Positions 1 to 64,000 of a DNA stretch of 64,000 nt are shown piece after piece. Location: contig NZ_CP095045.1 in assembly GCF_022919155.1 (NCBI RefSeq), positions 3,224,001 through 3,288,000 of the forward strand. The letters are read 5' to 3'. Each line of letters opens with the position of its first letter. Positions within the stretch are counted from its first letter, which is position 1. The DNA comes from Leucobacter allii (GTDB lineage: Bacteria > Actinomycetota > Actinomycetes > Actinomycetales > Microbacteriaceae). The notes below the pieces were generated by a model. That model was not told the origin of the DNA. It was given only the letters and a program-made list of their open reading frames with translations, and did not search any database. The translations under genes were made by a program, and so were the position numbers.

Positions 1-236
1 TGGTGCGTCGGGGTCTCGCACGAGCGGAAGAGGTTCTCGCCGTCGGGCGACTGCAGGGAGTCGGCCTCGCCGCTGTCGGCGAGGCCGCCGAGCGCGCGGT
101 AGACGGTCGCGAGACCGATCGTCGAGCCGCCGTCGCGCAGCGCCTGGTGCAGTTCCTGCGCGCTCACGAAGCCCTCGCGCTCCGCGAGCGCCGATCGCAC
201 CGCCTCGCGCTGCCAGGTATTCCGCTTCGGCTGCAC
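1..236 (-). CDS. zur: Fur-family metal regulator, probably Zur (partial, C-terminus outside window)
   Basis: About 78 N-terminal residues are present and the rest runs off the window edge. The visible part begins MQPKRNTWQREAV and carries the Fur winged-helix core, including the typical segment STIGLATVYRAL. A GTG start at 236 is preceded by a good GGGAGG ribosome site. It lies 37 bases after the last permease gene of a zinc-type ABC importer, on the same strand, so it is probably the zinc-sensing repressor of that operon. The metal-binding C-terminal domain cannot be checked, so Zur rather than Fur or Mur is inferred from context. Confidence 0.75.
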   Translation of the reverse strand, partial: MQPKRNTWQREAVRSALAEREGFVSAQELHQALRDGGSTIGLATVYRALGGLADSGEADSLQSPDGENLFRSCETPTH

Positions 237-273
237 CTCGCACCTCCCGCTCGCTCGTCCGCCTCGCTCTGCC

Positions 274-1134
274 TCAACCGTAGCGAAGTTCCCGGAATTC
301 CTCCTCCGCGCGCGGGTTCGCCACGGGCGCACGTCGCCGCGGGCGCAGCGCGCGGGCGAGCCATCGCCCGGCGAGCGCCAGCACGAACATGCCCGTGAGC
401 ACGACGCCGACGGAGCCGCCGGCCGCGATCCCGAACTCGCGCGAGGCCCACAGCCCAATGAGCCCGCCGGCGACGCCGATGAGGGCCGCCAGCGGCGGGA
501 TCCAGGCCAGCCGCGGCGCGAGCACCCGTGCCGCGGCGGCCGGGGCGATGAGCACGGCGACGCCGAGGATCGCGCCGACGGCCGGCATCGCGACGACGAC
601 GGCGGCGGCGATCGCGCCGGTCACGGCGAGCTCGATCGGCCACACGCGGAAGCCGGAGGCCGCGTACCCGACCGGGTCGAAGGTGTGGAACAGGATCCGG
701 CGGCCGAAGACCGCCGCCACGAGGAGCGTCACGACGAGCACGATCGCGGTGGCGGCGACGTCGCTCGGGGAGACGCCGAGGGGCGAGCCCACGAGCAGGG
801 CCTCGACGGGCACGCCGAGCCCCGGCGTGAGCGCCGCGAGCAGCGTGCCGAGGGCGAAGCCGAAGGACAGCACGACGCCGCTCGTCACCTGGCGCCCCTG
901 CCCGGGGATGCGCGCGAGCAGCGTCATGGCGAGCACCAGCAGGAGCGCGAAGAGCGCCTGGCCGATGAGCAGGTTCCAGCCGAGGATGGCGAAGGCGACG
1001 CCGCCGGGGAAGGTCGCGTGGCTGAGCGCCACGGCGAAGAACGAGCGCCGGCGCAGCACGATGAGCGTGCCCGCGACGGCGGAGAGCAGGCCGAGGAGCG
1101 CGAGCTCGAGCGCGGCGAGGGCGAAGTAGCTCAT
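274..1134 (-). CDS. Metal ABC transporter permease (ZnuB/ABC-3 family), second copy
   Basis: The 286-residue integral membrane protein begins MSYFALAALELALLGLLSAV and belongs to the ABC-3 family that moves zinc or manganese across the cytoplasmic membrane. It has about eight hydrophobic segments and the family motif SHATFPGGVAF near residue 38. The ATG start overlaps the stop of the other permease gene as ATGA, so translation is probably coupled. The operon has two different permeases, which suggests a heterodimeric channel. The last residues (about 270-286) are charged and cytoplasmic. The metal is inferred from the His-rich binding protein of the same operon. Confidence 0.9.
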   Translation of the reverse strand: MSYFALAALELALLGLLSAVAGTLIVLRRRSFFAVALSHATFPGGVAFAILGWNLLIGQALFALLLVLAMTLLARIPGQGRQVTSGVVLSFGFALGTLLAALTPGLGVPVEALLVGSPLGVSPSDVAATAIVLVVTLLVAAVFGRRILFHTFDPVGYAASGFRVWPIELAVTGAIAAAVVVAMPAVGAILGVAVLIAPAAAARVLAPRLAWIPPLAALIGVAGGLIGLWASREFGIAAGGSVGVVLTGMFVLALAGRWLARALRPRRRAPVANPRAEEEFRELRYG

Positions 1135-2012
1135 GCGGTCCTCCGGCGGCGCAGCGCCCCCGCGATCCGGCGCGCGAGCGCGGCGAGCACGTAGCCGGCG
1201 ACGAGGAGGAGCACGACGACCGCGCCGGGCGACACCGTCGCCCCGGCGCCGACCGACCACGCGAAGGACAGCCAGAGCCCGAGCGCGCCCGCCGCGAGCG
1301 GGAGCAGGATCGCGAGCGGGATGAGCGCGCCGAAGCGGCGGCTCACGAGGCGGGCGGCGGCCATCGGCACCGTGAGCAGCGCGATGACCATGAGCACGCC
1401 GAGTGCCTGGACGCCCGCGACGACGAGCAGGGCGACCGCGACGCCGAGCGCGAGATCGGCGCGGAGCACGCGGAACCCCGCGGCCTCGGCGCCGGCGGCG
1501 TCGAAGGCGCGGAAGAGCTGCGCCCGCCAGGTGACGCCCACGATGCCGACGGCCGCGAGTGCGACGACGAGGATCTGCCAGAGCTGCGCGTCCGTGACGG
1601 TGAGCAGCCGGCCGAAGAGCAGCTCCTGCAGCTGCGAGACGTACCCCTCCTGCCGGGAGACGAGCACCACGCCGAGGCTGAACAGCCCGGTGAGCACGAC
1701 CGCGATCGCGGCATCGGCGCCGACCCCGCCGCGGTGCTCGATGACCGTGAAGAGCACGGCGGCGAGCACCGCGGAGATCGCCGCGCCCGGGAGCAGCCCC
1801 GCCGTCCCGCCGACCGCCGCCCCGACCACGAGGCCGGGGAACACGGAGTGGACGAGACCGTCGCTCACGAACTCGAGCTCGCGGAAGCTGATGAAGAGGC
1901 CGACGACGCCCGCCGCGACCGCCAGGATCGCCACCGTCACGAGCCCGCGCCACATGAACGGCAGCGCGAAGGCCTCGACGGGCGACACGGCGTGCAGCAG
2001 TTCGGGCGTCAC
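1131..2012 (-). CDS. znuB: Metal ABC transporter permease (ZnuB/ABC-3 family), first copy
   Basis: The 293-residue ABC-3 family membrane protein has an N-terminal stretch PFMWRGLVTVAILAV and the conserved segment DGLVHSVFPGLVVG around residue 50, which matches the SHA-F-PG motif of its neighbour. The start chosen is GTG at 2012, because it overlaps the ATPase stop as GTGA, the coupling arrangement used again elsewhere in this window. It should pair with the second permease and the ATPase encoded just upstream. The sequence ends in a basic tail (RRRRTA). Confidence 0.9.
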   Translation of the reverse strand: MTPELLHAVSPVEAFALPFMWRGLVTVAILAVAAGVVGLFISFRELEFVSDGLVHSVFPGLVVGAAVGGTAGLLPGAAISAVLAAVLFTVIEHRGGVGADAAIAVVLTGLFSLGVVLVSRQEGYVSQLQELLFGRLLTVTDAQLWQILVVALAAVGIVGVTWRAQLFRAFDAAGAEAAGFRVLRADLALGVAVALLVVAGVQALGVLMVIALLTVPMAAARLVSRRFGALIPLAILLPLAAGALGLWLSFAWSVGAGATVSPGAVVVLLLVAGYVLAALARRIAGALRRRRTA

Positions 2013-2791
2013 TCCGTCTCCCGCGTGGTGGTCACGGTGTGGTGGTCGAGCTCCACGGTGGTGCCCTGGAAGGCGTGCTGCACGGCGTCGAGCGTGAGCG
2101 CCGCGTCGAGCGGGCCGAAGGCGGCGGGGTGGCCCGGCTGGCCGGGTCGGTGCCCGCTCGCGAGCAGCAGCACGTGCGAGCAGGCCTCCTGGGCGATCTC
2201 CAGGTCGTGGGTCGACACGACGATCGTGCGCCCTTCGGCCCGCAGCTCGCCGACGAGCCGCAGCAGCACTTCTCGGTTCTCGCGGTCGAGGCCGTTGAAG
2301 GGCTCGTCGAGCAGCAGGAGCTGCGGGTCGGAAACGAGCGCGCGCGCCAGGATCCCGCGCTGCTGCTGCCCGCCGGAGAGCTCGCCGAAGCGCCGGGCCG
2401 CGAGCTCCGCGAGACCGACCCGCTCGAGCGCCGCGGCGACCGCGGCGCGGCCGGAGCGGCCGATGGGGGCGAGCGCGCCGCGGGAGCGGTACAGGCCCAT
2501 CGTCACGGCCTGCCGGAGCGTGATGGGGAGCGTCGCGTCCCGGGTGTCGGCCTGCGGCAGCGAACCGATGCGTCGCCTCGCGCGCTCCGGGGCCTCCCCG
2601 AGCACGCGCACCGTGCCGGCCGTGCGCTCCGCGAGGCCCAGGATGCCCCGCAGCAGCGTCGACTTCCCCGAGCCGTTCGGCCCGATGAGCGCGACCGCCG
2701 CTCCGCACGGCACCTCGAGGCTCAGCCCCTCGACCCGGGCGACGCCGTCGTAGCCGAACGCCGCGTCGTGCAGTTCGAGTGCGGCCGTCAT
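2009..2791 (-). CDS. znuC: Metal ABC transporter ATP-binding protein
   Basis: This 260-residue ATPase powers zinc/manganese import. Walker A is GPNGSGKST at about 37-45, the signature is LSGGQQQR near 138-145, Walker B is LLLLDEP near 159-165, and the H-loop is STHD near 195. The C-terminal 50 residues contain several histidines. It overlaps both neighbours by four bases (ATGA with the binding-protein gene, GTGA with the permease gene), so all four transport genes are one translational unit. The family is clear; zinc as substrate is inferred from the binding protein and the linked Fur-family gene. Confidence 0.92.
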   Translation of the reverse strand: MTAALELHDAAFGYDGVARVEGLSLEVPCGAAVALIGPNGSGKSTLLRGILGLAERTAGTVRVLGEAPERARRRIGSLPQADTRDATLPITLRQAVTMGLYRSRGALAPIGRSGRAAVAAALERVGLAELAARRFGELSGGQQQRGILARALVSDPQLLLLDEPFNGLDRENREVLLRLVGELRAEGRTIVVSTHDLEIAQEACSHVLLLASGHRPGQPGHPAAFGPLDAALTLDAVQHAFQGTTVELDHHTVTTTRETE

Positions 2792-3909
2792 CCCTGCAGA
2801 CTATCGGGGACCGGGTCCGCCTGCGCGCCCCAGGCCTCGAGGATCACCCGGGTGTTGTGCACGGTGGCGTCCAGGTAGGTGGCGCCGTCGCTGTCGGCGG
2901 CGCCGAGGGAGTCCGCGTAGAGGGTCTCGGCGTCGACGACCTCGACCCCGGCCTCCTCCGCGATCGTCTGCGCGAGCTTCGGGCTCATCGAGGACTCCAC
3001 GAAGATCGCCCGGACCCCCTGCGCCTCGATCTCGGCCACGAGGGCGTCGATATCGGCGGCGCTCGGCTCCGCGTTGTCCTCGAAGCTCGGCAGGATCGAC
3101 CCGGCGAAGGCGATCCCGTAGTCGTGCAGGTAGTAGCGGAGCGAGTCGTGCCCGCTCACGAGCACGCGTTCCGCGGCCGGGACGCGGTCGAACTGGGCGG
3201 CGACCCAGTCGTCGAGCTCGGCGAGCCTGGCGGTGTAGGCCTCGGCGCGCTCCGCGTAGGCGTCGGCGTGCGCGGGATCCGCGGCGGCGAGGCCGTCGGC
3301 GATCTCGGCGACCATGCCCTCGGCGTTCGCCGGGGAGGTCCAGATGTGCGGGTTCAGGTCGCCGTGATCGTGGTCGTGCTCCGCGTGATCGTGGTCGTCG
3401 TGCGCGTCTTCGGCCTCGGCCTCGGCCTCGGCCTCGTGATCATCGTGCTCCGCGTGATCGTGATCCTCGTGCTCGTCCGCGGCCCCGCCTCCCTCGGCGG
3501 TCACGGCCCGCGCCGCGTCGAGGTCGATGCCGTCGGCCGCGGTGATGATCTCGCCGTCGAAGCCCGACGACTCCACCGCGTCGTCGACGAAGGTCTCGAG
3601 TCCGGCGCCGTTGACGATGAGCACATCCGCCTCGCCGAGCGCCAGGAGGTCCGCGGGGCTCGGATCGAAGTGGTGCGCCGACGCGCCGGCCTGCAGCAGC
3701 CCGGTGAGCGCGATGTCGTCGCCGCCGAGTTCCCTCGCGAAGTCCGTGAGCTGCGTCGTCGTCGCGACGACCTTGAGGCCGTCGCCGTCGCCGCCGCCTC
3801 CGTCTCCGCCGCTCGCGCCCGCCGAGCTGCAGGAGGTGAGGGCGAGGAGCGCGGCGGCGGCCGCGCCGGCCAGGGCGAGGAGTTTCGGGGAACGGGGCTT
3901 CGGAGTCAT
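2788..3909 (-). CDS. znuA: Zinc/manganese ABC transporter substrate-binding lipoprotein with His-rich loop
   Basis: The 373-residue protein has a signal peptide and a lipobox LTSC, giving a mature N-terminal Cys at about residue 26. The fold is that of ZnuA/AdcA cluster A-I binding proteins. Between about residues 147 and 184 lies a long His/Asp/Glu-rich loop (repeats such as DHDHAEHD), followed by LNPHIWTSP, whose His is an expected metal ligand. Such loops are typical of zinc rather than manganese binders. It is the first gene of the five-gene operon. A candidate Zur operator lies immediately upstream of its start. Confidence 0.93.
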   Translation of the reverse strand: MTPKPRSPKLLALAGAAAAALLALTSCSSAGASGGDGGGGDGDGLKVVATTTQLTDFARELGGDDIALTGLLQAGASAHHFDPSPADLLALGEADVLIVNGAGLETFVDDAVESSGFDGEIITAADGIDLDAARAVTAEGGGAADEHEDHDHAEHDDHEAEAEAEAEDAHDDHDHAEHDHDHGDLNPHIWTSPANAEGMVAEIADGLAAADPAHADAYAERAEAYTARLAELDDWVAAQFDRVPAAERVLVSGHDSLRYYLHDYGIAFAGSILPSFEDNAEPSAADIDALVAEIEAQGVRAIFVESSMSPKLAQTIAEEAGVEVVDAETLYADSLGAADSDGATYLDATVHNTRVILEAWGAQADPVPDSLQG

Positions 3910-3923
3910 TGCACGCTTTCTAA

Positions 3924-3960
3924 ATGAGAACGGGAATCATCCTAACTCTCGTGAGAACGG
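3924..3960. promoter_or_regulatory. Candidate Zur operator upstream of the zinc importer
   Basis: ATGAGAACGGGAATCAT at 3924-3940 is an imperfect palindrome with ATGA/TCAT ends, and TGAGAACGG recurs at 3952-3960. The site sits 15 bases upstream of the binding-protein start, where a repressor would block transcription. It resembles actinobacterial Zur boxes of the TGAAAAC-N-TTTTCA type, but the match is only partial. Confidence 0.35.
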
Positions 3961-4018
3961 TTCGCAACACGGCCGGAGCGGCTCCGCGGCGGGCGGCCCG
4001 CGCGCCTACCCTGGAACC

Positions 4019-5410
4019 ATGCAGGAGGCGCGCGGATTCCCGGGGACGGCGGAGGAGCTGCGCGACGCGCTCCGCGCCGGTGAGATGTCGGCGCGGGAGG
4101 CCGTGTCCGACGCGCTCGAGCGCCTCGCCGCGCGCGCGGGACTCGGCGCCGTCGTCTCGGTCGCGGCCGAGCGCGCGCTCGAGGCGGCCCGGGCGGCCGA
4201 CGAGCGCCTCGCCGCACTCCCCGCCTCGGAGCGCGCGGCGGCGCTGCCGCGCCTGCACGGCGTCCCCTTCGCGGTGAAGGACCTCGTCGACGTCGCCGGG
4301 CTCCCCACGACCCACGGCAGCGCGGCGATGCGCCACCCGGTGGCGGCCGCCGACGCCCCCGGCGTCGCGATCCTGCGCGCGAGCGGCGGGATCCCGCTCG
4401 CGAAGACGCAGGTGCCCGAGCTCGGGCTCACCGCGTACTCGGAGAACGCGATCGCGCCGCCCGCGCGCAATCCGCTCGATCCCGAGCGCACCGCCGGCGG
4501 CTCCTCGGGCGGCAGCGCCGCGGCGGTGGCGGCGGGGCTGCTGCCGTTCGGACCGGGCAGCGACGGCGGCGGGTCGATCCGCATCCCCGCGCTCGCCTGC
4601 GGGCTCGTCGGCCTGAAGCCCGGCCTCGGCGCGATCCCCGGCGATCTTCCGGCGCGCGGCGGGCCGCACGACGAGCACGGCGCCCCGCGGATGACGGTGA
4701 GCGGGCCCATCGCGCGCACCCCGCGGGACGCCGCGCTGCTCTTCGACGCCCAGCGCGGCGCCACGACGGAGCCCGCGCTGCGCGCCGTGCGGACGGCGGA
4801 CTCGGCGTCGGGGCTCCGCATCGCCGTCAGCGCCGACTCGCCCTTCGCCGCCGCCTTCCCCGTGCCGCTCTCGGCCGCCGCGCGCCGCGCGCACGCGGCC
4901 GCGGCCGAGCGGCTCGCGGAGCTCGGCCATCGGGTCGAACCCGCCGAGTTCCGCTACGATCCGCGGTACCCCGAGGCCTTCCTGACGGCCTGGACCGCCG
5001 GACTCGCCCGGCTCCGCCTCGCGCGCGGCGCGGCGGAGCGGCTCATGCCGCTCACCCGGAGGTTCCGGGAGCGCGCGCTCGCGCGCGATCCCGCGGAGCA
5101 GGACGCGGCCGGCGCCGTGCTGCGCGCCTTCGCCGCCGCGGTCCGCGAGCGCTGGGGCGCCTTCGACGCGGTGCTCACCCCGGGACTCGCCATGCCCGCT
5201 CCGCGCGTCGGCGCGTTCACCGCGCTCGACCCCGACGAGGACTACCGGCTGCAGTGCGAGTGGGCGCCGTACACCTCGATGGTCAACGTCGCGGGCGTCC
5301 CCGCGGTCGTCGTTCCCGCGGCGGAGGGGCTCGGGATCGGCGTGCAGCTCATCGGCCGCGCGGGCTCCGAACCGCAGCTGCTCCGGCTCGCGGCGCAGCT
5401 CCTGGCGTGA
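4019..5410 (+). CDS. Amidase (amidase signature family)
   Basis: The 463-residue hydrolase of amides carries the Ser-cisSer-Lys triad of the amidase signature family. The Lys is in FAVKDLVDVAG near residue 87, the Gly/Ser-rich motif AGGSSGGSAAAVAAG lies near 161-175, and the nucleophilic Ser is in GSDGGGSIRIPA near 180-191. The ATG start at 4019 was chosen because upstream in-frame sequence is the zinc operon's antisense strand. It stands alone, divergent from the zinc operon, and its 3' end overlaps a converging DUF952 gene by about 60 bases. The substrate cannot be told from the sequence; it is not GatA, since no gatC or gatB is nearby. Confidence 0.92.
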   Translation: MQEARGFPGTAEELRDALRAGEMSAREAVSDALERLAARAGLGAVVSVAAERALEAARAADERLAALPASERAAALPRLHGVPFAVKDLVDVAGLPTTHGSAAMRHPVAAADAPGVAILRASGGIPLAKTQVPELGLTAYSENAIAPPARNPLDPERTAGGSSGGSAAAVAAGLLPFGPGSDGGGSIRIPALACGLVGLKPGLGAIPGDLPARGGPHDEHGAPRMTVSGPIARTPRDAALLFDAQRGATTEPALRAVRTADSASGLRIAVSADSPFAAAFPVPLSAAARRAHAAAAERLAELGHRVEPAEFRYDPRYPEAFLTAWTAGLARLRLARGAAERLMPLTRRFRERALARDPAEQDAAGAVLRAFAAAVRERWGAFDAVLTPGLAMPAPRVGAFTALDPDEDYRLQCEWAPYTSMVNVAGVPAVVVPAAEGLGIGVQLIGRAGSEPQLLRLAAQLLA

Positions 5411-5726
5411 GGTGCCGTGCGATCCGCTCCTCCGAGGCGATGACCTCGCGCGACATCGGCAGCGCGCCCATGATGCGCGGGCGGCCGTCGTGCCACTCCA
5501 CGGGCACGCCGGCCGCCTCGAGCGCCTCGACGCGGATCACGATGTCGAGCAGCGGCAGCGCGAGATCCGCGTACCGGGCGCGGAGCACGGCCTCGACGCC
5601 CGCGGCGGTCGTCGCGTGGAGGTAGCCGACGTCATCGAGGTGCGTGCCGCGGGTGGCGACCTCGTACTCGCCGAAGCCGCGGCTCATCTCCCAGTCGTCC
5701 TCGATCGCGATGTGATGGATCTCCAT
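5349..5726 (-). CDS. DUF952 family protein
   Basis: A 125-residue protein starting MEIHHIAIEDDWEMSR. The stretch GTHLDDVGYLHATTAAGVEAV resembles the GFIH-S-x-VA core of DUF952 proteins, small cytoplasmic proteins without an established reaction. An AGGAGG ribosome site precedes two possible starts, GTG at 5732 and ATG at 5726; the ATG is given. The last 20 residues are Ala/Arg/Pro-rich and are read from DNA antisense to the amidase C-terminus, so the true end of the fold is near residue 105. It is divergent from a TetR regulator, which may control it. Confidence 0.72.
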   Translation of the reverse strand: MEIHHIAIEDDWEMSRGFGEYEVATRGTHLDDVGYLHATTAAGVEAVLRARYADLALPLLDIVIRVEALEAAGVPVEWHDGRPRIMGALPMSREVIASEERIARHLTPGAAPRAGAAAVRSPRGR

Positions 5727-5757
5727 GGTCACGGCGGCCTCCTGAATGAAACGATTG

Positions 5758-5777
5758 CGTAGCATTATTCGGCTACG
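5758..5777. promoter_or_regulatory. Inverted repeat, probable TetR operator
   Basis: CGTAGC and GCTACG form perfect 6-base arms around an 8-base AT-rich centre, 8 bases before the TetR gene start and 31 bases before the divergent DUF952 start. Size and position fit an operator for the adjacent TetR protein controlling both promoters. No experimental motif is known to me for this protein. Confidence 0.45.
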
Positions 5778-5785
5778 ATACTCCC

Positions 5786-6460
5786 ATGACCGTGAAACGG
5801 GGACGCCCCACCGCCGCGGAGCGCGCATCCCGGCGGCTCCGCGTCGCGCGGGCCGTCGCCCAGCTGCTCGTCGCCGAGGGCTGGGACGCGGTGACCTTCG
5901 ACCGCCTGGCCGCCGAGACCCGGGTCGCCAAGCGCACGCTCTACGCCGACTTCGGCGACCGCGCGGGGCTCGTGCGCGCGGCGATGCAGCGGCTGCACGG
6001 CACCCTCGACGACCCGCCCCGGCCCGAGCGGCTCGAGGACGCCGCGCGCGACCTCGTCGCGCAGCTGCTGAGCGACGAGGCCGTCGGCGTCCACCGCGCC
6101 GTCATCGCCGCGGCCGCGCGCGATCCGGAGCTCGCGGCCGCGTTCTACGCCGCCGGCCCCGCGCAGGCGCAGGAGCGCCTCGCCGCGCTGCTGTCCGAGG
6201 CGGCGGTGCCGCCGGACGCGCCGGCACCACCCGCCGAGCGCGCGGCGATCCTCTTCGCGGCGCTCCTCGGCGAACCGCACCGGCGGCGCCTCCTGGGTCT
6301 CGATCCGGCGCCGCTCGACGCCGCGGTCGCGGCCCACGTCGACCGCGTCCTCGCCGCGTTCACGCCGCGGGCAGCGGATCCCCCATCGCCGCACGCGCCT
6401 CCTCCACGAGCGCGATCGTCTCGATCGAGCGATCCAGCGGACGCAGCGGCGACTCGGTGA
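5786..6460 (+). CDS. TetR-family transcriptional regulator
   Basis: A 224-residue regulator with an N-terminal TetR helix-turn-helix. VTFDRLAAETRVAKRTLYADFGDRAGLV (residues about 46-73) has the usual TLY-FG recognition helix. The remainder is a helical ligand-binding domain of the AcrR type. The last 35 residues or so are Pro/Ser/Arg-rich and are read through the 3' end of the converging dehydrogenase gene; they probably add little to the fold. It is divergent from the DUF952 gene with a palindrome between them, which suggests autoregulation and control of that gene. Ligand unknown. Confidence 0.85.
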   Translation: MTVKRGRPTAAERASRRLRVARAVAQLLVAEGWDAVTFDRLAAETRVAKRTLYADFGDRAGLVRAAMQRLHGTLDDPPRPERLEDAARDLVAQLLSDEAVGVHRAVIAAAARDPELAAAFYAAGPAQAQERLAALLSEAAVPPDAPAPPAERAAILFAALLGEPHRRRLLGLDPAPLDAAVAAHVDRVLAAFTPRAADPPSPHAPPPRARSSRSSDPADAAATR

Positions 6461-7427
6461 GCCCGGCGTCGATGCACCGGGCGACCTCGAGCGCCTCCCA
6501 GAAGAGCTGGTCGTGCGCGAGCGCCGGCTCGTCGACGCGCAGCTCCGTGCCCGCGGGGACGCCCGTCCGCGCCGCATCGCCGTGGAAGCGCACGACGACG
6601 GGACCCGGCTGGTAGAAGGGCGCCTCGAGGATCAGCGTCGCCTCGGTGCCCGCCACGTAGGCCGTGGTCGGGGTGTCCGCGAGCATCGAGGCGCTGACCG
6701 TGGCGAGGCGATCCCCGTCGTCGCCGAGCAGCGCGTGGAACTCGCCGATCGCACCGGGGCCGGCCGCACCCGGCAGGGCGTGGCGGCGGCCGTGCGCCGC
6801 CCGCACCCGGAGCCCCGGGATGATCTCGTTCGCGAACATGAGCGTGTACGAGCCGAGGTCGTTCATCACGCCGCCGCCCTGCGCCGGGTCCATCGCGCGG
6901 TGGTGGTCGACGAGGCGCTCGCCGAGATTCGCCTGCACCTCGACCACGTCGCCGAGCATCCCCTGCTCGAGGATCTGGCGGATCACCGCGTAGCGCGGCA
7001 GCGTCACCGTCCACACGGCCTCCATCGCGAAGAGCCCCCGAGCCCGGGCGAGCGCCGCGAGCGCTCGGGTCTCGGCGAGACGCGGCGTCATCGGCTTCTC
7101 CACGAGCACGGGCCTGCCCGCCTCGAGCGCGAGCGCGGCGTGCGCGAAGTGGTCGAGGTGCCCGGTGGCGACGTAGACGACGTCGATGTCGCTCGCGACG
7201 AGCTCCTCGTAGGAGCCGTAGGCGTGCGCGATGCCGTGCTCGGCGGCGAACGCCTCGGCGCGGGCGAGGCTGCGCGAACCGACCGCGACGACGCGCTGGT
7301 TCGTGTGCTCCCGCAGCGAGCGCACGAACTGCGCGGCGATCCAGCCGCTGCCGAGGATCGCCCAGCGCAGGGACGGTCCGGTGCGGGGATCGGGCAGCTG
7401 CGGCTGCGGCAGCACGGGGACGCTCAT
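6360..7427 (-). CDS. Gfo/Idh/MocA-family oxidoreductase (last gene of cyclitol operon)
   Basis: A 355-residue NAD(P)-dependent dehydrogenase of the Gfo/Idh/MocA family. The Rossmann motif is GSGWIAAQFV near residue 26, and the catalytic VEKPM motif lies near residue 113. The C-terminal half is the usual mixed-sheet substrate domain. Its ATG overlaps the stop of the iolG-like gene as ATGA. As one of four such dehydrogenases in this locus it probably oxidises or epimerises a second hydroxyl of a cyclitol or a sugar-derived intermediate; the exact position cannot be inferred. Its 3' end overlaps the converging TetR gene by about 100 bases. Confidence 0.9.
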   Translation of the reverse strand: MSVPVLPQPQLPDPRTGPSLRWAILGSGWIAAQFVRSLREHTNQRVVAVGSRSLARAEAFAAEHGIAHAYGSYEELVASDIDVVYVATGHLDHFAHAALALEAGRPVLVEKPMTPRLAETRALAALARARGLFAMEAVWTVTLPRYAVIRQILEQGMLGDVVEVQANLGERLVDHHRAMDPAQGGGVMNDLGSYTLMFANEIIPGLRVRAAHGRRHALPGAAGPGAIGEFHALLGDDGDRLATVSASMLADTPTTAYVAGTEATLILEAPFYQPGPVVVRFHGDAARTGVPAGTELRVDEPALAHDQLFWEALEVARCIDAGLTESPLRPLDRSIETIALVEEARAAMGDPLPAA

Positions 7428-8422
7428 CGCGCGTCCCCGACCGCCACGAAGGCGCCGCCGGCGCGCATGGAGGCGACCGCGGCCGCCGCGACGCGGGTGG
7501 CCTGCGCGCCGTCCTCGACGGTGGCGAGCGTCGGCGCCCGGCCCTCGTTCAGCGCCGTCACCCACTCCTGCAGCTCGAGCCGGTAGGCCTCGGCGAAGCG
7601 CGGCCGGAAATCCGCCGGGATCGGCGTGCTCGCGGCGAGCGCCGATCCCGTGACGACGCGATGCGGTTCCGTGATCGCGACGGTGCCCGTCTCGCAGAGC
7701 ACCTCGGAGCGCATGTCGTAGCCGTAGCGCGCGTTGAGCGAGTTCTCCACCGTCGAGAGCGCCCCGTCGGCGGTGCGCAGCAGCAGGAGGAAGGGCTCGC
7801 GCAGCTCGGGGTGCTGCCCGCTCGGCGTCTCGGGGGCGTGCCAGCTCACCGCGGTGACCGGCGAGCCGAGCAGCCACGGCACCACGTCGATGTCGTGGAT
7901 CGCGGAGTTGTAGATCACCGTCTCGTCGGTGGCGCCGGGGCCGGTCGCCATGCCGCGGCCGATCGAGTGCACCATGACGGGGCGGCCGTGCGCGCCGGAA
8001 TCGACGGCCCGCTTCTGCTCGACGTACCCGGGATCGAAGCGGCGCATGAAGCCCTGGTGCACGAGCGGGATCCCGTCGCCCACCTTCTCCCGGTGCGCGG
8101 CGACGACGCGCTCGGCATCGGCCACGGAGTACGACAGCGGCTTCTCGCAGAGCGTCGGCTTCCCGGCGGCGATGCAGGCGAGGGTCTGCTCGGCGTGCAG
8201 GGAGTCGGGCGAGGCGATGAGCACCGCTTCGACCTCGGGGTCGGCGATGAGCTCCTGCGCGTCGGCGAAGGCGCGGGCTCCCGGGATCGCGGCGACGACG
8301 GCCTCCGCGCGGTCGATCGCGGGGTCCGCGACCGCGACGACGGTCGCCCCGGAGACCTGCTCGTGCAGCAGGCCGACGTGGAAGGCGCCCATGACGCCGG
8401 TGCCGATGATGCCGATTCTCAT
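7424..8422 (-). CDS. iolG: Inositol 2-dehydrogenase-like protein
   Basis: The 332-residue Gfo/Idh/MocA enzyme most like inositol 2-dehydrogenase, which converts myo-inositol to 2-keto-myo-inositol with NAD. The Rossmann motif GIIGTGVMGAFHV is at residues 4-16, the catalytic Lys is in LCEKPLSYS near 95, and the IolG-typical segments GFMRRFDPGYV (about 124-134) and AIHDIDVVPWLLG (about 174-186) are both present; the latter includes the Asp/His pair of the active site. It lies in an operon with IolE-like and other dehydrogenase genes, with IolD in the neighbouring operon, so an inositol isomer is the likely substrate. Other cyclitols remain possible. Confidence 0.85.
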   Translation of the reverse strand: MRIGIIGTGVMGAFHVGLLHEQVSGATVVAVADPAIDRAEAVVAAIPGARAFADAQELIADPEVEAVLIASPDSLHAEQTLACIAAGKPTLCEKPLSYSVADAERVVAAHREKVGDGIPLVHQGFMRRFDPGYVEQKRAVDSGAHGRPVMVHSIGRGMATGPGATDETVIYNSAIHDIDVVPWLLGSPVTAVSWHAPETPSGQHPELREPFLLLLRTADGALSTVENSLNARYGYDMRSEVLCETGTVAITEPHRVVTGSALAASTPIPADFRPRFAEAYRLELQEWVTALNEGRAPTLATVEDGAQATRVAAAAVASMRAGGAFVAVGDAR

Positions 8423-8482
8423 AGTGCGCTCCTGTGTCTGGTGCGTGGGAATGGTGGGAGGTGGTGCGGGATGCGGCGCGGG

Positions 8483-9282
8483 CTACTGGTCGTAGGCGCC
8501 CGGGACGTTCTGATCCCAGTCGATGATCGATCCGGTGACGACGCCGCTGCGGTCGCTGAGCAGGAAGACCACCGCGTCGGCGATCTCGTCGGGCTGCCCG
8601 AGCTTGCCCATCGGCTGCGCGGCCGATGCCTCGGCGAGCCAGTCCGGCGCCGCGTCGTGGAAGGTCTGCTGGGTGACGGCCTCGCCGGGCGTCGCCGTCC
8701 ACCCGATGTTCAGGCCGTTGATCCGGATCCGATCGAAGCGGTGCGCGAACGCCGCGTTCTTCGTCAGCCCCGCGAGTCCCGCCTTCGAGGCCACGTAGGG
8801 GCGAGGTAGGGCTGGCCGCCGTGCATCGACATGCTGATGATGTTCAGGATCGTGCCGGGCGCCCGCCGCGCGGTCATGTCGGCCACGGCGCCCTGCATGG
8901 TCATGAACGGCGCCGTGATGTTGAGGGTCAGGTGCTCCTCGAGCAGTTCGCGCGTCGTGTCGAGGAGCGTGCCCCGGCTCGTCGCGCCGGCGGCGTTGAC
9001 GAGGCTGTCGATGCGGCCGAAGCGCGCGACCGTCTCGGCGACGGCGCGCTCGGCCGCGCCGGCCGCGCCGAGATCGGCGATGATCGCGATGGCGTCGCAG
9101 TCCGCGGATCCCGCTGCCGCGGCACGGATCGCCGCGAGCGCGACCTCCGCCTTCTCGGGGTTCCGCCCGACGATCGCGATGCCGCTCGCGCCCTCGCGGG
9201 CGGCCGCCTCGGCGATCGCGCGCCCGAGTCCCTGCGTGCCGCCCGTCACCAGCACCACCCTGTCCTGCATCAGCGCCTGCAT
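8483..9282 (-). pseudogene. Short-chain dehydrogenase (SDR), broken by one frameshift
   Basis: A classical SDR in two frames. The first frame (ATG at 9282, GGAG ribosome site) has the cofactor motif TGGTQGLG near residue 15 and NAAGA near 92. The second frame, ending at 8483, continues with the catalytic YVASK and the C-terminal segment GSIIDWDQNVPGAYDQ. The switch falls in a run of four G (8798-8801, C on the coding strand) just before the catalytic Tyr; one extra base restores a normal protein of about 266 residues. It lies inside the cyclitol operon and would oxidise a hydroxyl group. Either a recent inactivation or, more likely, a homopolymer sequencing error. Confidence 0.85.
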
Positions 9283-9335
9283 GCCGTCTCCTTCGTCCGG
9301 GAGGTTCCCCTCCGATGTCCTGCACATACCGCGGG

Positions 9336-10412
9336 TCAGTCCGCGAGCCGCCCGGGTCGCAGCGGCAGCCCGCTCGCCAGGGAGATCTCATCGATCAGCG
9401 CCATCGTGCGGCGCGAGCGCGCGAGCAGCGCGGTCGCGCGCTCGCCGCCCCGCACGGCCGCGCGGATGCGCCGCAGCTGGAAGGCGTAGGACGAGGTGCC
9501 GCTGACCCGCTCCACCCGCTCGGCGGCACCGCCGGCCGCTTCCGCAGCGCCCGCGCCCGCGCCGCCGCCGCGGACGATGAGCCGGCCGTCCTCCTGCGGC
9601 TTCACGAAGTTGGGCAGCAGCACCTCGCCGGTGTCGCCGACGAGCCGCAGGGAGAAATCCCAGCCGTCGCTCTCCATGCTCGTGCGGAGATCGACCGGGA
9701 TGCCGGCGAGCGAGAGCTCGGCCTCGACGGTCGCGTCGACGCGGGGATCCGGGGCGTACGGCACGGCACGGGCGCTGCGCAGCTGCGGGATCGCGGGGGT
9801 CGGATCCGCGCCCAGCTCCTCCCCGAGCAGCAGCAGCACGTTGAGGGCGTAGCAGCCGAGATCCATCATCGCGCCGCCGGCGAGGTCGAAGCTCCAGCGC
9901 GGATCGCTCGCGGGCGGCGCCGGCATCTCCATGCGCACCTCGATCTGGCGCAGCCGCCCGATGCCGCCGTCGCGCACGATCGCGATGAGGCGGGCGAGCG
10001 CGGGGTGGTCGGCGTAGTGGAACGCCTCCCACGCCCACCCCTCGGCGGCCTCGAGCCGCGCCGCGACCCGGTCGAACTCCGCGAGGTTCGCCGCGAACGG
10101 CTTCTCCACGAGCACGTTGCGGCCCGCGTCGAGGGCGCGGGCCGTCCACTCGGCGTGGAGCCCGTTGGGCAGGCCGATGTAGACGAGGTCGAGGGAGTCG
10201 TCGGCGAGTAGCGCCCCGTAGTCCTCGTGCACGCGGGCGAATCCGTGCTCCGCGGCGTAGGCGCGGGCGCGCTCGGGGTCGCGAGCCGCGACCGCGGCGA
10301 GGATCTCGCCCGTCGCCGCGCTCGCCTCCAGGATCGCGAGCTCCGCGATCCGGGAGGCGCCGAGCATGCCGATCCGGAGCGGAGCGGCCTCCGCGTGCGG
10401 CGATGCGCTCAC
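9336..10412 (-). CDS. Gfo/Idh/MocA-family oxidoreductase
   Basis: A 358-residue dehydrogenase. LRIGMLGASRIAELAI near residue 12 is the NAD(P)-binding motif and VLVEKPFAANLAEF near 104 carries the catalytic EKP. The middle-domain segment GGAMMDLGCYALNVL is typical of glucose-fructose oxidoreductase relatives. The GTG start at 10412 overlaps the stop of the IolE-like gene as GTGA, so the two are translationally coupled. A Gly/Ala-rich insertion of about 20 residues lies near residue 290. Probably acts on a keto-inositol or related sugar in the same pathway; specificity is unknown. Confidence 0.88.
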   Translation of the reverse strand: MSASPHAEAAPLRIGMLGASRIAELAILEASAATGEILAAVAARDPERARAYAAEHGFARVHEDYGALLADDSLDLVYIGLPNGLHAEWTARALDAGRNVLVEKPFAANLAEFDRVAARLEAAEGWAWEAFHYADHPALARLIAIVRDGGIGRLRQIEVRMEMPAPPASDPRWSFDLAGGAMMDLGCYALNVLLLLGEELGADPTPAIPQLRSARAVPYAPDPRVDATVEAELSLAGIPVDLRTSMESDGWDFSLRLVGDTGEVLLPNFVKPQEDGRLIVRGGGAGAGAAEAAGGAAERVERVSGTSSYAFQLRRIRAAVRGGERATALLARSRRTMALIDEISLASGLPLRPGRLAD

Positions 10413-11278
10413 GCTGCGACCGCCTCGCGGATGAACGCCACGCTGCGCCGCGCGTCGGCGAAGGCGCGCGCGGCGCCCGCCTCGTCCTCCACCACCGCGT
10501 CCTGCTCGAGCACGAACCAGCCGGCGTACCCGGCGTCCCGCAGCGCGGCGAGGATCTCGGCGATGCGCGCGTCGCCGGATCCGAGCGCGCGGTACATGCC
10601 CTGCCGCACGCCCTCGCGGTAGTCGATCTCGCCCGCGCGCACGCGGCCGGCCACCTCCAGGCTCACGTCCTTGAGATGGGCGTGCACGATGCGTCCGGCG
10701 TGCCGTCGCACGAACGCGACCGCGTCGCCGCCGCCGAGGGTGTAGTGCCCCGTGTCGAGGCAGAGGCCGATGCGCGAGCCCGCGACCACCCGCTCGACCG
10801 CCTCGGGGGATTCGACGACGGTGCCGAGGTGCGGATGCAGCACGGCGACGACCCCGGCCGCCGCGGCCGCGTCGAGCGCGCGATCCAGATTCGCGAGCAG
10901 CGTCCGCCATTCCGCGTCGCTCAGCTCGGCCGCGCCGTCGTAGCCGGCGGCGCCGGTGACGGCGGAGAGCACCAGCGTGCCCGCGCCGGCGGCGGAATAG
11001 GCGCGGAGCTCGCGCTCGATCGCGGGGAGCGGATCCGCCTCCTCCCGGTGGAGCACGATCGGGAAGAACCCGCCGACGGCTTCGAGCCCGGCCTCGGCGA
11101 GCGCCGCGGCCCGCTCGGCCGGCGCGTCCGGGAGGAAGCCCTCCGGGCCGAACTCGGTGGCGGTGATCCCGAGCGAGACCATCTCGGAGAGCACGCGCTC
11201 CCGGTCGAGCTGCAGGCCCCATTCGGGGACCTCGATGACGCCCCAGCTGATCGGGGCGGAGGCGATGCGCGGGGTCAT
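10409..11278 (-). CDS. iolE: IolE-like sugar isomerase/dehydratase (xylose-isomerase-like TIM barrel)
   Basis: A 289-residue TIM-barrel protein of the AP-endonuclease 2/xylose isomerase fold. ITATEFGPEGFLP near residues 38-50 and HPHLGTVVESPEAVE near 147-161 match segments seen in IolE (2-keto-myo-inositol dehydratase). Metal-ligand candidates are Glu in TEFGP, His/Asp in GLCLDTGHYTLGG, HAHLKDV, and the late Glu in VLEQD. In the inositol pathway this enzyme makes the diketone hydrolysed by IolD, which is encoded in the next operon. A related isomerase/epimerase role is possible. It is followed by a Gfo/Idh/MocA gene with a GTGA overlap. Confidence 0.78.
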   Translation of the reverse strand: MTPRIASAPISWGVIEVPEWGLQLDRERVLSEMVSLGITATEFGPEGFLPDAPAERAAALAEAGLEAVGGFFPIVLHREEADPLPAIERELRAYSAAGAGTLVLSAVTGAAGYDGAAELSDAEWRTLLANLDRALDAAAAAGVVAVLHPHLGTVVESPEAVERVVAGSRIGLCLDTGHYTLGGGDAVAFVRRHAGRIVHAHLKDVSLEVAGRVRAGEIDYREGVRQGMYRALGSGDARIAEILAALRDAGYAGWFVLEQDAVVEDEAGAARAFADARRSVAFIREAVAA

Positions 11279-11342
11279 ATGAACTCCTTCGTTCGGGGTC
11301 GGGCCGGGGGTGCCGGCCGGGGGGCTGGGGTGGTCCGTACGC

Positions 11343-12566
11343 TCAGGATCGGATCGCCGCGGTCGTGCCGGCGACGGGGGCGCTCGCCTCCCACGCCCGC
11401 GACTCGGCGGAGCGCTCGGCGGCGGTGACGACCTGGGCGGCGGAGAGCGCGTCCTGGATGTTCGAGTTCAGGGACTCGCGGCCGAGCACGGCCTGCAGGA
11501 ACTTCTTGGCCTCGATCACCTTGAGGTCGTCGTAGCCCATCGAGGTGCCCGCCCCCGGCTGGAAGCGGCCGAAGTCCCCCATGCCCGGGCGGGCCATGAT
11601 GCGGGTGTAGCCCTGATCCTCGGCGCCGAGACCGCCCGAGAGGTGCAGCTCGTTGAGCCGTTCGAAGTCCCAGTGGGCCGAGCCCGCCGTGCCGTAGACC
11701 TCGATGCCGTAGCTGGCGCGCGGGCCGACCGCGACGCGCGAGGCCTCGAGGGTGCCGACGGCGCCCGCGGCCGTCGCATCGTCCGCGAGGCGCACGAGCA
11801 TGCCGGCGTAGTCCTCGTTCTCCACCGGCTTCATCTCGCCGTCCTCGATGACGGCGAAGTGCGTCCCGGTGCCCATGGGGAGCTCGGGGCGCTCCGTGTA
11901 GACGGTGGAGGCGACGGCGCTGACCTCGGCGATCGGGCCGAGCGCGTACTGCACGAGGTCCACGAGGTGCCCCATGAGGTCCCCGAGCACGCCGTTGCCG
12001 GCGAGCCCGCGGACGAAGCGCCAGGAGAGGGCGCCGCGGGGGTCGGCCGAGTAGTCGGCGAACATCTGGCCGCGCACGTTCGTGATGCGGCCGAGACGGC
12101 CGGAGGCGACGAGTTCGCGGAGGTACTCGACGGCGGGCGCGTGCCGGTAGTTGAAGCCGATCGAGCTGACGACGCCGGCCTCGGCCGCAGCCTCGGCGAC
12201 CGCGCGCGTCTCGTCCTCGCCGCGGCCGACGGGCTTCTCGATCCAGAAGTGCTTGCCGGCCCGCGCGGCGGCGATCCCGATCTCGGCGTGCAGGAAGTTC
12301 GGGGCGCAGATGGAGACCACGTCGACCTCGGGATCGGCGAGCACCTCGTGGTAGTCGGCGGAGGCGCGCGCGTAGCCGAGCACCTGCACCGCCTCCTCCG
12401 CGCGTGCGGGGGCCGGATCGGCGGCGTGGACGAGGCGGGGGCGGATGCCGAGGTCGGCGTAGGCGTAGCGCAGGTTCGCGTACGCGCGGCTGTGCAGCTG
12501 GCCCATCCATCCGACGCTGATGAGGCCGACTCCGATCTCGGTGGTGCCGTCTGCAAGAGTGCGCAT
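11343..12566 (-). CDS. Gfo/Idh/MocA-family oxidoreductase, first gene of the LacI-controlled operon
   Basis: A 407-residue dehydrogenase starting MRTLADGTTEIGVGLISVGWMGQLHSRAYA (in sequence), where GVGLISVGWMGQ is the cofactor-binding segment. WIEKPVGRG near residue 98 holds the catalytic Lys, and the middle domain has GVLGDLMGHLVDLVQYALG. ATG at 12566 was chosen over upstream in-frame ATGs because those lie in the promoter and operator. It heads six genes (to 6360) in one direction. Longer than the other three family members here because of extra C-terminal helices. The reaction is probably oxidation of a cyclitol or its derivative. Confidence 0.88.
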   Translation of the reverse strand: MRTLADGTTEIGVGLISVGWMGQLHSRAYANLRYAYADLGIRPRLVHAADPAPARAEEAVQVLGYARASADYHEVLADPEVDVVSICAPNFLHAEIGIAAARAGKHFWIEKPVGRGEDETRAVAEAAAEAGVVSSIGFNYRHAPAVEYLRELVASGRLGRITNVRGQMFADYSADPRGALSWRFVRGLAGNGVLGDLMGHLVDLVQYALGPIAEVSAVASTVYTERPELPMGTGTHFAVIEDGEMKPVENEDYAGMLVRLADDATAAGAVGTLEASRVAVGPRASYGIEVYGTAGSAHWDFERLNELHLSGGLGAEDQGYTRIMARPGMGDFGRFQPGAGTSMGYDDLKVIEAKKFLQAVLGRESLNSNIQDALSAAQVVTAAERSAESRAWEASAPVAGTTAAIRS

Positions 12567-12655
12567 GGTCGTTCGCTTCCGTCGTGGTGCCGGGCACCGC
12601 TTCCCTGGTCCGGGCCCGCCGGGTGCGACGCGTCGACGCTGACGCCCCCAGAAAA

Positions 12656-12698
12656 TGGACCGGTCCAAATTGTAAGTACATGCGCGAGCGGGTGTCAA
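12656..12698 (-). promoter_or_regulatory. LacI-type operator and sigma-70-like promoter of the six-gene cyclitol operon
   Basis: On the minus strand, TTGACA (12698-12693), an 18-base spacer and TACAAT (12674-12669) form a strong promoter. The perfect palindrome TGGACCGGTCCA (12656-12667) follows directly after the -10 box, at the expected transcription start. The same promoter-operator design occurs at 21364-21409 beside the LacI gene, so the two operons are very probably co-repressed by that protein. Confidence 0.8.
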
Positions 12699-12773
12699 GC
12701 GGCGCCCGGCGCGGCGGGCAGGCGCCGATCCGCCCCCGCCCCGCCGAAGCCCACCGAAACCCCACGAAACCCC

Positions 12774-12834
12774 ACGAAGTCACCGAGGCCCTGCGTTGCT
12801 GACGGTGCAGAACGCAGGGCCTCGGTGACTTCGT
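12774..12834. terminator. Long perfect inverted repeat downstream of the sugar ABC operon
   Basis: Two perfectly complementary 24-base arms (12774-12797 and 12811-12834) enclose a 13-base loop. The hairpin lies 70 bases after the stop of the ABC ATPase gene (12904), so it probably ends that transcript; no clear T-run follows. Short repeats of the arm ends (CCCACGAA before it, GTGACTTCGT after it) occur on both sides, which makes it look like a REP-type element. The rest of the 337-base gap to 12566 holds only the operator/promoter. Confidence 0.65.
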
Positions 12835-12903
12835 AGTGCCTGGGTGACTTCGTGGCGCCCGGGGGATCTCGCAGGGTCTCGGAGTTCCGGGGGTCCGGCG
12901 CCG

Positions 12904-13884
12904 CTACCGGCGGCCGTCCTCCGCGTCGTCCCCGTCCTCCGCATCGTCCGGGTATTCGCCGGGGATGACGCCGACCGCCTCGGTCACGGACACCCGGCCC
13001 ACGCCCGCGGCCGAGTCGTCCTGGATCTCGTCGCGGATGGTGCGCACGGTGTCCGTCGAGGTGCCGACGTTCCGCAGCTCGTGCACGAGCTGCTCGAGCT
13101 CGGCGCCGCCGGCCATGAGGCCCGTGAGCTCCTCGAGCGTGATCCCCGACTTCTCGTGGTAGCCGATCGACTGCCCGCGCTTGAGCAGCAGGAAGCGATC
13201 CCCCACCGGGTACGCGTGGTGCGGGTTGTGGGTGATGAAGATCACCCCGAGGCCGCGATCCCGCGCCTGGATGATGTAGCGGAGCACGACGCCCGACTGC
13301 TTCACGCCGAGGGCCGCCGTCGGCTCGTCGAGGATGAGCACCTTCGCCCCGAAGTACACGGCGCGCGCGATCGCGACGCACTGCCGCTCACCGCCCGAGA
13401 GCGTGCCGATCGGCTGGTCGACGTCGCGCAGGTCGATGCCCATGTCGAGCAGCTCCTTCTTCGCCGTCCGCTTCATGAAGTCGACGTCGAGGCGCTTGAA
13501 CGGCCCCCACCCCTTCGTCTGCTCGGAGCCGAGGAAGAAGTTGCGCCACACCGGCATGAGCGGGGCGACCGCGAGATCCTGGTACACGGTCGCGATCCCG
13601 CGGTTGAGCGCCTCGCGCGGCGAGTTGAACTTCACGGGCTCGCCCTCGACGAGGTACTCGCCCGCCGTGTGCTGGTGCAGCCCCGCGATGATCTTGATGA
13701 GCGTGGACTTCCCGGCGCCGTTGTCGCCGAGCACGCACATCACCTCGCCGGCGCCCACCTTCAGACTCACATCGCGCAGGGCGATGATGTTCCCGTAGCG
13801 CTTCTCGGCGTCCCGCAGCTCGACGAGCGGCTGCTCGAGCACCGCCGCCCCCGAGGCCGACTCGGCCGTCACCGTGGCGTTCAT
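12904..13884 (-). CDS. Sugar ABC transporter ATP-binding protein (single-domain, RbsA/XylG-like)
   Basis: A 326-residue ATPase with Walker [10 protein letters not shown] near residue 51, signature LSGGERQ near 155 and Walker [13 protein letters not shown] near 176. Unlike RbsA or XylG (about 500 residues) it has only one ATPase domain, as in the FrcA subgroup, so it must act as a homodimer. The C-terminus is an acidic tail with a repeated DDAEDG motif. The ATG overlaps the permease stop (ATGA). It energises uptake of a monosaccharide or cyclitol, probably the substrate of the flanking catabolic operons. Confidence 0.9.
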
Positions 13885-14927
13885 TTCTTGCCTCCCCTCG
13901 CAGCGCGGCGCTGCAGCGTGAAGTTCAGGACCGTCGCCCCCAGGAGCATCGCGCCCAGGAAGAACTTCAGCCAGTCGGGGTTCCACTCGGCGTACACGAC
14001 GCCCTTGAGCGCCATGCCGTAGATCAGCGCGCCGATGGCGCCGCCGATCGCCGAGCCGTACCCGCCGGTCATCAGGCAGCCGCCCACGACCGCCGCGATG
14101 ATGTACAGGAACTCGTTGCCGATGCCCTCGCCGGACTGCACCGTCTTGAACGCGAACAGCTGGTGCATGCCCAGCAGCCACGCGCAGAAGCTGACGCCCA
14201 TGTACAGGCCGATCTTGGTCTTCACGACGGGGACGCCCACGGCGCGGGCCGCATCCGGGGCGCCGCCCGAGGAGAAGATCCAGTTGCCGATCCGGGTGCG
14301 CTGCAGGATCCAGGTCGCGATGATCACGAGGAGGATCCAGTAGAACACCGTGATCTTCACCTTCACCCCGAACACCGGGATGTCGGAGGCGAAGACCGCG
14401 GCGGCCGAGTCGAAGCCCGGCCACGCCGCGATCGACGGGGCGGCGACGCCGCCCGTGAGCGCCCGCGTCACGCCGAGGTTCAGACCCGTCAGCATGAAGA
14501 AGGTCGCCAGCGTGATGATGAAGCTCGAGAGTTTCGTCTTCGTCAGCAGCCACCCGTTCAGCAGCCCGACGAGCAGCGAGAACACGAGGCCGATGAGCGC
14601 CCCGACCCACACGTTGCCGCCGAACCAGTACATGAAGAGCGAGGACGACAGCGCCGCGGAGATCACGCCGACGCCGGCGGACAGGTCGACCTCGCCGCCG
14701 ATCATCAGCAGGGAGACGCCCACCGCCATGATCCCGACCGTCGACGCCCCGTACAGGATCGTCGCGATCGAATCCGGCTTCGTGAACTGCGGCGCGACCA
14801 CCGCGAACATGATCGCGAGCACGAGGGCGGCCGCGGTCGCCCCCGCCTCGGGCTTCGTGAAGAACCGGGTGAACAGGTTCCCCCGAGCGATGCGCTCGTC
14901 GAACTTCGGAGCAGTTGCTGTAGACAT
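13881..14927 (-). CDS. Sugar ABC transporter permease (RbsC family)
   Basis: A 348-residue BPD_transp_2 family permease with 8-10 hydrophobic segments, including [20 protein letters not shown] (about 66-85), which is the GGEIDLSVG-like signature of ribose-type permeases, and [14 protein letters not shown] near 300. ATG at 14927 (MSTATAPKF) is preferred to a TTG nine bases upstream. It sits between the binding-protein and ATPase genes of a three-gene importer operon. Substrate is not readable from the sequence; an inositol or related polyol is likely from context. Confidence 0.9.
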
Positions 14928-14949
14928 GGAACTCAACTCTCTCGGGCGA

Positions 14950-15972
14950 TCAGCTCTCGCTGTCGGCCGCGTCCTCCGCGCCCTCGAACTGCGCGGCGAC
15001 GCTGTCGAGGTTGTCGGCGTTGACGACCGCGGGGCCCGTCAGCACGGCCTGTCCGCCGCCGAGCACGTATCCGCCCGTGGCGTAGAGGCGCACCGCTTCG
15101 ACCGACTCGTAGCCCTGCAGGAACGGCTGCTGATCGATGCCGAAGAGGATCGACCCGTCGCCGATCGCCGAGTAGACGTCGGCGTTGAGGTCGGTGGTGG
15201 CCAGCTTCGCGCTCGAGCCGGCGTCGGCGATCGCGTCGAGCGCGGTCATCGCGAAGGGGGCGCCGAGGGTGAGCACCGCGTCGATATCGGCGTTGGTCTG
15301 GAGCTTCGATGTGATCGTCGAGGCGACGTTCGTCATGTCCGTGCCCGTGACGTACAGCACCTCCGAGGATCCGGCGAAGGTGTCGGCGAAGCCCTCGCAG
15401 CGGGACTCGAGGCCGACGTGCCCCTGCTCCTGGATCACGCAGATCGCCTTCTGGGCGCCGGCCTCGTTGAACTCCTCCGCCGCGGCCTGGCCGGCGATGA
15501 ACTCGTTCTGACCGAAGTGCGCGAGCACGCCCATGTCCTTGTAGGCCTCTTCGCCCGCGTTGATGCTGAAGACCGGGATGCCGGCGTCGACCGCCTTCTG
15601 CACCTCGCCGGCCATGGCGTCGGCCTTCGCGAGGGTGACGACGATGCCGTCGACGTCCTGATCGACCGCCTGCTGGACGAGCTGGGCCTGGCGCGCGCCG
15701 TCGGGATCGGAGCTGTAGAGCAGTTCGACGTTGTTGCGCTCGGCCGCGGCCTCGGCACCGGCGCGGATCGTGTCCCAGAAGGTGTCGCCCGGGGCGGCGT
15801 GAGTGACCAGGGCGACCTTGAGCTCGTCCTCTTCCACGGCGGATCCGCCGCCGCCGGCGGCCCCGCCGCCCGCTCCCGCCGGGCTGCCGCAGGCCGCCAG
15901 CATGAGGGCTCCGGTCGCCGCGACTCCGGCGAGTCCGAGCTTGCTCCACCGGCCAAAACGTGACTTCAACAT
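14950..15972 (-). CDS. Sugar ABC transporter substrate-binding lipoprotein (periplasmic-binding-protein-4 type)
   Basis: A 340-residue binding protein with a signal peptide, lipobox LAAC (mature Cys near 28) and a Gly-rich linker. The mature part has the RbsB/peripla_BP_4 fold: ALVTHAAPGDTFWDTIRAG (about 54-72) is the first ligand loop, VDGIVVTLAKAD the next beta strand, and GIPVFSINAGE the hinge region. A GGAG ribosome site stands 8 bases before ATG. It is the first gene of the importer operon. The upstream region lacks the GGACCGGTCC operator found at the two enzyme operons, so the importer may be controlled separately. Confidence 0.92.
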   Translation of the reverse strand: MLKSRFGRWSKLGLAGVAATGALMLAACGSPAGAGGGAAGGGGSAVEEDELKVALVTHAAPGDTFWDTIRAGAEAAAERNNVELLYSSDPDGARQAQLVQQAVDQDVDGIVVTLAKADAMAGEVQKAVDAGIPVFSINAGEEAYKDMGVLAHFGQNEFIAGQAAAEEFNEAGAQKAICVIQEQGHVGLESRCEGFADTFAGSSEVLYVTGTDMTNVASTITSKLQTNADIDAVLTLGAPFAMTALDAIADAGSSAKLATTDLNADVYSAIGDGSILFGIDQQPFLQGYESVEAVRLYATGGYVLGGGQAVLTGPAVVNADNLDSVAAQFEGAEDAADSES

Positions 15973-16052
15973 AGTTTCACTCCATCGTGCTTTTTGAACT
16001 AATGTCGTTACAAAGCTTGCGCTCTGCGTTTACAGTACCGCAACTTCGCCCG

Positions 16053-16970
16053 TTAGGCATCACCCACGGTAAAGGTTGGATAACGACCCTCCAGCGTAGC
16101 CGCCACCGCTTCCGCCGCCATGCGGAAGGTCTCGCGGAGCGCCTGCTCCGACAGGCCGGAGGTGTGCGGGCTGAGCAGCACCCCGGGCGCGTCGGCGAGC
16201 GGATGCCCGCGCACCGGCTCCGCGGCGAACACGTCGAGGCCGATCCCGCCGAGCACGCCCTCCGCCAGCGCGGCCTCGAGCGTCCCGGTCGAGACGAGCC
16301 CGGCGCGGGCGCAGTTGACGAGCACGAGCCCCGGTCTCGCGGTGCGCAGGAGCGGCAGCGGCAGCAGCTCCCCGCCGCCGCCCGGCAGGTGCAGGGTGAG
16401 CGCGTCCGCGCGCGCCACCGCCTCGGCGAGCGTCACGTTCTCGTGCGCCTCGGCCCGCACGTGGGGATCGTGCACGAGCACGCGCATGCCGAACGCCGCG
16501 CCGAAGCCCGCCACGATCCGGCCGATGCGCCCGTAGCCGAGCACGGCGAGGGTGCTGCCGTGCAGGTCGCCGGGCGTCGGCACGGGATCCCGGCCCCAGC
16601 GGTCGCCGGCGACGTGCGCGTGGGACTGCGGTACCCGTTTCACGAGCGCGGCGAGCATCGCGAAGGCCCCCTCGGCGACCGCGCGGCTGTTGCTGCCGGG
16701 CGTCACGGCGACGGCGACGCCCCGCTCCCGTGCGGCGGCGACGTCGACGCGCTCGACGCCGACGCCCGTGCGGGCGATGACCCGCAGCCGGGGCATGCGG
16801 GCGAGCAGCGCGCGGTCGACGTCGACCGCGGCCCGCACGATGGCCGCCTCGGCCGCCGCGAGCTCGGCGTCCCCCGGATCGGCGACGAAGCGGGCGTCGG
16901 CGGGGAGGAACGGGGTCACGAGCGCGGGATCGACGGGGCCGAGCCCGACGACGACGGGGCGGTCGCTCAC
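16053..16970 (-). CDS. D-isomer-specific 2-hydroxyacid dehydrogenase
   Basis: A 305-residue NAD(P)-dependent enzyme that interconverts 2-keto and D-2-hydroxy acids. It has the Rossmann motif GYGRIGRIVAGFGAAFG near residue 144, the substrate Arg in VLVNCARAGLV near 215, the Glu in FAAEP near 246 and the catalytic His in LLSPHTSGLSEQA near 265. Length is normal. The GTG start overlaps the aldolase stop (GTGA), which couples it to a HpaI-type aldolase. A fitting role is reduction of a keto acid released by that aldolase, for example hydroxypyruvate to glycerate; this is inferred. Confidence 0.88.
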   Translation of the reverse strand: MSDRPVVVGLGPVDPALVTPFLPADARFVADPGDAELAAAEAAIVRAAVDVDRALLARMPRLRVIARTGVGVERVDVAAARERGVAVAVTPGSNSRAVAEGAFAMLAALVKRVPQSHAHVAGDRWGRDPVPTPGDLHGSTLAVLGYGRIGRIVAGFGAAFGMRVLVHDPHVRAEAHENVTLAEAVARADALTLHLPGGGGELLPLPLLRTARPGLVLVNCARAGLVSTGTLEAALAEGVLGGIGLDVFAAEPVRGHPLADAPGVLLSPHTSGLSEQALRETFRMAAEAVAATLEGRYPTFTVGDA

Positions 16971-17782
16971 CGCCCGTTCCCCCCGAGACCCGGCGGGATC
17001 GCCCCGCGCATCGTCGCCGCGAGCAGGGTGGCGTCGGAGCCGATGGCGATGAAGCCGAAGCCGCGGGCGAGGTACGCCTCGGCGCCCGCGCGGTCGTTCG
17101 TCAGGATCCCGGCGACCGCGCCGTGCGCGCGGCAGGCGGCGACGACCGCGCCGAGCGCCTCCTGGAACTCCGGCGCGTCGAAGCGGCGCGGGGCGCCGAG
17201 CGCGTAGCTGAGATCCTGCGGGCCGACGAAGAGGACATCGGCGCCGGGGGTCGCCGCGATCGCGTCGAGCTCCGCGAGCGCGCCGACGGTCTCGATCTGC
17301 ACGATCCCGACCGCGCGCGCGTCGGCGGCGTCGAGGGCGTCGACCTCGGCGCCCCAGCGGGCCGCGCGGTTGTAGGTGGCGACGCCGCGATCCCCCGCGG
17401 GCGGATAGCGGAGATGGCCGAGCGCGACCCGGGCCTCCGCGGCGCTCGAGACGCGGGGCAGCATGACTCCGGCGGCCCCGGCGTCGAGCACCCGCCCGAT
17501 CCGGATCCGCGTCGGCTCCTCTACGCGCACGAGCGCGGCCGCGCCGTAGCCGCCCACCGCGGCGACGATCGCGCCGACCTGCGCCTCGGATCCCCCGCCG
17601 TGCTCGAGGTCGGCGAGCACCCAGTCGAGGCCGGCGGAGGCGCACACCTCCGCCGCGGTCGCGGAGCCGAGCCCGAGGAAGGTGCCGACGGTCGGCCCGC
17701 CCGCGCGGAGCCGGGCGCGCAGCGCGCGGCCGGGCGCGAGCGGCGAGGGGGCCGCCACGCCGTCGGACGCCGGCGCGCTCAT
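16967..17782 (-). CDS. HpcH/HpaI-family class II aldolase
   Basis: A 271-residue metal-dependent aldolase of the 2-keto acid type (HpaI, GarL, YfaU). The general-base motif DLEHGGGSEAQV near residue 50 corresponds to DLEHGPND, with the acidic metal ligands in VQIETVGALAEL (Glu, near 150) and FVGPQDLSYALG (Asp, near 176). It cleaves or forms a bond next to pyruvate or a related 2-keto acid. It lies between IolD and a 2-hydroxyacid dehydrogenase with overlapping starts, replacing the phosphate-dependent IolJ aldolase expected in an inositol pathway. Confidence 0.88.
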   Translation of the reverse strand: MSAPASDGVAAPSPLAPGRALRARLRAGGPTVGTFLGLGSATAAEVCASAGLDWVLADLEHGGGSEAQVGAIVAAVGGYGAAALVRVEEPTRIRIGRVLDAGAAGVMLPRVSSAAEARVALGHLRYPPAGDRGVATYNRAARWGAEVDALDAADARAVGIVQIETVGALAELDAIAATPGADVLFVGPQDLSYALGAPRRFDAPEFQEALGAVVAACRAHGAVAGILTNDRAGAEAYLARGFGFIAIGSDATLLAATMRGAIPPGLGGNGR

Positions 17783-19758
17783 CCGTGCCACCGCTGCTGC
17801 GCGCGGCCCGCGCCGTACTCGGCGAGCTTCGCCGAGGTGTCGACGCGCTCCCAGGCCTCGGCGGGCGAGACGTCCCACCACACCTCGGAGGCGGGCAGGT
17901 CGGCGTGCGGGATCGTGGGCACGACGATGACGACGGGACCGGCCGCGTCGCGGGTCTCGGCGAGCGCCGCGCGCACCTCCGCGGCCGTCGCGGGGGTGCG
18001 CACCTCGGCGCCGAGGCCGGCCGCGATCTGCGCGAGGTCGATCCGGAGATAGTCGCCCGAGAGGCCGGCCGCGTCCGAGCCGGCGAGCGAGCCGCCCGCC
18101 TCGCGGTAGCGGAACTCGTTGGCGAAGTGCTCGCCGGTGCGCCACATCTGCAGCCGCCGGATCACCTGGTAGCCGTGGTTCTCGGAGACGACGATAGTGC
18201 ACGGGATGCCCTCCTGCGCCGCCGTCACGATCTCGGTCGGCATCATCACGAAGGTGCCGTCGCCGATGAGCGCCGTGACCCGGTGCGCGGGATCCGGATC
18301 GGCGAGCCGCACCCCCATCGCGGCCGGCAGCTCGTACCCCATGCAGGAGAAGCCGAACTCAAGGTGCGCGGCGCGGCCGCCCGTCGCGTCCCACACCTTC
18401 TGCAGATCGCCGGGCGGGCCCCCGGCAGCGGCCACGATCGTGTCGCCCGGGCGGGCGTGCTCCTGCAGCAACCCGATGAGCTGGCCCTGCGTGAGGGTCG
18501 CGCCCGTGACCGGGAGCTCCGGGTGATCCGCCAGCGGGAACGGCGCATCCGGGTCCGTCGCCGCATCGCGCACGGGGAGCCACGCGTCGCGGGCGCCCGC
18601 GACATCCGCGGCCCACGCCGCGGGGATCCGGTAGTCGCCGAGCTCTGCGGCGAGCGCCGCCAGCGCCAGGCGGGCGTCGGCGAGCACGGCCTCGGCGCCC
18701 TGCTTCACGGCGTCGTGCTCCACGATGTTGATGGATGCGAACCGCACCCCCGGGTCCGCGAACAGCGACTGGGAGGCGGTCGCGAAATCGGTGAGCCGGG
18801 TGCCGACGTGCACGACGAGATCGGCGCGCTCCGCAAGGCGGTTCGTCGTCGGCGCGCCCTCGAGCCCGATCCCGAACACGCTCCACGGCCCGTCCTCCGT
18901 GACCGCGCCCTTGCCGGCGAAGGTCTCCGCGATGGGCAGCCCCGTCCCGCGGCCGAGCTCGGTGAGGACGCCCTGCGCGTCGGCGTAGACGACGCCGCCG
19001 CCGGCGATGACGAGCGGACGCTCCGCGCCGCGGATGCGCTCGGCGAGCCGGGCGATCTCCGCCGCATCGGGGACGCGGCGGCGGATCGTCCAGTCGCGTT
19101 CGGCGAAGAGCTCGACGGGGAAGTCGAAGGCGTGCGCCTGCACGTCCTGCGGCAGCGCGAGCACCACGGCGCCCGTCTCCTCGGGATTCGCGAGCACCCG
19201 GAAGGCCTGCGGCAGCGCCGTGAGCAGCTGCTCGGGGCGGGTGATGCGGTCGAAGAAGCGGGAGACCGGGCGAAAGGCGTCATTCACCGTGACGTCGGGG
19301 GTGCCGGGGAGGTCGAGCTGCTGCAGCACGGGCCCCTGGCGGCGGGTCGCGTAGGTGTCGCCGGGCAGGAGGAGCAGCGGGATGCGGTTCACGGTGGCGA
19401 GGGCGGCCGCCGTCACGAGGTTCGTGGCGCCGGGGCCGATCGACGCCGTCACCGCGAGCGTGCGGCGGCGCTTCGCCGCCCGCGCGAAGCCGGTGGCGAG
19501 GTGCCCGAGCGCCTGCTCGTTGCGCCCCTGCACGAAGGGCAGGGCGTCGGCGTGCTCGGCGAGCGCCTGCCCGAGGCCGGCGACGTTGCCGTGGCCGAAG
19601 ATGCCGAGGGCGGCGGGGACGAAGCGCTCGCGGACGCCGTCGGCGAGCGAGTACTGCGCGGCGATGTAGCGGACGATCGCCTGGGCGACGGTGAGCCGGA
19701 CCGTCCGCCCGGAGGGGCCGGGCACGGCGGTCGATTGCGGGGCGGGGTGCTGGGTCAT
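17779..19758 (-). CDS. iolD: 3D-(3,5/4)-trihydroxycyclohexane-1,2-dione hydrolase (IolD-like, ThDP enzyme)
   Basis: A 659-residue thiamine-diphosphate enzyme that opens the six-membered ring of the inositol-derived diketone to give 5-deoxyglucuronate. IolD-typical segments are GIFGHGNVAGLGQAL near residue 52, QGRNEQALGHLATGFA near 77 (ThDP-activating Glu) and the cofactor motif LIGDGTFVMMPTEIVTA with SENHGYQV near 497-530. Length matches IolD (about 640). The ATG overlaps no upstream gene; 63 bases separate it from the aldehyde dehydrogenase gene before it. This is the strongest marker that the locus breaks down an inositol or a similar cyclitol. Confidence 0.9.
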   Translation of the reverse strand: MTQHPAPQSTAVPGPSGRTVRLTVAQAIVRYIAAQYSLADGVRERFVPAALGIFGHGNVAGLGQALAEHADALPFVQGRNEQALGHLATGFARAAKRRRTLAVTASIGPGATNLVTAAALATVNRIPLLLLPGDTYATRRQGPVLQQLDLPGTPDVTVNDAFRPVSRFFDRITRPEQLLTALPQAFRVLANPEETGAVVLALPQDVQAHAFDFPVELFAERDWTIRRRVPDAAEIARLAERIRGAERPLVIAGGGVVYADAQGVLTELGRGTGLPIAETFAGKGAVTEDGPWSVFGIGLEGAPTTNRLAERADLVVHVGTRLTDFATASQSLFADPGVRFASINIVEHDAVKQGAEAVLADARLALAALAAELGDYRIPAAWAADVAGARDAWLPVRDAATDPDAPFPLADHPELPVTGATLTQGQLIGLLQEHARPGDTIVAAAGGPPGDLQKVWDATGGRAAHLEFGFSCMGYELPAAMGVRLADPDPAHRVTALIGDGTFVMMPTEIVTAAQEGIPCTIVVSENHGYQVIRRLQMWRTGEHFANEFRYREAGGSLAGSDAAGLSGDYLRIDLAQIAAGLGAEVRTPATAAEVRAALAETRDAAGPVVIVVPTIPHADLPASEVWWDVSPAEAWERVDTSAKLAEYGAGRAQQRWHG

Positions 19759-19821
19759 GGGTGAGCTCCTGTGCTTCCTGTGCGTGCTGTGCTGATCTGG
19801 GGGGGGCGGAGGGGTGCCGTG

Positions 19822-21342
19822 CTAGCCGTGCAGGATGACGGTCTTCACCTCCGTCATCTCCTCGACGGTCGAGCGGATGCCCTCCTTGCCGTAACCGCTC
19901 GCCTTGAAGCCCCCGTAGGGCATGAGATCGGCGCGCCACAGCGGCGTCCACCCGAGATGGACGCTGCCCGCGTCGATCTCGCGCATCGCGCGCACGCCCT
20001 CGGCGAGGGTGCCGCCGAAGACCCCGGCGGCGAGCCCGTATGGGGTGCCGTTCGCGGCGTCGATCGCGGCGTCGAAGGAATCTACCGCGGTGACGGCGAC
20101 GGCGGGGCCGAAGAGCTCCTCCTGCGCGAGCGGGTGCCGGGTGTCGACCCCGGTCACGATCGCGGGCGAGACGAAGGCCCCGTCGCGCTCCCCGCCGGTG
20201 AGGAGCCGCGCACCGTCCGCGACGGCGCGCGAGATGCTGCGCTCGACCCGCTCCGCCTCGCGGCGGGCGATGAGCGGGCCGAGCGCGGTGCCCTCCGCGA
20301 AGGGGTCGCCCATGCGGATCGCCTCGACCTTCGGCTGCAGCGCGGCGAGGAAGTCGGCTTCGACGGCGCGGTGCACCACGACGCGCTGCACGGAGATGCA
20401 GACCTGCCCGGCATTGGCGTAGCCGCCGGCGGCGACGGCGCTCGCCGCGCGCTCGATATCCGCGCCCGGGAGGACGAGCGTGGGCGAGGACGCGCCGAGC
20501 TCGAGGGAGAGCTTCTTGATGCCGGCGAGCGCCGAGATCCGCTCCCCCACACCCGTGGAGCCGGTGAAGGAGATCTTCCGCACGCGCGGATCCTGCACGA
20601 GCGCGTCCCCGAGGACCCCGCCGGAGCCCGTGAGCACCGAGAGCACGCCCGCGGGCAGGCCGGCCTCCTCGAAGACGCGCGCCAGGGCGATCGCCGTGAG
20701 CGGGGTGGCGCTCGCCGGCTTGAGGACGACCGCGTTGCCCGAGGCGAGGGCCGGGCCGACCTTGTGCAGCACGAGCAGCGCGGGGTAGTTGAAGGGGGTG
20801 ATGGCGACGACGACCCCCACGGGCTGACGGAGCGTGAACCCCACCTTGTCCTGTCCCGTGCCGGGGTTCGCGTCGACCGGGAGGCTGTCGCCGTAGAGCT
20901 GCGTCCCCTCGTGGGCCGCGAGACGGATGATCGCGCCCGAGCGCCGCGCCTCACCGAGCGCCTCGGCGAGCGGCTTGCCGTTCTCGGCGGAGATCGTCGC
21001 CGCGAGCTCCGCCGAACGCGCCTCGGCGAGCTCCGCGGCGCGGAGCAGGATCGCGGCGCGCTCGTGGGCCGGGGTGCGCCGCCAGCGCGCGGCGCCCCGC
21101 ACGGCGGCTGCGACCGCGGCGTCGGCGTCGACGGCGGTCGCGACGGCCACCTCGCCGACCACGGATCCGTCGAAGGGGGATCGGATCTCGGCGCGCCCGC
21201 CGTCCGAGGCCTCGCGCCAGGCGCCGTCGATGAGCAGGCCGTGGCGGCCGAAGCCCCGCCGCTGCGCGCCGCCGTCCGGCGCCGCGCGCTCGCGCCGCGC
21301 CTCCCGGTCGATCCGTTCGTCTCGATCGCGCTCCTCGTGCAT
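19822..21342 (-). CDS. NAD(P)-dependent aldehyde dehydrogenase
   Basis: A 506-residue aldehyde dehydrogenase. ITPFNYPALL near residue 170 and SFTGSTGVGERI near 243 bind the cofactor, the general base is Glu in LELGAS near 268, and the catalytic Cys is in NAGQVCISVQR near 302. A charged N-terminal extension of about 35 residues precedes the core. It is not of the MmsA/IolA CoA-acylating type, judged from these motifs. ATG at 21342 follows AAAGGGG; earlier in-frame starts fall within the operator. It is the first gene of the ALDH-IolD-aldolase-dehydrogenase operon and would oxidise an aldehyde intermediate such as 5-deoxyglucuronate or malonate semialdehyde. Confidence 0.9.
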   Translation of the reverse strand: MHEERDRDERIDREARRERAAPDGGAQRRGFGRHGLLIDGAWREASDGGRAEIRSPFDGSVVGEVAVATAVDADAAVAAAVRGAARWRRTPAHERAAILLRAAELAEARSAELAATISAENGKPLAEALGEARRSGAIIRLAAHEGTQLYGDSLPVDANPGTGQDKVGFTLRQPVGVVVAITPFNYPALLVLHKVGPALASGNAVVLKPASATPLTAIALARVFEEAGLPAGVLSVLTGSGGVLGDALVQDPRVRKISFTGSTGVGERISALAGIKKLSLELGASSPTLVLPGADIERAASAVAAGGYANAGQVCISVQRVVVHRAVEADFLAALQPKVEAIRMGDPFAEGTALGPLIARREAERVERSISRAVADGARLLTGGERDGAFVSPAIVTGVDTRHPLAQEELFGPAVAVTAVDSFDAAIDAANGTPYGLAAGVFGGTLAEGVRAMREIDAGSVHLGWTPLWRADLMPYGGFKASGYGKEGIRSTVEEMTEVKTVILHG

Positions 21343-21363
21343 GCGCCGCCCCTTTCGCCGTTG

Positions 21364-21409
21364 ATTTGGACCGGTCCAAATTGTATGCACATGTGCGTCG
21401 CGAGGTCAA
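21364..21409 (-). promoter_or_regulatory. LacI-type operator and promoter of the ALDH-IolD operon
   Basis: ATTTGGACCGGTCCAAAT (21364-21381) is a perfect 18-base palindrome. On the minus strand it follows TTGACC (21409-21404), an 18-base spacer and TACAAT (21385-21380), so it would cover the transcription start. The layout and core (GGACCGGTCC) are identical to the site at 12656-12698. The divergent LacI gene starts 90 bases away and may be autoregulated. Confidence 0.82.
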
Positions 21410-21471
21410 GGGCGCCGCCGGGGGCAGTCTGCCCGGCGCGCTTGCCCGCTCGCGCGTGGCACGATGGTCTC

Positions 21472-22605
21472 GTGACCCCCCGAGACGATGCGCCGACCCG
21501 GGCGTCCGGCGCGGGCCGGGACGCGGGCTCGCGCCCGGACGCCAGCTCGGGCCCGGACGCCGGCTCGGGCCGTCCGACCATGCGAGACGTCGCCGAACGG
21601 GTCGGGCTCTCCCGCCAGCTCGTCTCGATCGTGCTGCGGGGCGCGCCGGGCGCGAGCGAGGCGTCGCGGGAGCGGATCCTCGCGGCGGCGCGCGAACTCG
21701 GCTACCACCCCGACGACTCCGCCCGGATGCTCCGCCGGCGGCGCAGCGGGCAGATCGGCGTGCTGTTCACCATGCGACAGCCCTTCGAGCTCGACGTCGT
21801 CGACGCGCTCTATCGCAGCGCCGCCGCGCGCGGCTACACGCTCGCCCTCGGCGCGATCGGCACGAGCCGCCCGCAGGAGGCCGCGCTCGCCGAGCTCATG
21901 CGGCAGCGGATCGAGGCGCTCATCGCGCTCGACGCCGAAGGCGCGGGCGGGATCGGTGCCGAGCGCCTCTCCGGCCTGCCCGGTGGGATTCCGGCGCTGC
22001 TCCTCGGCGGGCCGACCTCGGACGAGCCGCACGATCGCGTCGGCGTCGAGAACGCCGCGGGGATCGCCCTCGCGGTCGACCATCTCGCCCGCCTCGGCCA
22101 CGAGCGCATCGCATACGTCGGGCCGGAGACGGGCCCGAACGCCGCCGAGCGCATCTCCGGCTACCGCGCCGCGATGCACGAGCGCGGACTGCGGGACCGC
22201 ATCGTCCCGAGCGACTACACCGAGGCGGGCGGGTACCGCGCGGCGGCATCGCTGCTGGACGAGGGGCTCGGCGGCGCCGTCGCCGGCGCTTCCGGCCGGA
22301 CGTCCGCCGCGCCGACCGCGCTGGTGTGCAACAACGACCACTGCGCGATCGGGGTGCTGCAGACTCTCGTGCGCGCCGGGGTGCGCGTCCCGGAGGACGT
22401 CTCCGTGATCGGATTCGACGACAGCACGGCCGCCGCGCTCCCCTTCGTGCGGCTGACGAGCGTGCGGCCCGATCCCGAGCGCCTGGCCGAGCTCGCGATC
22501 GCCGCGGTGCACGCGCGGCTCGAGGCCCCCGGCGCGCCGCCGTCCGTCGCGCTCGTCGCGCCGACCCTCGCCGTGCGCGAGAGCACGGCGGCGCCCAGAC
22601 GCTAG
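21472..22605 (+). CDS. LacI-family transcriptional regulator of the cyclitol locus
   Basis: A LacI/GalR repressor, 377 residues from GTG at 21472 or 341 from ATG at 21580. The extra N-terminus is a low-complexity repeat (PDASSGPDAGSG) and the HTH starts right after it: MRDVAERVGLSRQLVSIVLRG, then the hinge helix DDSARMLRRRRSG. The C-terminal part is a sugar-binding domain, with VGVENAAGIALAVDHLARLGH and VIGFDDSTAAALPFVRLTSV as usual landmarks. It is divergent from the ALDH-IolD operon and next to a palindromic operator that recurs before the second enzyme operon. The likely inducer is the imported cyclitol or an early intermediate. Confidence 0.9.
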   Translation: MTPRDDAPTRASGAGRDAGSRPDASSGPDAGSGRPTMRDVAERVGLSRQLVSIVLRGAPGASEASRERILAAARELGYHPDDSARMLRRRRSGQIGVLFTMRQPFELDVVDALYRSAAARGYTLALGAIGTSRPQEAALAELMRQRIEALIALDAEGAGGIGAERLSGLPGGIPALLLGGPTSDEPHDRVGVENAAGIALAVDHLARLGHERIAYVGPETGPNAAERISGYRAAMHERGLRDRIVPSDYTEAGGYRAAASLLDEGLGGAVAGASGRTSAAPTALVCNNDHCAIGVLQTLVRAGVRVPEDVSVIGFDDSTAAALPFVRLTSVRPDPERLAELAIAAVHARLEAPGAPPSVALVAPTLAVRESTAAPRR

Positions 22606-23132
22606 GCCGCCCGCTCCGCACGCGCCGGGCTCAGCGCGATCGCGCCCGCGACGAGGGGGCCGACGCCGGGCAGCAGGAGCACGAGCGCGAGCGGCGCGGG
22701 CGCCCCCGCGTCCCGGAAGCGGCGCCAGTTGAGGGCGAGCACCGGCAGCGCGAAGACGAGCCCGAGGAGGACGGCCACGCCGGTGCCGAGCACCACGAGC
22801 GGCGCCCCCTCCGCGCCTCGCAGCACCCCGACGATCACGATCGCGCACGGGAGGAGCTGCAGCAGCGCGAGCAGCAGCACGGCCCACCAGTATTCGCGGC
22901 GCGAGGCCCGGCCGGCGAACCTCGCGTAGCCCGCGAGGAGGCGGCGAGCCGCCTCGGGCAGGTCCGCCGCGGGCGCCGGTTCGACCAGCGCCGGCACCGG
23001 GCGACCGTCGTGCGGGTCGAGCCCGATCCTGACGGCACCGGGGTCCTCGGCCGGCCCGGGCGCCGCGACGGTCTGCTCGTGCGGCGCCTCCCTCCGGGTC
23101 GCGTGACGCGGGGTCGTCGCTGCGCTGCTCAT
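22602..23132 (-). CDS. DUF805 family membrane protein
   Basis: A 176-residue protein with a soluble Pro/Ala-rich N-terminus (about 1-70) and then DUF805: YARFAGRASRREYWWAVLLL near residue 77 is the family hallmark (F-GRASRREYW), followed by about four membrane segments and the short motif LNWRRFRDAG. Function of DUF805 is not known. ATG at 23132 follows AGGACGAGG. The gene converges on the LacI gene with a 4-base overlap of stops and seems unrelated to it. Confidence 0.85.
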   Translation of the reverse strand: MSSAATTPRHATRREAPHEQTVAAPGPAEDPGAVRIGLDPHDGRPVPALVEPAPAADLPEAARRLLAGYARFAGRASRREYWWAVLLLALLQLLPCAIVIVGVLRGAEGAPLVVLGTGVAVLLGLVFALPVLALNWRRFRDAGAPAPLALVLLLPGVGPLVAGAIALSPARAERAA

Positions 23133-23304
23133 GGTCTGCCTCGTCCTTCCGTCGCGGGCGATGGATGCGATCCGCATCCCGGGAGGGGCACCGGAATCCG
23201 ATCCGGGAGTGCTCCATCACGGGGAACGGGCGCAGCCCCGAATCGTGACGCGCGCTTCGCGAATTCGCCCGCCCGGGCGAGCCGCCCCGGGCCGCGCGAT
23301 CGGC

Positions 23305-23336
23305 TTGACCCTGCCCCGCAGGGGAGGGTTTAGCGT
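23305..23336 (+). promoter_or_regulatory. MerR-type promoter with operator in the spacer
   Basis: TTGACC (23305-23310) and TAGCGT (23331-23336) are 20 bases apart, the overlong spacing typical of MerR-activated promoters. The spacer holds a near-palindrome of the ACCCT-CCCC/GGGG-AGGGT type seen at heavy-metal and redox MerR operators. Transcription would start only a few bases before the ATG at 23344, giving a leaderless or nearly leaderless mRNA for the MerR-peroxiredoxin gene. Confidence 0.65.
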
Positions 23337-23343
23337 GGACGGC

Positions 23344-24354
23344 ATGGAGACTCGGATGCGCATCGGCGAGCTGGCCGCCCGGGCCGGGGTGACGGTGAAG
23401 GCCGTCCGCTACTACGAGCGGCTCGGGCTCATCTCGGCGCCGCGGGAGCCGAACGGCTACCGCACCTTCGGGGAGGATCAGCTGCGCGCGGTGCAGGAGG
23501 TGCGGGAGCTCGGAGCACTCGGGATCGCGCCCTCCCGCGCCAGGCCCTTCCTCGACTGCCTCGAAGCCGGGCATGCGCACGGAGACGAGTGCGTGAGCTC
23601 CCTCGCCGTGTATCGCGACGCGATCGCGGAGCTGGATCGGACGATCGCGGAGCTCGCGCGGCGGCGCACGGCCCTGCAGCAACGGCTCGAGGCCGGCGCC
23701 GGACAGGCGGGTGCCGAGCATGCCGGTGCCGGACAGGCGGACGACCGCAGCGCCCCCGACGACACCGCACTGCCCGATTACACGGTGCTGCCAGACGGAC
23801 TCCCCGTGCCCGCCGACGACGGCGCCGCGGATCACCTGCCCGGGCTGCGCCTGCCCGCGCTGCGACTGCCGACGAGCGACGGCGGCACCGTCGATTTCAG
23901 CGCGCTCGGCCCCGGGCGCACGGTCGTCTATCTCTATCCCCTCACCGGCCGACCGGGGACGGATCTGCCGGAGGGCTGGGATGCGATCCCCGGCGCCCGC
24001 GGCTGTTCCACCGAGGCATGCGACTTCCGCGACCACTTCGCGCAGCTGCAGGACGCGGGCGCCGCGCGCGTGTTCGGCATGTCGAGCCAGGATCCCGCGT
24101 ACCAGGCGGAGGTGGTCGCACGGTTGCGGCTGCCGTTCCCGATGATCTCCGACGAGGGCTTCGCGCTCGCCGAGGCGCTCGGGCTGCCCGTGTTCCCGGC
24201 ATCGGGGCACGCGCGACTGCACGCGCGACTCACCCTGATCGTGGTCGACGGGACGATCGAGCACGTCTTCTTCCCCATCTTCCCGCCCAATACCCACGCG
24301 CAGCAGGTGCTCGCGTGGCTCGAGGCCCACCCGAGAACGGAAACCGACGCATGA
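23344..24354 (+). CDS. MerR regulator fused to a PrxQ/BCP-type peroxiredoxin
   Basis: A 336-residue fusion. Residues 5-75 form a MerR winged helix (MRIGELAARAGVTVKAVRYY, ERLGL, NGYRTF), followed by a dimerising helix to about 118 with Cys72, His77, His79 and Cys83 near its base. After a low-complexity linker (118-165) comes a peroxiredoxin: strand GRTVVYLYPLTG, then GARGCSTEACDFRDHF, with candidate peroxidatic Cys221 and resolving Cys226 in the PrxQ CxxxxC spacing. The domain would reduce peroxides or report them to the DNA-binding half. It heads a three-gene operon under a MerR-type promoter, so autoregulation is likely. Confidence 0.88.
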   Translation: METRMRIGELAARAGVTVKAVRYYERLGLISAPREPNGYRTFGEDQLRAVQEVRELGALGIAPSRARPFLDCLEAGHAHGDECVSSLAVYRDAIAELDRTIAELARRRTALQQRLEAGAGQAGAEHAGAGQADDRSAPDDTALPDYTVLPDGLPVPADDGAADHLPGLRLPALRLPTSDGGTVDFSALGPGRTVVYLYPLTGRPGTDLPEGWDAIPGARGCSTEACDFRDHFAQLQDAGAARVFGMSSQDPAYQAEVVARLRLPFPMISDEGFALAEALGLPVFPASGHARLHARLTLIVVDGTIEHVFFPIFPPNTHAQQVLAWLEAHPRTETDA

Positions 24355-24740
24355 CCACGCACCGACCCCCGGCCGGCGGAGCGCCGCGCCCGCGCTTCAG
24401 CTCGACCTTCATCTTCGAGACGGGCGATCTCACCCCGGAGTTCCACCGCATCGACGACGAGATCGCTGCGCGCGCACGGCGGATCCCGGGCTTCCTCGGG
24501 GAGGAGGCCTGGCACAACACGGAGACCGGCTTGCACGCCGAGGTCTACTACTGGGCGAGCATGGAGGCGCTGCAGGAGCTCGTCGGCATGGACACCCATC
24601 GCCTGGCGAAGGGACGGCACACGGAATGGCTCGGCCGATACCGGGTGGTCATCGCGGAGGTGCAGAGCGTCTACGGGGATCCGCTGCTCGGACGGGAGCA
24701 TCGCCCGGGCGCTGCGGCTCAGGCGGAGCCGGGCACATGA
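24351..24740 (+). CDS. Antibiotic biosynthesis monooxygenase-like (ABM fold) protein
   Basis: A 129-residue protein. FSSTFIFETGDLTPEF, IPGFLGEEAWHNTETGLHAEVYYWASMEAL and RYRVVIAEVQSVYGD fit a small ferredoxin-like ABM/heme-oxygenase-type domain, where a Trp/His-rich strand (AEVYYWAS, THRLAKGRHTEWLGRY) is typical. Such proteins can act as cofactor-free or heme monooxygenases, or have no known reaction. The start overlaps the MerR-peroxiredoxin stop (ATGA) and its stop overlaps the next start (ATGA), so the three genes are one unit. The last 15 residues are unstructured. Confidence 0.7.
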   Translation: MTTHRPPAGGAPRPRFSSTFIFETGDLTPEFHRIDDEIAARARRIPGFLGEEAWHNTETGLHAEVYYWASMEALQELVGMDTHRLAKGRHTEWLGRYRVVIAEVQSVYGDPLLGREHRPGAAAQAEPGT

Positions 24741-25741
24741 ACCGCGCATTCGCGGGCCTGAGCGCCTTCCCGCTCACCCCGTTCTCCGGAGACCGCCCCG
24801 ACGCGCGGGCCTTCGCCGGTCTCGTCGAGCGGCTCGTGACGGCGGGGGTCGACTCCGTGACGGCGCTCGGCTCGACGGGCTCGTACGCGTATCTCGACGC
24901 CGCCGAGCGCGCGGAGATCGCTCGGCTGACCGTGCGGCATGCCGACGGCACTCCCGTGATCGTCGGGATCGGGGCGCTGCGCACCTCGTGGGTGCTCGAG
25001 CACGCGGCCCGGGCCGAGGATGCGGGCGCCCAGGGAGTGCTGCTCGCGCCGATGAGCTACCAGCCGCTCACCGAGGACGAGGTGTTCGAGCTGTACCGTG
25101 CGGTGTGCGAGCGGACCGGTCTGCCGGTCGTCGTCTACGACAATCCGGGCACGACGCGCTTCGCGTTCACCCCGGCCCTGTACGGCAGGATCGCCGAGCT
25201 GCCCCGGATCACCGGGATCAAGATCCCCGGCACCGCGCTGCTGGAGGACCCCGGCGGGGCGTCGGACGCGGCAGCGGGGGACGGCAGGAGCGGCATCGAC
25301 GGTCTCGACAGCACCGCCCGTCTCGACAGCACCGCCCGTCTCGACGGTGCCGTCGCTCGGCTCCGCGGGATCCGCGCCGAGCTGCCGGAGGCGGTCGCGG
25401 TCGGCGTGTCTGGGGATGCACTGGCGGCGACCGGGCTGCTCGCCGGCTGCGAGACCTGGTACTCGGTGATCGGCGGGACGCTGCCGAGGCTCGCCCTCCG
25501 GATCGCTCGGACGGCCGGGAGCGAGGACGCGGAGGCGACGCTGGCCGCATCGGAGACGTTCGAGCCGCTCTGGGCGCTCTTCGCCGAGTGCGGCAGCCTG
25601 CGGGTCGTCGCGGCGATCGCCGAGCGCCTCGATCTCGTCGAGGGCGGCTGCCTGCCGCTCCCGCTGCGCGACATCGACACCGCGCAGCGGGAGCGTCTCG
25701 ACCGCTTCCTCAGCGGGATCGACCCCGAGCTGCTGCGCTGA
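24737..25741 (+). CDS. Dihydrodipicolinate synthase/N-acetylneuraminate lyase family protein
   Basis: A 334-residue class I aldolase-fold protein. GSTGSYAYLDAAERAE near residue 44 is the substrate-carboxylate loop, VVVYDNPGTTRFAF near 132 has the catalytic Tyr, and ITGIKIPG near 157 holds the Schiff-base Lys. Just after the Lys strand is an insertion of about 30 residues coded by an 18-base tandem repeat (25307-25342, protein repeat LDSTAR), not usual in the family. The substrate is a 2-keto acid or its aldehyde partner; not clearly DapA. It is the third gene of the MerR-peroxiredoxin operon. Confidence 0.82.
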   Translation: MNRAFAGLSAFPLTPFSGDRPDARAFAGLVERLVTAGVDSVTALGSTGSYAYLDAAERAEIARLTVRHADGTPVIVGIGALRTSWVLEHAARAEDAGAQGVLLAPMSYQPLTEDEVFELYRAVCERTGLPVVVYDNPGTTRFAFTPALYGRIAELPRITGIKIPGTALLEDPGGASDAAAGDGRSGIDGLDSTARLDSTARLDGAVARLRGIRAELPEAVAVGVSGDALAATGLLAGCETWYSVIGGTLPRLALRIARTAGSEDAEATLAASETFEPLWALFAECGSLRVVAAIAERLDLVEGGCLPLPLRDIDTAQRERLDRFLSGIDPELLR

Positions 25742-25745
25742 CGGC

Positions 25746-27479
25746 TCAGAAAGGCAGGGCGCCGTCGTCGGGCGGGGCGCCGTCGTGGGGTGCTGCGCCG
25801 TCGTGGGGCGGTCCTCCGCCCGGGTCGGGGCCGGTCGACCGTCGGCGCTCGCGCGCGGCGCCGCGCGGTGTCGGACTGTCCGGTCTCGAGTCACCCGGCC
25901 TCGAGTCACCTGGTCTCGCGCCGTCCGGTCTTGAGCCGTCCGGGCTCGCGTCAGGCGGTCTCGCGCCATCCGGTCTCGCGTCAGCCGATGCCGGGCAGGC
26001 GGCGCCGCCAGCGGGCTGTGAACCGGTCCTGACGCCGGTAGGGGCATCAGTGTCGACCGGCATGAACCGGACCCGGCTCCCGGGCTGATCCACGTGCTGC
26101 CGGCCGAGGGGGCTCGTCCAGGTGAACACTCCGGCGCCGTCCTGACGGACCGTCCACGCGGTCGCGTGCTTCATCGTGTGGTGCCTGCGGCACAGGTGCC
26201 CGAGGTTCGCGCTCGTCGTCGGCCCGCCGAGGGCCGCGTCGACGGTGTGGTCGATGTCGCAGCGGCGCAGGACGGCGCGGCAGCCGGGGAAACGGCACCG
26301 GAGATCCCTGGCCCCGAGAAAGCGGCGCAACTGCGCCGAGGGGCGGTAGCGGTCCACCGAGATCACGTCTCCCGTGGACGACTCGACCTCGACCCGGTCC
26401 CACGCGCCGGCCTCTGCGGCGAGCGCCAGTGCGCCGGCGTCGTCGATCGGCCCGAACCCCTCGAGCGTCGCGGGGCCGTCGTGTCCCGGCACGCCGATCG
26501 CCGGGGCGGCCGATCCCGGGTCGTCAGGCGCACTCGGCCGGAACCGGGACACGGGAATCACCACCTGCACCCGCGCCGCGATCCCCGAGACGTCCTCAGC
26601 TGCGGCGTCGCCGCGGCCGCATATGCCGTCGGTCGCGGCCGCCCCGACGCGGGTGAGCGCGGCGCCCAGGAGCAGGTCCGTGAACACGTCGGCGCGGAGC
26701 TCGTCCATGCTCCGCCGATCGCTCCGGGCCGTGGACGCGTCGGACGAGGCAGCGGGAGCGGGTGCCGCCGCGTGGGTCGGCGCGGGGCCGTCGGATGCGA
26801 CGCCGACGTCGGATTGGGCCGCGCGAGCGAGTGCCGTCCCGCGGAGGTGGTGAGCGATGCGGTCGAGCCGGTCCTTGATGCCTGCGGCCTGGACGGCGGG
26901 CAGATGCGCGATGAGGTCGGCCATGCCGTCCTCCCCGGGGACGACGACCACCCGGCGGCTCGCGCACGCCTCGGCGTGACGCTCGTCGAGGGTGCGCTCG
27001 GCGAAGCGCTCCGCGAGTTCGGCGGCCACCGGGCGCAGGCGGCCGGCCGTTTCCGTCTCCGCGCAGGCGAGCGCTGCCTCCTCGTAGGCGGGGCGGGCAC
27101 GATCATCGTTCACCATCGCGCCGGCGTCGGCGATGACGTTCGCGTGCGCAAGCGACACGCGCCCCGCGGAGAGCGCCGCATACACCGCGGGGTAGGCCTC
27201 GACGAGCCTCGCCGCCCGCCCCGACTTCGCCGCGATCGCCCGATCCGATTCACGGACGGCCGCGCCGATCTCGGAGTGCACCATGCGATGAGCCATCTCG
27301 CGGTCCCTGGCGGCGCCCGCCGTCGCGATCCCCTCGGCGATCGTCTCCCCCGCCTGCAGCAGGAGCAGCTCGGCGGCCTGCAGCGCGGCGAGCTGGGCGC
27401 GAACCGCCCGCACCCCCGAGACCACCGCGGCCAGCGCGTCGAGCGCTTCGCGAGGCGGGTCGTGCAGGAGGTTCGTCAT
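25746..27479 (-). CDS. DUF222 domain and HNH endonuclease protein
   Basis: A 577-residue protein of the actinobacterial 13E12-type family: an alpha-helical DUF222 region (about 20-330), then an HNH nuclease. Zinc and catalytic residues are visible in CRFPGCRAVLRRCDIDHTVD and NLGHLCRRHHTMKH (about 405-460). The C-terminal 100 residues are a low-complexity Pro/Asp/Gly/Arg tail built from five-residue units such as RPDGA and RPGDS. These genes are common and multi-copy in Microbacteriaceae; biological role is unknown and no mobile-element ends are visible here. It converges on the aldolase gene with a four-base gap. Confidence 0.9.
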   Translation of the reverse strand: MTNLLHDPPREALDALAAVVSGVRAVRAQLAALQAAELLLLQAGETIAEGIATAGAARDREMAHRMVHSEIGAAVRESDRAIAAKSGRAARLVEAYPAVYAALSAGRVSLAHANVIADAGAMVNDDRARPAYEEAALACAETETAGRLRPVAAELAERFAERTLDERHAEACASRRVVVVPGEDGMADLIAHLPAVQAAGIKDRLDRIAHHLRGTALARAAQSDVGVASDGPAPTHAAAPAPAASSDASTARSDRRSMDELRADVFTDLLLGAALTRVGAAATDGICGRGDAAAEDVSGIAARVQVVIPVSRFRPSAPDDPGSAAPAIGVPGHDGPATLEGFGPIDDAGALALAAEAGAWDRVEVESSTGDVISVDRYRPSAQLRRFLGARDLRCRFPGCRAVLRRCDIDHTVDAALGGPTTSANLGHLCRRHHTMKHATAWTVRQDGAGVFTWTSPLGRQHVDQPGSRVRFMPVDTDAPTGVRTGSQPAGGAACPASADARPDGARPPDASPDGSRPDGARPGDSRPGDSRPDSPTPRGAARERRRSTGPDPGGGPPHDGAAPHDGAPPDDGALPF

Positions 27480-27546
27480 GCTCGCAGTGTCGCACGGACC
27501 TCCGACATCGGCGGACCGCAGACCGGCAGGAAACCGCGGCGATCGC

Positions 27547-27627
27547 CCGGCGACTGTAGACCGGTCGCCGGAGCAGCCGAACGGCAGAACGGCAGAACGG
27601 CAGAACGGCCGAACGGCCGAACGGCCG
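27547..27627. repeat. Inverted repeat followed by six 8-base tandem repeats
   Basis: CCGGCGAC (27547-27554) and GTCGCCGG (27564-27571) form 8-base arms. Immediately after come six 8-base units (27580-27627), three AACGGCAG then three AACGGCCG. The array lies between the HNH gene start (27479, divergent) and the lipoprotein gene start (27734). It has no coding sense and may be a slippage-prone regulatory spacer. The rest of this 254-base gap shows only an AGGAGG ribosome site before 27734. Confidence 0.8.
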
Positions 27628-27733
27628 GGGATCGGTGCGGGAAGTTCGCGGCTCGCGCTTACCGCCGGGCAATGTCGCCGAATGAGGATGGTCGACGAGC
27701 ACCGCTCGTTCTCGCACCGGCACAGGAGGCATC

Positions 27734-28759
27734 ATGGCAACCGGCATCCCCGATTCCGATCAGACCCCGGCGGGTCCCGCCTACGAGGGGCGGCTGCTCG
27801 ACCGACCCGAGGAGGAGGTCGTCGACCAAGGGGTCCGCTTCGACATGCGCACGCTGCTCGGCCGTCGCGCCCTCATCGGTGCCGGCCTGCTCGGCGTCGG
27901 CGCCGTCGTGCTGACGGCCTGCACCGGGGGAGGCGGCTCGGGGAGTTCCGCAGGATCCGCCGGGACGAGCTCCGCCGCCGGCGAGATCCCCGACGAGACC
28001 GCCGGCCCCTACCCCGGTGACGGGTCGAACGGCCCCGACGTCCTCGACGAGACGGGGATCGTCCGACGAGACATCCGCTCCAGCATCGGGGCCGACGACC
28101 CCGTCGACGGGATCCCGCTCGAATTCACCCTCAGGATCTCGGATATGCAGCACGGCGACGCGGCGTTCGCCGGTGTGGCCGTGTACGCCTGGCACTGCGA
28201 CGCCCAGGGCCGCTACTCGCTCTATTCCGAGGGCGTCGAGGACGAATCCTGGCTCCGCGGCGTGCAGGTGGCCGACTCGGCGGGCGAGGTGACGTTCATC
28301 TCGGTGATGCCCGGCTGCTACACCGGCCGCTGGACCCACATCCACTTCGAGGTGTACCCGGACGTCGACGCCATCACCGATGCGTCGAACGCCATCGCGA
28401 CCTCTCAGCTGGCGATCCCCGAGGATGTGCTCGCCGATGTGTACGCGCAGAACGCCTACGCGGGATCGGCCGAGAACCTCGCGCGGATCACCCTGGCCTC
28501 CGACAACGTGTTCGGCGACGACGGCGCGGAGCTGCAGCTCGCCACCGTCTCAGGCGATACTGCGAACGGCTATCGCGCCGAGCTCGACGTGCGCATCGAC
28601 ACCGCGACGACCCCGACGGCGGGTGCGGCGCCGGCCGGCGACCCGGACTCCGGCGGCGGCTCGGGCTCGGGCGGCGGCCCGGGATCGGACGCCGGCGGCG
28701 CCGCCGGAGGGCCGGGCGGCGAACCGCCGAGCGGCGCCCCGGGTACCGGCGGCGCGTAA
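27734..28759 (+). CDS. Exported intradiol ring-cleavage dioxygenase-like lipoprotein
   Basis: A 341-residue protein. Near residue 44 it has a twin-arginine-like RRALIGAGLLGVGAVV signal ending in lipobox LTAC (Cys near 63), so it is probably exported folded and lipidated. The mature domain resembles intradiol dioxygenases: DETAGPYPGDGSNGPDVLDETG is the N-terminal loop, AVYAWHCDAQGRYSLY near 155-170 and GCYTGRWTHIHFEVY near 195-210 supply the Tyr, Tyr, His, His iron ligands. The C-terminus is a Gly/Ser/Pro-rich tail. It may oxidise a catechol-like compound at the cell surface. An AGGAGG ribosome site stands 5 bases before the ATG. Confidence 0.85.
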   Translation: MATGIPDSDQTPAGPAYEGRLLDRPEEEVVDQGVRFDMRTLLGRRALIGAGLLGVGAVVLTACTGGGGSGSSAGSAGTSSAAGEIPDETAGPYPGDGSNGPDVLDETGIVRRDIRSSIGADDPVDGIPLEFTLRISDMQHGDAAFAGVAVYAWHCDAQGRYSLYSEGVEDESWLRGVQVADSAGEVTFISVMPGCYTGRWTHIHFEVYPDVDAITDASNAIATSQLAIPEDVLADVYAQNAYAGSAENLARITLASDNVFGDDGAELQLATVSGDTANGYRAELDVRIDTATTPTAGAAPAGDPDSGGGSGSGGGPGSDAGGAAGGPGGEPPSGAPGTGGA

Positions 28760-28847
28760 CCCGAGGACCTCTGCTGCATCATTACCGCGGACTAGGTTTC
28801 TCAGCGATATGATCGAGATGAATTCGTCATTTGCCATAGGAGCCTCA

Positions 28848-29951
28848 ATGTCGGTAGATATCTCTGAACGACTCGCCAGCCTTGCAGGAAAAATCGAGCA
28901 GCAGCGATCTTCGATCGAGACCGAGGAAGCCACGAAGAACGCCTTCGTGATGCCCTTCATCTCACTCGTCCTCGGGTATGACGTATTCAATCCCAATGAG
29001 GTCGTCCCCGAGTTCACCGCTGATGTCGGGACGAAAAAGGGTGAGAAGATCGACTATGCGATCGTGAAGGACGACGAAGTACAGATCCTCATCGAGTGCA
29101 AGCACATCGGGGCGCCGTTGAACATCAAACATGCGTCCCAGCTCTTCCGGTACTTCGCGGTGGCGAATGCCCGAATCGCCGTGCTGACGAACGGTGACGA
29201 GTATCAGTTCTTCACCGACCTCGATGCCCCAAACCGGATGGATGAGAAGCCCTTCCTCGTCGTGCAGATCACCGACCTGGATGCCGCCCATGTTCCGGAA
29301 CTCCGGAAGCTCACCAAGGACGTCTTCGACCTTGATTCGATCATCAGCGCTGCCGAAGAGCTCAAGTACGTCGGGGAGTTGAAGCGCGTTCTCGCCGCGC
29401 AGTTCGTCTCGCCGGATGTCGAATGGGTGAAGTTCTTGACCGGTCGCGTCTACGAAGGCGCGTTCACCCAGAAGGTGCGCGACCAGTTCACGGCACTCGT
29501 CAGCAAGGCCGCGAAGCAGTTCCTGAATGATCGCATCAATGATCGTCTGAAGGCCGCCCTGGGAGGCCAGGTCGTGGCTCCGGATAACACCACGGTTTCC
29601 TCATCCGAAGCGAGCGAGCACGTGGCTGAGGCCTCCGTGGAGGCCGCCGATCGCAAAGACGGCATCGATACCACTCTTGAGGAGATCGAGGCGTTTCAAA
29701 TCGTGCGCGCGATCGCGTGCAGCGAGGTTGCACCGTCACGCATCGCACAGCGAGACAACAAGTCATACTTCGGCATCTTGCTGGACGACAACAACCGCCG
29801 CCCTATCGCTCGGCTCTGGTTCAACACGTCCCAGAAGTACATCGGGCTCTTCGATGCCGAGAAGAACGAAACGCGGGAGCCGATCGAGACCCTCGACGAG
29901 ATCTACAAGTTTGCCGACCGTATCCGTGAGACGGTGCACTACTACGACTGA
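28848..29951 (+). CDS. Stand-alone restriction-enzyme-type protein with HSDR_N-like nuclease domain
   Basis: A 367-residue protein resembling the type I restriction HsdR N-terminal domain (COG4748-like). The PD-(D/E)xK nuclease core is visible: TEEATKNAFVMPFISLVLGYD (25-45, in sequence), Asp69 in KIDYAIV, then Glu83-Cys84-Lys85 (ECK) and HASQLFRYFAV near 97. There is no helicase motif and no methylase gene beside it. The C-terminal third (about 275-367) is a separate small domain. AGGAG precedes ATG. GC is clearly lower than in all neighbours, and codon use is less biased, which suggests horizontal transfer. Possible defence gene. Confidence 0.8.
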   Translation: MSVDISERLASLAGKIEQQRSSIETEEATKNAFVMPFISLVLGYDVFNPNEVVPEFTADVGTKKGEKIDYAIVKDDEVQILIECKHIGAPLNIKHASQLFRYFAVANARIAVLTNGDEYQFFTDLDAPNRMDEKPFLVVQITDLDAAHVPELRKLTKDVFDLDSIISAAEELKYVGELKRVLAAQFVSPDVEWVKFLTGRVYEGAFTQKVRDQFTALVSKAAKQFLNDRINDRLKAALGGQVVAPDNTTVSSSEASEHVAEASVEAADRKDGIDTTLEEIEAFQIVRAIACSEVAPSRIAQRDNKSYFGILLDDNNRRPIARLWFNTSQKYIGLFDAEKNETREPIETLDEIYKFADRIRETVHYYD

Positions 29952-29957
29952 GTCCCC

Positions 29958-30566
29958 TCACGCCGGATACGGCCGCTCCGCGAGCAGGCCGGCCAGGTGC
30001 GCGGCGTTCGCCGCGGCCGTCGCGGCCGCGGCGGCGACGGCGTCGGGCGTCGAGGGCAGCTCGCGGTAGTCCGTTCGCTGCATCGCCTCCCCGTTCCAGT
30101 AGACCGACGCCTGGGCGGGGATCGTGTATCCGACGTCCCCGAGCGTCTGCGCGAGCACGGCGGCGATGTGGTGCGCACCGTCCTCGTTGCCGACGATCAC
30201 GGGGATCGCGACCTTGTCGAAGAGCGTCGGACGACCGTCCGCGTCCGTGGCGGAGAGTTCCGCATCGAGACGCTCGAGCACCCGCTGGGCGACGCTCGAG
30301 TGCTGGCCGAGCCAGGTCGGCGTCACGAAGACGAGGATGTCGGCGTCGAGCACCTGGCGACGCAGCTCGGGCCAGGCGTCCCCCTCGCCCATATCGTCCT
30401 GCACCCCGGGGAGGATCCTCCGGTCCACGGCGCGGATGCGCTCGGCGGTCACCCCGCGCCGCGCGAGCTCGGCGAGCACGAGACCTCCGAGCTCGTCCCC
30501 GCTCGAGGGCTCCGGCGAGGGCTTGAGGGTGCAGTTGATCATCAGTGCGGTCAGCGACGTATCCAT
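29958..30566 (-). CDS. NAD(P)H-dependent FMN reductase/flavodoxin-fold protein
   Basis: A 202-residue flavodoxin-like protein starting MDTSLTALMINCTLKPSP, where the Thr/Lys/Ser loop after strand one binds FMN phosphate. ILVFVTPTWLGQHSSVAQRVLERLD (two overlapping stretches near 75-99) is the second FMN loop typical of the NADPH-dependent FMN reductase family, and VIVGNEDGAHHIAAVLAQ near 122 follows. It probably transfers electrons to a quinone, azo or nitro compound. The gene converges on the restriction-like gene with a 6-base gap and is single-gene. Confidence 0.82.
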   Translation of the reverse strand: MDTSLTALMINCTLKPSPEPSSGDELGGLVLAELARRGVTAERIRAVDRRILPGVQDDMGEGDAWPELRRQVLDADILVFVTPTWLGQHSSVAQRVLERLDAELSATDADGRPTLFDKVAIPVIVGNEDGAHHIAAVLAQTLGDVGYTIPAQASVYWNGEAMQRTDYRELPSTPDAVAAAAATAAANAAHLAGLLAERPYPA

Positions 30567-30624
30567 GGCCCCACGCTAGGCAGCGCACCGCGGCGAGGGG
30601 AGGGGGTTCCGCTTCGCGGCTCGA

Positions 30625-30734
30625 CCCGCTAGGGCGAGGACGACACCCCGCTAGGGCGAGGACGACACCCCGCTCGGGAGAGGACGGCACCCCGCTCGGG
30701 AGACGACAGCACCCCGCTCGGGAGGGGCGGACAC
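30625..30734. repeat. Five tandem copies of a 22-base repeat
   Basis: Units start at 30625, 30647, 30669, 30691 and 30713; each begins CCCGCT and ends CAC. The first two are identical, and the last three share CCCGCTCGGGAG and differ from each other at a few bases. The array fills most of the 283-base gap between the start of the flavodoxin-like gene (30566) and the SDR gene (30850), i.e. a divergent promoter region. No CRISPR-like spacers are present since units are directly adjacent. Confidence 0.85.
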
Positions 30735-30849
30735 GGGCGCCGCTGCTTCCGGCGCGGGATCCGGATCCCCTCGCGCCTCATCCGCGACCGCGATCCGGTA
30801 GCGTGACGGGTGACCCGCGCATCGCGGGATCGGCGATCCGAGGAGCCCC

Positions 30850-31629
30850 ATGACCGAGCCCGCGCCCCAGACGACCCCCGGGACGCCCGCGTCCGCCGCG
30901 CCGCGTCCGCTCGCCCTCGTCACGGGGGCCTCCTCGGGGATCGGGCGGGCGACCGCCGTGGGGCTCGCGACCGACGGCTTCGACGTGATCGTGCACTACG
31001 GCGGGAACCGGGAGGGCGCCGAACGGACCGCCGAGCTCGCGGACGAGGCGGGCGCCGCGACGGCGCTGCTGCCGATCGATCTCGAGGGTCTGGACGACGC
31101 GGCGGGATTCTGGGACGCGGTGACCGCGGTGGCGGCCGAGCGTTTCGGGGCCCGCCAGCTCGACGCTCTCGTGAGCAACGCCGGCGTCGACCTCCGGCGT
31201 CCCTTCGCGGAGTACATGCACGCCGAGGTGGTGCGGCTCTTCCAGGTGAACGCCATCGCCCCGCTCCACATTCTGCAGGGCGTCGCCGCGGGCGTCCGCC
31301 CCGGCGGCAGCGTGGTCGCGATCTCCTCGGTCGCGGCGACCCAGCCCCTCGCCACCTCGCTGCCCTACGGCGCCACGAAGGCGGCCCTCGATCATCTCGT
31401 GCGCGCGACCGCCGCGCTCGTGGCGGAGCAGGGCATCCGCGTCAACGCGGTCTCCCCCGGCGCCGTCGACACCCCCCTGCAGCAGCCGGAGCGCATCGCG
31501 CTGCTCAGGGAGCGCGGCATCGCCGCCTCCCCCGAGGAGATCGCCGACGTGGTCCGCACGCTCGTCTCCCCCGCGACCCGGTGGGTGACGGGACAGGTCA
31601 TCGACGCGACCGGGCGTCCGCTGCGCTGA
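30850..31629 (+). CDS. Short-chain dehydrogenase/reductase
   Basis: A 259-residue SDR with cofactor motif VTGASSGIGRATA near residue 23, SNAGVDLRRP near 108, catalytic Ser in ISSVAATQP near 158 and YGATK near 175. The C-terminal segment VSPATRWVTGQVIDATGRPLR is typical of 3-ketoacyl-ACP-reductase-like SDRs. It is probably NADP-dependent, with an uncharacterised alcohol/ketone substrate. It stands alone, converging on the eight-gene minus-strand operon. Confidence 0.88.
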   Translation: MTEPAPQTTPGTPASAAPRPLALVTGASSGIGRATAVGLATDGFDVIVHYGGNREGAERTAELADEAGAATALLPIDLEGLDDAAGFWDAVTAVAAERFGARQLDALVSNAGVDLRRPFAEYMHAEVVRLFQVNAIAPLHILQGVAAGVRPGGSVVAISSVAATQPLATSLPYGATKAALDHLVRATAALVAEQGIRVNAVSPGAVDTPLQQPERIALLRERGIAASPEEIADVVRTLVSPATRWVTGQVIDATGRPLR

Positions 31630-31713
31630 GACGGCGGGCCGCGACGGCGAAACGGCGGGCCACGACGGTAAGACCGCGGGCCGCGGAGGCAAGACGGAGG
31701 CCGGGGCGGCGCC

Positions 31714-33162
31714 TCAGGCGGATCCGAAGCCGTCGAGGAAGAGCAGCACGGCCACGGCCATGCGGCGCAGCTCGTCCGGGTGCACGTTCTCGTCGGGCGC
31801 GTGCGGCCGGGTGAGCGGCTCCCCCGTGCCGAAGAGCACGAGCTCCGCGTCGGGCAGCGCCTCCGCGATCGCCCCGCAGAACGGGATCGATCCGCCCGCG
31901 CCCAGGTGCTCGACCTCCGCGCCGCCGTGCGCCGCGCTCAGGCTCTCGGCGAAGCGCCGGAACAGCGGGCCGTCGGGATCGGCGCGCATGCCCGCCCCGT
32001 GGCTCTCGTCCGCGAAGAAGACTCTGACCCCCCACGGCGCGGCCTCCCGCAGCTGCCGGCGGACGAGCTCGAGCGAGGCCTCGGCGTCGGTGCCCGGTGC
32101 GAAGCGCAGGTTGAGCCGGGCCGCGGCCGCGGGCTGGATCGCGGCCGTCGCCTCGGCGATCGGCATCACGTCGAAGCCGGTGACGCTCACCGAGGGCCGC
32201 GCCCACAGCCGGCTCGCGGCATCGCCCGATCCCGGCAGCTCCACGTCGGGGAGCACGCCGGCGTCCGCGCGCAGCTCGTCCTCGCCGTAGGGGGCGCCGT
32301 CCCAGCGCTGCTCGGCCGGGAGCCCCGCGACCGTCACATCGCCCGCGTCGTTCTTCAGCGTCGCGAGCATGCGGATCAGCGCCATCGCCGGGTCGGGAGC
32401 GCCGCCCCCGAACTGCCCGGCGTGCACCGAGCCGGCGAGCGCGTCGACCCGCACGGTGAGGTTCGCGACCGCGCGCAGCGCGACGGTGATGCCGGGGCGG
32501 CCGAGCGCGCGGCTGCCCGTATCCTGCACGAGGAAGACGTCGCCCGCGAGGCGCTCGGGGTGCTGCGCGGCGAAGCGGTCGAGACCGCCGCCGCCGCGCT
32601 CCTCGGAGCCTTCGACGACCACGCGGATGCCGACGGGCAGCCGGTCCCCGTAGCGCTCGCGCAGCCGCGCGAGGACGAGCAGGTGGATCACCGTGTTCGC
32701 CTTGTCGTCCGAGGAGCCCCTGCCGTACCACCGGCCGTCGTCGCCGACGGTCAGCGCGAAGGGGTCGCTGCGCCAGCTCGCGCGATCGAGCGGCGGCTGC
32801 ACGTCGTAGTGCGAGTAGAGCACGACGGTCGGCGCGCCCTCCGGGGCCGGCGCGGAGGCGAGCACCGCGTCGCTGCCGTCCGGCATCGGCACGCGCGCGG
32901 CGTCCGCGAGGCCGAGCGCGGCGAGGCGCGCGACGATCCAGTCCGCCGCGGCCGCGCACGCCCCCGCGGTCTCCGGGACACCCGCGACGGAGGGGAAGGC
33001 CACGAGCTCCGCGAGCTCGGCGAAGGCCTCGCCCATCATGCCGTCGACGATCCGCTCGGCCTCGACGGCGGTGAGCGGCCGGTGCGGCTCGGGTGCGAGC
33101 CCTCCCGACGCGCCCGGCCCCGATGCGCGCGCTTCGGACCGGGGTCCCGCGGCGTCCGTCAT
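31714..33162 (-). CDS. M20/M25/M40-family dipeptidase-like metallohydrolase
   Basis: A 482-residue zinc hydrolase with all M20 landmarks: YSHYDVQPP near 123 (His, catalytic Asp), WYGRGSSDDKANTVIHL near 152 (bridging Asp), VVEGSEERGGGGLD near 190 (Glu pair) and ENVHPDELRRMAVA near 460 (final His). It belongs to the dipeptidase/carnosinase-like subgroup and would cleave an amide bond of a small peptide or acyl-amino acid. Its ATG overlaps the acyl-CoA ligase stop (ATGA). As last gene of the operon it may release the acid that the ligase activates. Confidence 0.88.
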   Translation of the reverse strand: MTDAAGPRSEARASGPGASGGLAPEPHRPLTAVEAERIVDGMMGEAFAELAELVAFPSVAGVPETAGACAAAADWIVARLAALGLADAARVPMPDGSDAVLASAPAPEGAPTVVLYSHYDVQPPLDRASWRSDPFALTVGDDGRWYGRGSSDDKANTVIHLLVLARLRERYGDRLPVGIRVVVEGSEERGGGGLDRFAAQHPERLAGDVFLVQDTGSRALGRPGITVALRAVANLTVRVDALAGSVHAGQFGGGAPDPAMALIRMLATLKNDAGDVTVAGLPAEQRWDGAPYGEDELRADAGVLPDVELPGSGDAASRLWARPSVSVTGFDVMPIAEATAAIQPAAAARLNLRFAPGTDAEASLELVRRQLREAAPWGVRVFFADESHGAGMRADPDGPLFRRFAESLSAAHGGAEVEHLGAGGSIPFCGAIAEALPDAELVLFGTGEPLTRPHAPDENVHPDELRRMAVAVLLFLDGFGSA

Positions 33163-34781
33163 CGCTCGGCCTCCTCGGCCATGAGCCGCGCGGCGCGGCG
33201 CGTCAGCTCGGCGCGATCGATCTTGTTGGTGCCCGCGAGCGGCATCTCGGCGAGCCGCCAGACGCGCCTCGGGTGGGCGAAGGGCTCCACGAGCGTCAGG
33301 GCGTGGGCGCGGAGCGCGGCCTCGAGCGCGGCGTCGCCGCCGGCCGCCTCGGCGGCGCGGTCCGCTGCCGCCTCGGCCTCGCTCCCCGCGAGCTCGTCCT
33401 GCAGCGTGACGAAGGCGACCGGCTTCCAGGCCTTCACCTCGTCGGGCACGGGCACGACGACGGCCTCCTTGACCGCGGGGTGCGCCGTCAGAGCGGACTC
33501 CACCGCGGACGGGTAGACGTTCTCGCCGCCGGAGGAGAACATGTCGTCCTCGCGGCCGGCGAAGAAGTAGGCGCCGTCGCGCACCTCGAAGATGTCCCGC
33601 GTGTGGTAGAAGCCGTCCGGCGTGATCGCGGAATCCGCCGCGCTCCGCCCCAGATATGCCGGGAACATGGCGGGCGTGCGGATCTCGAGCACCCCGCGCC
33701 CCGCGGCCGGCGCGCCCGTCCCCGGCTCCACGAGCCGCAGTTCGACCCCGGGGTCCGCGATCCCGACGGAGCCGACCGGCACCTCCCGGTCGGCGGGGTG
33801 CATGAAGGCGACGGGCCCCGACTCGGTCGTGCCGTAGCCGAGGGTCACCCGGGCGTTCGGGAAGAGCTGCCGCATCCGCGCGTCGAGCGCGGCGCCGGCG
33901 GGCGCCGAGGCCATGTTGACGTGCGTCACGGAGTCGCGCGGCAGCGCCCCGAGGAGCTCCGCCTGCTCCGTGATGAGCGCGAACATGGGCGGCACGCCGC
34001 TCACCTCGGCGACCGCCTCCTCGGCGATGGAGCGGAGCGTCTCGGCCGCGTCGAACTGGCGCAGCAGCACGATCGTCTCGCCGTTCGCGAGCGCCTTCTG
34101 GCTGCGCGCGAGCGCGTTCATATGGTAGAGCGGTGCCGAGACGAGCACGGGCCACGGCTCGGCGCGGCCGGTGCGCGTGTGCTCCTGCACCCAGCGGTGG
34201 CTCGCGTGGGTGAGCGGCACCCCCTTGGGCGCGCCCGTCGACCCCGAGGTCGCCAGCACCATCGCGAGGTCGTCGGGTCCGGGCTCGAAGGGGACGGTCC
34301 GGGGCGGGGTCGCGGGATCCGCGTCGCCGCCCGCCGGATCGGCCCCGAGCGGCAGCACCGCCGCGCCCGCCGTCCGCGCCCGCTCCTCGAGCCCGTCCGC
34401 AGCGAGCACGGTGCGCACCTCGGCCGTGGCGAGCACGTGCGCGACGCCGGGCGCCGGGAGCTTCGTCCCGATGGGCACCGGCACCGCCCCCGCGAGCTGC
34501 AGGGAGAGGAACGCGATCAGCCAGTCGGGCGAGTTCAGGGCGAGGATCCCCACCCGCTCCCCGACGGCGAAGCGCCCGGCAAACGCCGCGCTCCGCCGCT
34601 CGAGTCGCTCGAGCAGCTCGGCGTAGCCGATCCGGGTCGCGCGCGTGCCCCCGTCGTCGGCGGCGCCCGGCTCGCGGAAGACGATGGCGTCGCGTTCGGG
34701 GTGGCGGGCGTCGATGGTCGCCGCCTGGTTCCGCGAGCGCGCGAGGCGCAGCGCGAACGGTTCGGGGGTGGGGCCGGTCAC
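33159..34781 (-). CDS. AMP-dependent acyl-CoA synthetase/ligase
   Basis: A 540-residue ANL-family ligase that activates a carboxylic acid with ATP and CoA. The P-loop is ATSGSTGAPKGVPLTH near 189, followed by LGYGTTESGPVAFMH near 310, FFAGREDDMFSSGGENVYP near 410-430 and the C-terminal catalytic Lys in LAGTNKIDRAEL near 518. A small acidic insertion (about 460-480) lies in the C-terminal domain. AGGAG precedes the GTG start at 34781. The substrate may be a fatty, aromatic or steroid-like acid; the operon also encodes two different acyl-CoA hydrolase-type proteins. Confidence 0.9.
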   Translation of the reverse strand: MTGPTPEPFALRLARSRNQAATIDARHPERDAIVFREPGAADDGGTRATRIGYAELLERLERRSAAFAGRFAVGERVGILALNSPDWLIAFLSLQLAGAVPVPIGTKLPAPGVAHVLATAEVRTVLAADGLEERARTAGAAVLPLGADPAGGDADPATPPRTVPFEPGPDDLAMVLATSGSTGAPKGVPLTHASHRWVQEHTRTGRAEPWPVLVSAPLYHMNALARSQKALANGETIVLLRQFDAAETLRSIAEEAVAEVSGVPPMFALITEQAELLGALPRDSVTHVNMASAPAGAALDARMRQLFPNARVTLGYGTTESGPVAFMHPADREVPVGSVGIADPGVELRLVEPGTGAPAAGRGVLEIRTPAMFPAYLGRSAADSAITPDGFYHTRDIFEVRDGAYFFAGREDDMFSSGGENVYPSAVESALTAHPAVKEAVVVPVPDEVKAWKPVAFVTLQDELAGSEAEAAADRAAEAAGGDAALEAALRAHALTLVEPFAHPRRVWRLAEMPLAGTNKIDRAELTRRAARLMAEEAER

Positions 34782-34789
34782 GGGGACTC

Positions 34790-35218
34790 CTATCCTGCGG
34801 TCGCGTAGCTGGCGCGCGAGACGGCGACCTCCCGGCCGTCGCTCGTGAGCGTCGCCTCGGCCACCGACACGGCGCGGCCGGGCTTGCGGACGACGCCCGT
34901 CACGACGAGCTCCTCGCCCGCGGCGGCGCGGAGGTAGTGCACCGTCTGGTCGATCGTCGGGCTGGGCGCGATGCCGCGGCTGAGGAGCGCCCAGTCCGCG
35001 GCGATGTCGAGCAGCGCGGCGATGATGCCGCCGTGCACCACGCCGCCCTCGTCGTTGTTCAGCCACTCGGGCGCGACGGTCGCGCGCAGCTCGATGCCCT
35101 CCGGCCCGAAGGCGTGCACGCGCAGCCCGAGCCATCGGTGATAGGGGGCTGCGAGCAGCGCCGCCTCGACCTCGGCCGCCGTGGAATCGGCCCCGAGGGC
35201 CGAGAATGCGGAGCTCAC
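34790..35218 (-). CDS. PaaI-like hotdog-fold thioesterase
   Basis: A 142-residue hotdog protein. WLNNDEGGVVHGGIIAALLD near residues 57-76 is the PaaI/YdiI signature with the HGG loop and the catalytic acidic residue. It hydrolyses acyl-CoA thioesters as a homotetramer in the known family. The GTG start at 35218 overlaps the preceding gene's stop as GTGA. Placement next to the acyl-CoA ligase suggests release of CoA from a product or from a dead-end acyl-CoA. Confidence 0.85.
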   Translation of the reverse strand: MSSAFSALGADSTAAEVEAALLAAPYHRWLGLRVHAFGPEGIELRATVAPEWLNNDEGGVVHGGIIAALLDIAADWALLSRGIAPSPTIDQTVHYLRAAAGEELVVTGVVRKPGRAVSVAEATLTSDGREVAVSRASYATAG

Positions 35219-36237
35219 TGCGCCGCCCCCGCCCACGGATCGACGACGAGCTTGCCGATGAACTCCCGGCGTTCGAGGCGCTCGAGGCTCTCGACCGCCT
35301 GCTCGAGCGGCACGACGGAGTCGACCACGGGGTCAATCCGGCCCTCGGCGACGGCGTCGAGGAGCGCGACGAAGTCCTCGGTGTCGAAGCCGTTGGAGCC
35401 GACGATCTTGAGCTCGAAGGTCCAGATGTAGCGCAGGTCCTCCACCGGATCGAAGCCGGCGGTGGCGCCGCAGACGAGGATCCGGCCGCCGAGGGAGGCG
35501 GCGCGGAGCGTGGGCGCCCAGGTGTCGCCGCCGGTGAAGTTGACGATCACGTCCATGCCGGGCTCCGAGCTGAAGCGGCTCGGCTTGCCGTGATGCTGCT
35601 TGACGTAGTCGAGGATCCCGATCTCGCGGTAGTTGAACACCTCGTCCGCGCCGAGGTCGAGCACGGCCTGGCGCTTCGCGTCGTCGCCGACGGCGGCCAC
35701 CACGTAGGCGCCGAGGCTCTTCGCGAGCAGCACGCTCGCCGTGCCGACGCCGCCGGAGGCGCCGAGCACGAGCACCTTGTCGCCCGCGGACACCGCCCCC
35801 TTGCCGACGATCATGCGGTGCGCCGTGCCGTAGGCGATGGGCAGCGACGCGGCCTGCACGTCGGTCACCGCGTCGGGGATGCGGATCAGCTGGCCGACCT
35901 CGACCTTGACGTACTGCGCCATGCCGCCGTCGACGACCTCGCCGAGCAGCTTGCCCTCGGAGTTGATCGGGTGGATGAGCACGCGATCCCCGAGCGCCCA
36001 GTCGCCCGCGTCCGCGGGGAGCTCGTGCAGCTCGCCGACCGCGTCGAGGCCGATGATCACGGGCGTCGGGATCGTGATGCCCGGCATGCCGTGCACGGTG
36101 AAGATGTCGTGGTAGTTGAACGAGGTCGCGGTGACCCGCACCACGGCGTAGCCGGGCTCGGCCGTCGGCACCGGGTAGTCATCGACGAGGTCGAGCTCCG
36201 AGACGTCGCCGTGCTGCCTGAGGACGAGTGCTTTCAT
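35215..36237 (-). CDS. Zinc-type/quinone-oxidoreductase-like MDR dehydrogenase
   Basis: A 340-residue medium-chain dehydrogenase/reductase. FNYHDIFTVHGMPG near residue 41 and IPTPVIIGLDAVGEL near 58 form the catalytic domain; VLVLGASGGVGTASVLLAK near 151 is the NADPH-binding fold. The structural-zinc Cys cluster is absent, which fits quinone reductase or enoyl reductase types rather than true alcohol dehydrogenases. It is coupled to the BAAT-like gene (ATGA) and probably reduces an enone or enoyl-CoA intermediate of the pathway; the substrate is unknown. Confidence 0.85.
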   Translation of the reverse strand: MKALVLRQHGDVSELDLVDDYPVPTAEPGYAVVRVTATSFNYHDIFTVHGMPGITIPTPVIIGLDAVGELHELPADAGDWALGDRVLIHPINSEGKLLGEVVDGGMAQYVKVEVGQLIRIPDAVTDVQAASLPIAYGTAHRMIVGKGAVSAGDKVLVLGASGGVGTASVLLAKSLGAYVVAAVGDDAKRQAVLDLGADEVFNYREIGILDYVKQHHGKPSRFSSEPGMDVIVNFTGGDTWAPTLRAASLGGRILVCGATAGFDPVEDLRYIWTFELKIVGSNGFDTEDFVALLDAVAEGRIDPVVDSVVPLEQAVESLERLERREFIGKLVVDPWAGAAQ

Positions 36238-37679
36238 GGGTGTTGCTCCTGTGTCGGGTCGATGGGTGATGTCCGTGGGGCCTGCCGCCCGGGCAGCGCC
36301 TCGTCGAGGAAGGCCCAGAGCTCGGGGCCGATCCGCCGGTTCGCCGCGGCGATGCCGTCGGGGGCTCCGCCGAGGTGGAAGCTCTCCGTCACCTCCACAG
36401 TAAACCCCTGCGGCCAGCTCGCGGGATCGGGGTCCCGCACCGGCTCGCCCTTCGCGACGAAGGTGGTCGGCTCGAGCTCGAAGCTCACGCTGTGGCCGGC
36501 GCGCGGGAAGCTCAGCCGGCGCACGCGGTGCGGGAAGCCGTGGGCCAGGAGGCGCGTCTCGATGCGCTCGGCGAACCAGGCGGAGGGCCACAGCGCGTCG
36601 TCCTCGCCGGCGATGAGCAGCACCGGGCCGCCGATCCGCTCGACCGGGATCGTCGCGCGCTCGAGCTCTCCGGCGGCGGCCGCGCGGGCGACGTTCGCGA
36701 GGAACGCGGAGGCGTGCACGCTGCGCCCGTCGCGCACGCCGAAGTCCGCGACCCGGGAGCGCGGCGGGACGAACGGCACGGGCGCGCCGCCGCGGGTCCA
36801 GCTCGCGCGCTCGCCGCGCGGGTCGCCGCCCGGCTGGGCGTGCTCCCCCCAGACGACGCCGCTCGGCACCCAGGCGACGACCGCCGCGATCTCCTCGGGG
36901 TAGGTGGCGCCGAGCAGCAGCGCGAGCTCCCCGCCGCGCGAGGTGCCGACGAGGCCGACGCGCGCGGCGTCGAGCTCGGGCCGCTCCCGCAGCCAGGCCA
37001 TCGCCCCCGCGAAGTACTCGAGGGGGATCTCGGTGAGCTCGGCCGGCACGCGGTCGTCCCCCGGCACGAGGAAGTAGCCGAGCGCCAGCACCGCGAACCC
37101 ATGCGCGGCGTACTGGGCGGCGCGCCGCCCCTGGATCCCTCCCCCGGAGCCGCCGAACTGCACGAGCGTGCGGTACGGGGCGGCGTGCTCGGCGGGCGGC
37201 AGGAACAGCACCCCCGAGAACGGGGCGTCGGGCAGCGCGATCCGGCGCACCCCGGGGGCGAGCACGCGGCGCCGGAGGCGCGCGGACGCGGTCTCGGTCC
37301 GGCCTCCCGGCACCTCGGCGCGGGCGGTGAGCTCGACGGCGTAGTCGTCGAGCTCGTCGATGAGGAAGGGGTTCGCGGCGCGCAGCTCGCTGCCCTCCTG
37401 CGCGGGCCAGTCGGCGTCGGGTCGGAGCGACCAGATGAGCCCGGAGGCGTCGGCGACGGCGTAGCTGCCGTCGATCGGGGTGGCCTTTCCGAGGTCGACC
37501 CGGCCCCGCTCGTCGGCGCCGAAGACGCCCCAGGCGCTGAGCCGTCGCCCGCCGGACAGGCGGAGGCGGGCGTCGACGCGGACGGCGCCGCCCGGCACCG
37601 CCCCCGTCGCCTCGATCTCGACCGGATCCTCGACGGTGCCGAGCTCCGGGCTCGCGCGCAGCCGGAGCGCCGCCGTCAC
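36234..37679 (-). CDS. BAAT/acyl-CoA thioesterase-type alpha/beta hydrolase
   Basis: A 481-residue two-domain protein. The N-terminal 140 residues resemble the beta-sandwich domain of acyl-CoA thioester hydrolase/bile acid-CoA:amino acid N-acyltransferase (ATPIDGSYAVADASGLIWSL). The C-terminal half is an alpha/beta hydrolase of BAAT_C type: VQFGGSGGGIQG near 170, nucleophile Ser in GLVGTSRGGELALLLG near 225, acid loop IAGEDDALWPS near 350, His in FPRAGHSVSFE near 385. Ser rather than Cys as nucleophile points to thioester hydrolysis, not amide formation. It is coupled by ATGA overlaps at both ends. Confidence 0.8.
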   Translation of the reverse strand: MTAALRLRASPELGTVEDPVEIEATGAVPGGAVRVDARLRLSGGRRLSAWGVFGADERGRVDLGKATPIDGSYAVADASGLIWSLRPDADWPAQEGSELRAANPFLIDELDDYAVELTARAEVPGGRTETASARLRRRVLAPGVRRIALPDAPFSGVLFLPPAEHAAPYRTLVQFGGSGGGIQGRRAAQYAAHGFAVLALGYFLVPGDDRVPAELTEIPLEYFAGAMAWLRERPELDAARVGLVGTSRGGELALLLGATYPEEIAAVVAWVPSGVVWGEHAQPGGDPRGERASWTRGGAPVPFVPPRSRVADFGVRDGRSVHASAFLANVARAAAAGELERATIPVERIGGPVLLIAGEDDALWPSAWFAERIETRLLAHGFPHRVRRLSFPRAGHSVSFELEPTTFVAKGEPVRDPDPASWPQGFTVEVTESFHLGGAPDGIAAANRRIGPELWAFLDEALPGRQAPRTSPIDPTQEQHP

Positions 37680-38479
37680 CGGGCGGCGTCCGGGCCGTCC
37701 GCCCCCGGCTCAGGCCGGGTGTGCGGCTGCGCGCCGGACTCGCCCACGTCGACGCCGAGCGCGGCGAGCACGACGCGCCGGGTCTCCGCGAAGCGGTGCT
37801 CGGCGTCGGCGGCCTCGCGGTCGGCGGCGATCTCGCGGTCGTAGACGATCGCGCCCCGATCGAGCACGAGCACCCGATCGGCGAGGTCGAGCGCCTCCTG
37901 CACATCGTGCGTGACGAGGATCACCCCGGGGCGGTGCGCGGTGATGAGCTGGCGGAGCTCCCCGTGCATCTTCAGCCGGGTGAGCGCGTCGAGGGCGCCG
38001 AACGGCTCGTCGAGCAGCAGCAGGCGCGGCTCGCGGACGAGCGCGCGGGCGAGCCCGACGCGCTGCGCCTCGCCGCCCGAGAGGGTGCCGGGCCACGCAT
38101 CGGCCTTCGCGGCGAGGCCGACCTCGCCGAGCGCGCGCTCGGCGATGCGGCGCAGCTCCGCGGCCGGGGCGCGCAGCCCGAGCACCACGTTCTTCCACAC
38201 GGCACGCCAGGGCAGCAGCCGCGGATCCTGGAAGACCACGCTCCGCGCCGCCGGCACGAGGATCTCGCCCTCGTACTCGTCGTCGAGGCCCTCGAGCAGG
38301 CGGAGCAGCGTGGACTTGCCGCCGCCACTGCGGCCGAGCAGGGCCACGAACTCGCCCGAGCGCACGGTGAGGTCGAGCTCGGTGAGCACGCGCTGCTCCC
38401 CGAAGGACTTGGTGAGGCCCCGCACCTCGACGACGTTCTCGCTCTCGCGGGGCTCGGGGCGGTCGGAGGCGGCCGTCAC
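37676..38479 (-). CDS. Nitrate/sulfonate/taurine-type ABC transporter ATP-binding protein
   Basis: A 267-residue ATPase of the SsuB/TauB family. Walker A is GRSGGGKST near residue 49, the Q-loop region VVFQDPRLLPWRAVWKNV near 85, the signature LSGGEAQR near 134 and Walker B LLLLDEPFGALD near 154. The GTG start at 38479 overlaps the permease stop as GTGA and is preferred to an ATG 24 bases upstream. The C-terminal tail beyond about 240 is acidic and probably disordered. It energises uptake of a small organic anion. Confidence 0.9.
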   Translation of the reverse strand: MTAASDRPEPRESENVVEVRGLTKSFGEQRVLTELDLTVRSGEFVALLGRSGGGKSTLLRLLEGLDDEYEGEILVPAARSVVFQDPRLLPWRAVWKNVVLGLRAPAAELRRIAERALGEVGLAAKADAWPGTLSGGEAQRVGLARALVREPRLLLLDEPFGALDALTRLKMHGELRQLITAHRPGVILVTHDVQEALDLADRVLVLDRGAIVYDREIAADREAADAEHRFAETRRVVLAALGVDVGESGAQPHTRPEPGADGPDAAR

Positions 38480-39288
38480 GCCCCGGCGAAGGCGTTGCGC
38501 CATCTCAGCACCCTCCTCTCCACAAGACGCACGAGCATGTCGGACCCCAGCCCGAAGAGCGCGTAGACGATCAGGCCGACGAAGATGATGTCGGCGCGGA
38601 AGTAGCGCTGAGCATCCATCATCAGGTACCCGACGCCCGACTGCGCGTTGAGCTGCTCGGCGACGACGAGCACGACCCAGGAGATGCTCACGGAGAAGCG
38701 GAAGCCGACGAAGAACGACGACATGGCGCTCGGCAGGATCACCTGCCTGATGAGCTCGCTCCGCCTCAGCCCGAACACGGCCGCGGACTCCACGAGCCGG
38801 TTGTCGACGTCCCTGATGCCCTGGAAGACGTTGAGGTAGACGGGGAAGAAGGAGGCGTAGCTCACCAGGAAGATCTTGGGCGCCTCGTCCATGCCCATCG
38901 CGAGCACGACGAGCGGCATGAGCGCGGTCGCCGGGAGCGGGCGCAGCAGCTGGACGATCGGATCGAAGGTGTCCTCACCCGTCCGCCAGAGGCCCGCCAC
39001 GACGGCGAGGGCGACGCCGAAGACGGTGCCGATCGCGAGTCCGGTGACGGCGCGGAGGAAGGAGACGAGGATGCCCTGCTGCAGGCTGCCGTCCTGGAGC
39101 AGCTCCCCGATGGTGCCCACGATCTTCGAGGGCGGGGGCAGCAGCACCTCGTCCACGAGGCCGATCCGGCTGATGAGCTCCCAGAGGGCGATCACGAGGA
39201 TGGGGATGCTCCACTTGCGCACCCAGCGCGGAATCGGGCTCCTGCGCGGCCGGGTGCTCAGGGCGAGCTCGGGGGGCGCGATCGTCAC
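38476..39288 (-). CDS. Nitrate/sulfonate/taurine-type ABC transporter permease
   Basis: A 270-residue SsuC/TauC-type permease with six membrane segments. LRPLPATALMPLVVLAMGMDE (near 118-138, in sequence) and ESAAVFGLRRSELIRQVILP near 170 with the EAA-loop Gly are characteristic. The GTG start at 39288 has a GGAGG site 9 bases before it. Second gene of the operon, 39 bases after the binding-protein gene. Substrate class is known only from family resemblance. Confidence 0.9.
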   Translation of the reverse strand: MTIAPPELALSTRPRRSPIPRWVRKWSIPILVIALWELISRIGLVDEVLLPPPSKIVGTIGELLQDGSLQQGILVSFLRAVTGLAIGTVFGVALAVVAGLWRTGEDTFDPIVQLLRPLPATALMPLVVLAMGMDEAPKIFLVSYASFFPVYLNVFQGIRDVDNRLVESAAVFGLRRSELIRQVILPSAMSSFFVGFRFSVSISWVVLVVAEQLNAQSGVGYLMMDAQRYFRADIIFVGLIVYALFGLGSDMLVRLVERRVLRWRNAFAGA

Positions 39289-39327
39289 CGCGGGATCCCT
39301 CCTCGCGTCGGTGCCGGGGTCGCCGGA

Positions 39328-40362
39328 TCAGTCGCGCGCCGCATCGATGTTCTCCGCGTAGCGGGTGTCGATGAGATCCTGCACGTCGATCGCCTCGTCG
39401 AGCAGGCCCCAGGTGACGAGGTTGTCGAGGTCCTCCTGGTAGTCGGCGATCGCCTCGTCGGTGTAGGGCTGCACGGAGACCGTGGTCGCGATCGCGTCGG
39501 CGACCTTGCCGCCGAGCTCCGCGTCGATGCTCTGCTGCACCCCGACGGCCTCGGCGAACGCCTCGTGGTTCTCGTCGAGGTGGCGCCAGTCGTAGTACGC
39601 GGTGACGCGCTCGACGAAGTCGGCGACCGCGAGGGACTTCGCGGGGTCGTCCATGATCTTCTCGGTGCTCGCGATGACGTAGCTGACCGCGCTCGCCTCG
39701 TTGGCGTAGTAGAGGACCTCGGTGCCCTCGTTCTCCATGTCCTCGACGAGCGCGCCGTTCACGCTCGTCACGAAGCCGTCGAGCTGGCGGCTGAGGAACG
39801 CCGTGTTGCCCGTGGCGTCGGTGAAGTACTTCACGTCCAGGTCGGCGGGCGCGAGGCCGGCCTCGGCGAGGGCGGCCTGGAGCACGACGTCGGCGGTCGT
39901 CCCCTGCCCCCAGTTCACGCCGATGGTCTTGCCGCGGAGGTCGTCGAGGTCCTCGATGCCGGACTGCTCCGAGACGAAGAGGTTGATGTTGCCCTGCTCG
40001 CGGGAGGCCTCGTCGTCGCCGTCGCGTCCGATGAGGCCGACGATGCGCGCGCCGGAGCCGTTGACGATCGTCTTGGCGCCGTTGGCGTCGAAGCCCCATA
40101 CGCCGGCGTCGATCTGCCCCGAGGCGAGGGTCGTGTAGGCGTTGGCGCCCCCGACGTCCTTGAACTCGATCTCGTAGGGCACGTCGTCGAGCAGCTCGGC
40201 CGCCTCGAGGTGGCTCTCGAGCCAGCCGCCCACGTCGCCGACGACGAGCTTGTCCGCGATGGTCGCCTCGCCGTCGTCCGCGGCGGGGGCCGAGCAGGCG
40301 GAGAGGCCGAGGGCGCCGATGGCGACCGCGGCGGCGGCGAGGAGGATACGACGTGACTTCAT
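39328..40362 (-). CDS. Nitrate/sulfonate/taurine-type ABC transporter substrate-binding lipoprotein
   Basis: A 344-residue SsuA/TauA-like binding protein. ATG at 40362 gives a signal MKSRRILLAAAAVAIGALG and lipobox LSAC (Cys near 23). DVGGANAYTTLASGQIDAGV near 70 and LRGKTIGVNWGQGTTADVVL near 140 are the expected NMT1/THI5-like ligand loops. It opens an eight-gene operon that runs to 31714, so the imported compound is probably the substrate of the hydrolase, ligase and dehydrogenase encoded downstream. Confidence 0.9.
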   Translation of the reverse strand: MKSRRILLAAAAVAIGALGLSACSAPAADDGEATIADKLVVGDVGGWLESHLEAAELLDDVPYEIEFKDVGGANAYTTLASGQIDAGVWGFDANGAKTIVNGSGARIVGLIGRDGDDEASREQGNINLFVSEQSGIEDLDDLRGKTIGVNWGQGTTADVVLQAALAEAGLAPADLDVKYFTDATGNTAFLSRQLDGFVTSVNGALVEDMENEGTEVLYYANEASAVSYVIASTEKIMDDPAKSLAVADFVERVTAYYDWRHLDENHEAFAEAVGVQQSIDAELGGKVADAIATTVSVQPYTDEAIADYQEDLDNLVTWGLLDEAIDVQDLIDTRYAENIDAARD

Positions 40363-40432
40363 GGGGTTCCGATCCGGCTTTCTGAGAGGATGCGTGACGT
40401 GCGAGGCGCCTGTGGGCATGACCGATCAAGCG

Positions 40433-40461
40433 TATATAACCCAACGCGCTGGAAGCCATAA
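40433..40461 (-). promoter_or_regulatory. Predicted promoter of the sulfonate-type importer/acyl-CoA operon
   Basis: On the minus strand TTATGG (40461-40456) and TATATA (40438-40433) are separated by 17 bases, about 75 bases before the binding-protein start. The segment is markedly AT-rich compared with its surroundings. It also lies before the divergent VOC gene, so regulators could act on both. Confidence 0.4.
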
Positions 40462-40511
40462 TATTTCAGGATGTTTCGGCGGGTTCGACATCCGGCTCCG
40501 CGCGGCCCACG

Positions 40512-41183
40512 ATGGAGGGCATGACCGCAGCGCATCGCTTCCCAGACTTCCTCGACCACGTGGTGATCGCCGGCCCGTCGCTCCCCGAGGTCGTCGCGCG
40601 CTTCGCCGAGCTCACCGGTGTGCAGGCGCAGCCGGGCGGGCAGCACGACATCGGCACCGCGAACGCGCTGCTGCGCCTCACGGTGCCGGGCGAGCCCGAC
40701 ACGCGCTACCTCGAGCTCATCGGCCTCGGGCCGGATCGGTCGGCGCCGGCCGAGCGCGACGTATTCGGGGTGAACACCCGGGACGGCATCGGCGTCGCGG
40801 CGTTCTGCATCCGCCCGGAGGACCTCGACGCCCACGCGGAGCGGCTGCGGGCCGCGGGGATCGAGCCGCACGGGATCGGGGATCAATCGCGCCGCACGCC
40901 TGACGGCGAACTGCTCGCGTGGCGGCTCATCTCGCCGCCGTCCGGGGTCGCGACGAGTCTCGAGCCGTTCAGCATCGACTGGCTGGCGAGCCGGCACCCC
41001 GCGAGCGCGACCGCTCCCGCCGTCGAGCTGCTCGGACTGAGCGGGCGGCACCCCGAGCCCGAACGGCTGCGCGCACGGCTGGCCGCCGCCGGGGTCGGGC
41101 TCGACGTCGCCCGGGGCGACGAGCCCGCCCTCGTGCTGCGGCTCGGCACGCCCCGCGGCGAGGTGGAGTTCAGCGCGCTCTGA
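40512..41183 (+). CDS. VOC/glyoxalase-like domain protein
   Basis: A 223-residue protein of the glyoxalase-like (Glyoxalase_3) group: FPDFLDHVVIAGPSLPEVV near residue 10, GGQHDIGTANALLRL near 42 and YLELIGLGPD near 66, with His and Glu at the usual metal-ligand positions. The second half (about 120-223) is a degenerate repeat of the same fold. Reaction unknown; relatives include dioxygenases and lyases. ATG at 40512 is used; ATG at 40521 is an alternative. Divergent from the sulfonate-type importer operon. Confidence 0.8.
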   Translation: MEGMTAAHRFPDFLDHVVIAGPSLPEVVARFAELTGVQAQPGGQHDIGTANALLRLTVPGEPDTRYLELIGLGPDRSAPAERDVFGVNTRDGIGVAAFCIRPEDLDAHAERLRAAGIEPHGIGDQSRRTPDGELLAWRLISPPSGVATSLEPFSIDWLASRHPASATAPAVELLGLSGRHPEPERLRARLAAAGVGLDVARGDEPALVLRLGTPRGEVEFSAL

Positions 41184-41235
41184 GCGATGCGGGCCGGCGT
41201 GCGGGCGCTCTGCCGCCGCGGCCCGAGCCCCCGGC

Positions 41236-41799
41236 TCAGCGTGCGGCGTAGTGCAGGAGGACGGTGCCGTTGGCGAAGACCCGCTGCTCCACGAGCGCGA
41301 GATCGAGCACCGCTCCCGGCGGGAGCGCCGGGAGGCCGCCGCCGAGCGTCTGCGGGACGACGAAGAGCCGGAAGTCGCGCACGAGCCCCGCCCGGATCGC
41401 CTCGGCGGCCGTGGTCGGGCCGAAGATCTCGACTTCGCCTGGCGCCTCCGCGACGAGCCGTTCGAGCTCTGCGAGATCGAGCCGCGGGACGAGCCTGGCG
41501 CGTTCCGAGGAGAGCTCCGCGGGCGTCAGCGTCGTGGACGCCACGACGAGCTCGAGGGCGCACCACCGGCGGGCGAACTCACGCTCGGCCGGGCCCCACT
41601 CCTCCCCGGGCGGCTCGGCCTCCCAGTAGCGCATGAGCTCGTACGCGCGCCGCCCGAGCACCTCGGTGGAGACGGCCGCCATGCGCTCGACATGGAAGTC
41701 GAAGACCTCGGCGCTCGGCGAGGACCAGCGGAAGTCGCCGTCCGCATCCGTGGCGAAGCCGTCGAGGGAGATCGTCGCGGTGAAGCTCAGCGTGCCCAT
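41236..41799 (-). CDS. RibD C-terminal/dihydrofolate reductase-like protein
   Basis: A 187-residue protein with the RibD-C/DHFR fold: MGTLSFTATISLDGFATDAD near residue 1, VLGRRAYELMRYW near 47, the NADPH loop VEIFGPTTAAEAIRAGLVRDF near 120-140 and LFVVPQTLGGGLPAL. The family comprises uncharacterised oxidoreductases common in actinobacteria; they are usually not the true folate enzyme. It stands alone between converging and co-directed genes. Confidence 0.85.
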   Translation of the reverse strand: MGTLSFTATISLDGFATDADGDFRWSSPSAEVFDFHVERMAAVSTEVLGRRAYELMRYWEAEPPGEEWGPAEREFARRWCALELVVASTTLTPAELSSERARLVPRLDLAELERLVAEAPGEVEIFGPTTAAEAIRAGLVRDFRLFVVPQTLGGGLPALPPGAVLDLALVEQRVFANGTVLLHYAAR

Positions 41800-41900
41800 G
41801 AGGCATCATCCCTCTTCGGAGCCGCCGGGGCAAGAGGCGACGGGAGGTCGGACGGGCGCGGCTCGGGCCCGGGCGTCCGCCCCGGGGCCCGAGCCGCCGT

Positions 41901-42404
41901 CTACCGCCCGGTGAGGAGCATGTCGGCGAAGCCCGCGGCCTTCAGCCGCAGCTCCTCGATGCGACGGGCGCGGGCCGCGGCCACGTCGTAGCCCTCGTAG
42001 GCGGGCGGCGGGTCGTTGCGCACGTTGCGCGAGCACTCGAAGTCGCGGCAGACGAGCGTGCCGACGGTGCCGCCGCGCCGCCCGGCGGGGCCGGCGCGGC
42101 GCGCGCTCCAGAACACCACGTCGTTCGGCAGCCGCACATCGCGGCACCAGTTGCACATGGCGCGCGAGCGCGGCGCGGCCTCCGCCTGCCGGAGGGCGAC
42201 GCCGACGGGCGCGCCGTCCGGCCGCGGCAGCAGCACGTAGGCGCGCCGCGCGAACTTCGGATCGCGCCAGCCGAGGTAGTCGAGGGCGCGCCAGTCGGCC
42301 TCGCGGAGCGCGTCGAAACCCTCGGGCAGCGTGAGATCGGCCACCTCCTTGCGGGAGGCGTTGATGAACGAGGAGCGGATGTCGGATTCGGTCAGGGGGT
42401 GCAT
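41901..42404 (-). CDS. FBP-domain (FusB-like zinc-binding, EF-G-binding) protein
   Basis: A 167-residue protein whose second half has a four-Cys treble-clef zinc site: MCNWCRDVRLPND near 88 and VCRDFECSRNVRND near 125. This is the FBP C-terminal domain found in FusB/FusC and many actinobacterial proteins that bind elongation factor G and help its release from the ribosome. The N-terminal part ITESDIRSSFINASRKEVADL-type helix is also typical. ATG at 42404 matches family length; longer starts add a low-complexity leader. Whether it gives fusidic-acid tolerance is not known. Confidence 0.82.
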   Translation of the reverse strand: MHPLTESDIRSSFINASRKEVADLTLPEGFDALREADWRALDYLGWRDPKFARRAYVLLPRPDGAPVGVALRQAEAAPRSRAMCNWCRDVRLPNDVVFWSARRAGPAGRRGGTVGTLVCRDFECSRNVRNDPPPAYEGYDVAAARARRIEELRLKAAGFADMLLTGR

Positions 42405-42624
42405 GACGGGGCCTTTCCGGGCGCGGGAGGGCGCCCGAGCGAGTCGAGAGCGGGAGGGGTCGTCGCAGCGCCGTGGGGGCGGATGGCGCGGGCACGGCGG
42501 GGGACTCGGCGACTCACCGTCGGCGAGCGCGTCGCCGACGACCTCCTGACGCCGGGAGTACAGCTCTCGGGAACTCACGCGGCCAGTGTAGCCCGTCGCG
42601 GACGCGGCGCACCCCGGGGCCCGG

Positions 42625-43803
42625 TCATGCGGAGGAGTTCCACGCGAGGATGAGGATCAGCGTGACGATGAAGCCCGAGCCGTAGTTCAGCAGGATGAAG
42701 CGGCGCCAGGCCCGATTGGTGCGGGCGGAATCGGCATCGGGGACCGAGCGCCACGGCGCGCAGTTGAGCAGGTAGGGCACGGCCACGACGGCCGCGAGCG
42801 GGGCGGGCCACGGCGCCGCGAGCACGAGCAGCCCGGCGAGGAGCCAGAGCGCGAGCGCGAGGCGCACCGTGCGCCGCGCGCCGAAGCTCGTCGCGATGGA
42901 GCCGATCCCCGCCTCGCGATCGGGGATGATGTCCTGCACGGCGCCGAAGGCGTGCGCGGCCATCCCCCACAGGAAGAACGCCGCGAGCAGCACGATCACC
43001 CCCGCGTCGACGGGGGCGCCGGCGAGCGCGAGGCCGACGACGGCCGGGCTGACGAAGTGCGTGCTCGAGATGATCGAGTCCCAGACCGGACGCTCCTTGC
43101 CGCGCAGACGGGGCGCCGAGTAGGCGATGACCGCGAAGGTGCTCACGGCGATGGCGGCCCACGCGGCGGGGCCGCCGGCCGCCAGCAGCAGGACGAGGAA
43201 GGGCAAGTTCGTCGCGAGCACGAGCCGGAGGAGCGGCCGGTGGTACTCGGGCGCGAGGAGCGCCCCCTCGATGCCGCCCTTGCGCGGGTTCTTCGCGTCG
43301 GACTCGTAGTCGAAGACGTCGTTGATCCCGTACATCGCGAGGTTGTACGGGACGAGGTAGTAGAGGGTGCCCACGACGAGCAGCCAGTCGATCTCGCGCG
43401 TGGTGAGCAGCATCGCGGCGGCGAAGGGGAAGGCCGTGTTCACCCAGCTCACCGGACGCGAAGCGACGAGGGCCTGCGTCAGCAGCGCGCCGAGGGGCAC
43501 GCCGCCGCGTCGGGTGAGCGCCGCCCAGAGCGCGGGAAGGGCGACCGCCACGGCGGCGGGATAGGCGAAGTCCTCGACGGGGGCGAGGCCGATCCGCATC
43601 CCTGAGATCAGCCCGGGGGCGTAGTCGAACAGATCGAGCCCGATCATGAGGCTGTCGAAGACGGCGGTGAGGAGGAGGAGCGCGACCCCGGCGACCGCGA
43701 CGGCGGCCCAGCGCGGCCGCCGCGGACCCGCCGCCCGCGCGAGGAGCACGGCGGCGGCGAGCGCGGCGACGAGGAATCCGGCCGAGAGCAGCGCGTAGCT
43801 CAT
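42625..43803 (-). CDS. lbtBC: Fused C50 carotenoid cyclase subunit and lycopene elongase (CrtYf-CrtEb, LbtBC type)
   Basis: A 392-residue membrane protein with two parts. Residues 1-105 are the small CrtYf/LbtB cyclase subunit (PxE-x-Y-like LAPVEDFAYPAAVAVALP near 75). From about 110 it is a UbiA-type prenyltransferase like CrtEb: NLAMYGINDVFDYESDAKNPRKGG (near 170, first Asp-rich motif NDVFDYESD) and AFGAVQDIIPDREAGIGS near 285 (second motif). It adds two C5 units to lycopene and helps cyclise the ends, giving a C50 carotenoid. A fused form is known from Dietzia (lbtBC). The ATG overlaps the crtYe stop (ATGA). Confidence 0.88.
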   Translation of the reverse strand: MSYALLSAGFLVAALAAAVLLARAAGPRRPRWAAVAVAGVALLLLTAVFDSLMIGLDLFDYAPGLISGMRIGLAPVEDFAYPAAVAVALPALWAALTRRGGVPLGALLTQALVASRPVSWVNTAFPFAAAMLLTTREIDWLLVVGTLYYLVPYNLAMYGINDVFDYESDAKNPRKGGIEGALLAPEYHRPLLRLVLATNLPFLVLLLAAGGPAAWAAIAVSTFAVIAYSAPRLRGKERPVWDSIISSTHFVSPAVVGLALAGAPVDAGVIVLLAAFFLWGMAAHAFGAVQDIIPDREAGIGSIATSFGARRTVRLALALWLLAGLLVLAAPWPAPLAAVVAVPYLLNCAPWRSVPDADSARTNRAWRRFILLNYGSGFIVTLILILAWNSSA

Positions 43804-44150
43804 GCGCGGCCCCGCCGCCGAGCGCGGCCGCGCCTGCGCCGGTCGAGGATTCGCTCGGCCCCCGTGTACAGCACCATCGAGCAGAGCACCAGGAACACGA
43901 GGAACACGGGCTCCTCGAGCGGCAGCTCCTCGGCGAGGACGATGCCGGTGGCGAAGCCGGACGCGCCGCGGAGGAAGATGCCGCTCGCGATGCCGGCCGC
44001 GTCCCAGAGCAGGAGGAAGGCCGTGCCCGCCGCCGTCACGAGTCCCGCAGCCGCGGGGTCGCGCCAGAAGAAGAGCCGGAAGCGCCGGTCGAGGAGCAAC
44101 ATGCAGGCGATCCCGAGCAGCAGGCAGCCGAGGTAGCCGAGCGGCATCAT
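43800..44150 (-). CDS. crtYe: C50 carotenoid epsilon/gamma/beta cyclase subunit CrtYe (LbtA)
   Basis: A 116-residue membrane protein with three hydrophobic segments. It starts MMPLGYLGCLLLGIACMLLL and contains FFWRDPAAAG near 28 and LPLEEPVFLVFLV near 76, where the Pro-x-Glu-Glu motif marks heterodimeric lycopene cyclase subunits. It pairs with the CrtYf half of the next gene product to close the ionone-type rings of the C50 carotenoid. The ATG overlaps the crtI stop and its stop overlaps the next ATG, so all are translationally coupled. Confidence 0.88.
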   Translation of the reverse strand: MMPLGYLGCLLLGIACMLLLDRRFRLFFWRDPAAAGLVTAAGTAFLLLWDAAGIASGIFLRGASGFATGIVLAEELPLEEPVFLVFLVLCSMVLYTGAERILDRRRRGRARRRGRA

Positions 44151-45751
44151 CGGCGCTCCGACCCGGCCGCGGACCGGGCCGCGGCGGCGCGGGCCGCCGA
44201 GGGCCCGGCGGAGCGATCGCCGCGGATCCGCTTGAGCACGAGCTCCGCGCTGATGAGGCACATCGGCACCCCGACGCCGGGGGCGGTCGTCGCCCCGGCG
44301 TAGTAGAGCCGATCGACCCGCTTCGAGGCGTTCTGGGCCCGGAAGAGGGCGCTCTGCCTGAGGATGTGCGAGGGCCCGAGCATGCCGCCCCTCCAGGAGT
44401 GGTAGTCCGCGGCGAAGTCGGCGGGGCCGAGCGTCTCGCGCACGACGATCCGCGCGCGGAGATCCGGGATCCCGGCCCAGCGCGCGATCTGCTCGATCGC
44501 CGCGTCGACGGCGCCCTCGACGGCCGGGTCGCCGCCGCCATCCGCTCCCCCGGCGCCGATCCCGGTGTCGGCGGGCACGGGGATGAGCACGAAGAGGTTC
44601 TCGTGCCCGGGCGGCGCGACGCCCGGATCGGTCGCGCTCGGCTTGCAGACGTAGAGGGAGGCGGGATCGGGCAGGCGCGGCGCATCGCCGAAGATCGCGT
44701 CGAAGTTCGCGTGCCAGTCCCGGGTGAAGCAGAGGGAGTGGTGCGCGAGTCGCGGCAGCTCCCCCTCGACGCCGAGCATGGCGATGACCGCACCGGGTCC
44801 GCTCTCGCGGCGGCGCCACCAGCGCTCGGGGTAGCTGCGCATCGCGGGCTCGAGCAGGGCGGTCTCGGTATGGTGCAGATCCGCGGCGGACACGACGATG
44901 TTGGCGTGCTCGATGTGCTCGCCGCGCGCATCGCGCGAGCGGACCCCGCTCACCGCGGGCCGGCCGCCCTCGGTGCGGGTGAGGATGCCGGTGACCTCGA
45001 CGTCGGTCGCGATCTCGACGCCCTCGGCCACGGCGAGCGCCTCGAGGCGCTCGACGAGGCCCCAGAAGCCGCCCATGGGGTACTGCACGCCCTCCTCGAG
45101 ATCGAGCGCGCTCATGAGGTGGTACATCGCCGGTGCGCGGCTCGGGTCGGTGCCGAGGAAGACCGCGGGGTAGCCGAGCACCTGGCGCAGCACGGGGTCG
45201 GCGAAGCGCCGGGCGACGAAGCGCTCGAGACTCGTCCCGAGCAGGGCGGCGAGCTGCGGCAGCGCCCGGAGCACCTCGGGCGCTGCGAGCGAGCGGGCGC
45301 TCGTGAAGGGGTTGTAGAGGAAGAAGCGCTCGGCCATGTCGGCGCTGCGCGCGGCCGAGGCGAGATACCGCCGCAGCCGCCCGCCCGCCCCCGGCTCCAC
45401 GCGCTCGAAGACCTCGACGACGCGGTCGGCGCCGAGGGGGATCTCGAGCTCGCGCGCGGGCGCGTCGCGGTTCGGCTCGGCGAAGACCCGGTAGCCGGGG
45501 TCGAGGGTGCGCAGCGAGAGCTGCTCCTCGGCGCTCGTGCCGAGGAGCGAGAAGAAGTGCTCGAAGACGCGCGGCATGAGGTACCAGGACGGACCGGTGT
45601 CGAAGCGGAACCCGTCGCGCTCGAGCACGCCGGCGCGGCCGCCGACCCGGGAGTTCCGCTCGAGGAGCCGGACGCTGTGCCCCTCGCGCGCGAGGAGGGC
45701 GGCGGTCGCGAGCCCCGCGACGCCTCCGCCGATGACGATCGTGCGGGTCAT
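44147..45751 (-). CDS. crtI: Phytoene desaturase
   Basis: A 534-residue FAD enzyme that converts phytoene to lycopene in four desaturations. The N-terminal dinucleotide motif is VIGGGVAGLATAALLAREGHS at 6-26 (in sequence), then GGRAGVLERDGFRFDTGPSWY near 38-58. The C-terminal bacterial-type signature lies around YYAGATTAPGVGVPMCLISA near 490. Length is normal. A small Gly/Asp insertion occurs near 405. Its start overlaps the crtB stop (ATGA). Confidence 0.93.
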   Translation of the reverse strand: MTRTIVIGGGVAGLATAALLAREGHSVRLLERNSRVGGRAGVLERDGFRFDTGPSWYLMPRVFEHFFSLLGTSAEEQLSLRTLDPGYRVFAEPNRDAPARELEIPLGADRVVEVFERVEPGAGGRLRRYLASAARSADMAERFFLYNPFTSARSLAAPEVLRALPQLAALLGTSLERFVARRFADPVLRQVLGYPAVFLGTDPSRAPAMYHLMSALDLEEGVQYPMGGFWGLVERLEALAVAEGVEIATDVEVTGILTRTEGGRPAVSGVRSRDARGEHIEHANIVVSAADLHHTETALLEPAMRSYPERWWRRRESGPGAVIAMLGVEGELPRLAHHSLCFTRDWHANFDAIFGDAPRLPDPASLYVCKPSATDPGVAPPGHENLFVLIPVPADTGIGAGGADGGGDPAVEGAVDAAIEQIARWAGIPDLRARIVVRETLGPADFAADYHSWRGGMLGPSHILRQSALFRAQNASKRVDRLYYAGATTAPGVGVPMCLISAELVLKRIRGDRSAGPSAARAAAARSAAGSERR

Positions 45752-46658
45752 GCGATGCGCTCCTTCCGCAGCGCCAGGGCCGACTGCGCGACGATCCCGG
45801 CCTTCGCCGGGGCCGAGAGACGGACGCGTCGCTCGGTGAGCTGCGCGGCCGGCGTGCGCGCCAGGCGCTCGGCGAGGCGCGCGAACATCCGGAGCGCGCA
45901 GTCGACCGCGATCCGCGCGTCCCGGGGCAGCAGCGGCAGCGCCGCGGCCGCATCGTCCAGCTGCTCCCGGATGATCGCGATCCAGCGCCGCTGCAGCGCC
46001 GCGTCGACCGTGCCGTCCGCGCTGAGGTAGCTGCGCCCGAGGCGCTCCGTGTCGTCGGCGAGATCGCGGAGGAAGTTCACGTTCTGGAACGCCGCGCCGA
46101 GGCGGCGCGCACCGAACTCGAGCGTGCGCCGCTGCGCGTCGGTCCGGTGCTCCTCCCGGAGGAAGACCCGGAGGCACATGAGGCCGACGACCTCGGCGGA
46201 GCCGTGCACGTACGCGGCGTGCGCCGCGTCGTCGAGGCCGGTGAGCGGGTCCCCGTCTGCGCGCTCCCCCGCGAGGTCGGAGCGCATCGAGGCGAAGAAC
46301 GGCCCGGTGAGCTCGCGCGTGATGCCCGCCGCCCGCGCCGTGTGCGCGAAGGCGTGCACGATGGGGTTGCTGCTGTAGCCGGAGGCGATCGCGCCGTCCG
46401 TCTCGGCCTCGAGCCGCGCGAGGGCCTCGCGCTGCGCCTCCGGGGGATGCCGGCTTCGGCCGTCGCGCCGTCGACGAGCTCGTCGGCCACGCGCACGAGG
46501 GCGTAGATGCTGCGCACGTGCGTGCGGTGGCGGGGCCCGAGGAGCCGGGTCGCCGCGCCGAATGAGGTGGAATAGGCCGCGATGATCCGGCCCGCCGCGA
46601 GCTCCGAGGCCGCCGTGTAGCGGTCGAAGGTGCTCATCCCGTCCAGCGAGCGCCTCAC
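45748..46658 (-). pseudogene. crtB: Phytoene synthase, broken by one frameshift
   Basis: CrtB joins two geranylgeranyl diphosphates to phytoene. The N-terminal frame has YSTSFGAATRLLGPRHRTHV and the first Asp motif ADELVD near residue 60; the C-terminal frame, from about residue 70 on, has FQNVNFLRDLADDTERLGRSY with the second Asp motif. The frame changes in a run of five G (46442-46446; C on the coding strand), where one extra base restores a protein of about 300 residues. GTG at 46658 overlaps the crtE stop (GTGA); ATG at 46637 is an alternative start. All other cluster genes are intact, so a sequencing error is likely. Confidence 0.88.
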
Positions 46659-47782
46659 AGCCGCCGCTCCTCGATCGACTCGATGAGGCGCCCGATGTAG
46701 GCGGCGAGCGCGGGCGGGATGCCCGCTCCCGGCGCCGCGAGGAGCTCGGCGCACGCCCCGATCTCCTCCTCGATCAGCGAGCGCAGGAAGCGGTGGGCGC
46801 CGCAGTCGATGAGCCGGTCGCGCATCCGCGCGCCCTGCGCCGCGGTGAGCGTCGGGCTGCCGAAGCCCCGGGCGATCTCGGGCCAGGCCTCGGTCAGCCG
46901 CGCGTACGCGATGATCGCGGTCTCCTTCCCCTCGCGGAGATCCGAGTACGGGTCCTTGCCGTGCTCCTCCGCGCGGCCGAAGGTGGAGAGCAGATCGTCC
47001 TGCAGTTGGAACGCGACGCCGAGGTGCCGGCCGAGCCGTGCGATCGCCTCCTCCGTCTCCGCCGAGGCGCCGGCCAGGACGGCGCCGGCCCGCAGCGGCA
47101 GCTCGAAGGTGTACGTCGCGGTCTTCAGCCGGCTCATGTCGAGCACGGAGGCGAGCTCGGACGGGGCGACGCCGTGGCTCAGCGCGACATCGAGGTGCTC
47201 GCCGGCGACCGACTCCGTGATCGCGTGGTCGAGGAGATCGAGCAGGCGCAGCCGCATCGGCTCCGGGAGCCGCTCGCGGGCGAACACCTGGTGCACCGCG
47301 GCGAGCAGGAGATCCCCCATGAGGATGCCGCTGGTACTCGCCCAGTGCAGGTCTGCGGGGTCCGGCGGCGTGCCGCCCGCGCTCGCCCCCTCGAACGCCG
47401 CCGCGTCGCGGTCCCGCAGCACCGTGCCGATGAGGTTCGGCCGGCCCCGTCTCAGCAGGTCGCGGTCGATCACGTCGTCATGGAGGAGGAAGGCGTAGTG
47501 CAGCAGTTCGACGGCCGCGGCGACCCGGAGCACGGCGCCGCGGTCGGCCGCCGGGCCGCCATCACCGTCCGCCGCGCCCTCGAAGGTGCCGATGAGCAGG
47601 CGCGGTCGCAGCAGCTTGCCGCCGGTGATGCACTCGGCGGCCGCCGCCCAGAGCCGAGCGAAGTGCGCGCCGTAGGCCGTGGCTCGCGCGCCGCGCTCGG
47701 CCAGCATGCGGTCGATCTCCCGCTGCACGTCCTCGATCTCGAGCGCAGCCGGCCCGCTCCGGGTGAGCACGCCGCGGCTCAC
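46655..47782 (-). CDS. crtE: Geranylgeranyl diphosphate synthase (polyprenyl synthetase)
   Basis: A 375-residue prenyl transferase that makes the C20 precursor of phytoene. The first Asp-rich motif is FLLHDDVIDRDLLRRGRP near residue 104, chain-length residues precede it (ELLHYA), and the second motif is LGVAFQLQDDLLSTFGRAEEHGKDPYSDL near 250, where the last Asp of DDxxD is Ser, as in some actinobacterial IdsA/CrtE proteins. The start given is GTG at 47782, which overlaps a 17-codon leader ORF; an in-frame ATG at 47872 exists. Divergent from a MarR-family gene, as crtE is from crtR in Corynebacterium. Confidence 0.85.
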   Translation of the reverse strand: MSRGVLTRSGPAALEIEDVQREIDRMLAERGARATAYGAHFARLWAAAAECITGGKLLRPRLLIGTFEGAADGDGGPAADRGAVLRVAAAVELLHYAFLLHDDVIDRDLLRRGRPNLIGTVLRDRDAAAFEGASAGGTPPDPADLHWASTSGILMGDLLLAAVHQVFARERLPEPMRLRLLDLLDHAITESVAGEHLDVALSHGVAPSELASVLDMSRLKTATYTFELPLRAGAVLAGASAETEEAIARLGRHLGVAFQLQDDLLSTFGRAEEHGKDPYSDLREGKETAIIAYARLTEAWPEIARGFGSPTLTAAQGARMRDRLIDCGAHRFLRSLIEEEIGACAELLAAPGAGIPPALAAYIGRLIESIEERRL

Positions 47783-47832
47783 GATCGCTCCCCGGCGGGA
47801 GGCGCCGCGGCGCCGGGCTGATTCGCGAGCAT
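47779..47832 (-). CDS. Possible 17-codon leader peptide coupled to crtE
   Basis: An ATG at 47832 with a well-placed GGAG ribosome site opens the short frame MLANQPGAAAPPAGERS, whose TGA overlaps the crtE GTG as GTGA. It may be a real leader that couples translation to crtE. Alternatively, one base is missing in the nearby run of four G and this is the true N-terminus of CrtE; three other frameshifts in the window have this form. Confidence 0.4.
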   Translation of the reverse strand: MLANQPGAAAPPAGERS

Positions 47833-47885
47833 CGCGACTCCCTTCACTCGGGACAACTATTTCCCTCAGCATACTGAGTACTTTG

Positions 47886-47898
47886 AGTTATAGTAACT
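47886..47898. promoter_or_regulatory. Candidate operator between crtE and the MarR gene
   Basis: AGTTATAGTAACT has 5-base inverted arms (AGTTA/TAACT) around TAG, inside an unusually AT-rich 75-base divergent promoter region. Size and position suit a MarR dimer. The adjacent MarR-family protein is the natural candidate to bind it and control both crt genes and itself. Confidence 0.5.
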
Positions 47899-47947
47899 AA
47901 CAGTTGAATATATTCCCCGAATGTTCTCCTGAGCATAGGATTGCGAT

Positions 47948-48607
47948 ATGGCGGATTCCGGTGCCACCCCCGGTCGAGATGCGGTCTCAGAGAGGCTGTA
48001 CGACATCGATTCGAGCGACCCTCGGAGCGAGCTCGTGGATCGCTCCGACCTCGACCGCGAGGACATCGCCCAGATCGGACGCCTCATGCAGGCGCTCTCG
48101 GGCCTGCGCGACGCCGAGCGCGCGCTCGCGCAGGCCTCCGAGCGCTACATGCGGCTGAGCGCGCAGGACATGCGGGCGCTGCACTACCTCATCGTGGCGA
48201 AGAACCGGCAGGAGATCGTCACCCCCGGGCGGCTCGCCGCGCACCTGAAGATCTCCCCGGCCTCCACCACGAAGCTGCTCAACCGGCTCGAGCGGGGCGG
48301 GCACGTCATGCGCAACATGCACCCCTCGGATCGCCGCGCCTTCGCGATCGCCGTGACCGCCGAGACCGAGCACTCCGCGATGCAGACCCTCGGCAAGCAG
48401 CAGTCGCGGCGCTTCCTCGCGGCCGCCCGGCTCACGCGCGATGAGCGTGAGGTCGTGATCGGCTTCCTCACGGACATGACGCAGGAGCTCTCGCTCCGCG
48501 ACGTCGCCTGGGCAGGGGAGGATGCGGCAGGGGGCGCGGGAGTCGGCTCGGCCGCGGAGCACGCCGACGTCACCGACGCCGGGCGAGCGCCGAGATCGCG
48601 GCCATGA
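47948..48607 (+). CDS. MarR-family regulator of the carotenoid cluster (CrtR-like)
   Basis: A 219-residue regulator with a MarR winged helix at about 60-150: YMRLSAQDMRALHYLIVAKN, then TPGRLAAHLKISPASTTKLLNRL (recognition helix) and the wing GHVMRNMHPSDRRAFAIAVT. It is divergent from crtE, the same arrangement as CrtR in Corynebacterium glutamicum, where the protein represses crt genes and responds to geranylgeranyl diphosphate; that role is inferred here. The last 30 residues are low complexity. A small reverse-strand ORF overlaps its 3' end. Confidence 0.85.
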   Translation: MADSGATPGRDAVSERLYDIDSSDPRSELVDRSDLDREDIAQIGRLMQALSGLRDAERALAQASERYMRLSAQDMRALHYLIVAKNRQEIVTPGRLAAHLKISPASTTKLLNRLERGGHVMRNMHPSDRRAFAIAVTAETEHSAMQTLGKQQSRRFLAAARLTRDEREVVIGFLTDMTQELSLRDVAWAGEDAAGGAGVGSAAEHADVTDAGRAPRSRP

Positions 48608-48710
48608 CCGCGAGCAGGATCGCGAGGAGCGGGCAGACCACGGCGCAGGAGGAGAGGATCATGCCCGCGGCGAATCCGTTCGTGCCGAGGCGGCCGAGCC
48701 CGGCCAGCAC
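48570..48710 (-). CDS. Possible small membrane protein (46 residues)
   Basis: A GTG-initiated frame reading VLAGLGRLGTNGFAAG and then a strongly hydrophobic helix (SSCAVVCPLLAILLAVMAAI) ending in LARRR, the pattern of a single-pass membrane peptide with a basic cytoplasmic end. It overlaps the MarR C-terminus on the other strand and lacks a clear ribosome site. The nearby 234-base gap (48608-48841) otherwise contains only the hairpin at 48799. Weakly supported. Confidence 0.22.
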   Translation of the reverse strand: MLAGLGRLGTNGFAAGMILSSCAVVCPLLAILLAVMAAISALARRR

Positions 48711-48798
48711 AGGGACGGCGCGCGCTCGACGGCGATGGGGCGGGAGCCGTCGGCCCTGTCCGCCGTGCAGTGACGAAGAGCCTCCGCGGGCTCGTCAT

Positions 48799-48835
48799 GC
48801 GGCGGCGCGGCGCGATCCCCGCGCCGCGCCGCCGC
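48799..48835. terminator. GC-rich hairpin after aceB
   Basis: A 16-base perfect stem (48799-48814 with 48820-48835) and a 5-base loop lie 7 bases after the aceB stop at 48842. No T-run is present, but long GC hairpins of this type often serve as terminators in actinobacteria. It may also stop transcripts from the converging MarR gene. Confidence 0.6.
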
Positions 48836-48841
48836 CCGGTT

Positions 48842-50509
48842 CTACGCGTCGACGAGGTAGCGGCTGTAGGCCGGCACCGTGAGGAAGGTGGGGAAGTCGT
48901 CGCCGAGCGAGACGTCGGCGAAGAGTTCCGCCGCGTCGTCGTAGCGGTCGCCGTCGAAGCGCGCGAAGCCGGCGACGGTCTCCTCCACGATGCCCGCCAC
49001 CCACTCCCGGGTGATGCGCGTGCCGTCGGCGGTCGACTGGTCCTGGTGGATCCACTGCCAGATCTGCGAACGGCTGATCTCGGCGGTCGCCGCATCCTCC
49101 ATGAGGTTGTCGATGGCCACCGCGCCGAGGCCGCGGAGCCAGGCCTCGATGTAGCGGATGCCGATGGAGACGTTCTCGCGCACCCCGGACTCGGTGATGT
49201 CGCGGCCGATGCGCACGTCGAGCAGCTGCGCCGCGGTCACGTGCACGTCGTCGCGGAGACGGTCGAGCTGGTTCGGGCGGTCGCCGAGCACGGCGTCGAA
49301 CTCCGCCTGGGCGACGGGGATGAGGTCGGGGTGCGCGACCCAGGTGCCGTCGAAGCCGTCGCCGGCCTCGCGGTGCTTGTCGGCGCGGACCTTCTCCTCC
49401 GCGCGCTGCGTGACCTCGGGATCGCGCCGGTTCGGGATGAACGCGCTCATGCCGCCGATGGCGTGCGCGCCGCGCTTGTGGCAGGTCTGCACGAGCAGCT
49501 CGGTGTAGGCCCGCATGAACGGCACCGTCATGGTCACCTCGCTGCGATCCGGGAGCACGAAGCGCGCGCCGCGACCGCGGTAGTTCTTGATGATCGAGAA
49601 GATGTAATCCCAGCGGCCCGCGTTGAGCCCCGCGATGTGATCCCGCATCACGTACAGGATCTCCTCCATCTCGAATGCGGCGGGCAGCGTCTCGATGAGC
49701 ACCGTGGCGCGGATCGTGCCGTGATCGAGTCCGAGTGCCCGCTCGGTGTAGGCGAAGACGTCGTCCCAGAGCTTCGCCTCCTCGCTCGACTCGAGCTTCG
49801 CGATGTAGAAGTAGGGGCCGCGGCCGCGGGAGACGAGCTCGCGGGCGTTGTGGAAGGCGTAGAGGCCGAAGTCGACGAGGCTGCCCGAGGCGGCGCCGGC
49901 GCGCCCCTGCGCGTCCGTGTAGCGCAGGTGCTTCTCGACGAGGTGCCAGCCGCGCGGCCGCATCACGATCGTCGGCGTGCGGTCGGCGGTGACGCGGTAC
50001 TCCTTGCCCTCCGGGCTCGTGTACTCGAGCCGCTCGCGGATCGCGTCGAAGAGGGAGAGCTGGCCGCCGACGACGTTCCGCCAGGTCGGGCTCGTCGCGT
50101 CCTCCTGATCGGCGAGCCAGACCCGCGCGCCCGAGTTCATGGCGTTGATGGTCATCTTCGGGTCGGTGGGACCGGTGATCTCGACGCGCCGGTCCTCGAG
50201 CCCCGGACCGGCGCCGGCCACGCGCCAGCTGGCGTCCTCGCGAATGCTCCGCGTGTCCTCGCGGAACTTCGGGTCGCGCCCGTTGCCGATCTCGTAGCGG
50301 CGGCGCTGGCGGTCGGCGAGCCGCTCGTGGCGCGTGCTCGCGAAGCGGTCGTGCAGCTCGGTGAGGAACTGCAGCGCCTCGGGCGTGAGGATCTCATCGC
50401 TGCGCTCGAACGGGCGGCCGAGCACCTCGATGCGCGCGGCGCTCGCCGCGGGTCGCTCCGCCGCCGCGGGGCGGACCGTCTCGATGGTTCCTGTCGATGC
50501 AGCGTTCAC
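48842..50509 (-). CDS. aceB: Malate synthase A
   Basis: A 555-residue enzyme that condenses glyoxylate with acetyl-CoA to malate in the glyoxylate shunt. RDHIAGLNAGRWDYIFSIIKN near residue 270 is the family signature; the catalytic Arg is in VMRPRGWHL, the late Asp lies in LMEDAATAEISRSQIWQW near 475. Length matches the MSA form. GTG at 50509 follows AGGAG with 5 bases between and is preferred to upstream ATGs. It is divergent from aceA, so the two shunt genes share a regulatory region. Allows growth on acetate, fatty acids or other C2 sources. Confidence 0.95.
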   Translation of the reverse strand: MNAASTGTIETVRPAAAERPAASAARIEVLGRPFERSDEILTPEALQFLTELHDRFASTRHERLADRQRRRYEIGNGRDPKFREDTRSIREDASWRVAGAGPGLEDRRVEITGPTDPKMTINAMNSGARVWLADQEDATSPTWRNVVGGQLSLFDAIRERLEYTSPEGKEYRVTADRTPTIVMRPRGWHLVEKHLRYTDAQGRAGAASGSLVDFGLYAFHNARELVSRGRGPYFYIAKLESSEEAKLWDDVFAYTERALGLDHGTIRATVLIETLPAAFEMEEILYVMRDHIAGLNAGRWDYIFSIIKNYRGRGARFVLPDRSEVTMTVPFMRAYTELLVQTCHKRGAHAIGGMSAFIPNRRDPEVTQRAEEKVRADKHREAGDGFDGTWVAHPDLIPVAQAEFDAVLGDRPNQLDRLRDDVHVTAAQLLDVRIGRDITESGVRENVSIGIRYIEAWLRGLGAVAIDNLMEDAATAEISRSQIWQWIHQDQSTADGTRITREWVAGIVEETVAGFARFDGDRYDDAAELFADVSLGDDFPTFLTVPAYSRYLVDA

Positions 50510-50720
50510 GATGACTCCTGTGTCCGGGCCCCGGCCGTCCGGCGCGGGGCGATGCCTGCTGATGGATCCATCATGCGGGGCCCGCGGTGCGGCGCTCCGG
50601 CGATTCCGCGGGGGAACATCCGACACTTTTCACCGATCTGAAAGAATCCAGGATTTCCGGACTGTCCACGCAATCCGCGCCACTGAAGGCCCGATCCGCC
50701 TCGAGGAAGTGTGAATTTTT

Positions 50721-50738
50721 CGAATTCGCAGAATATTC
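50721..50738. promoter_or_regulatory. Paired 8-base palindromes in the aceB-aceA intergenic region
   Basis: CGAATTCG (50721-50728) and GAATATTC (50731-50738) are two perfect palindromes two bases apart in an AT-rich patch 94 bases before aceA. They may be regulator or promoter sites shared by the divergent shunt genes. The rest of this 322-base gap shows an imperfect GAATCC/GGATTT dyad near 50646 and no gene. Confidence 0.35.
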
Positions 50739-50831
50739 GCGTATCTTCACCCCCCAATTGGGCCAGGGCGCGGTTGGTCAGGGGCGCAGAGTGGAACTAC
50801 TCCAGAACATCGACCTTGAAAGAGATCCATC

Positions 50832-52427
50832 ATGAGTGCGTTCACCACCGACATCGCCGCCGTGCAGACGCTGAAAGACCAGAACGGCTCGGGCTGGGAT
50901 GCCGTCAATCCCGAGTACGTCGCCCGCATGCGGGCGCAGAACCGCTTCCGCACCGGTCTCGAGATCGCCCAGTACACCGCCGACATCATGCGCCGCGACA
51001 TGGCGGAGTACGACGCCGACGCCTCGGTCTACACGCAGTCCCTCGGCGTCTGGCACGGCTTCATCGGCCAGCAGAAGCTGATCTCCATCAAGAAGCACCT
51101 CAAGAGCACGAACAAGCGCTACCTCTACCTCTCGGGCTGGATGGTCGCGGCCCTCCGCTCGGAGTTCGGCCCCCTCCCCGACCAGTCGATGCACGAGAAG
51201 ACCGCGGTCCCCGCCCTCATCGAGGAGCTCTACACCTTCCTGCGCCAGGCGGACGCCCGCGAGCTCGACCTCCTGTTCGCGCAGCTCGACGACGCCCGCG
51301 CCGCGGGCGACGAGACGGCGATCGAGTTCATCCAGTCCCAGATCGACACCCACGAGACCCACGTCGTGCCGATCATCGCCGACATCGACGCCGGCTTCGG
51401 CAACCCCGAGGCGACCTACCTCCTCGCGAAGAAGATGATCGAGGCGGGCGCCTGCGCGATCCAGATCGAGAACCAGGTCTCCGACGAGAAGCAGTGCGGC
51501 CACCAGGACGGCAAGGTCACCGTGCCGCACGAGGACTTCATCGCGAAGATCAACGCCGTCCGCTACGCCTTCCTCGAGCTCGGCATCGACAACGGCGTGA
51601 TCGTCGCCCGCACCGACTCGCTCGGCGCCGGCCTCACGCAGAAGCTCGCCGTCACCGCCGAGCCGGGCGACCTCGGCGACCAGTACAACGCCTTCCTCGA
51701 CGTCGAGGAGATCTCGGAGGCGGAGCTCGGCAACGGCGACGTCGTCATCAAGCGCGACGGCAAGCTGCTGCGCCCGAAGCGCCTCGCCTCGAACCTCTAC
51801 CAGTTCCGCGCCGGCACGGGCGAGGACCGCGTGGTGCTCGACTGCATCACCTCGCTGCAGAACGGCGCCGATCTGCTGTGGATCGAGACCGAGAAGCCCC
51901 ACGTCGAGCAGATCGCGGGCATGGTCGATCGCATCCGCGAGGTCGTGCCCGATGCGAAGCTCGTCTACAACAACAGCCCCTCGTTCAACTGGACGCTCAA
52001 CTTCCGCCAGCAGGCGTACGACCAGTTCGTCGCGGAGGGCAAGGACGTCTCGGCCTACGATCGCGACAAGCTCATGAGCGTCGACTACGACGGCACCGAG
52101 CTCGCCAGCCTCGCCGACGAGAAGATCCGCACCTTCCAGCGCGACGGCTCGGCCCGCGCCGGCATCTTCCACCATCTCATCACCCTCCCGACCTACCACA
52201 CGGCGGCGCTGTCGACCGATAACCTCGCGAAGGGCTACTTCGGCGAGGAGGGCATGCTCACCTACGTTCGCGACGTGCAGCGCGAGGAGATCCGGCAAGG
52301 CATCGCCACCGTGAAGCACCAGAACATGGCCGGCAGCGACATCGGCGACAACCACAAGGAGTACTTCGCCGGGGATGCGGCCCTCAAGGCCGGCGGCAAG
52401 GACAACACGATGAACCAGTTCGCCTGA
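50832..52427 (+). CDS. aceA: Isocitrate lyase (long form)
   Basis: A 531-residue enzyme that splits isocitrate into glyoxylate and succinate. The active-site motif is KQCGHQDGK near residue 217, equivalent to KKCGH with the catalytic Cys; metal and substrate residues lie in IIADIDAGFGNPEATYLLAKK near 178 and NNSPSFNWTLNF near 378. It is about 100 residues longer than the E. coli enzyme, as in the long AceA subgroup of some actinobacteria and fungi. It works with the divergently encoded malate synthase. Coding sequence has strong high-expression codon bias (mostly C-ending codons). Confidence 0.95.
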   Translation: MSAFTTDIAAVQTLKDQNGSGWDAVNPEYVARMRAQNRFRTGLEIAQYTADIMRRDMAEYDADASVYTQSLGVWHGFIGQQKLISIKKHLKSTNKRYLYLSGWMVAALRSEFGPLPDQSMHEKTAVPALIEELYTFLRQADARELDLLFAQLDDARAAGDETAIEFIQSQIDTHETHVVPIIADIDAGFGNPEATYLLAKKMIEAGACAIQIENQVSDEKQCGHQDGKVTVPHEDFIAKINAVRYAFLELGIDNGVIVARTDSLGAGLTQKLAVTAEPGDLGDQYNAFLDVEEISEAELGNGDVVIKRDGKLLRPKRLASNLYQFRAGTGEDRVVLDCITSLQNGADLLWIETEKPHVEQIAGMVDRIREVVPDAKLVYNNSPSFNWTLNFRQQAYDQFVAEGKDVSAYDRDKLMSVDYDGTELASLADEKIRTFQRDGSARAGIFHHLITLPTYHTAALSTDNLAKGYFGEEGMLTYVRDVQREEIRQGIATVKHQNMAGSDIGDNHKEYFAGDAALKAGGKDNTMNQFA

Positions 52428-52438
52428 GCGGACGCCTC

Positions 52439-52470
52439 GAGGGGGTCCCGGCCGCGGCCGGGACCCCCTC
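52439..52470. terminator. Strong hairpin after aceA
   Basis: A 32-base perfect palindrome (GAGGGGGTCCCGG and its complement) begins 12 bases after the aceA stop. It separates aceA from the converging copper ATPase gene and can act in both directions. Confidence 0.75.
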
Positions 52471-52492
52471 CGCCGTGTCCGGGCGGGGTCGA

Positions 52493-54669
52493 TCAGCGAG
52501 CCCCCGCGCGGACGGCCCGGGCGCTCGCCGCGGGCGAGAGGTCGAGCCGGCGCAGCAGCTGCGCGTTCGCCGCCACGACGATCGTGGAGAGGGACATGAG
52601 CACGGCGCCGACGGACATGGGGAGCACGAAGCCGATCGGGGCGAGGACGCCGGCGGCGAGGGGCACGGAGAGCAGGTTGTACCCGGCCGCCCACCAGAGG
52701 TTCTGACGCATCTTGCGATACGCCGCGCGGGAGAGCTCGATCACCGACAGCACGGAGCGGGGGTCGTCGCTCGCGAGGACGACGCCCGCCGAGGCGATGG
52801 CGACGTCCGTCCCGGCGCCGATCGCGATCCCGACGTCCGCCTGCGCGAGCGCCGGCGCGTCGTTGACGCCGTCGCCGACCATCGCGACCCTCGCACCCCG
52901 GCCTGGAGCTCCGCGATGGTCGCGGCCTTGTCCTCCGGCCGCACCCCCGCGAACACGCGGTCGATGCCGAGCTGCGCGCCGACCGAGCGGGCCACGGCCT
53001 CGGCGTCGCCGGTGAGCATCACCACCCGCACGCCGGCCGCGTGCAGCGCGTCGACCGCCTCCCGCGATTCGGGGCGCACCTCATCGGCGAGCGCGAGGCC
53101 GCCGATGACGGCGCCGTCCGCGGCGACGTGCAGGATGATGGCGCCCTCGGCGCGCCAGTCGTCGGCCTCGGCGACCTCGGCCGCCCCGAGCTCCTCGAGC
53201 AGGCGCGGGCCGCCGACCCGGATCTCCCGGCCGTCGACCGTCGCGGTCACCCCGACCGCGGGCGCGGAGACGAATCCCGAGACGGTCGACAGCGGCAGGC
53301 CGCGCTCCCGAGCCGCGCGCACGATGGCCCGCGCGAGCGGGTGCTCGCTGTCGGCCTCCGCGGACGCCGCGAGCGCCAGCAGCCGGTCGCCCGTCGTTCC
53401 TGCGACGGGCGCTGCGGAGGTGAGCGTCGGCTCCCCCGTGGTGAGGGTGCCCGTCTTGTCGAACACGACCGTCTCGACGGTGCGCATGGTCTCGAGGGCG
53501 AGCCGATCCGCGACGAGCACGCCGCCGCGCGCGGCCCGCTCGGTCGCGATGGAGACGACGAGCGGGATCGCGAGGCCGAGCGCGTGGGGGCAGGCGATCA
53601 CGAGCACCGTGATCGCGCGCACGACGGCGTCGTCGGGGCTGCCCCAGACGGTCCAGGCGACCGCGGTGACGACGGCCGCGGCGAGCGCGAACCAGAAGAG
53701 CAGGGCGGCGGCGCGATCGGCGATCCGCTGCGCGCGCGAGGAGGAGGCCTGCGCGGTGGCGACGAGGCGCCCGATGCCCGCGAGCGCCGTGTCGTCGCCG
53801 ATCGCGGTCACCCGGACCCGGAGCCCGGAATCGGTCGCGACGGTGCCCGCGATCACCCCGTCACCGGCTCCGCGGGCGACGGGGCGCGACTCGCCGGTGA
53901 TCATGGACTCGTCCATGTCGGCCCGGCCGTCCACGATCGTCCCGTCTGCCGGCACGCCGCCGCCCGGCCGCACGAGGACGACGTCGCCCACCCGCAGCGC
54001 GCTCGGCGCCACGACCGCGATCCGATCGCCCTCCACCCGCTCGGCCGTATCGGGCAGCAGCGCGGCGAGGGAGTCGAGCGCGGAGGAGGTCTGCGCCAGG
54101 GAGCGCATCTCGAGCCAGTGCCCGAGCAGCATGATCACGATCAGGAGCGCGAGCTCCCACCAGAACTCGAGCTCGTGGTGGAGGATGCCGATCGTGGCCC
54201 CCCACGAGGCGAGGAAGGCGACCGAGATCGCGAGCCCGATCAGCAGCATCATGCCCGGCTTGCGCGCCCGGAGCTCGCCGACGGCGCCCGAGAGGAACGG
54301 CCAGCCGCCCCACGCGAACATCGCCGTGCCGAGCACCGGGGCGATCCACCCCGCCCAACCGGGCACCCGGTAGCCGAGGAGCATCGCGAACATGGGGGAG
54401 GCGGCCACGACGGGCACCGCGACGAGCAGATTCACCCAGAACAGGCGGCGGAAGCGCGAGACGTGCCCCGCGTGGCCCGCATGGCCGGAGTGGTCCGCGT
54501 GACCGGTAGGGCCTGCGTGTCCCGTGTGGTCCGCGTGGTCCGGGGCGTCGTGGTCGGGATGGACGTGACCACCGGTGCCGATGCCCTCGGCGGTGCTGCC
54601 GCGCTCGGCGGTGCCCGGCCCGTCGTGGCGCCCGTGGTGGTGCTCGTGCTGCGCGTGCGGATCGCTCAT
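52493..54669 (-). pseudogene. copB: Copper-transporting P1B-type ATPase, broken by one frameshift
   Basis: A copper/silver-exporting ATPase of the CPH (CopB) type. The N-terminus (1-70) is His/Gly-rich (repeats of DHxGHAG), followed by membrane helices, the phosphatase loop MITGESRPV near 235, the ion motif ACPHALGLA near 335 and DKTGTLTTGEPT near 375. The last part ([12 protein letters not shown] to the C-terminus) is in another frame. The switch is in a run of four C (52896-52899; G on the coding strand); one extra base gives a normal protein of about 725 residues. ATG at 54669 follows AAGGAG. A CsoR-type operator lies upstream. Confidence 0.9.
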
Positions 54670-54723
54670 GGCCTCGCTCCTTCGTCCGGCACCCCTCCGG
54701 GCGCCTCGCCACTCACAACAGAG

Positions 54724-54738
54724 TACCCCCTGGGGGTA
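54724..54738. promoter_or_regulatory. CsoR-type copper operator
   Basis: TACCCCCTGGGGGTA has 7-base arms around a central T, 55 bases before the copper ATPase start. This is the classic core bound by the copper-sensing repressor CsoR. No csoR gene is inside the window, so the regulator must be encoded elsewhere. Confidence 0.75.
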
Positions 54739-54771
54739 TTCCGTGCGAGCGGTCTACGCGAACGGTGCGCC

Positions 54772-55668
54772 TCACGCGTCGGTGCGGGCGCCCGCGTCGG
54801 CGGCGAGCGCGGCGAGCACGGCCCGGACCGCGGGTCGTTCGGCGGCGCTGCGCCGGGTCACGGCGAGGATGGCGCGCGTGCGGACGGGCGCGAGGGGAAC
54901 GCAGTGCGCGCCGCCGCGCAGCGCCTCGGGCGTGAGGGCGGGGATGAGCGCCGCGGCGGCGCCCGACGCGCCGAGCGCGCACTGCACGACCACGTCGGAG
55001 GTCTCGTGCGCGATCCGCGGGGCGAACCCGGCCTCGTGGCAGAGCGACTCGGCCCACGCGCGCGCGGGGCTCCCCTGCGCCTCGAGCACCCAGGGCCGAT
55101 CGGCCAGGCGCGCGAGCTCCCCGGCGGCGCCCCACGAGGCGGGCGCCGCGACGAGCATGGCGTCGTCGCCGAGCGGCGTCTCGCGCAGCTCCGGGAGCGG
55201 GGCCCCGCGATGCCGCGGGTAGCGCTCGATGATGGCGATGTCGATCTCCCGCGCGCGCAGGGCCGGGATGGAGCGTTCGGGCTCGGCCTGGACGCAGCCG
55301 AGCTCGATGCCGGGCGCGTCCTCCCGCAGCCGTTCGATGAGCGGCGGGAAGAGCGCGAGGCACCCCGTCTGGAAGGCGGCCACGGCGACCGCGCCGACGA
55401 GCTCGTCGCGACGCGCGGCGAGTCGCGCGCGCAGCTCCTCCCAGTCGTCCAGCAGCCGCGGGCCGAGCTCGGCGAGCAGCTCGCCCTCGGGCGTCAGCCG
55501 CAGCCCGCGGCCGTCCGCCTCGAGGAGCGGAGCGCCGAGCTCGACGGACAGTCGCTCGAGCTGCTGCGAGACGGCGGAGCTGCTGTACCGGGCCTCCGCC
55601 GCCACCGCCGCGATCGTGCCGAGCCTGACGAAGTCGAGGAAGGTCTGCAGGCGACGGATCTCCGCCAT
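54772..55668 (-). CDS. LysR-family transcriptional regulator
   Basis: A 298-residue LysR regulator. The N-terminal HTH is LQTFLDFVRLGTIAAVAAEARYSSSAVSQQLERLSVELGAPLLEADGRGLRLT in stretches from residue 7 to 60, and the rest is a periplasmic-binding-like effector domain (IDIAIIERYPRH, ASGAAAALIPALTP). It is divergent from a PLP-dependent ammonia-lyase gene with an 89-base gap, the usual arrangement when a LysR protein activates its neighbour. Effector unknown, possibly 2,3-diaminopropionate or another amino acid. Confidence 0.88.
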   Translation of the reverse strand: MAEIRRLQTFLDFVRLGTIAAVAAEARYSSSAVSQQLERLSVELGAPLLEADGRGLRLTPEGELLAELGPRLLDDWEELRARLAARRDELVGAVAVAAFQTGCLALFPPLIERLREDAPGIELGCVQAEPERSIPALRAREIDIAIIERYPRHRGAPLPELRETPLGDDAMLVAAPASWGAAGELARLADRPWVLEAQGSPARAWAESLCHEAGFAPRIAHETSDVVVQCALGASGAAAALIPALTPEALRGGAHCVPLAPVRTRAILAVTRRSAAERPAVRAVLAALAADAGARTDA

Positions 55669-55683
55669 GCGTTCCTCCGTATC

Positions 55684-55726
55684 ATCCGCTTTTTCTGAAC
55701 GTTCACGGCCGATTCTATCCGCTTTT
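55684..55726. promoter_or_regulatory. Direct repeats and palindrome in the LysR/ammonia-lyase promoter region
   Basis: ATCCGCTTTT occurs at 55684-55693 and 55717-55726, exactly 33 bases apart (about three helical turns), with the perfect palindrome GAACGTTC (55697-55704) between. The set lies in the 89-base gap and is probably where LysR binds to control both genes. Confidence 0.5.
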
Positions 55727-55757
55727 CTTGCACAAAGAGATTTGCCACGCTGGTCCC

Positions 55758-56861
55758 ATGCACACCATCGACACGATCTATCACCATCCCCCGGCCCGGC
55801 ACCGCGGATTCGCGCGGCCCGGCGCCGAGGTCCTCGCCTTCCACCGATCGCTCCCCGGCTACGCCCCGACCCCGCTCCTCGAGCTCCCGGGGATCGCCGC
55901 CGAGCTCGGCGTGGGTCGCGTCCTGCTCAAGGACGAGTCCTCGCGACTCGGCCTCCCGGCGTTCAAGGTGCTGGGCGCCTCGTACGCCATCTCCCGCGCG
56001 CTCGCCGCGCGCTGGAACCTCACCGGGGCGGTGACGGTCGACGAGCTGCGGGCCGCCGCGCGGCGGCAGCCGCCCGTGACGCTCCTCTGCGCCACGGACG
56101 GCAACCACGGCAGGGCCGTCGCGCGCACGGCGGCGACGATCGGACTGCCGTGCCGCGTCTTCATCCCCGGTTCCCTCACGCAGGAGGCCAAGCGGGCGAT
56201 CGCCGCGGAGGGCGCCGAGGTGCGCGAGCTCGATGCTCCCTACGACGATGTCGTCGCCGCGATGCGCGCGCACGCGGCGACGCCCGAGGAGGCGCTCGTG
56301 ATCCAGGACACGGCGTGGCCCGGATATCGAGAGATCCCCGGCTGGATCGTCGACGGCTACAGCACCATGCTCGCCGAGCTCGAGGCGCAGCTCCACGAGA
56401 CCGGCGAGCCGCGCACGGATCTCGTCGTCGCCCCCGCCGGGGTCGGCTCGCTGGCGCAGGCGATCGTCACCCACTTCCGCAGCGTCGATGCTCCCCCGAC
56501 GGTCGCGGTGGTCGAGCCGGTCGCTGCTCCGGCGATCATGCACGCCCTGCAGACCGGTGTCGCCGAGCCGGTGGCGACGGGACGGACCGTGATGCTCGGC
56601 CTCAATTGCGGGACCCCCTCGGAACTCGCCTGGCCGGTGCTCCGCGACGGCGTCGACGCGGCCGTGCTCGTGGACGACGCCGAGACGCTCCGCGCCGTGC
56701 GCGAGTTGCGGGAGGCCGGTGTCGACGCCGGCCCGTGCGGGGCTGCGACCCTCGCCGGCGCACGTCGGGCGCTCGAGCGCCTCGGCGAGGCGCTCGGGCT
56801 GGGGGCGAGCAGCACGATCGTGCTCTTCAACACCGAGAGCCTCGCGGCGAATCCGGTCTGA
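55758..56861 (+). CDS. Diaminopropionate ammonia-lyase-like PLP enzyme
   Basis: A 367-residue fold-type II PLP enzyme. LPAFKVLGASYAI near residue 72 holds the Schiff-base Lys, ATDGNHGRAVARTA near 115 is the PLP-phosphate and substrate loop, and APAGVGSLAQAI near 224 is the phosphate-binding glycine loop. These fit diaminopropionate ammonia-lyase (2,3-diaminopropionate to pyruvate and ammonia); threonine/serine deaminase-like activity is an alternative. ATG at 55758 gives the family N-terminus (MHTIDTIYHHP). It is single-gene, divergent from LysR, and is followed by a long hairpin. Confidence 0.82.
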   Translation: MHTIDTIYHHPPARHRGFARPGAEVLAFHRSLPGYAPTPLLELPGIAAELGVGRVLLKDESSRLGLPAFKVLGASYAISRALAARWNLTGAVTVDELRAAARRQPPVTLLCATDGNHGRAVARTAATIGLPCRVFIPGSLTQEAKRAIAAEGAEVRELDAPYDDVVAAMRAHAATPEEALVIQDTAWPGYREIPGWIVDGYSTMLAELEAQLHETGEPRTDLVVAPAGVGSLAQAIVTHFRSVDAPPTVAVVEPVAAPAIMHALQTGVAEPVATGRTVMLGLNCGTPSELAWPVLRDGVDAAVLVDDAETLRAVRELREAGVDAGPCGAATLAGARRALERLGEALGLGASSTIVLFNTESLAANPV

Positions 56862-56867
56862 GACGCA

Positions 56868-56915
56868 GGATCGGCGGCGCCCCGCGCTCCGGTGCGGGCG
56901 CGGCGCCGCCGATCC
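56868..56915. terminator. Bidirectional hairpin terminator
   Basis: Perfect 14-base arms (56868-56881 and 56902-56915) with an inner CCGC/GCGG stem lie between the converging ammonia-lyase and RraA-family genes. Position after both stops suggests a shared terminator. Confidence 0.7.
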
Positions 56916-56923
56916 GTTCGCCT

Positions 56924-57610
56924 CTATTCGGCGCCCGCGGGGCGGCTCAGCCGCCGCACCAGGGCCGTCGCCCCGCTCAGCTCGCCGAGGAGCCCGCCGG
57001 CCTCGATCGCGCGCAGCAGCTCGGGCTCCGCGGCGTCGTCGTCGGCGGCCTCCCGCAGCACGCTGCGCAGCCGTTCGCGGTCGCTGACGAGCACCCCGTT
57101 GGCATCGGCGAGCACGATGTCCCCGGCCACGACGCTCACGCCGCCGCAGGCCACGCCGACGCCGATCCCGCCGCCGCCCGTGCCATGCAGTTTCGTGGTC
57201 AGCAGGCTGGTGCCCCGCGCGTAGACCGGCACGCCGATCCGGCGGAGCTGCTCGATGTCGGTCACCGCGCCGTCGACGACCACGCCGGCCGCTCCCCTGA
57301 CGCGGAGCTGGGTCGCGACGACCTCGCCGAGCGGCGCGTGCCTGCGGTCGCCCCCGGTGTCGATGACCATCACCTGACCCGGCAGGATCATGCCGGCGGC
57401 GTGATGCAGCGCGGTCGAATCGCTCGCGGTCGTGCGCACGGTCAGCGCGACGCCGACCACGTTCGCGGGCGGCGGTACGAGGCACCGGATGCCGGGGTCG
57501 ACGAAGCCGTCCTCGAGGAAGTGCCCGAGGGTCGGAAGGCTCAGCGCGGCGAGGGCCGCCTGCTCGGCGCGCGGCAGCGCGGCCGGCGCGTCGCGGACCA
57601 CGAGCTCCAT
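56924..57610 (-). CDS. RraA-family protein (dimethylmenaquinone methyltransferase-like fold)
   Basis: A 228-residue protein of the RraA/HMG-aldolase/oxaloacetate-decarboxylase group. GQVMVIDTGGDRRHAPLGEVVATQLRVRGAAGVVVDGAVTD (in pieces, about 80-120) contains the metal-site loop (Gly-Gly-Asp, then Leu-Gly-Glu) and the Arg/Asp of VDGAVTD. Members can be class II pyruvate aldolases or RNase E inhibitors; with no RNase E context, an aldolase/decarboxylase role is more likely. Its ATG overlaps the RpiR stop (TGATG). Last gene of the peptide importer locus. Confidence 0.85.
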   Translation of the reverse strand: MELVVRDAPAALPRAEQAALAALSLPTLGHFLEDGFVDPGIRCLVPPPANVVGVALTVRTTASDSTALHHAAGMILPGQVMVIDTGGDRRHAPLGEVVATQLRVRGAAGVVVDGAVTDIEQLRRIGVPVYARGTSLLTTKLHGTGGGGIGVGVACGGVSVVAGDIVLADANGVLVSDRERLRSVLREAADDDAAEPELLRAIEAGGLLGELSGATALVRRLSRPAGAE

Positions 57611-58551
57611 CACGGCCGCGGCTCCGTGCCGGCGGCGGCTCCCGCGTCGCCCTTCGTACTGCCGGGACGGCGGCGGAGCGCCCGTCGCAGCTTGTTCAGC
57701 CGCCGCGAGGATGCGAGCGCCCCTTCGGGATCGACGTGGCCCAGAGCGAGCACGAGCGCATCGGCCGCGACCATCGCGGGGAGGTTCTCCCCGGTCAATC
57801 CGCCGGCGGAGCTGGCCGTGCGGATCACGCAGTCGACGCGGTCGACGTACGCATCCCGGTACTTGTCGGTGAACAGCAGCGTCGACGCGCCGAGCCGCTG
57901 CGCCTCCGCGAAGGCGACGTCCAGCTCGGAGAACTCCCGTCCGGGAGCGAAGGCCACGAGCAGGTCGCCCGGACGCAGCGCCAGCAGCGCGTCCGCGAAC
58001 GCGAAGCCCATGCTCTTCGCGTGCCTCGCGAGCACGCCCTCGCGCAGCAGCTTGACCGTGAGGTACTCCGCCGAGACGGAGGAGACCCCGACGCCGAAGA
58101 CGTGCACCGTCGCGGCGTCGCCGACGAGGCGCACCGCCCGCGTGAACTCCTCCGCGTCGAGCGAGGCCCGCGATGTCGCGAGACGCTCGCGGGCCTCCTC
58201 GAAGACGATGTCGAGCAGGCTGGCGTGGGACTCGCGTCTCGTGACCGTCAGCCGGGTCGACAGCCGGGTCGCCGGGTGCACCGTCAGCGCGAGGTGCGAG
58301 CCGAGCGCCCGGCGCAGCTCGGGCCATCCGGTGTAGCCGAGCGCGCGCGCCGTGCGCAGCACGGTCATATCGCTCGCACCGAGCGTCTCGCCGATCTGCA
58401 CCGCGCTCATGAGGAGGGCCTGCTCCGGCTGCTCGGCGATGTACTGCGCGATCCGCGACTCCCCCGCCGTGAGCCGGGGCAGCCGCTCGCGGATCCGTTC
58501 GAGCACGTCGCCCGGGTTGTCCGGCGGCGGCTCGGCTTCCCGTGGGCTCAT
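57610..58551 (-). CDS. MurR/RpiR-family transcriptional regulator
   Basis: A 313-residue regulator with an N-terminal HTH_6 domain (LTAGESRIAQYIAEQPEQAL, then GETLGASDMTVLRTARALGY near 55-74) and a C-terminal SIS sugar-isomerase domain (VHVFGVGVSSVSAEYLTVKL near 150, LVAFAPGREFSELDVAF near 195). Such proteins sense phosphosugars or amino-sugar derivatives. It is within the operon (ATGA overlap with the esterase gene), so it probably controls the importer and hydrolases. Confidence 0.88.
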   Translation of the reverse strand: MSPREAEPPPDNPGDVLERIRERLPRLTAGESRIAQYIAEQPEQALLMSAVQIGETLGASDMTVLRTARALGYTGWPELRRALGSHLALTVHPATRLSTRLTVTRRESHASLLDIVFEEARERLATSRASLDAEEFTRAVRLVGDAATVHVFGVGVSSVSAEYLTVKLLREGVLARHAKSMGFAFADALLALRPGDLLVAFAPGREFSELDVAFAEAQRLGASTLLFTDKYRDAYVDRVDCVIRTASSAGGLTGENLPAMVAADALVLALGHVDPEGALASSRRLNKLRRALRRRPGSTKGDAGAAAGTEPRP

Positions 58552-59417
58552 GGCTGCACCCGCGTCTCCTGCTCCGCCCCGCGCGCCTCCGCCAGCAGCC
58601 GGCGGAGCGCCCGGAACGTCGGCTTGAGGAGATGGTACCCCTCATGCGAGACCCCGGGCACGAGGTCGACCGTCACGGCGCCGCCGTTGCGCCTCAGGGA
58701 GTCGGCGAGCGCCTCCAGCCTGACGATCCGGGTGACGCCGGCGGCGTTCACCTCGGGGATGTAGGCGGGGCTCCCCGGGGCGACCGAGATCTCCCAGGTC
58801 TCCGTGTCCTCGTCGCCGACGACGAGGTTCGCCGGGACCCGCGCGACGGCCTGCGCGTCGAAGGCGCGTCCGAATGCCTCCTCGAGACCGGCGACCCCCG
58901 CCGGCCACGGCAGTTCGGGGTCGCAGAGCGTCACCACGCCCGGGGAGACGATCGACACGCCGAACAGGCGCTCCGGATGCGCATAGAGGAACCGGTGGGT
59001 GAAGTGCCCGCCGCCGGAGAAGCCGGTGAGGAAGAAGGTCTCGAACCGCAGGCCGTACGTCTCCTCCACCTCGGCCACCATGTCGAGCAGCACGAGATCG
59101 TAGCGGGCGTCCTCCGCGACGAGGTACTTGTAGGCGTTCAGCTCACCGGGGCTGCCGATCCCCGCGGGGAACAGCGGCACCAGCACCACGCACTGCTCCG
59201 CCTCGGCGATGGCGATGAACTCGTTGCGCAGGCGCGGCGCATCGCGGCCGGTGCCGTGGATCGCCACGACCAGCGGGTACGCGCCCGGGTCGTGCTCGTC
59301 GTAGCTCTCGGGGACGTAGAGGCAGTACGAGAAGCGCTGATCGAAACGGCTGGCGAACATCGTCGTCGCGCCGAACTGGTAGAAGGAGAGTCGCTCTCCG
59401 TGCGTGGTGGGTTTCAT
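58548..59417 (-). CDS. Alpha/beta hydrolase, PHB-depolymerase/esterase-like
   Basis: A 289-residue hydrolase. YPLVVAIHGTGRDAPR near residue 48 is the oxyanion region, the nucleophile is Ser in LTGFSGGGHFTHRF near 131 (GxSxG), the acid is probably in VVGDEDTETWE near 200, and His in VPGVSHEGYHLL near 262. No signal peptide, so it acts in the cytoplasm on an ester or small polyester. Next to a C45 acyltransferase gene (29-base gap); ATG at 59417 follows GAGGAA. Confidence 0.82.
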   Translation of the reverse strand: MKPTTHGERLSFYQFGATTMFASRFDQRFSYCLYVPESYDEHDPGAYPLVVAIHGTGRDAPRLRNEFIAIAEAEQCVVLVPLFPAGIGSPGELNAYKYLVAEDARYDLVLLDMVAEVEETYGLRFETFFLTGFSGGGHFTHRFLYAHPERLFGVSIVSPGVVTLCDPELPWPAGVAGLEEAFGRAFDAQAVARVPANLVVGDEDTETWEISVAPGSPAYIPEVNAAGVTRIVRLEALADSLRRNGGAVTVDLVPGVSHEGYHLLKPTFRALRRLLAEARGAEQETRVQP

Positions 59418-59446
59418 GGTTCCTCCTCTGTGTGGCGCGCGCCGGT

Positions 59447-60547
59447 TCAGGCGGTCGCGGCGGTGTCCGAGAATGCGTAGTGCGCATAGGGGGAGCGGGA
59501 TGGGGGTCCGCTCGCGACCCAGATCTGCCCGCGTCCGGGCTCGGCGATCACCGAGGTCACGGTCATGTTGCGGTCCTCGGGATCGACGTCGCGCACGTCG
59601 TCCTCCGGATGGATCGACAGCGCGTTGCCGACGTCGCTGCGGTCGCGGAGCATCGCGGCGATCTCCTCCTCGCCGATCGGGCCGTCGGCCGCCTCGATCC
59701 GCGCGGCGAGCCGGCGCTGGCGGATCCGCGAGTTCTCGACCCAGGGATTCGACTCGTTCGCGACGAGGGAGCCGTGCACGTAATGGTTCGCGTGCACGAG
59801 GACGCCGTCCTCGGGAGCGAGCGCGAGCATCGTCTCCGGCGTGTTCTCGAGGTCGACGGCGCCGCCGCGCGAGTCGAGCATGATGATGTTCCGGGAGGAG
59901 GCGCGGTGCAGCCGACGGAGCGCCGCCTCGGCGTCGCCCACGGTGCGCTCGCGCAACGCGATCCGGGTGTAGAGATACCGCGGGAAGCCCGCCCGCCAGC
60001 TCGCGCAGTGGAGATAGTTGGCGAACACGCCGAGTCCCGCATCGTTGATCCCGATGTAGGAGATCTGCCCGGCGGGGGTCACCATCAGCACCTCGGGCTC
60101 GTCCGCGACGGCGACGCGCACGACGGTCATCAGGTCGTGGTACATCGCCGGCAGGTCGGCGTTCTGCCCGACGAAGCCGCGCGCGGTGCCGCTGCGCTCG
60201 GGCAGGATCGCGAACGTCGTGCACTCCTGCTCCGCCCCGTGCCGGCCGACGAGGTCGACGAAGACCTCCGCGCGCAGCTGCAGGAGGAAGGCGGCCCCGA
60301 GCGGGATCCCCGCGCCCTCGGCGAGGCCGTGGATCTCCTCGTCGAGCCCGGCCGAGACCGCACGGATGCTCTCCCGGTACGCGAGCGCCGCGCCCTCGGC
60401 GTCGTCGAGCGTGAAGCCCTGGCGCGCGAAGCGCCGCTCGAGGCGCTCGAGGTGCCGCAGGATCCTCGGCCGCAGCGCCTCCCCGTGCTGACGGCCCACC
60501 TCGAAGTGGGAGCCGGCGAATCGGTGGAACGGGAAGCTGTCGGTCAC
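59447..60547 (-). CDS. C45-family acyltransferase/peptidase (acyl-CoA:6-aminopenicillanate acyltransferase-like)
   Basis: A 366-residue Ntn-hydrolase. HGAEQECTTFAILPERSGT near residue 104 holds the Cys (near 109) that becomes the new N-terminus after autocleavage, as in isopenicillin N acyltransferase; FVGQNADLP follows at the usual distance (Asn/Asp), and YIGINDAGLGVFANYL near 163 is family-typical. The reaction is hydrolysis or transfer of an amide bond on an acyl-amine or small peptide. The ATG overlaps the DppF stop (ATGA), so it belongs to a peptide importer operon, which suggests an imported N-acyl or peptide substrate. Confidence 0.85.
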   Translation of the reverse strand: MTDSFPFHRFAGSHFEVGRQHGEALRPRILRHLERLERRFARQGFTLDDAEGAALAYRESIRAVSAGLDEEIHGLAEGAGIPLGAAFLLQLRAEVFVDLVGRHGAEQECTTFAILPERSGTARGFVGQNADLPAMYHDLMTVVRVAVADEPEVLMVTPAGQISYIGINDAGLGVFANYLHCASWRAGFPRYLYTRIALRERTVGDAEAALRRLHRASSRNIIMLDSRGGAVDLENTPETMLALAPEDGVLVHANHYVHGSLVANESNPWVENSRIRQRRLAARIEAADGPIGEEEIAAMLRDRSDVGNALSIHPEDDVRDVDPEDRNMTVTSVIAEPGRGQIWVASGPPSRSPYAHYAFSDTAATA

Positions 60548-61440
60548 GGAGCGGTCCTTTCGGTGGGGGTGTGGGGTGATGCGGTGCGCCGCAGGAGACG
60601 CTCGCGCTCGACGCGCTCCCGCTGCCGGGCGCGGGCGCGCACGGGATCGGCGATCGGCACGGCGTCGATGAGCGCGCGGGTGTAGGCGTCGCGCGGGGCG
60701 CGGATCACGTCCCCGGTCGGCCCCTCCTCGACGATCCGGCCCCGGTTGAGCACGATGATCCGCGACGCCAGTCTGCGGGCCATGGCGAGGTCGTGCGTGA
60801 TGAAGAGCATCGACAGCCCCTCCTCGGCGTTGAGCTCGGCGAGCACCTGCGCGACCTGCGCCTGGATCGAGACGTCGAGCGAGGCGAGCGCCTCGTCGGC
60901 GACGAGGAGCTGCGGCCGGGCGGCGAGCGCGCGGGCGATGCCCACCCGCTGCCGCTGCCCGCCGGAGAGCTCCGCGGGCAGTCGCGGAAACACCTCGGGG
61001 TCGAGGTGCACGCGCCCGAGGAGCGCCTCGGCCGCGGCGCGGCGCGCCTCGGCCGGCAGCTCGCCGGTAATCGCGAGCGCCTCGGCCACCGCGTCGCCGA
61101 CGCGCATCCGCGGGTTGAGCGAGGAGTAGGGGTCCTGGAAGACCATCTGGTAGTTGTGGCGATGGGCCCGGCTCGCGCGGCGGCCGAGGGCGTGCACGTC
61201 CTGCCCGGCGAAGCGCACGTGGCCCGCATCCGGGCGCAGCATGCCGAGGATCAGCCGCCCGATCGTCGACTTGCCCGATCCGCTCTCCCCGACCAGCGCC
61301 ACGATCTCGCCGCGCGCGATCGTGAAGCTGACCTCGTCGACGGCGGGCTCCCGCTCACCCGCACGGGAGAACAGGGCGCGCCTGACGGGATAGGCGTAGC
61401 GGAGGCGCTCCACCTCGACCAGCGTGTCTGCGTCGCTCAT
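60544..61440 (-). CDS. dppF: Peptide ABC transporter ATP-binding protein DppF-like
   Basis: A 298-residue oligopeptide-importer ATPase. Walker A is GESGSGKST near residue 54, the Q-loop MVFQDPYSSLNPRM near 98, the signature LSGGQRQR near 159 and Walker B LLVADEALASLD near 178. The C-terminal section after about 260 is Arg-rich. The DppF type has the TFxxxE-like region replaced by DAVPIADP. Overlaps the C45 acyltransferase gene and DppD by four bases on each side. Confidence 0.92.
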   Translation of the reverse strand: MSDADTLVEVERLRYAYPVRRALFSRAGEREPAVDEVSFTIARGEIVALVGESGSGKSTIGRLILGMLRPDAGHVRFAGQDVHALGRRASRAHRHNYQMVFQDPYSSLNPRMRVGDAVAEALAITGELPAEARRAAAEALLGRVHLDPEVFPRLPAELSGGQRQRVGIARALAARPQLLVADEALASLDVSIQAQVAQVLAELNAEEGLSMLFITHDLAMARRLASRIIVLNRGRIVEEGPTGDVIRAPRDAYTRALIDAVPIADPVRARARQRERVERERLLRRTASPHTPTERTAP

Positions 61441-62252
61441 GGCTGCGCCTCCGTTCCGGGCTCGGCGTCGAAGAGGGTCGGGGTGGCGGCGAGCAGCTGA
61501 CGCGTGTAGGGCTGCTCGGGCCGGAAGAAGATCTGCTCGGCCGTGCCGGACTCGACCATGCGGCCGTGGCGGAGCACGGCCACGCGGTCCGCCAGACCGG
61601 CGACGACGCCGAGGTCGTGCGTGATCCACAGCACCGTCATGTCGAGCTCTTCGCGCGGGCGAGCGACGAGGTCGAGGATCTGCTGCTGGATCGTGACGTC
61701 GAGGGCCGTAGTGGGCTCGTCGGCGATCAGCAGCTCCGGCCGGCAGCTGAGCGCGAGCGCGATCATCACGCGCTGCCGCTGCCCGCCCGAGAACTCGTGC
61801 GGGTAGCTGCGCAGCCGCGAGGCGGCGGAGGGGATCCCGACCTGGTCGAGCAGCTCGACCGTTCGGGCCTTCGCGGCGGCGCCGCCGAGGCGCTCGTGGG
61901 TGCGCAGCACGAGTTCGAACTGGGTCTGCACGTCGAGCGTCGGATTCAGCGCGGCCATCGCGTCCTGCGGGATGAGCGCGATCCGGCTGCCGTTCAGCCG
62001 GCGCCTGGCACGGGGCGGCAGGGCCAGCAGATCGACGCCCTCGAGGCGCGCCTCCCCGCCGAGCACGCCGATCCCCGGCGGCAGCAGGCCCATGACCGCG
62101 AGCATGCTGAGGGTCTTCCCCGAGCCGCTCTCGCCGACCAGTGCCGTCGCCGATCCGGCCTCGATCGCGAGTGAGAGCTCGTCGACGAGGACGCGCTGCG
62201 TGTCCGGGAAGCCGACCGACAGCCGGTCGATCTCGAGCATCGGTGCGCTCAT
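61437..62252 (-). CDS. dppD: Peptide ABC transporter ATP-binding protein DppD-like
   Basis: A 271-residue ATPase, the partner of DppF. Walker A is GESGSGKT near residue 41, the DppD-typical ALIPQDAMAALNPTLDV near 90, signature FSGGQRQR near 152 and Walker B LLIADEPTTALDVTIQQQ near 171. It lacks the C-terminal iron-sulfur Cys cluster seen in some DppD/OppD proteins. Start at 62252 overlaps the permease stop (ATGA). Confidence 0.92.
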   Translation of the reverse strand: MSAPMLEIDRLSVGFPDTQRVLVDELSLAIEAGSATALVGESGSGKTLSMLAVMGLLPPGIGVLGGEARLEGVDLLALPPRARRRLNGSRIALIPQDAMAALNPTLDVQTQFELVLRTHERLGGAAAKARTVELLDQVGIPSAASRLRSYPHEFSGGQRQRVMIALALSCRPELLIADEPTTALDVTIQQQILDLVARPREELDMTVLWITHDLGVVAGLADRVAVLRHGRMVESGTAEQIFFRPEQPYTRQLLAATPTLFDAEPGTEAQP

Positions 62253-63145
62253 GAACGGTGCTCCTTCCTGCCGAGAATCGCCCGGTTCAGGCCTTCCCCG
62301 ATGAAGTTCACCGAGAGGATGACGAGGAAGATCATCACGCCGGGGAAGAAGCCGCGCCACCACTGACCGCCGCTGATGACGGCGCGCTGCGCCTCCTCGA
62401 GGAGCCCGCCCCAGGTCGCCTGCGGCGCCTGGAAGCCGAGCCCGAGGAAGGAGAGCGCCGACTCGGTGAGCACGGCGCCGGCGATGCCGAGCGTCGCCGC
62501 CACGAAGATCGGTGCGAGGGCGTTGGGCAGGATGTGCGCCGCGATGAGGCGCAGGTCGCTCGCGCCGAGTCCGCGCGCGGCCTGCACGAAGTCGGACTTC
62601 TTGAGGCTCAGGATGCTGGCGCGGAGCAGCCGCGCGGTGGTCATCCAGCTGAAGGCGGAGATCGCGAGGATGATGGATGCGAAGCCGGGGCCGATGAGCG
62701 CGACGAGCAGGATGACGACGAAGAGCGCCGGCATCGAGTAGAAGACGTCCGCGATCCGCATGAGCACGTTGTCGATCCAGCCGCCGAAGTAGCCGGCGAT
62801 GGCGCCCACGACCACGCCGACGACGATGGCCACGCCGACGGCGATGAGGGCGACGAGGATCGTGAGGCGTCCGCCGTCGAGCACCCGGGCGAGCACGTCG
62901 CGGCCGAGTTCATCCGTGCCCATCAGGTGCGCGAGCGTCGGCGGCTGCCCCTTGGCGGCGAGGTCGATCTGCTCGGGGGTGTAGGGCACGAACGCCGGCC
63001 CGACCACGACGAGCAGCAGGATCGCCGCGAAGGCGATGAGGCCGAATCGTGCCGGCCCGCTCCTCCAGTAGAGGGCGAAGAAGCCCGGCTGCGCGGGGTC
63101 CTGGAGCCGCACGAGGCGGGTCTTCGGAGCGCTGGTCCTATTCAT
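62249..63145 (-). CDS. dppC: Peptide ABC transporter permease DppC-like
   Basis: A 298-residue permease with the N-terminal cytoplasmic helix and first membrane segment (FGLIAFAAILLLVVVGP) followed by a periplasmic loop HLMGTDELGRDVLARVLDGGR near 73-93, which is the DppC/OppC signature, five further membrane segments and the EAA loop QAARGLGASDLRLIAAHILPN near 190. Overlaps the dppB stop by eight bases. Confidence 0.93.
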   Translation of the reverse strand: MNRTSAPKTRLVRLQDPAQPGFFALYWRSGPARFGLIAFAAILLLVVVGPAFVPYTPEQIDLAAKGQPPTLAHLMGTDELGRDVLARVLDGGRLTILVALIAVGVAIVVGVVVGAIAGYFGGWIDNVLMRIADVFYSMPALFVVILLVALIGPGFASIILAISAFSWMTTARLLRASILSLKKSDFVQAARGLGASDLRLIAAHILPNALAPIFVAATLGIAGAVLTESALSFLGLGFQAPQATWGGLLEEAQRAVISGGQWWRGFFPGVMIFLVILSVNFIGEGLNRAILGRKEHRS

Positions 63146-64000
63146 AACTGATCCTTGGATCGAGCCGACTGTAGACGAGGTCGGCGAGCAGATTGGCGAG
63201 GAGCACGAGCAGCGCGGCGATCATGAGGATGCCGAGCAGCACCGGGTAGTCGCGCAGGTCGGCCGACTCCACGAAGAGCCGGCCCATCCCCGGCAGGCCG
63301 AAGATGGTCTCGGTGACGACGGCGCCGAGGAACAGCTCGGGCAGCATCAGCACCGCGATGGTGACGACCGGCAGCGAGGCGTTCTTCAGCACGTGCTTGC
63401 GGATGACGACCGGTTCGGGAAGACCGCTCGCGCGCGCCGAGCGGATGTAGTCCCGCTCGAGCACCTCGATGACGGAGGAGCGGACGTGCCTGGCGAGACC
63501 CGCGACCGAGACGAGCACGAGGGAGAGCACGGGGAGCACGAGATGCCGCGCGAGGTCGAGGACGGCGCCGGCGCCCTCGTGGGAGGCCCGCAGGTCTCGC
63601 AGGCCGGAGCTCGGGAGCCAGCCGAGGCTGTAGGAGAAGATGAAGATCAGCATGAGCGCCAGCCAGAATCCCGGTACGGCGAGGCCGCCGTAGGTGAGCG
63701 CCGTGGCGACGTGGTCGAACCAGCCGTCCTTGCGGATGCCCGAGCGCACGCCGACGAGGAGGGCGATGAGGAGGGCGATGACGAACGCGGTGAGCGTGAG
63801 CAGCAGCGTGGTCGGCACCCGTTCCCCGATCACGTCGAGCACGGGTCTGCCCGTCTGGTAGGAGCTCCCCCAGTCGCCCGTCACGACCCCCCACAGCCAC
63901 TTGGCGTACTGCACGATGATGGGGTCGTTCAGGCCGTACCGGCCGCGCAACCGCTCGAGTTGCGCGGCCGTGGCGCCGGAGGCTCCGCCCTCGCCCACCG
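63138..64000 (-). CDS. dppB: Peptide ABC transporter permease DppB-like (partial, N-terminus outside window)
   Basis: About 287 C-terminal residues of a DppB/OppB permease; the start lies beyond the window edge. GLNDPIIVQYAKWLWGVVTGDWGSSY (in pieces) is the family loop after the first membrane segment, and SARASGLPEPVVIRKHVLKNA near 205 of the visible part is the EAA loop. A peptide-binding protein gene is probably just outside, upstream. The complete operon would then be SBP-dppB-dppC-dppD-dppF-C45. Confidence 0.9.
   Translation of the reverse strand, partial: VGEGGASGATAAQLERLRGRYGLNDPIIVQYAKWLWGVVTGDWGSSYQTGRPVLDVIGERVPTTLLLTLTAFVIALLIALLVGVRSGIRKDGWFDHVATALTYGGLAVPGFWLALMLIFIFSYSLGWLPSSGLRDLRASHEGAGAVLDLARHLVLPVLSLVLVSVAGLARHVRSSVIEVLERDYIRSARASGLPEPVVIRKHVLKNASLPVVTIAVLMLPELFLGAVVTETIFGLPGMGRLFVESADLRDYPVLLGILMIAALLVLLANLLADLVYSRLDPRISYE

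Follow-up and report, generated by a model that had tools for sequence, protein, structure and literature searches.

Breakdown of inositol below IolD is taught as a single phosphorylating route. A locus of Leucobacter allii, in which an IolD gene is accompanied by genes for an aldehyde dehydrogenase (ALDH), a HpaI-type aldolase, and a D-2-hydroxyacid dehydrogenase (2HADH), raises the question of whether a second lower route, with no kinase, may exist.

Gene Content and Candidate Operators

The window, that is, the whole stretch of 64,000 nucleotides analyzed here, contains a single minus-strand cluster that runs from 21342 down to 6360, with a divergently transcribed lacI-type gene. The following features were assigned.

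21580..22605, plus strand: LacI-family regulator (PF00356 and Peripla_BP_3), divergent from the operon; the approximate start is taken as the first Met in the HTH region
21365..21380: candidate LacI operator lying 22 bp before the chosen ATG of the ALDH gene, with the perfectly palindromic sequence TTTGGACCGGTCCAAA
19822..21342, minus strand: ALDH of the hydrolytic type (Glu and Cys kept; PF00171, 511 bits), proposed 5-deoxyglucuronate C1 dehydrogenase; start set at the ATG at 21342, open frame extending to 21390
17779..19758, minus strand: IolD (trihydroxycyclohexane-1,2-dione hydrolase) of a second type, over the TIGR04377 cut-off
16970..17782, minus strand: HpaI-type class II aldolase (PF03328; PDB relatives HpaI and GarL), proposed to cleave 2-keto-5-deoxyglucarate
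16053..16970, minus strand: 2HADH (PF00389/PF02826), proposed C2 dehydrogenase and/or hydroxypyruvate reductase
14950..15972, minus strand: substrate-binding protein of a sugar ABC transporter (PF13407)
13881..14936, minus strand: permease of the transporter (PF02653)
12904..13884, minus strand: ATPase of the transporter (PF00005)
12654..12669: second copy of the palindrome with two mismatches, candidate second operator, upstream of gfoA
11343..12566, minus strand: GfoA, Gfo/Idh/MocA protein of the scyllo-inositol/levoglucosan dehydrogenase type
10409..11278, minus strand: IolE-like inosose dehydratase (best match TIGR04379; PF01261)
9336..10412, minus strand: GfoB, Gfo/Idh/MocA oxidoreductase (PF01408 and PF22725)
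8483..9282, minus strand: SDR oxidoreductase (PRK06198-like), reading frame interrupted near 8790, within a run rich in C
7424..8422, minus strand: GfoC, IolG-like inositol dehydrogenase (matches to NF052679 and TIGR04380)
6360..7427, minus strand: GfoD, Gfo/Idh/MocA oxidoreductase (PF01408 and PF22725)

Family searches bore out the gene content that the sequence-only reading had given for 6360..22605, namely IolG-, IolE-, and IolD-like proteins, ALDH, a HpaI-type aldolase, and 2HADH, with neither IolB nor IolC in the window. The enzyme classes stand as described there, while the inventory is corrected in three points: the Gfo/Idh/MocA genes number four, the two halves of the cluster are separated by the genes of an ABC transporter, and in this assembly the SDR coding sequence is distributed over two frames. 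With the chosen starts, genes overlap by 1–4 bp at the IolD/HpaI, HpaI/2HADH, permease/ATPase, IolE/GfoB, and GfoC/GfoD junctions.

The palindrome has two matches with at most three mismatches in the 64 kb, against 0.03 expected in shuffled sequence. On the minus strand, a TACAAT motif overlaps the upstream edge of the first copy, and the same motif flanks the second. Among the 21 scanned of the 33 block loci described below, a site upstream of the ALDH gene was found in 17, and no palindrome was found in three (L108, L136, and L144); the exact core is missing from many of the other scanned loci. No site was detected in the four canonical-operon stretches scanned. The block, having a candidate operator of its own, is apparently regulated separately, and we infer that LacI is the regulator.

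A Canonical Inositol Operon in the Same Genome

A whole-genome search identified iolC, a Cgl0159-like aldolase gene, iolA, iolB, and a second iolD about 0.17 Mb from the block. IolB (233.6 bits versus a family cut-off of 205), IolC (376.5 versus 300), and IolA all score over cut-off and are encoded, together with the Cgl0159-like aldolase, in one operon outside the window. The idea of an organism lacking the IolB/IolC route is thus contradicted, and the locus as the sole inositol pathway was rejected. The genome-wide check proposed earlier for iolB, iolC, iolJ, and iolA thus turned up a canonical set elsewhere in the genome, the first half of what the sequence-only reading had named as refuting it. 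Since 23 of the 24 block genomes also encode both IolB and IolC over cut-off, a replacement of missing IolB and IolC fails. The notion of an additional branch, in contrast, gains from the conservation of the block, its separate IolD clade, its candidate operator, and the proteobacterial sets described below. The twenty-fourth genome is a partial 0.9 Mb MAG with a partial IolC and no IolB match, so that no complete genome carrying the block without IolB and IolC was found among the 24. By gene content alone, then, the branch is not needed by its carriers. MMSDH/IolA is also over cut-off in 23 of the 24. These carriers were drawn from 28 genomes, the others being a relative without the block (G024), a repeat of G184 (G211), and two further genomes lacking the block (G213 and G214).

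In G133, the two gene sets form one run: iolC, Cgl0159 aldolase, iolB, LacI, ALDH, IolD, HpaI, GfoA, 2HADH, ABC transporter, Gfo, SDR, IolG-like, IolE, GfoB, and iolA. This genome has a single IolD.

Conservation in Micrococcales and Proteobacteria

The earlier suggestion to look for the same ALDH-HpaI-IolD block in relatives proved fruitful: the genes for ALDH, IolD, and HpaI stand side by side in all 33 block loci, which come from many genera of Micrococcales, and 2HADH is present in 32, the sole miss being at a contig end. Canonical IolD loci and L060–L062 (IolD identity 49–56%, no ALDH-IolD-HpaI block) are not part of the 33; L058, from the same contig as L108 (genome G184/G211), was dropped before counting, and the short loci L021 and L023–L029 were replaced by longer stretches from the same genomes. 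Additional genes near the relatives' blocks encode MFS, acyltransferase, RmlD-like, and IMPase proteins, from which no firm substrate emerges.

In Proteobacteria, a diverged ALDH-HpaI-2HADH set adjoins IolD and/or IolE, its aldolases belonging to a different HpaI subfamily. Thus the tie of ALDH, the aldolase, and 2HADH to IolD and IolE, previously drawn for this locus, holds positionally in Micrococcales and, for a diverged set, likewise in Proteobacteria. The proteobacterial cases are L065 (the query locus, from Burkholderiales), 10 of 12 contexts from an aldolase search, and four contexts reached via their IolD (L164, L165, L167, and L170), in which IolD is present by selection. These contexts form a hand-picked, non-random sample; the aldolase search gave 288 records, of which 20 were listed and 12 viewed. 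The modules usually have no iolB or iolC in the stretch examined. The DNA of the proteobacterial ALDH-HpaI-2HADH set had no match in E. coli genomes at 1e-20. Plasmid searches with the window aldolase (five records, 38–41%) and for an IolD near the window type (eight records, all 41–43%) led nowhere; that for IolB concerned the 60 listed of 146 records. An archaeal relative of the window aldolase (L160) adjoins a dehydratase gene, with no IolD.

Enzymes of the Block

The window IolD passes the curated TIGR04377 cut-off (750.7 versus 715 bits), and the IolDs of the block loci group together in one clade, separate from the canonical IolDs of Micrococcales. The block-type protein is the only IolD in G133 and G186, where it occurs together with iolB and iolC, and an Egibacteraceae relative also stands with iolB and iolC, with no HpaI match in 21.9 kb. 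Because of these associations, the block IolD type probably makes the usual IolD product. The window IolE scores below its cut-off (TIGR04379, 158.6 versus 290 bits), as does the IolE-like protein of the canonical operon (123.1). GfoC also is below both of its cut-offs (TIGR04380, 209.6 versus 355 bits; NF052679, 232 versus 540 bits).

The catalytic residues of ALDH are kept in 33 of 33 loci, among them the general-base Glu, which we take to be typical of hydrolytic enzymes. An identification of this protein with IolA was rejected, since it does not reach the MMSDH cut-off (TIGR01722, 276.7 versus 448.5 bits).

The aldolase has TIGR02311 (HpaI) as its best NCBIfam match, below cut-off (176.9 versus 368.8 bits). 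PF03328 and the active-site residues D, H, R, E, and D, kept in 33 of 33 loci and presumably serving in metal binding and acid-base catalysis, place it in HpaI-type class II. HpaI aldolases require a 2-keto acid, and this protein as a substitute for IolJ on the phosphorylated keto acid was rejected on that ground. It shares family and active site with the class II pyruvate aldolases HpaI, GarL, and SwHKA, but differs in falling below the equivalog cut-offs, in having Leu for Phe at SwHKA position 210, and in a conserved core with no acid-sugar dehydratase. F210 is the aromatic residue of SwHKA that holds hydroxypyruvate; at the position equivalent to it in our alignments, all 33 block aldolases have Leu, and all 13 proteobacterial ones aligned have His. 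According to two reports, SwHKA accepts hydroxypyruvate (PMC10099721), and HpaI-family enzymes can use it, always with S configuration at C3 (PMC7610986).

The closest PDB relative of 2HADH is phosphoglycerate dehydrogenase, and its catalytic R, E, and H are kept in 31 of 31 readable loci. For GfoA, PDB entry 6a3f, which we take to be levoglucosan dehydrogenase, scores as well as the closest solved relative, the scyllo-inositol dehydrogenase of P. laeviglucosivorans. GfoA keeps the K-D-H triad (K106, D191, and H195) of the latter as well as Y135 and R178, whereas the substrate residues Y163, E165, and H318 are replaced by M, A, and T in an alignment read by eye (residue roles from PMC5969746). 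The two halves of the SDR were searched separately; the gene is an unbroken open frame in three of five relatives checked, and it is absent from five stretches extending past IolE (L073, L106, L140, L142, and L143).

Predicted Pathway and Alternative Explanations

We suggest, with about equal weight for and against, that the locus is a LacI-controlled module that breaks down inositol, or a closely related cyclitol, through an upper pathway of its own followed by a lower branch that is oxidative and kinase-free. The substrate would be imported by the ABC transporter and converted to an inosose by at least one Gfo enzyme; IolE would dehydrate the inosose and IolD would open the ring, giving 5-deoxyglucuronate. 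ALDH may then oxidize C1 to yield 5-deoxyglucarate, and 2HADH (less likely the SDR or a Gfo enzyme) would oxidize the adjacent (R)-hydroxyl to the 2-keto acid, which the aldolase is predicted to cut between C3 and C4 into hydroxypyruvate and malonate semialdehyde, the latter passing to IolA. Such a branch would run beside the IolB/IolC/Cgl0159 branch, both departing from 5-deoxyglucuronate. Substrate, individual reactions, their order, the regulation, and the fate of hydroxypyruvate are inferred from gene content and family membership. The proposed chemistry uses every conserved enzyme class once. Presumably, C2 of the substrate is R-configured, corresponding to the D-series used by the 2HADH family, and the 3S configuration that we expect of the aldolase substrate would suit the enzyme. 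Oxidation of C2 before cleavage is retained from the sequence-only reading, while its choice of a Gfo enzyme or the SDR as catalyst gives way to 2HADH as the best-placed core enzyme: GfoA resembles inositol and levoglucosan dehydrogenases, and the SDR gene has a broken frame in the window and is missing from the five stretches named above. Against this pathway speak the Leu, in place of Phe, at the hydroxypyruvate-contact position and the lack of glycerate kinases of two families in seven small block genomes. On the same side stand the three substrate residues at which GfoA departs from the P. laeviglucosivorans enzyme, the three scanned block loci in which no palindrome was found, the co-occurrence of IolB and IolC, and, as discussed below, a pyruvate carboxylase gene beside two proteobacterial modules and two aldolase relatives in other surroundings.

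The same chemistry could serve another cyclitol (a stereoisomer, a deoxy- or O-methyl-inositol, or an aminocyclitol), whose ring-opened acid IolB cannot isomerize. Because oxidation by ALDH, C2 oxidation, and HpaI cleavage remove all stereocentres, unusual configurations or a methoxy substituent might be tolerated, and the second IolD and IolE, the four Gfo genes, the dedicated transporter, and the palindrome, which was not detected at the canonical operon, would all fit, as would the altered substrate residues of GfoA. Genes for desaturase-family proteins, a MocE-type ferredoxin, or phytanoyl-CoA dioxygenase lie near some proteobacterial modules, and dioxygenase and GH4 glycosidase genes lie beside a Caldilineaceae IolD. 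This specialization seems possible, though rather unlikely, given the occurrence of block-type IolD with iolB and iolC in G133, G186, and the Egibacteraceae relative, and the fact that no oxygenase was identified among the genes of the window block. A release of pyruvate, by dehydration of 5-deoxyglucarate or another acid to 4-hydroxy-2-ketoadipate and its cleavage to pyruvate and malonate semialdehyde, is improbable, since the conserved core contains no acid-sugar dehydratase, IolE being its sole dehydratase-like enzyme, and 2HADH, present in both phyla, would have no step here and would have to act elsewhere. Consistent with it are the length of 4-hydroxy-2-ketoadipate, one carbon shorter than the classical HpaI substrate, and the Leu at the F210 position, found in our alignment also in HpaI of PDB 4b5s; the pyruvate carboxylase gene adjoining two proteobacterial modules might speak for pyruvate in place of hydroxypyruvate.

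The order of steps first proposed, with a Gfo enzyme or the SDR oxidizing C2 and 2HADH reducing hydroxypyruvate to glycerate, draws on the membership of hydroxypyruvate reductases in the 2HADH family and on the recurrence of SDR (37–54% over the two halves) and GfoA-like matches in proteobacterial modules. We consider it a slender prospect in view of the SDR and GfoA observations above; moreover, the glycerate kinase families PF02595 and PF13660 are absent from seven small block genomes, in which a leg from hydroxypyruvate to glycerate is doubtful. Finally, ALDH, HpaI, and 2HADH might constitute an unrelated acid-sugar pathway that merely shares regulation or neighborhood with IolD, as two of the 12 viewed relatives of the proteobacterial aldolase (L159 and L161) are accompanied by dehydratases of the mandelate racemase type, with no IolD in the stretch. 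The position of IolD between ALDH and HpaI in all 33 Micrococcales loci, and the recurrence of the association with another aldolase subfamily, make such a coincidence very improbable.

Relation to Known Inositol Pathways

The module predicted here resembles canonical myo-inositol catabolism (IolG-IolE-IolD-IolB-IolC-aldolase-IolA) in its upper half (Gfo, IolE, and IolD) and in the predicted flow of malonate semialdehyde to IolA, but has ALDH, HpaI, and 2HADH for the isomerase, the kinase, and the phosphate-aldolase, with no phosphorylated intermediate proposed. Another solution without IolJ, the IolC-DUF2090 aldolase, acts on a phosphorylated intermediate (PMC9007349), whereas the proposed route avoids phosphorylation. 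Leucobacter musarum and Nesterenkonia muleiensis, whose large inositol clusters are depicted as examples in PMC9430895, both carry the block (L046 and L053), with a second IolD and IolB on the same contig; the portion of that text consulted gives gene counts and categories for the clusters, with no mention of an ALDH-HpaI-2HADH branch. A search of open-licence PMC papers found no description of such an inositol route.

We therefore put forward, tentatively and at slightly less than even weight, a second kinase-free lower inositol route through 5-deoxyglucarate, its 2-keto acid, and HpaI cleavage to hydroxypyruvate and malonate semialdehyde. Actinomycetota and Proteobacteria would each have assembled it independently, with aldolases of different subfamilies, around a second IolD dedicated to it, and it would work beside IolB and IolC either as a branch or as an outlet for those cyclitols on which IolB cannot act. 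If this is true, the annotation of inositol clusters would change, as IolD alone would not imply IolB and IolC; 5-deoxyglucarate and its 2-keto acid would be predicted as new metabolites, and HpaI-type aldolases would gain a new natural role.

Organization of the cluster

The window lies within a 3.56 Mb single-contig genome. Its cluster, in which several gene junctions overlap by 1-4 bases, contains:

head of the cluster, divergent from the minus-strand genes: LacI gene
21342 down to 6360, minus strand, in order: aldehyde dehydrogenase (ALDH), IolD, HpaI aldolase, D-2-hydroxyacid dehydrogenase (2HADH), ABC binding protein, permease, ATPase, and then GfoA, IolE, GfoB, SDR, GfoC (IolG-like) and GfoD, the four Gfo proteins being Gfo/Idh/MocA enzymes
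8483-9282, minus strand: the SDR gene, whose coding sequence shifts frame near 8790, at a C-rich run

IolD scores above its curated cut-off, and IolE and the IolG-like protein below theirs. GfoA is about equally similar to scyllo-inositol (233 bits) and levoglucosan (232 bits) dehydrogenases. The SDR open frame is unbroken in three of five relatives checked, and the break is either a sequencing or assembly error or a sign of gene decay.

The perfect palindrome TTTGGACCGGTCCAAA is located 22 bp ahead of the chosen ALDH ATG, and a closely similar copy, flanked in the same way, precedes GfoA, the head of the operon's second half. At up to three mismatches the 64 kb window holds only these two matches, versus 0.03 expected. 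Among 21 of the 33 block loci scanned at up to two mismatches, the palindrome is upstream of ALDH in 17 and precedes the binding protein gene instead in L138; it was not found in L108, L136, and L144, nor, at the same threshold, in four canonical-operon stretches (L003, L120-L122). Its exact 12-base core occurs in 15 of the 170 fetched loci, all of them block loci. We infer that LacI binds this candidate operator.

Conservation of the block in Micrococcales

ALDH, IolD, and HpaI, the block that the sequence-only reading proposed to look for in other Microbacteriaceae, are contiguous in all 33 loci considered, one per genome, from Leucobacter, Nesterenkonia, Gulosibacter, Rhodoluna, and further Micrococcales of several families. 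The 2HADH gene follows directly or after GfoA in 32 of them (in L138 a LacI gene intervenes as well as GfoA), the sole miss being a contig edge; IolE lies within the retrieved stretch in 21 of 33, several other stretches ending too early. Catalytic residues are kept in HpaI, ALDH, and IolD of all 33 loci, in 31 of 31 readable 2HADHs, and in 27 of 27 GfoAs. Among 396 genomes drawn from the order, all nine further ones with an IolD 63-68% identical to that of the window carry the block, and four IolDs at 49-51% belong to canonical iolC/iolB clusters without it. In the IolD tree the block proteins make up a separate clade of 25 rows (100/100), distinct from the canonical Micrococcales IolDs, and so represent an old second lineage rather than a recent copy.

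A third, deeply branching IolD type occurs with GfoA-like and IolC/Cgl0159 genes, and with IolB (more distant in L115), in small Microbacteriaceae genomes also carrying the block (L110, L113, L115). An RmlD-like NAD-dependent epimerase/reductase adjoins the block in small genomes (L058 14894-15877, L105 13018-14091, L106 5779-6741), and an inositol monophosphatase-family gene follows it in Leucobacter tardus (L054 20975-21850).

Similar modules in proteobacteria

In a Burkholderiales MAG (L065), an IolG-Gfo-ALDH-HpaI-2HADH module adjoins a canonical iol operon with an IolD of canonical type; among PDB structures, its aldolase most resembles the hydroxyketoacid aldolase SwHKA. A plasmid search with this aldolase matched 288 records, 267 of them at <60% identity. 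Among 12 contexts viewed from the 20 matches listed of 288, ten (Rhizobium, Paracoccus, Acidiphilium, Qingshengfaniella, Jiella, Shinella) show IolD and/or IolE close to ALDH-HpaI-2HADH, and two have a mandelate-racemase-type dehydratase instead. Four more modules, selected by a search with the module IolD, are from Pantoea, Klebsiella, and Paracoccus. Within these 15 stretches, iolB is found in three (L065, L157, L167) and iolC in four (the same and L152); R. daejeonense and Jiella carry IolB outside these stretches, among 60 of 146 plasmid IolB matches listed. Except for that of L065, the module IolDs form their own type, 65-78% identical to the L151 IolD; three viewed IolDs at 53-55% occur with iolC, an isomerase, and a class II aldolase, without HpaI.

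Identity between the two phyla is 32-37% for ALDH, 30-34% for HpaI, 32-38% for 2HADH, and 38-40% for IolD. The HpaIs separate into two clades in their tree (long branches flagged), and aldolases from the dehydratase context fall inside the proteobacterial clade. The ALDH-HpaI-2HADH set may have been assembled twice.

Desaturase-family, MocE-type ferredoxin, and phytanoyl-CoA dioxygenase genes near some modules (L151 1-2400, L156 21400-24768, L158 1038-2147, L163 987-2096) hint that the substrates may be methylated or amino cyclitols. A pyruvate carboxylase gene adjoins the module in two alphaproteobacteria (L154 12003-15437, L167 1-3198). In the Jiella plasmid module (L156 7500-12000), IolD and ALDH are unannotated and are each matched as two separate segments, and thus may be broken. 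At L061 5345-11950, a Caldilineaceae IolD (49%) shares a gene run with a Gfo, an HpaI aldolase, a GH4 glycosidase, and a PhyH dioxygenase; this may be a third version of the association, directed at galactosyl- or methyl-cyclitols.

Proposed chemistry

HpaI-type aldolases require a 2-keto acid substrate. 5-Deoxyglucuronate, the expected IolD product, has an aldehyde at C1, a CH2 at C5, and a carboxyl at C6; the direct path would oxidise C1 and C2, steps that the ALDH and 2HADH of the core could catalyse, and aldolase cleavage would then give hydroxypyruvate and malonate semialdehyde. All but one of the 24 block genomes have an MMSDH/IolA that exceeds its cut-off. The pathway substrate is presumably 3S, with R at C2 (glucose-series stereochemistry). 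According to a review, 19 of 571 screened class II aldolases used hydroxypyruvate, and C3 is exclusively S (PMC7610986). Counting against hydroxypyruvate cleavage is the position of SwHKA F210, a residue reported to contact hydroxypyruvate (PMC10099721): the 33 block aldolases all have Leu rather than Phe there, and the 13 aligned proteobacterial ones all have His.

The glycerate kinase PF02595 was not found in seven of the 24 block genomes, all of 0.9-1.4 Mb (in one, a fragment with stops scores below cut-off; only G092 is known as a single-contig assembly), so the leg from hydroxypyruvate via glycerate to 2-phosphoglycerate is doubtful there; PF13660 was found in none of 17 block genomes tested. 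Since PF02595 was also not found in five of 27 non-block relatives, four of them small, its absence is a small-genome trait.

The available part of the survey PMC9430895 gives as examples the clusters of L. musarum and N. muleiensis and does not mention the ALDH-HpaI-2HADH branch; a search of open-licence PMC literature found no description of it.

Coexistence with the canonical route

The sequence-only reading suggested that ALDH, HpaI, and 2HADH might replace IolB, IolC, and IolJ. IolB and IolC are indeed missing from the window itself, but a whole-genome search located a second inositol operon ~0.17 Mb away, so their absence does not extend to the organism. This stretch comprises a GntR-type gene, iolC, a Cgl0159-like gene (PF22649, 422.6 bits), which we take to be the aldolase, iolA, iolB, iolD, IolE-like and IolG-like genes, a second IolE-like TIM barrel, and a sugar MFS transporter; IolC, IolA, IolB, and IolD all exceed their cut-offs. 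A second IolB-like gene of the KduI family (G000:C1:783064-783666, L002), below the IolB cut-off, lies ~10 kb from an IolC-like kinase, also below cut-off.

IolB and IolC are each above cut-off in 23 of the 24 block genomes, the exception, a MAG of 0.9 Mb, having a partial IolC and no IolB match. Of the 24, 22 contain two or more IolD matches, some of them partial, and in ten genomes (G096, G199-G201, G204-G208, G215) two IolDs lie ~15-37 kb apart on one contig. In G133 and G186 the sole IolD is of the block type, and the block has iolC, the Cgl0159-like gene, and iolB as neighbours; in G133, iolA, one of two MMSDH genes in the genome, closes the far end of the same gene run. This co-occurrence speaks against the block as a replacement for IolB/IolC and, together with the IolD arrangement, fits a second lower branch from one IolD product, the two branches coexisting.
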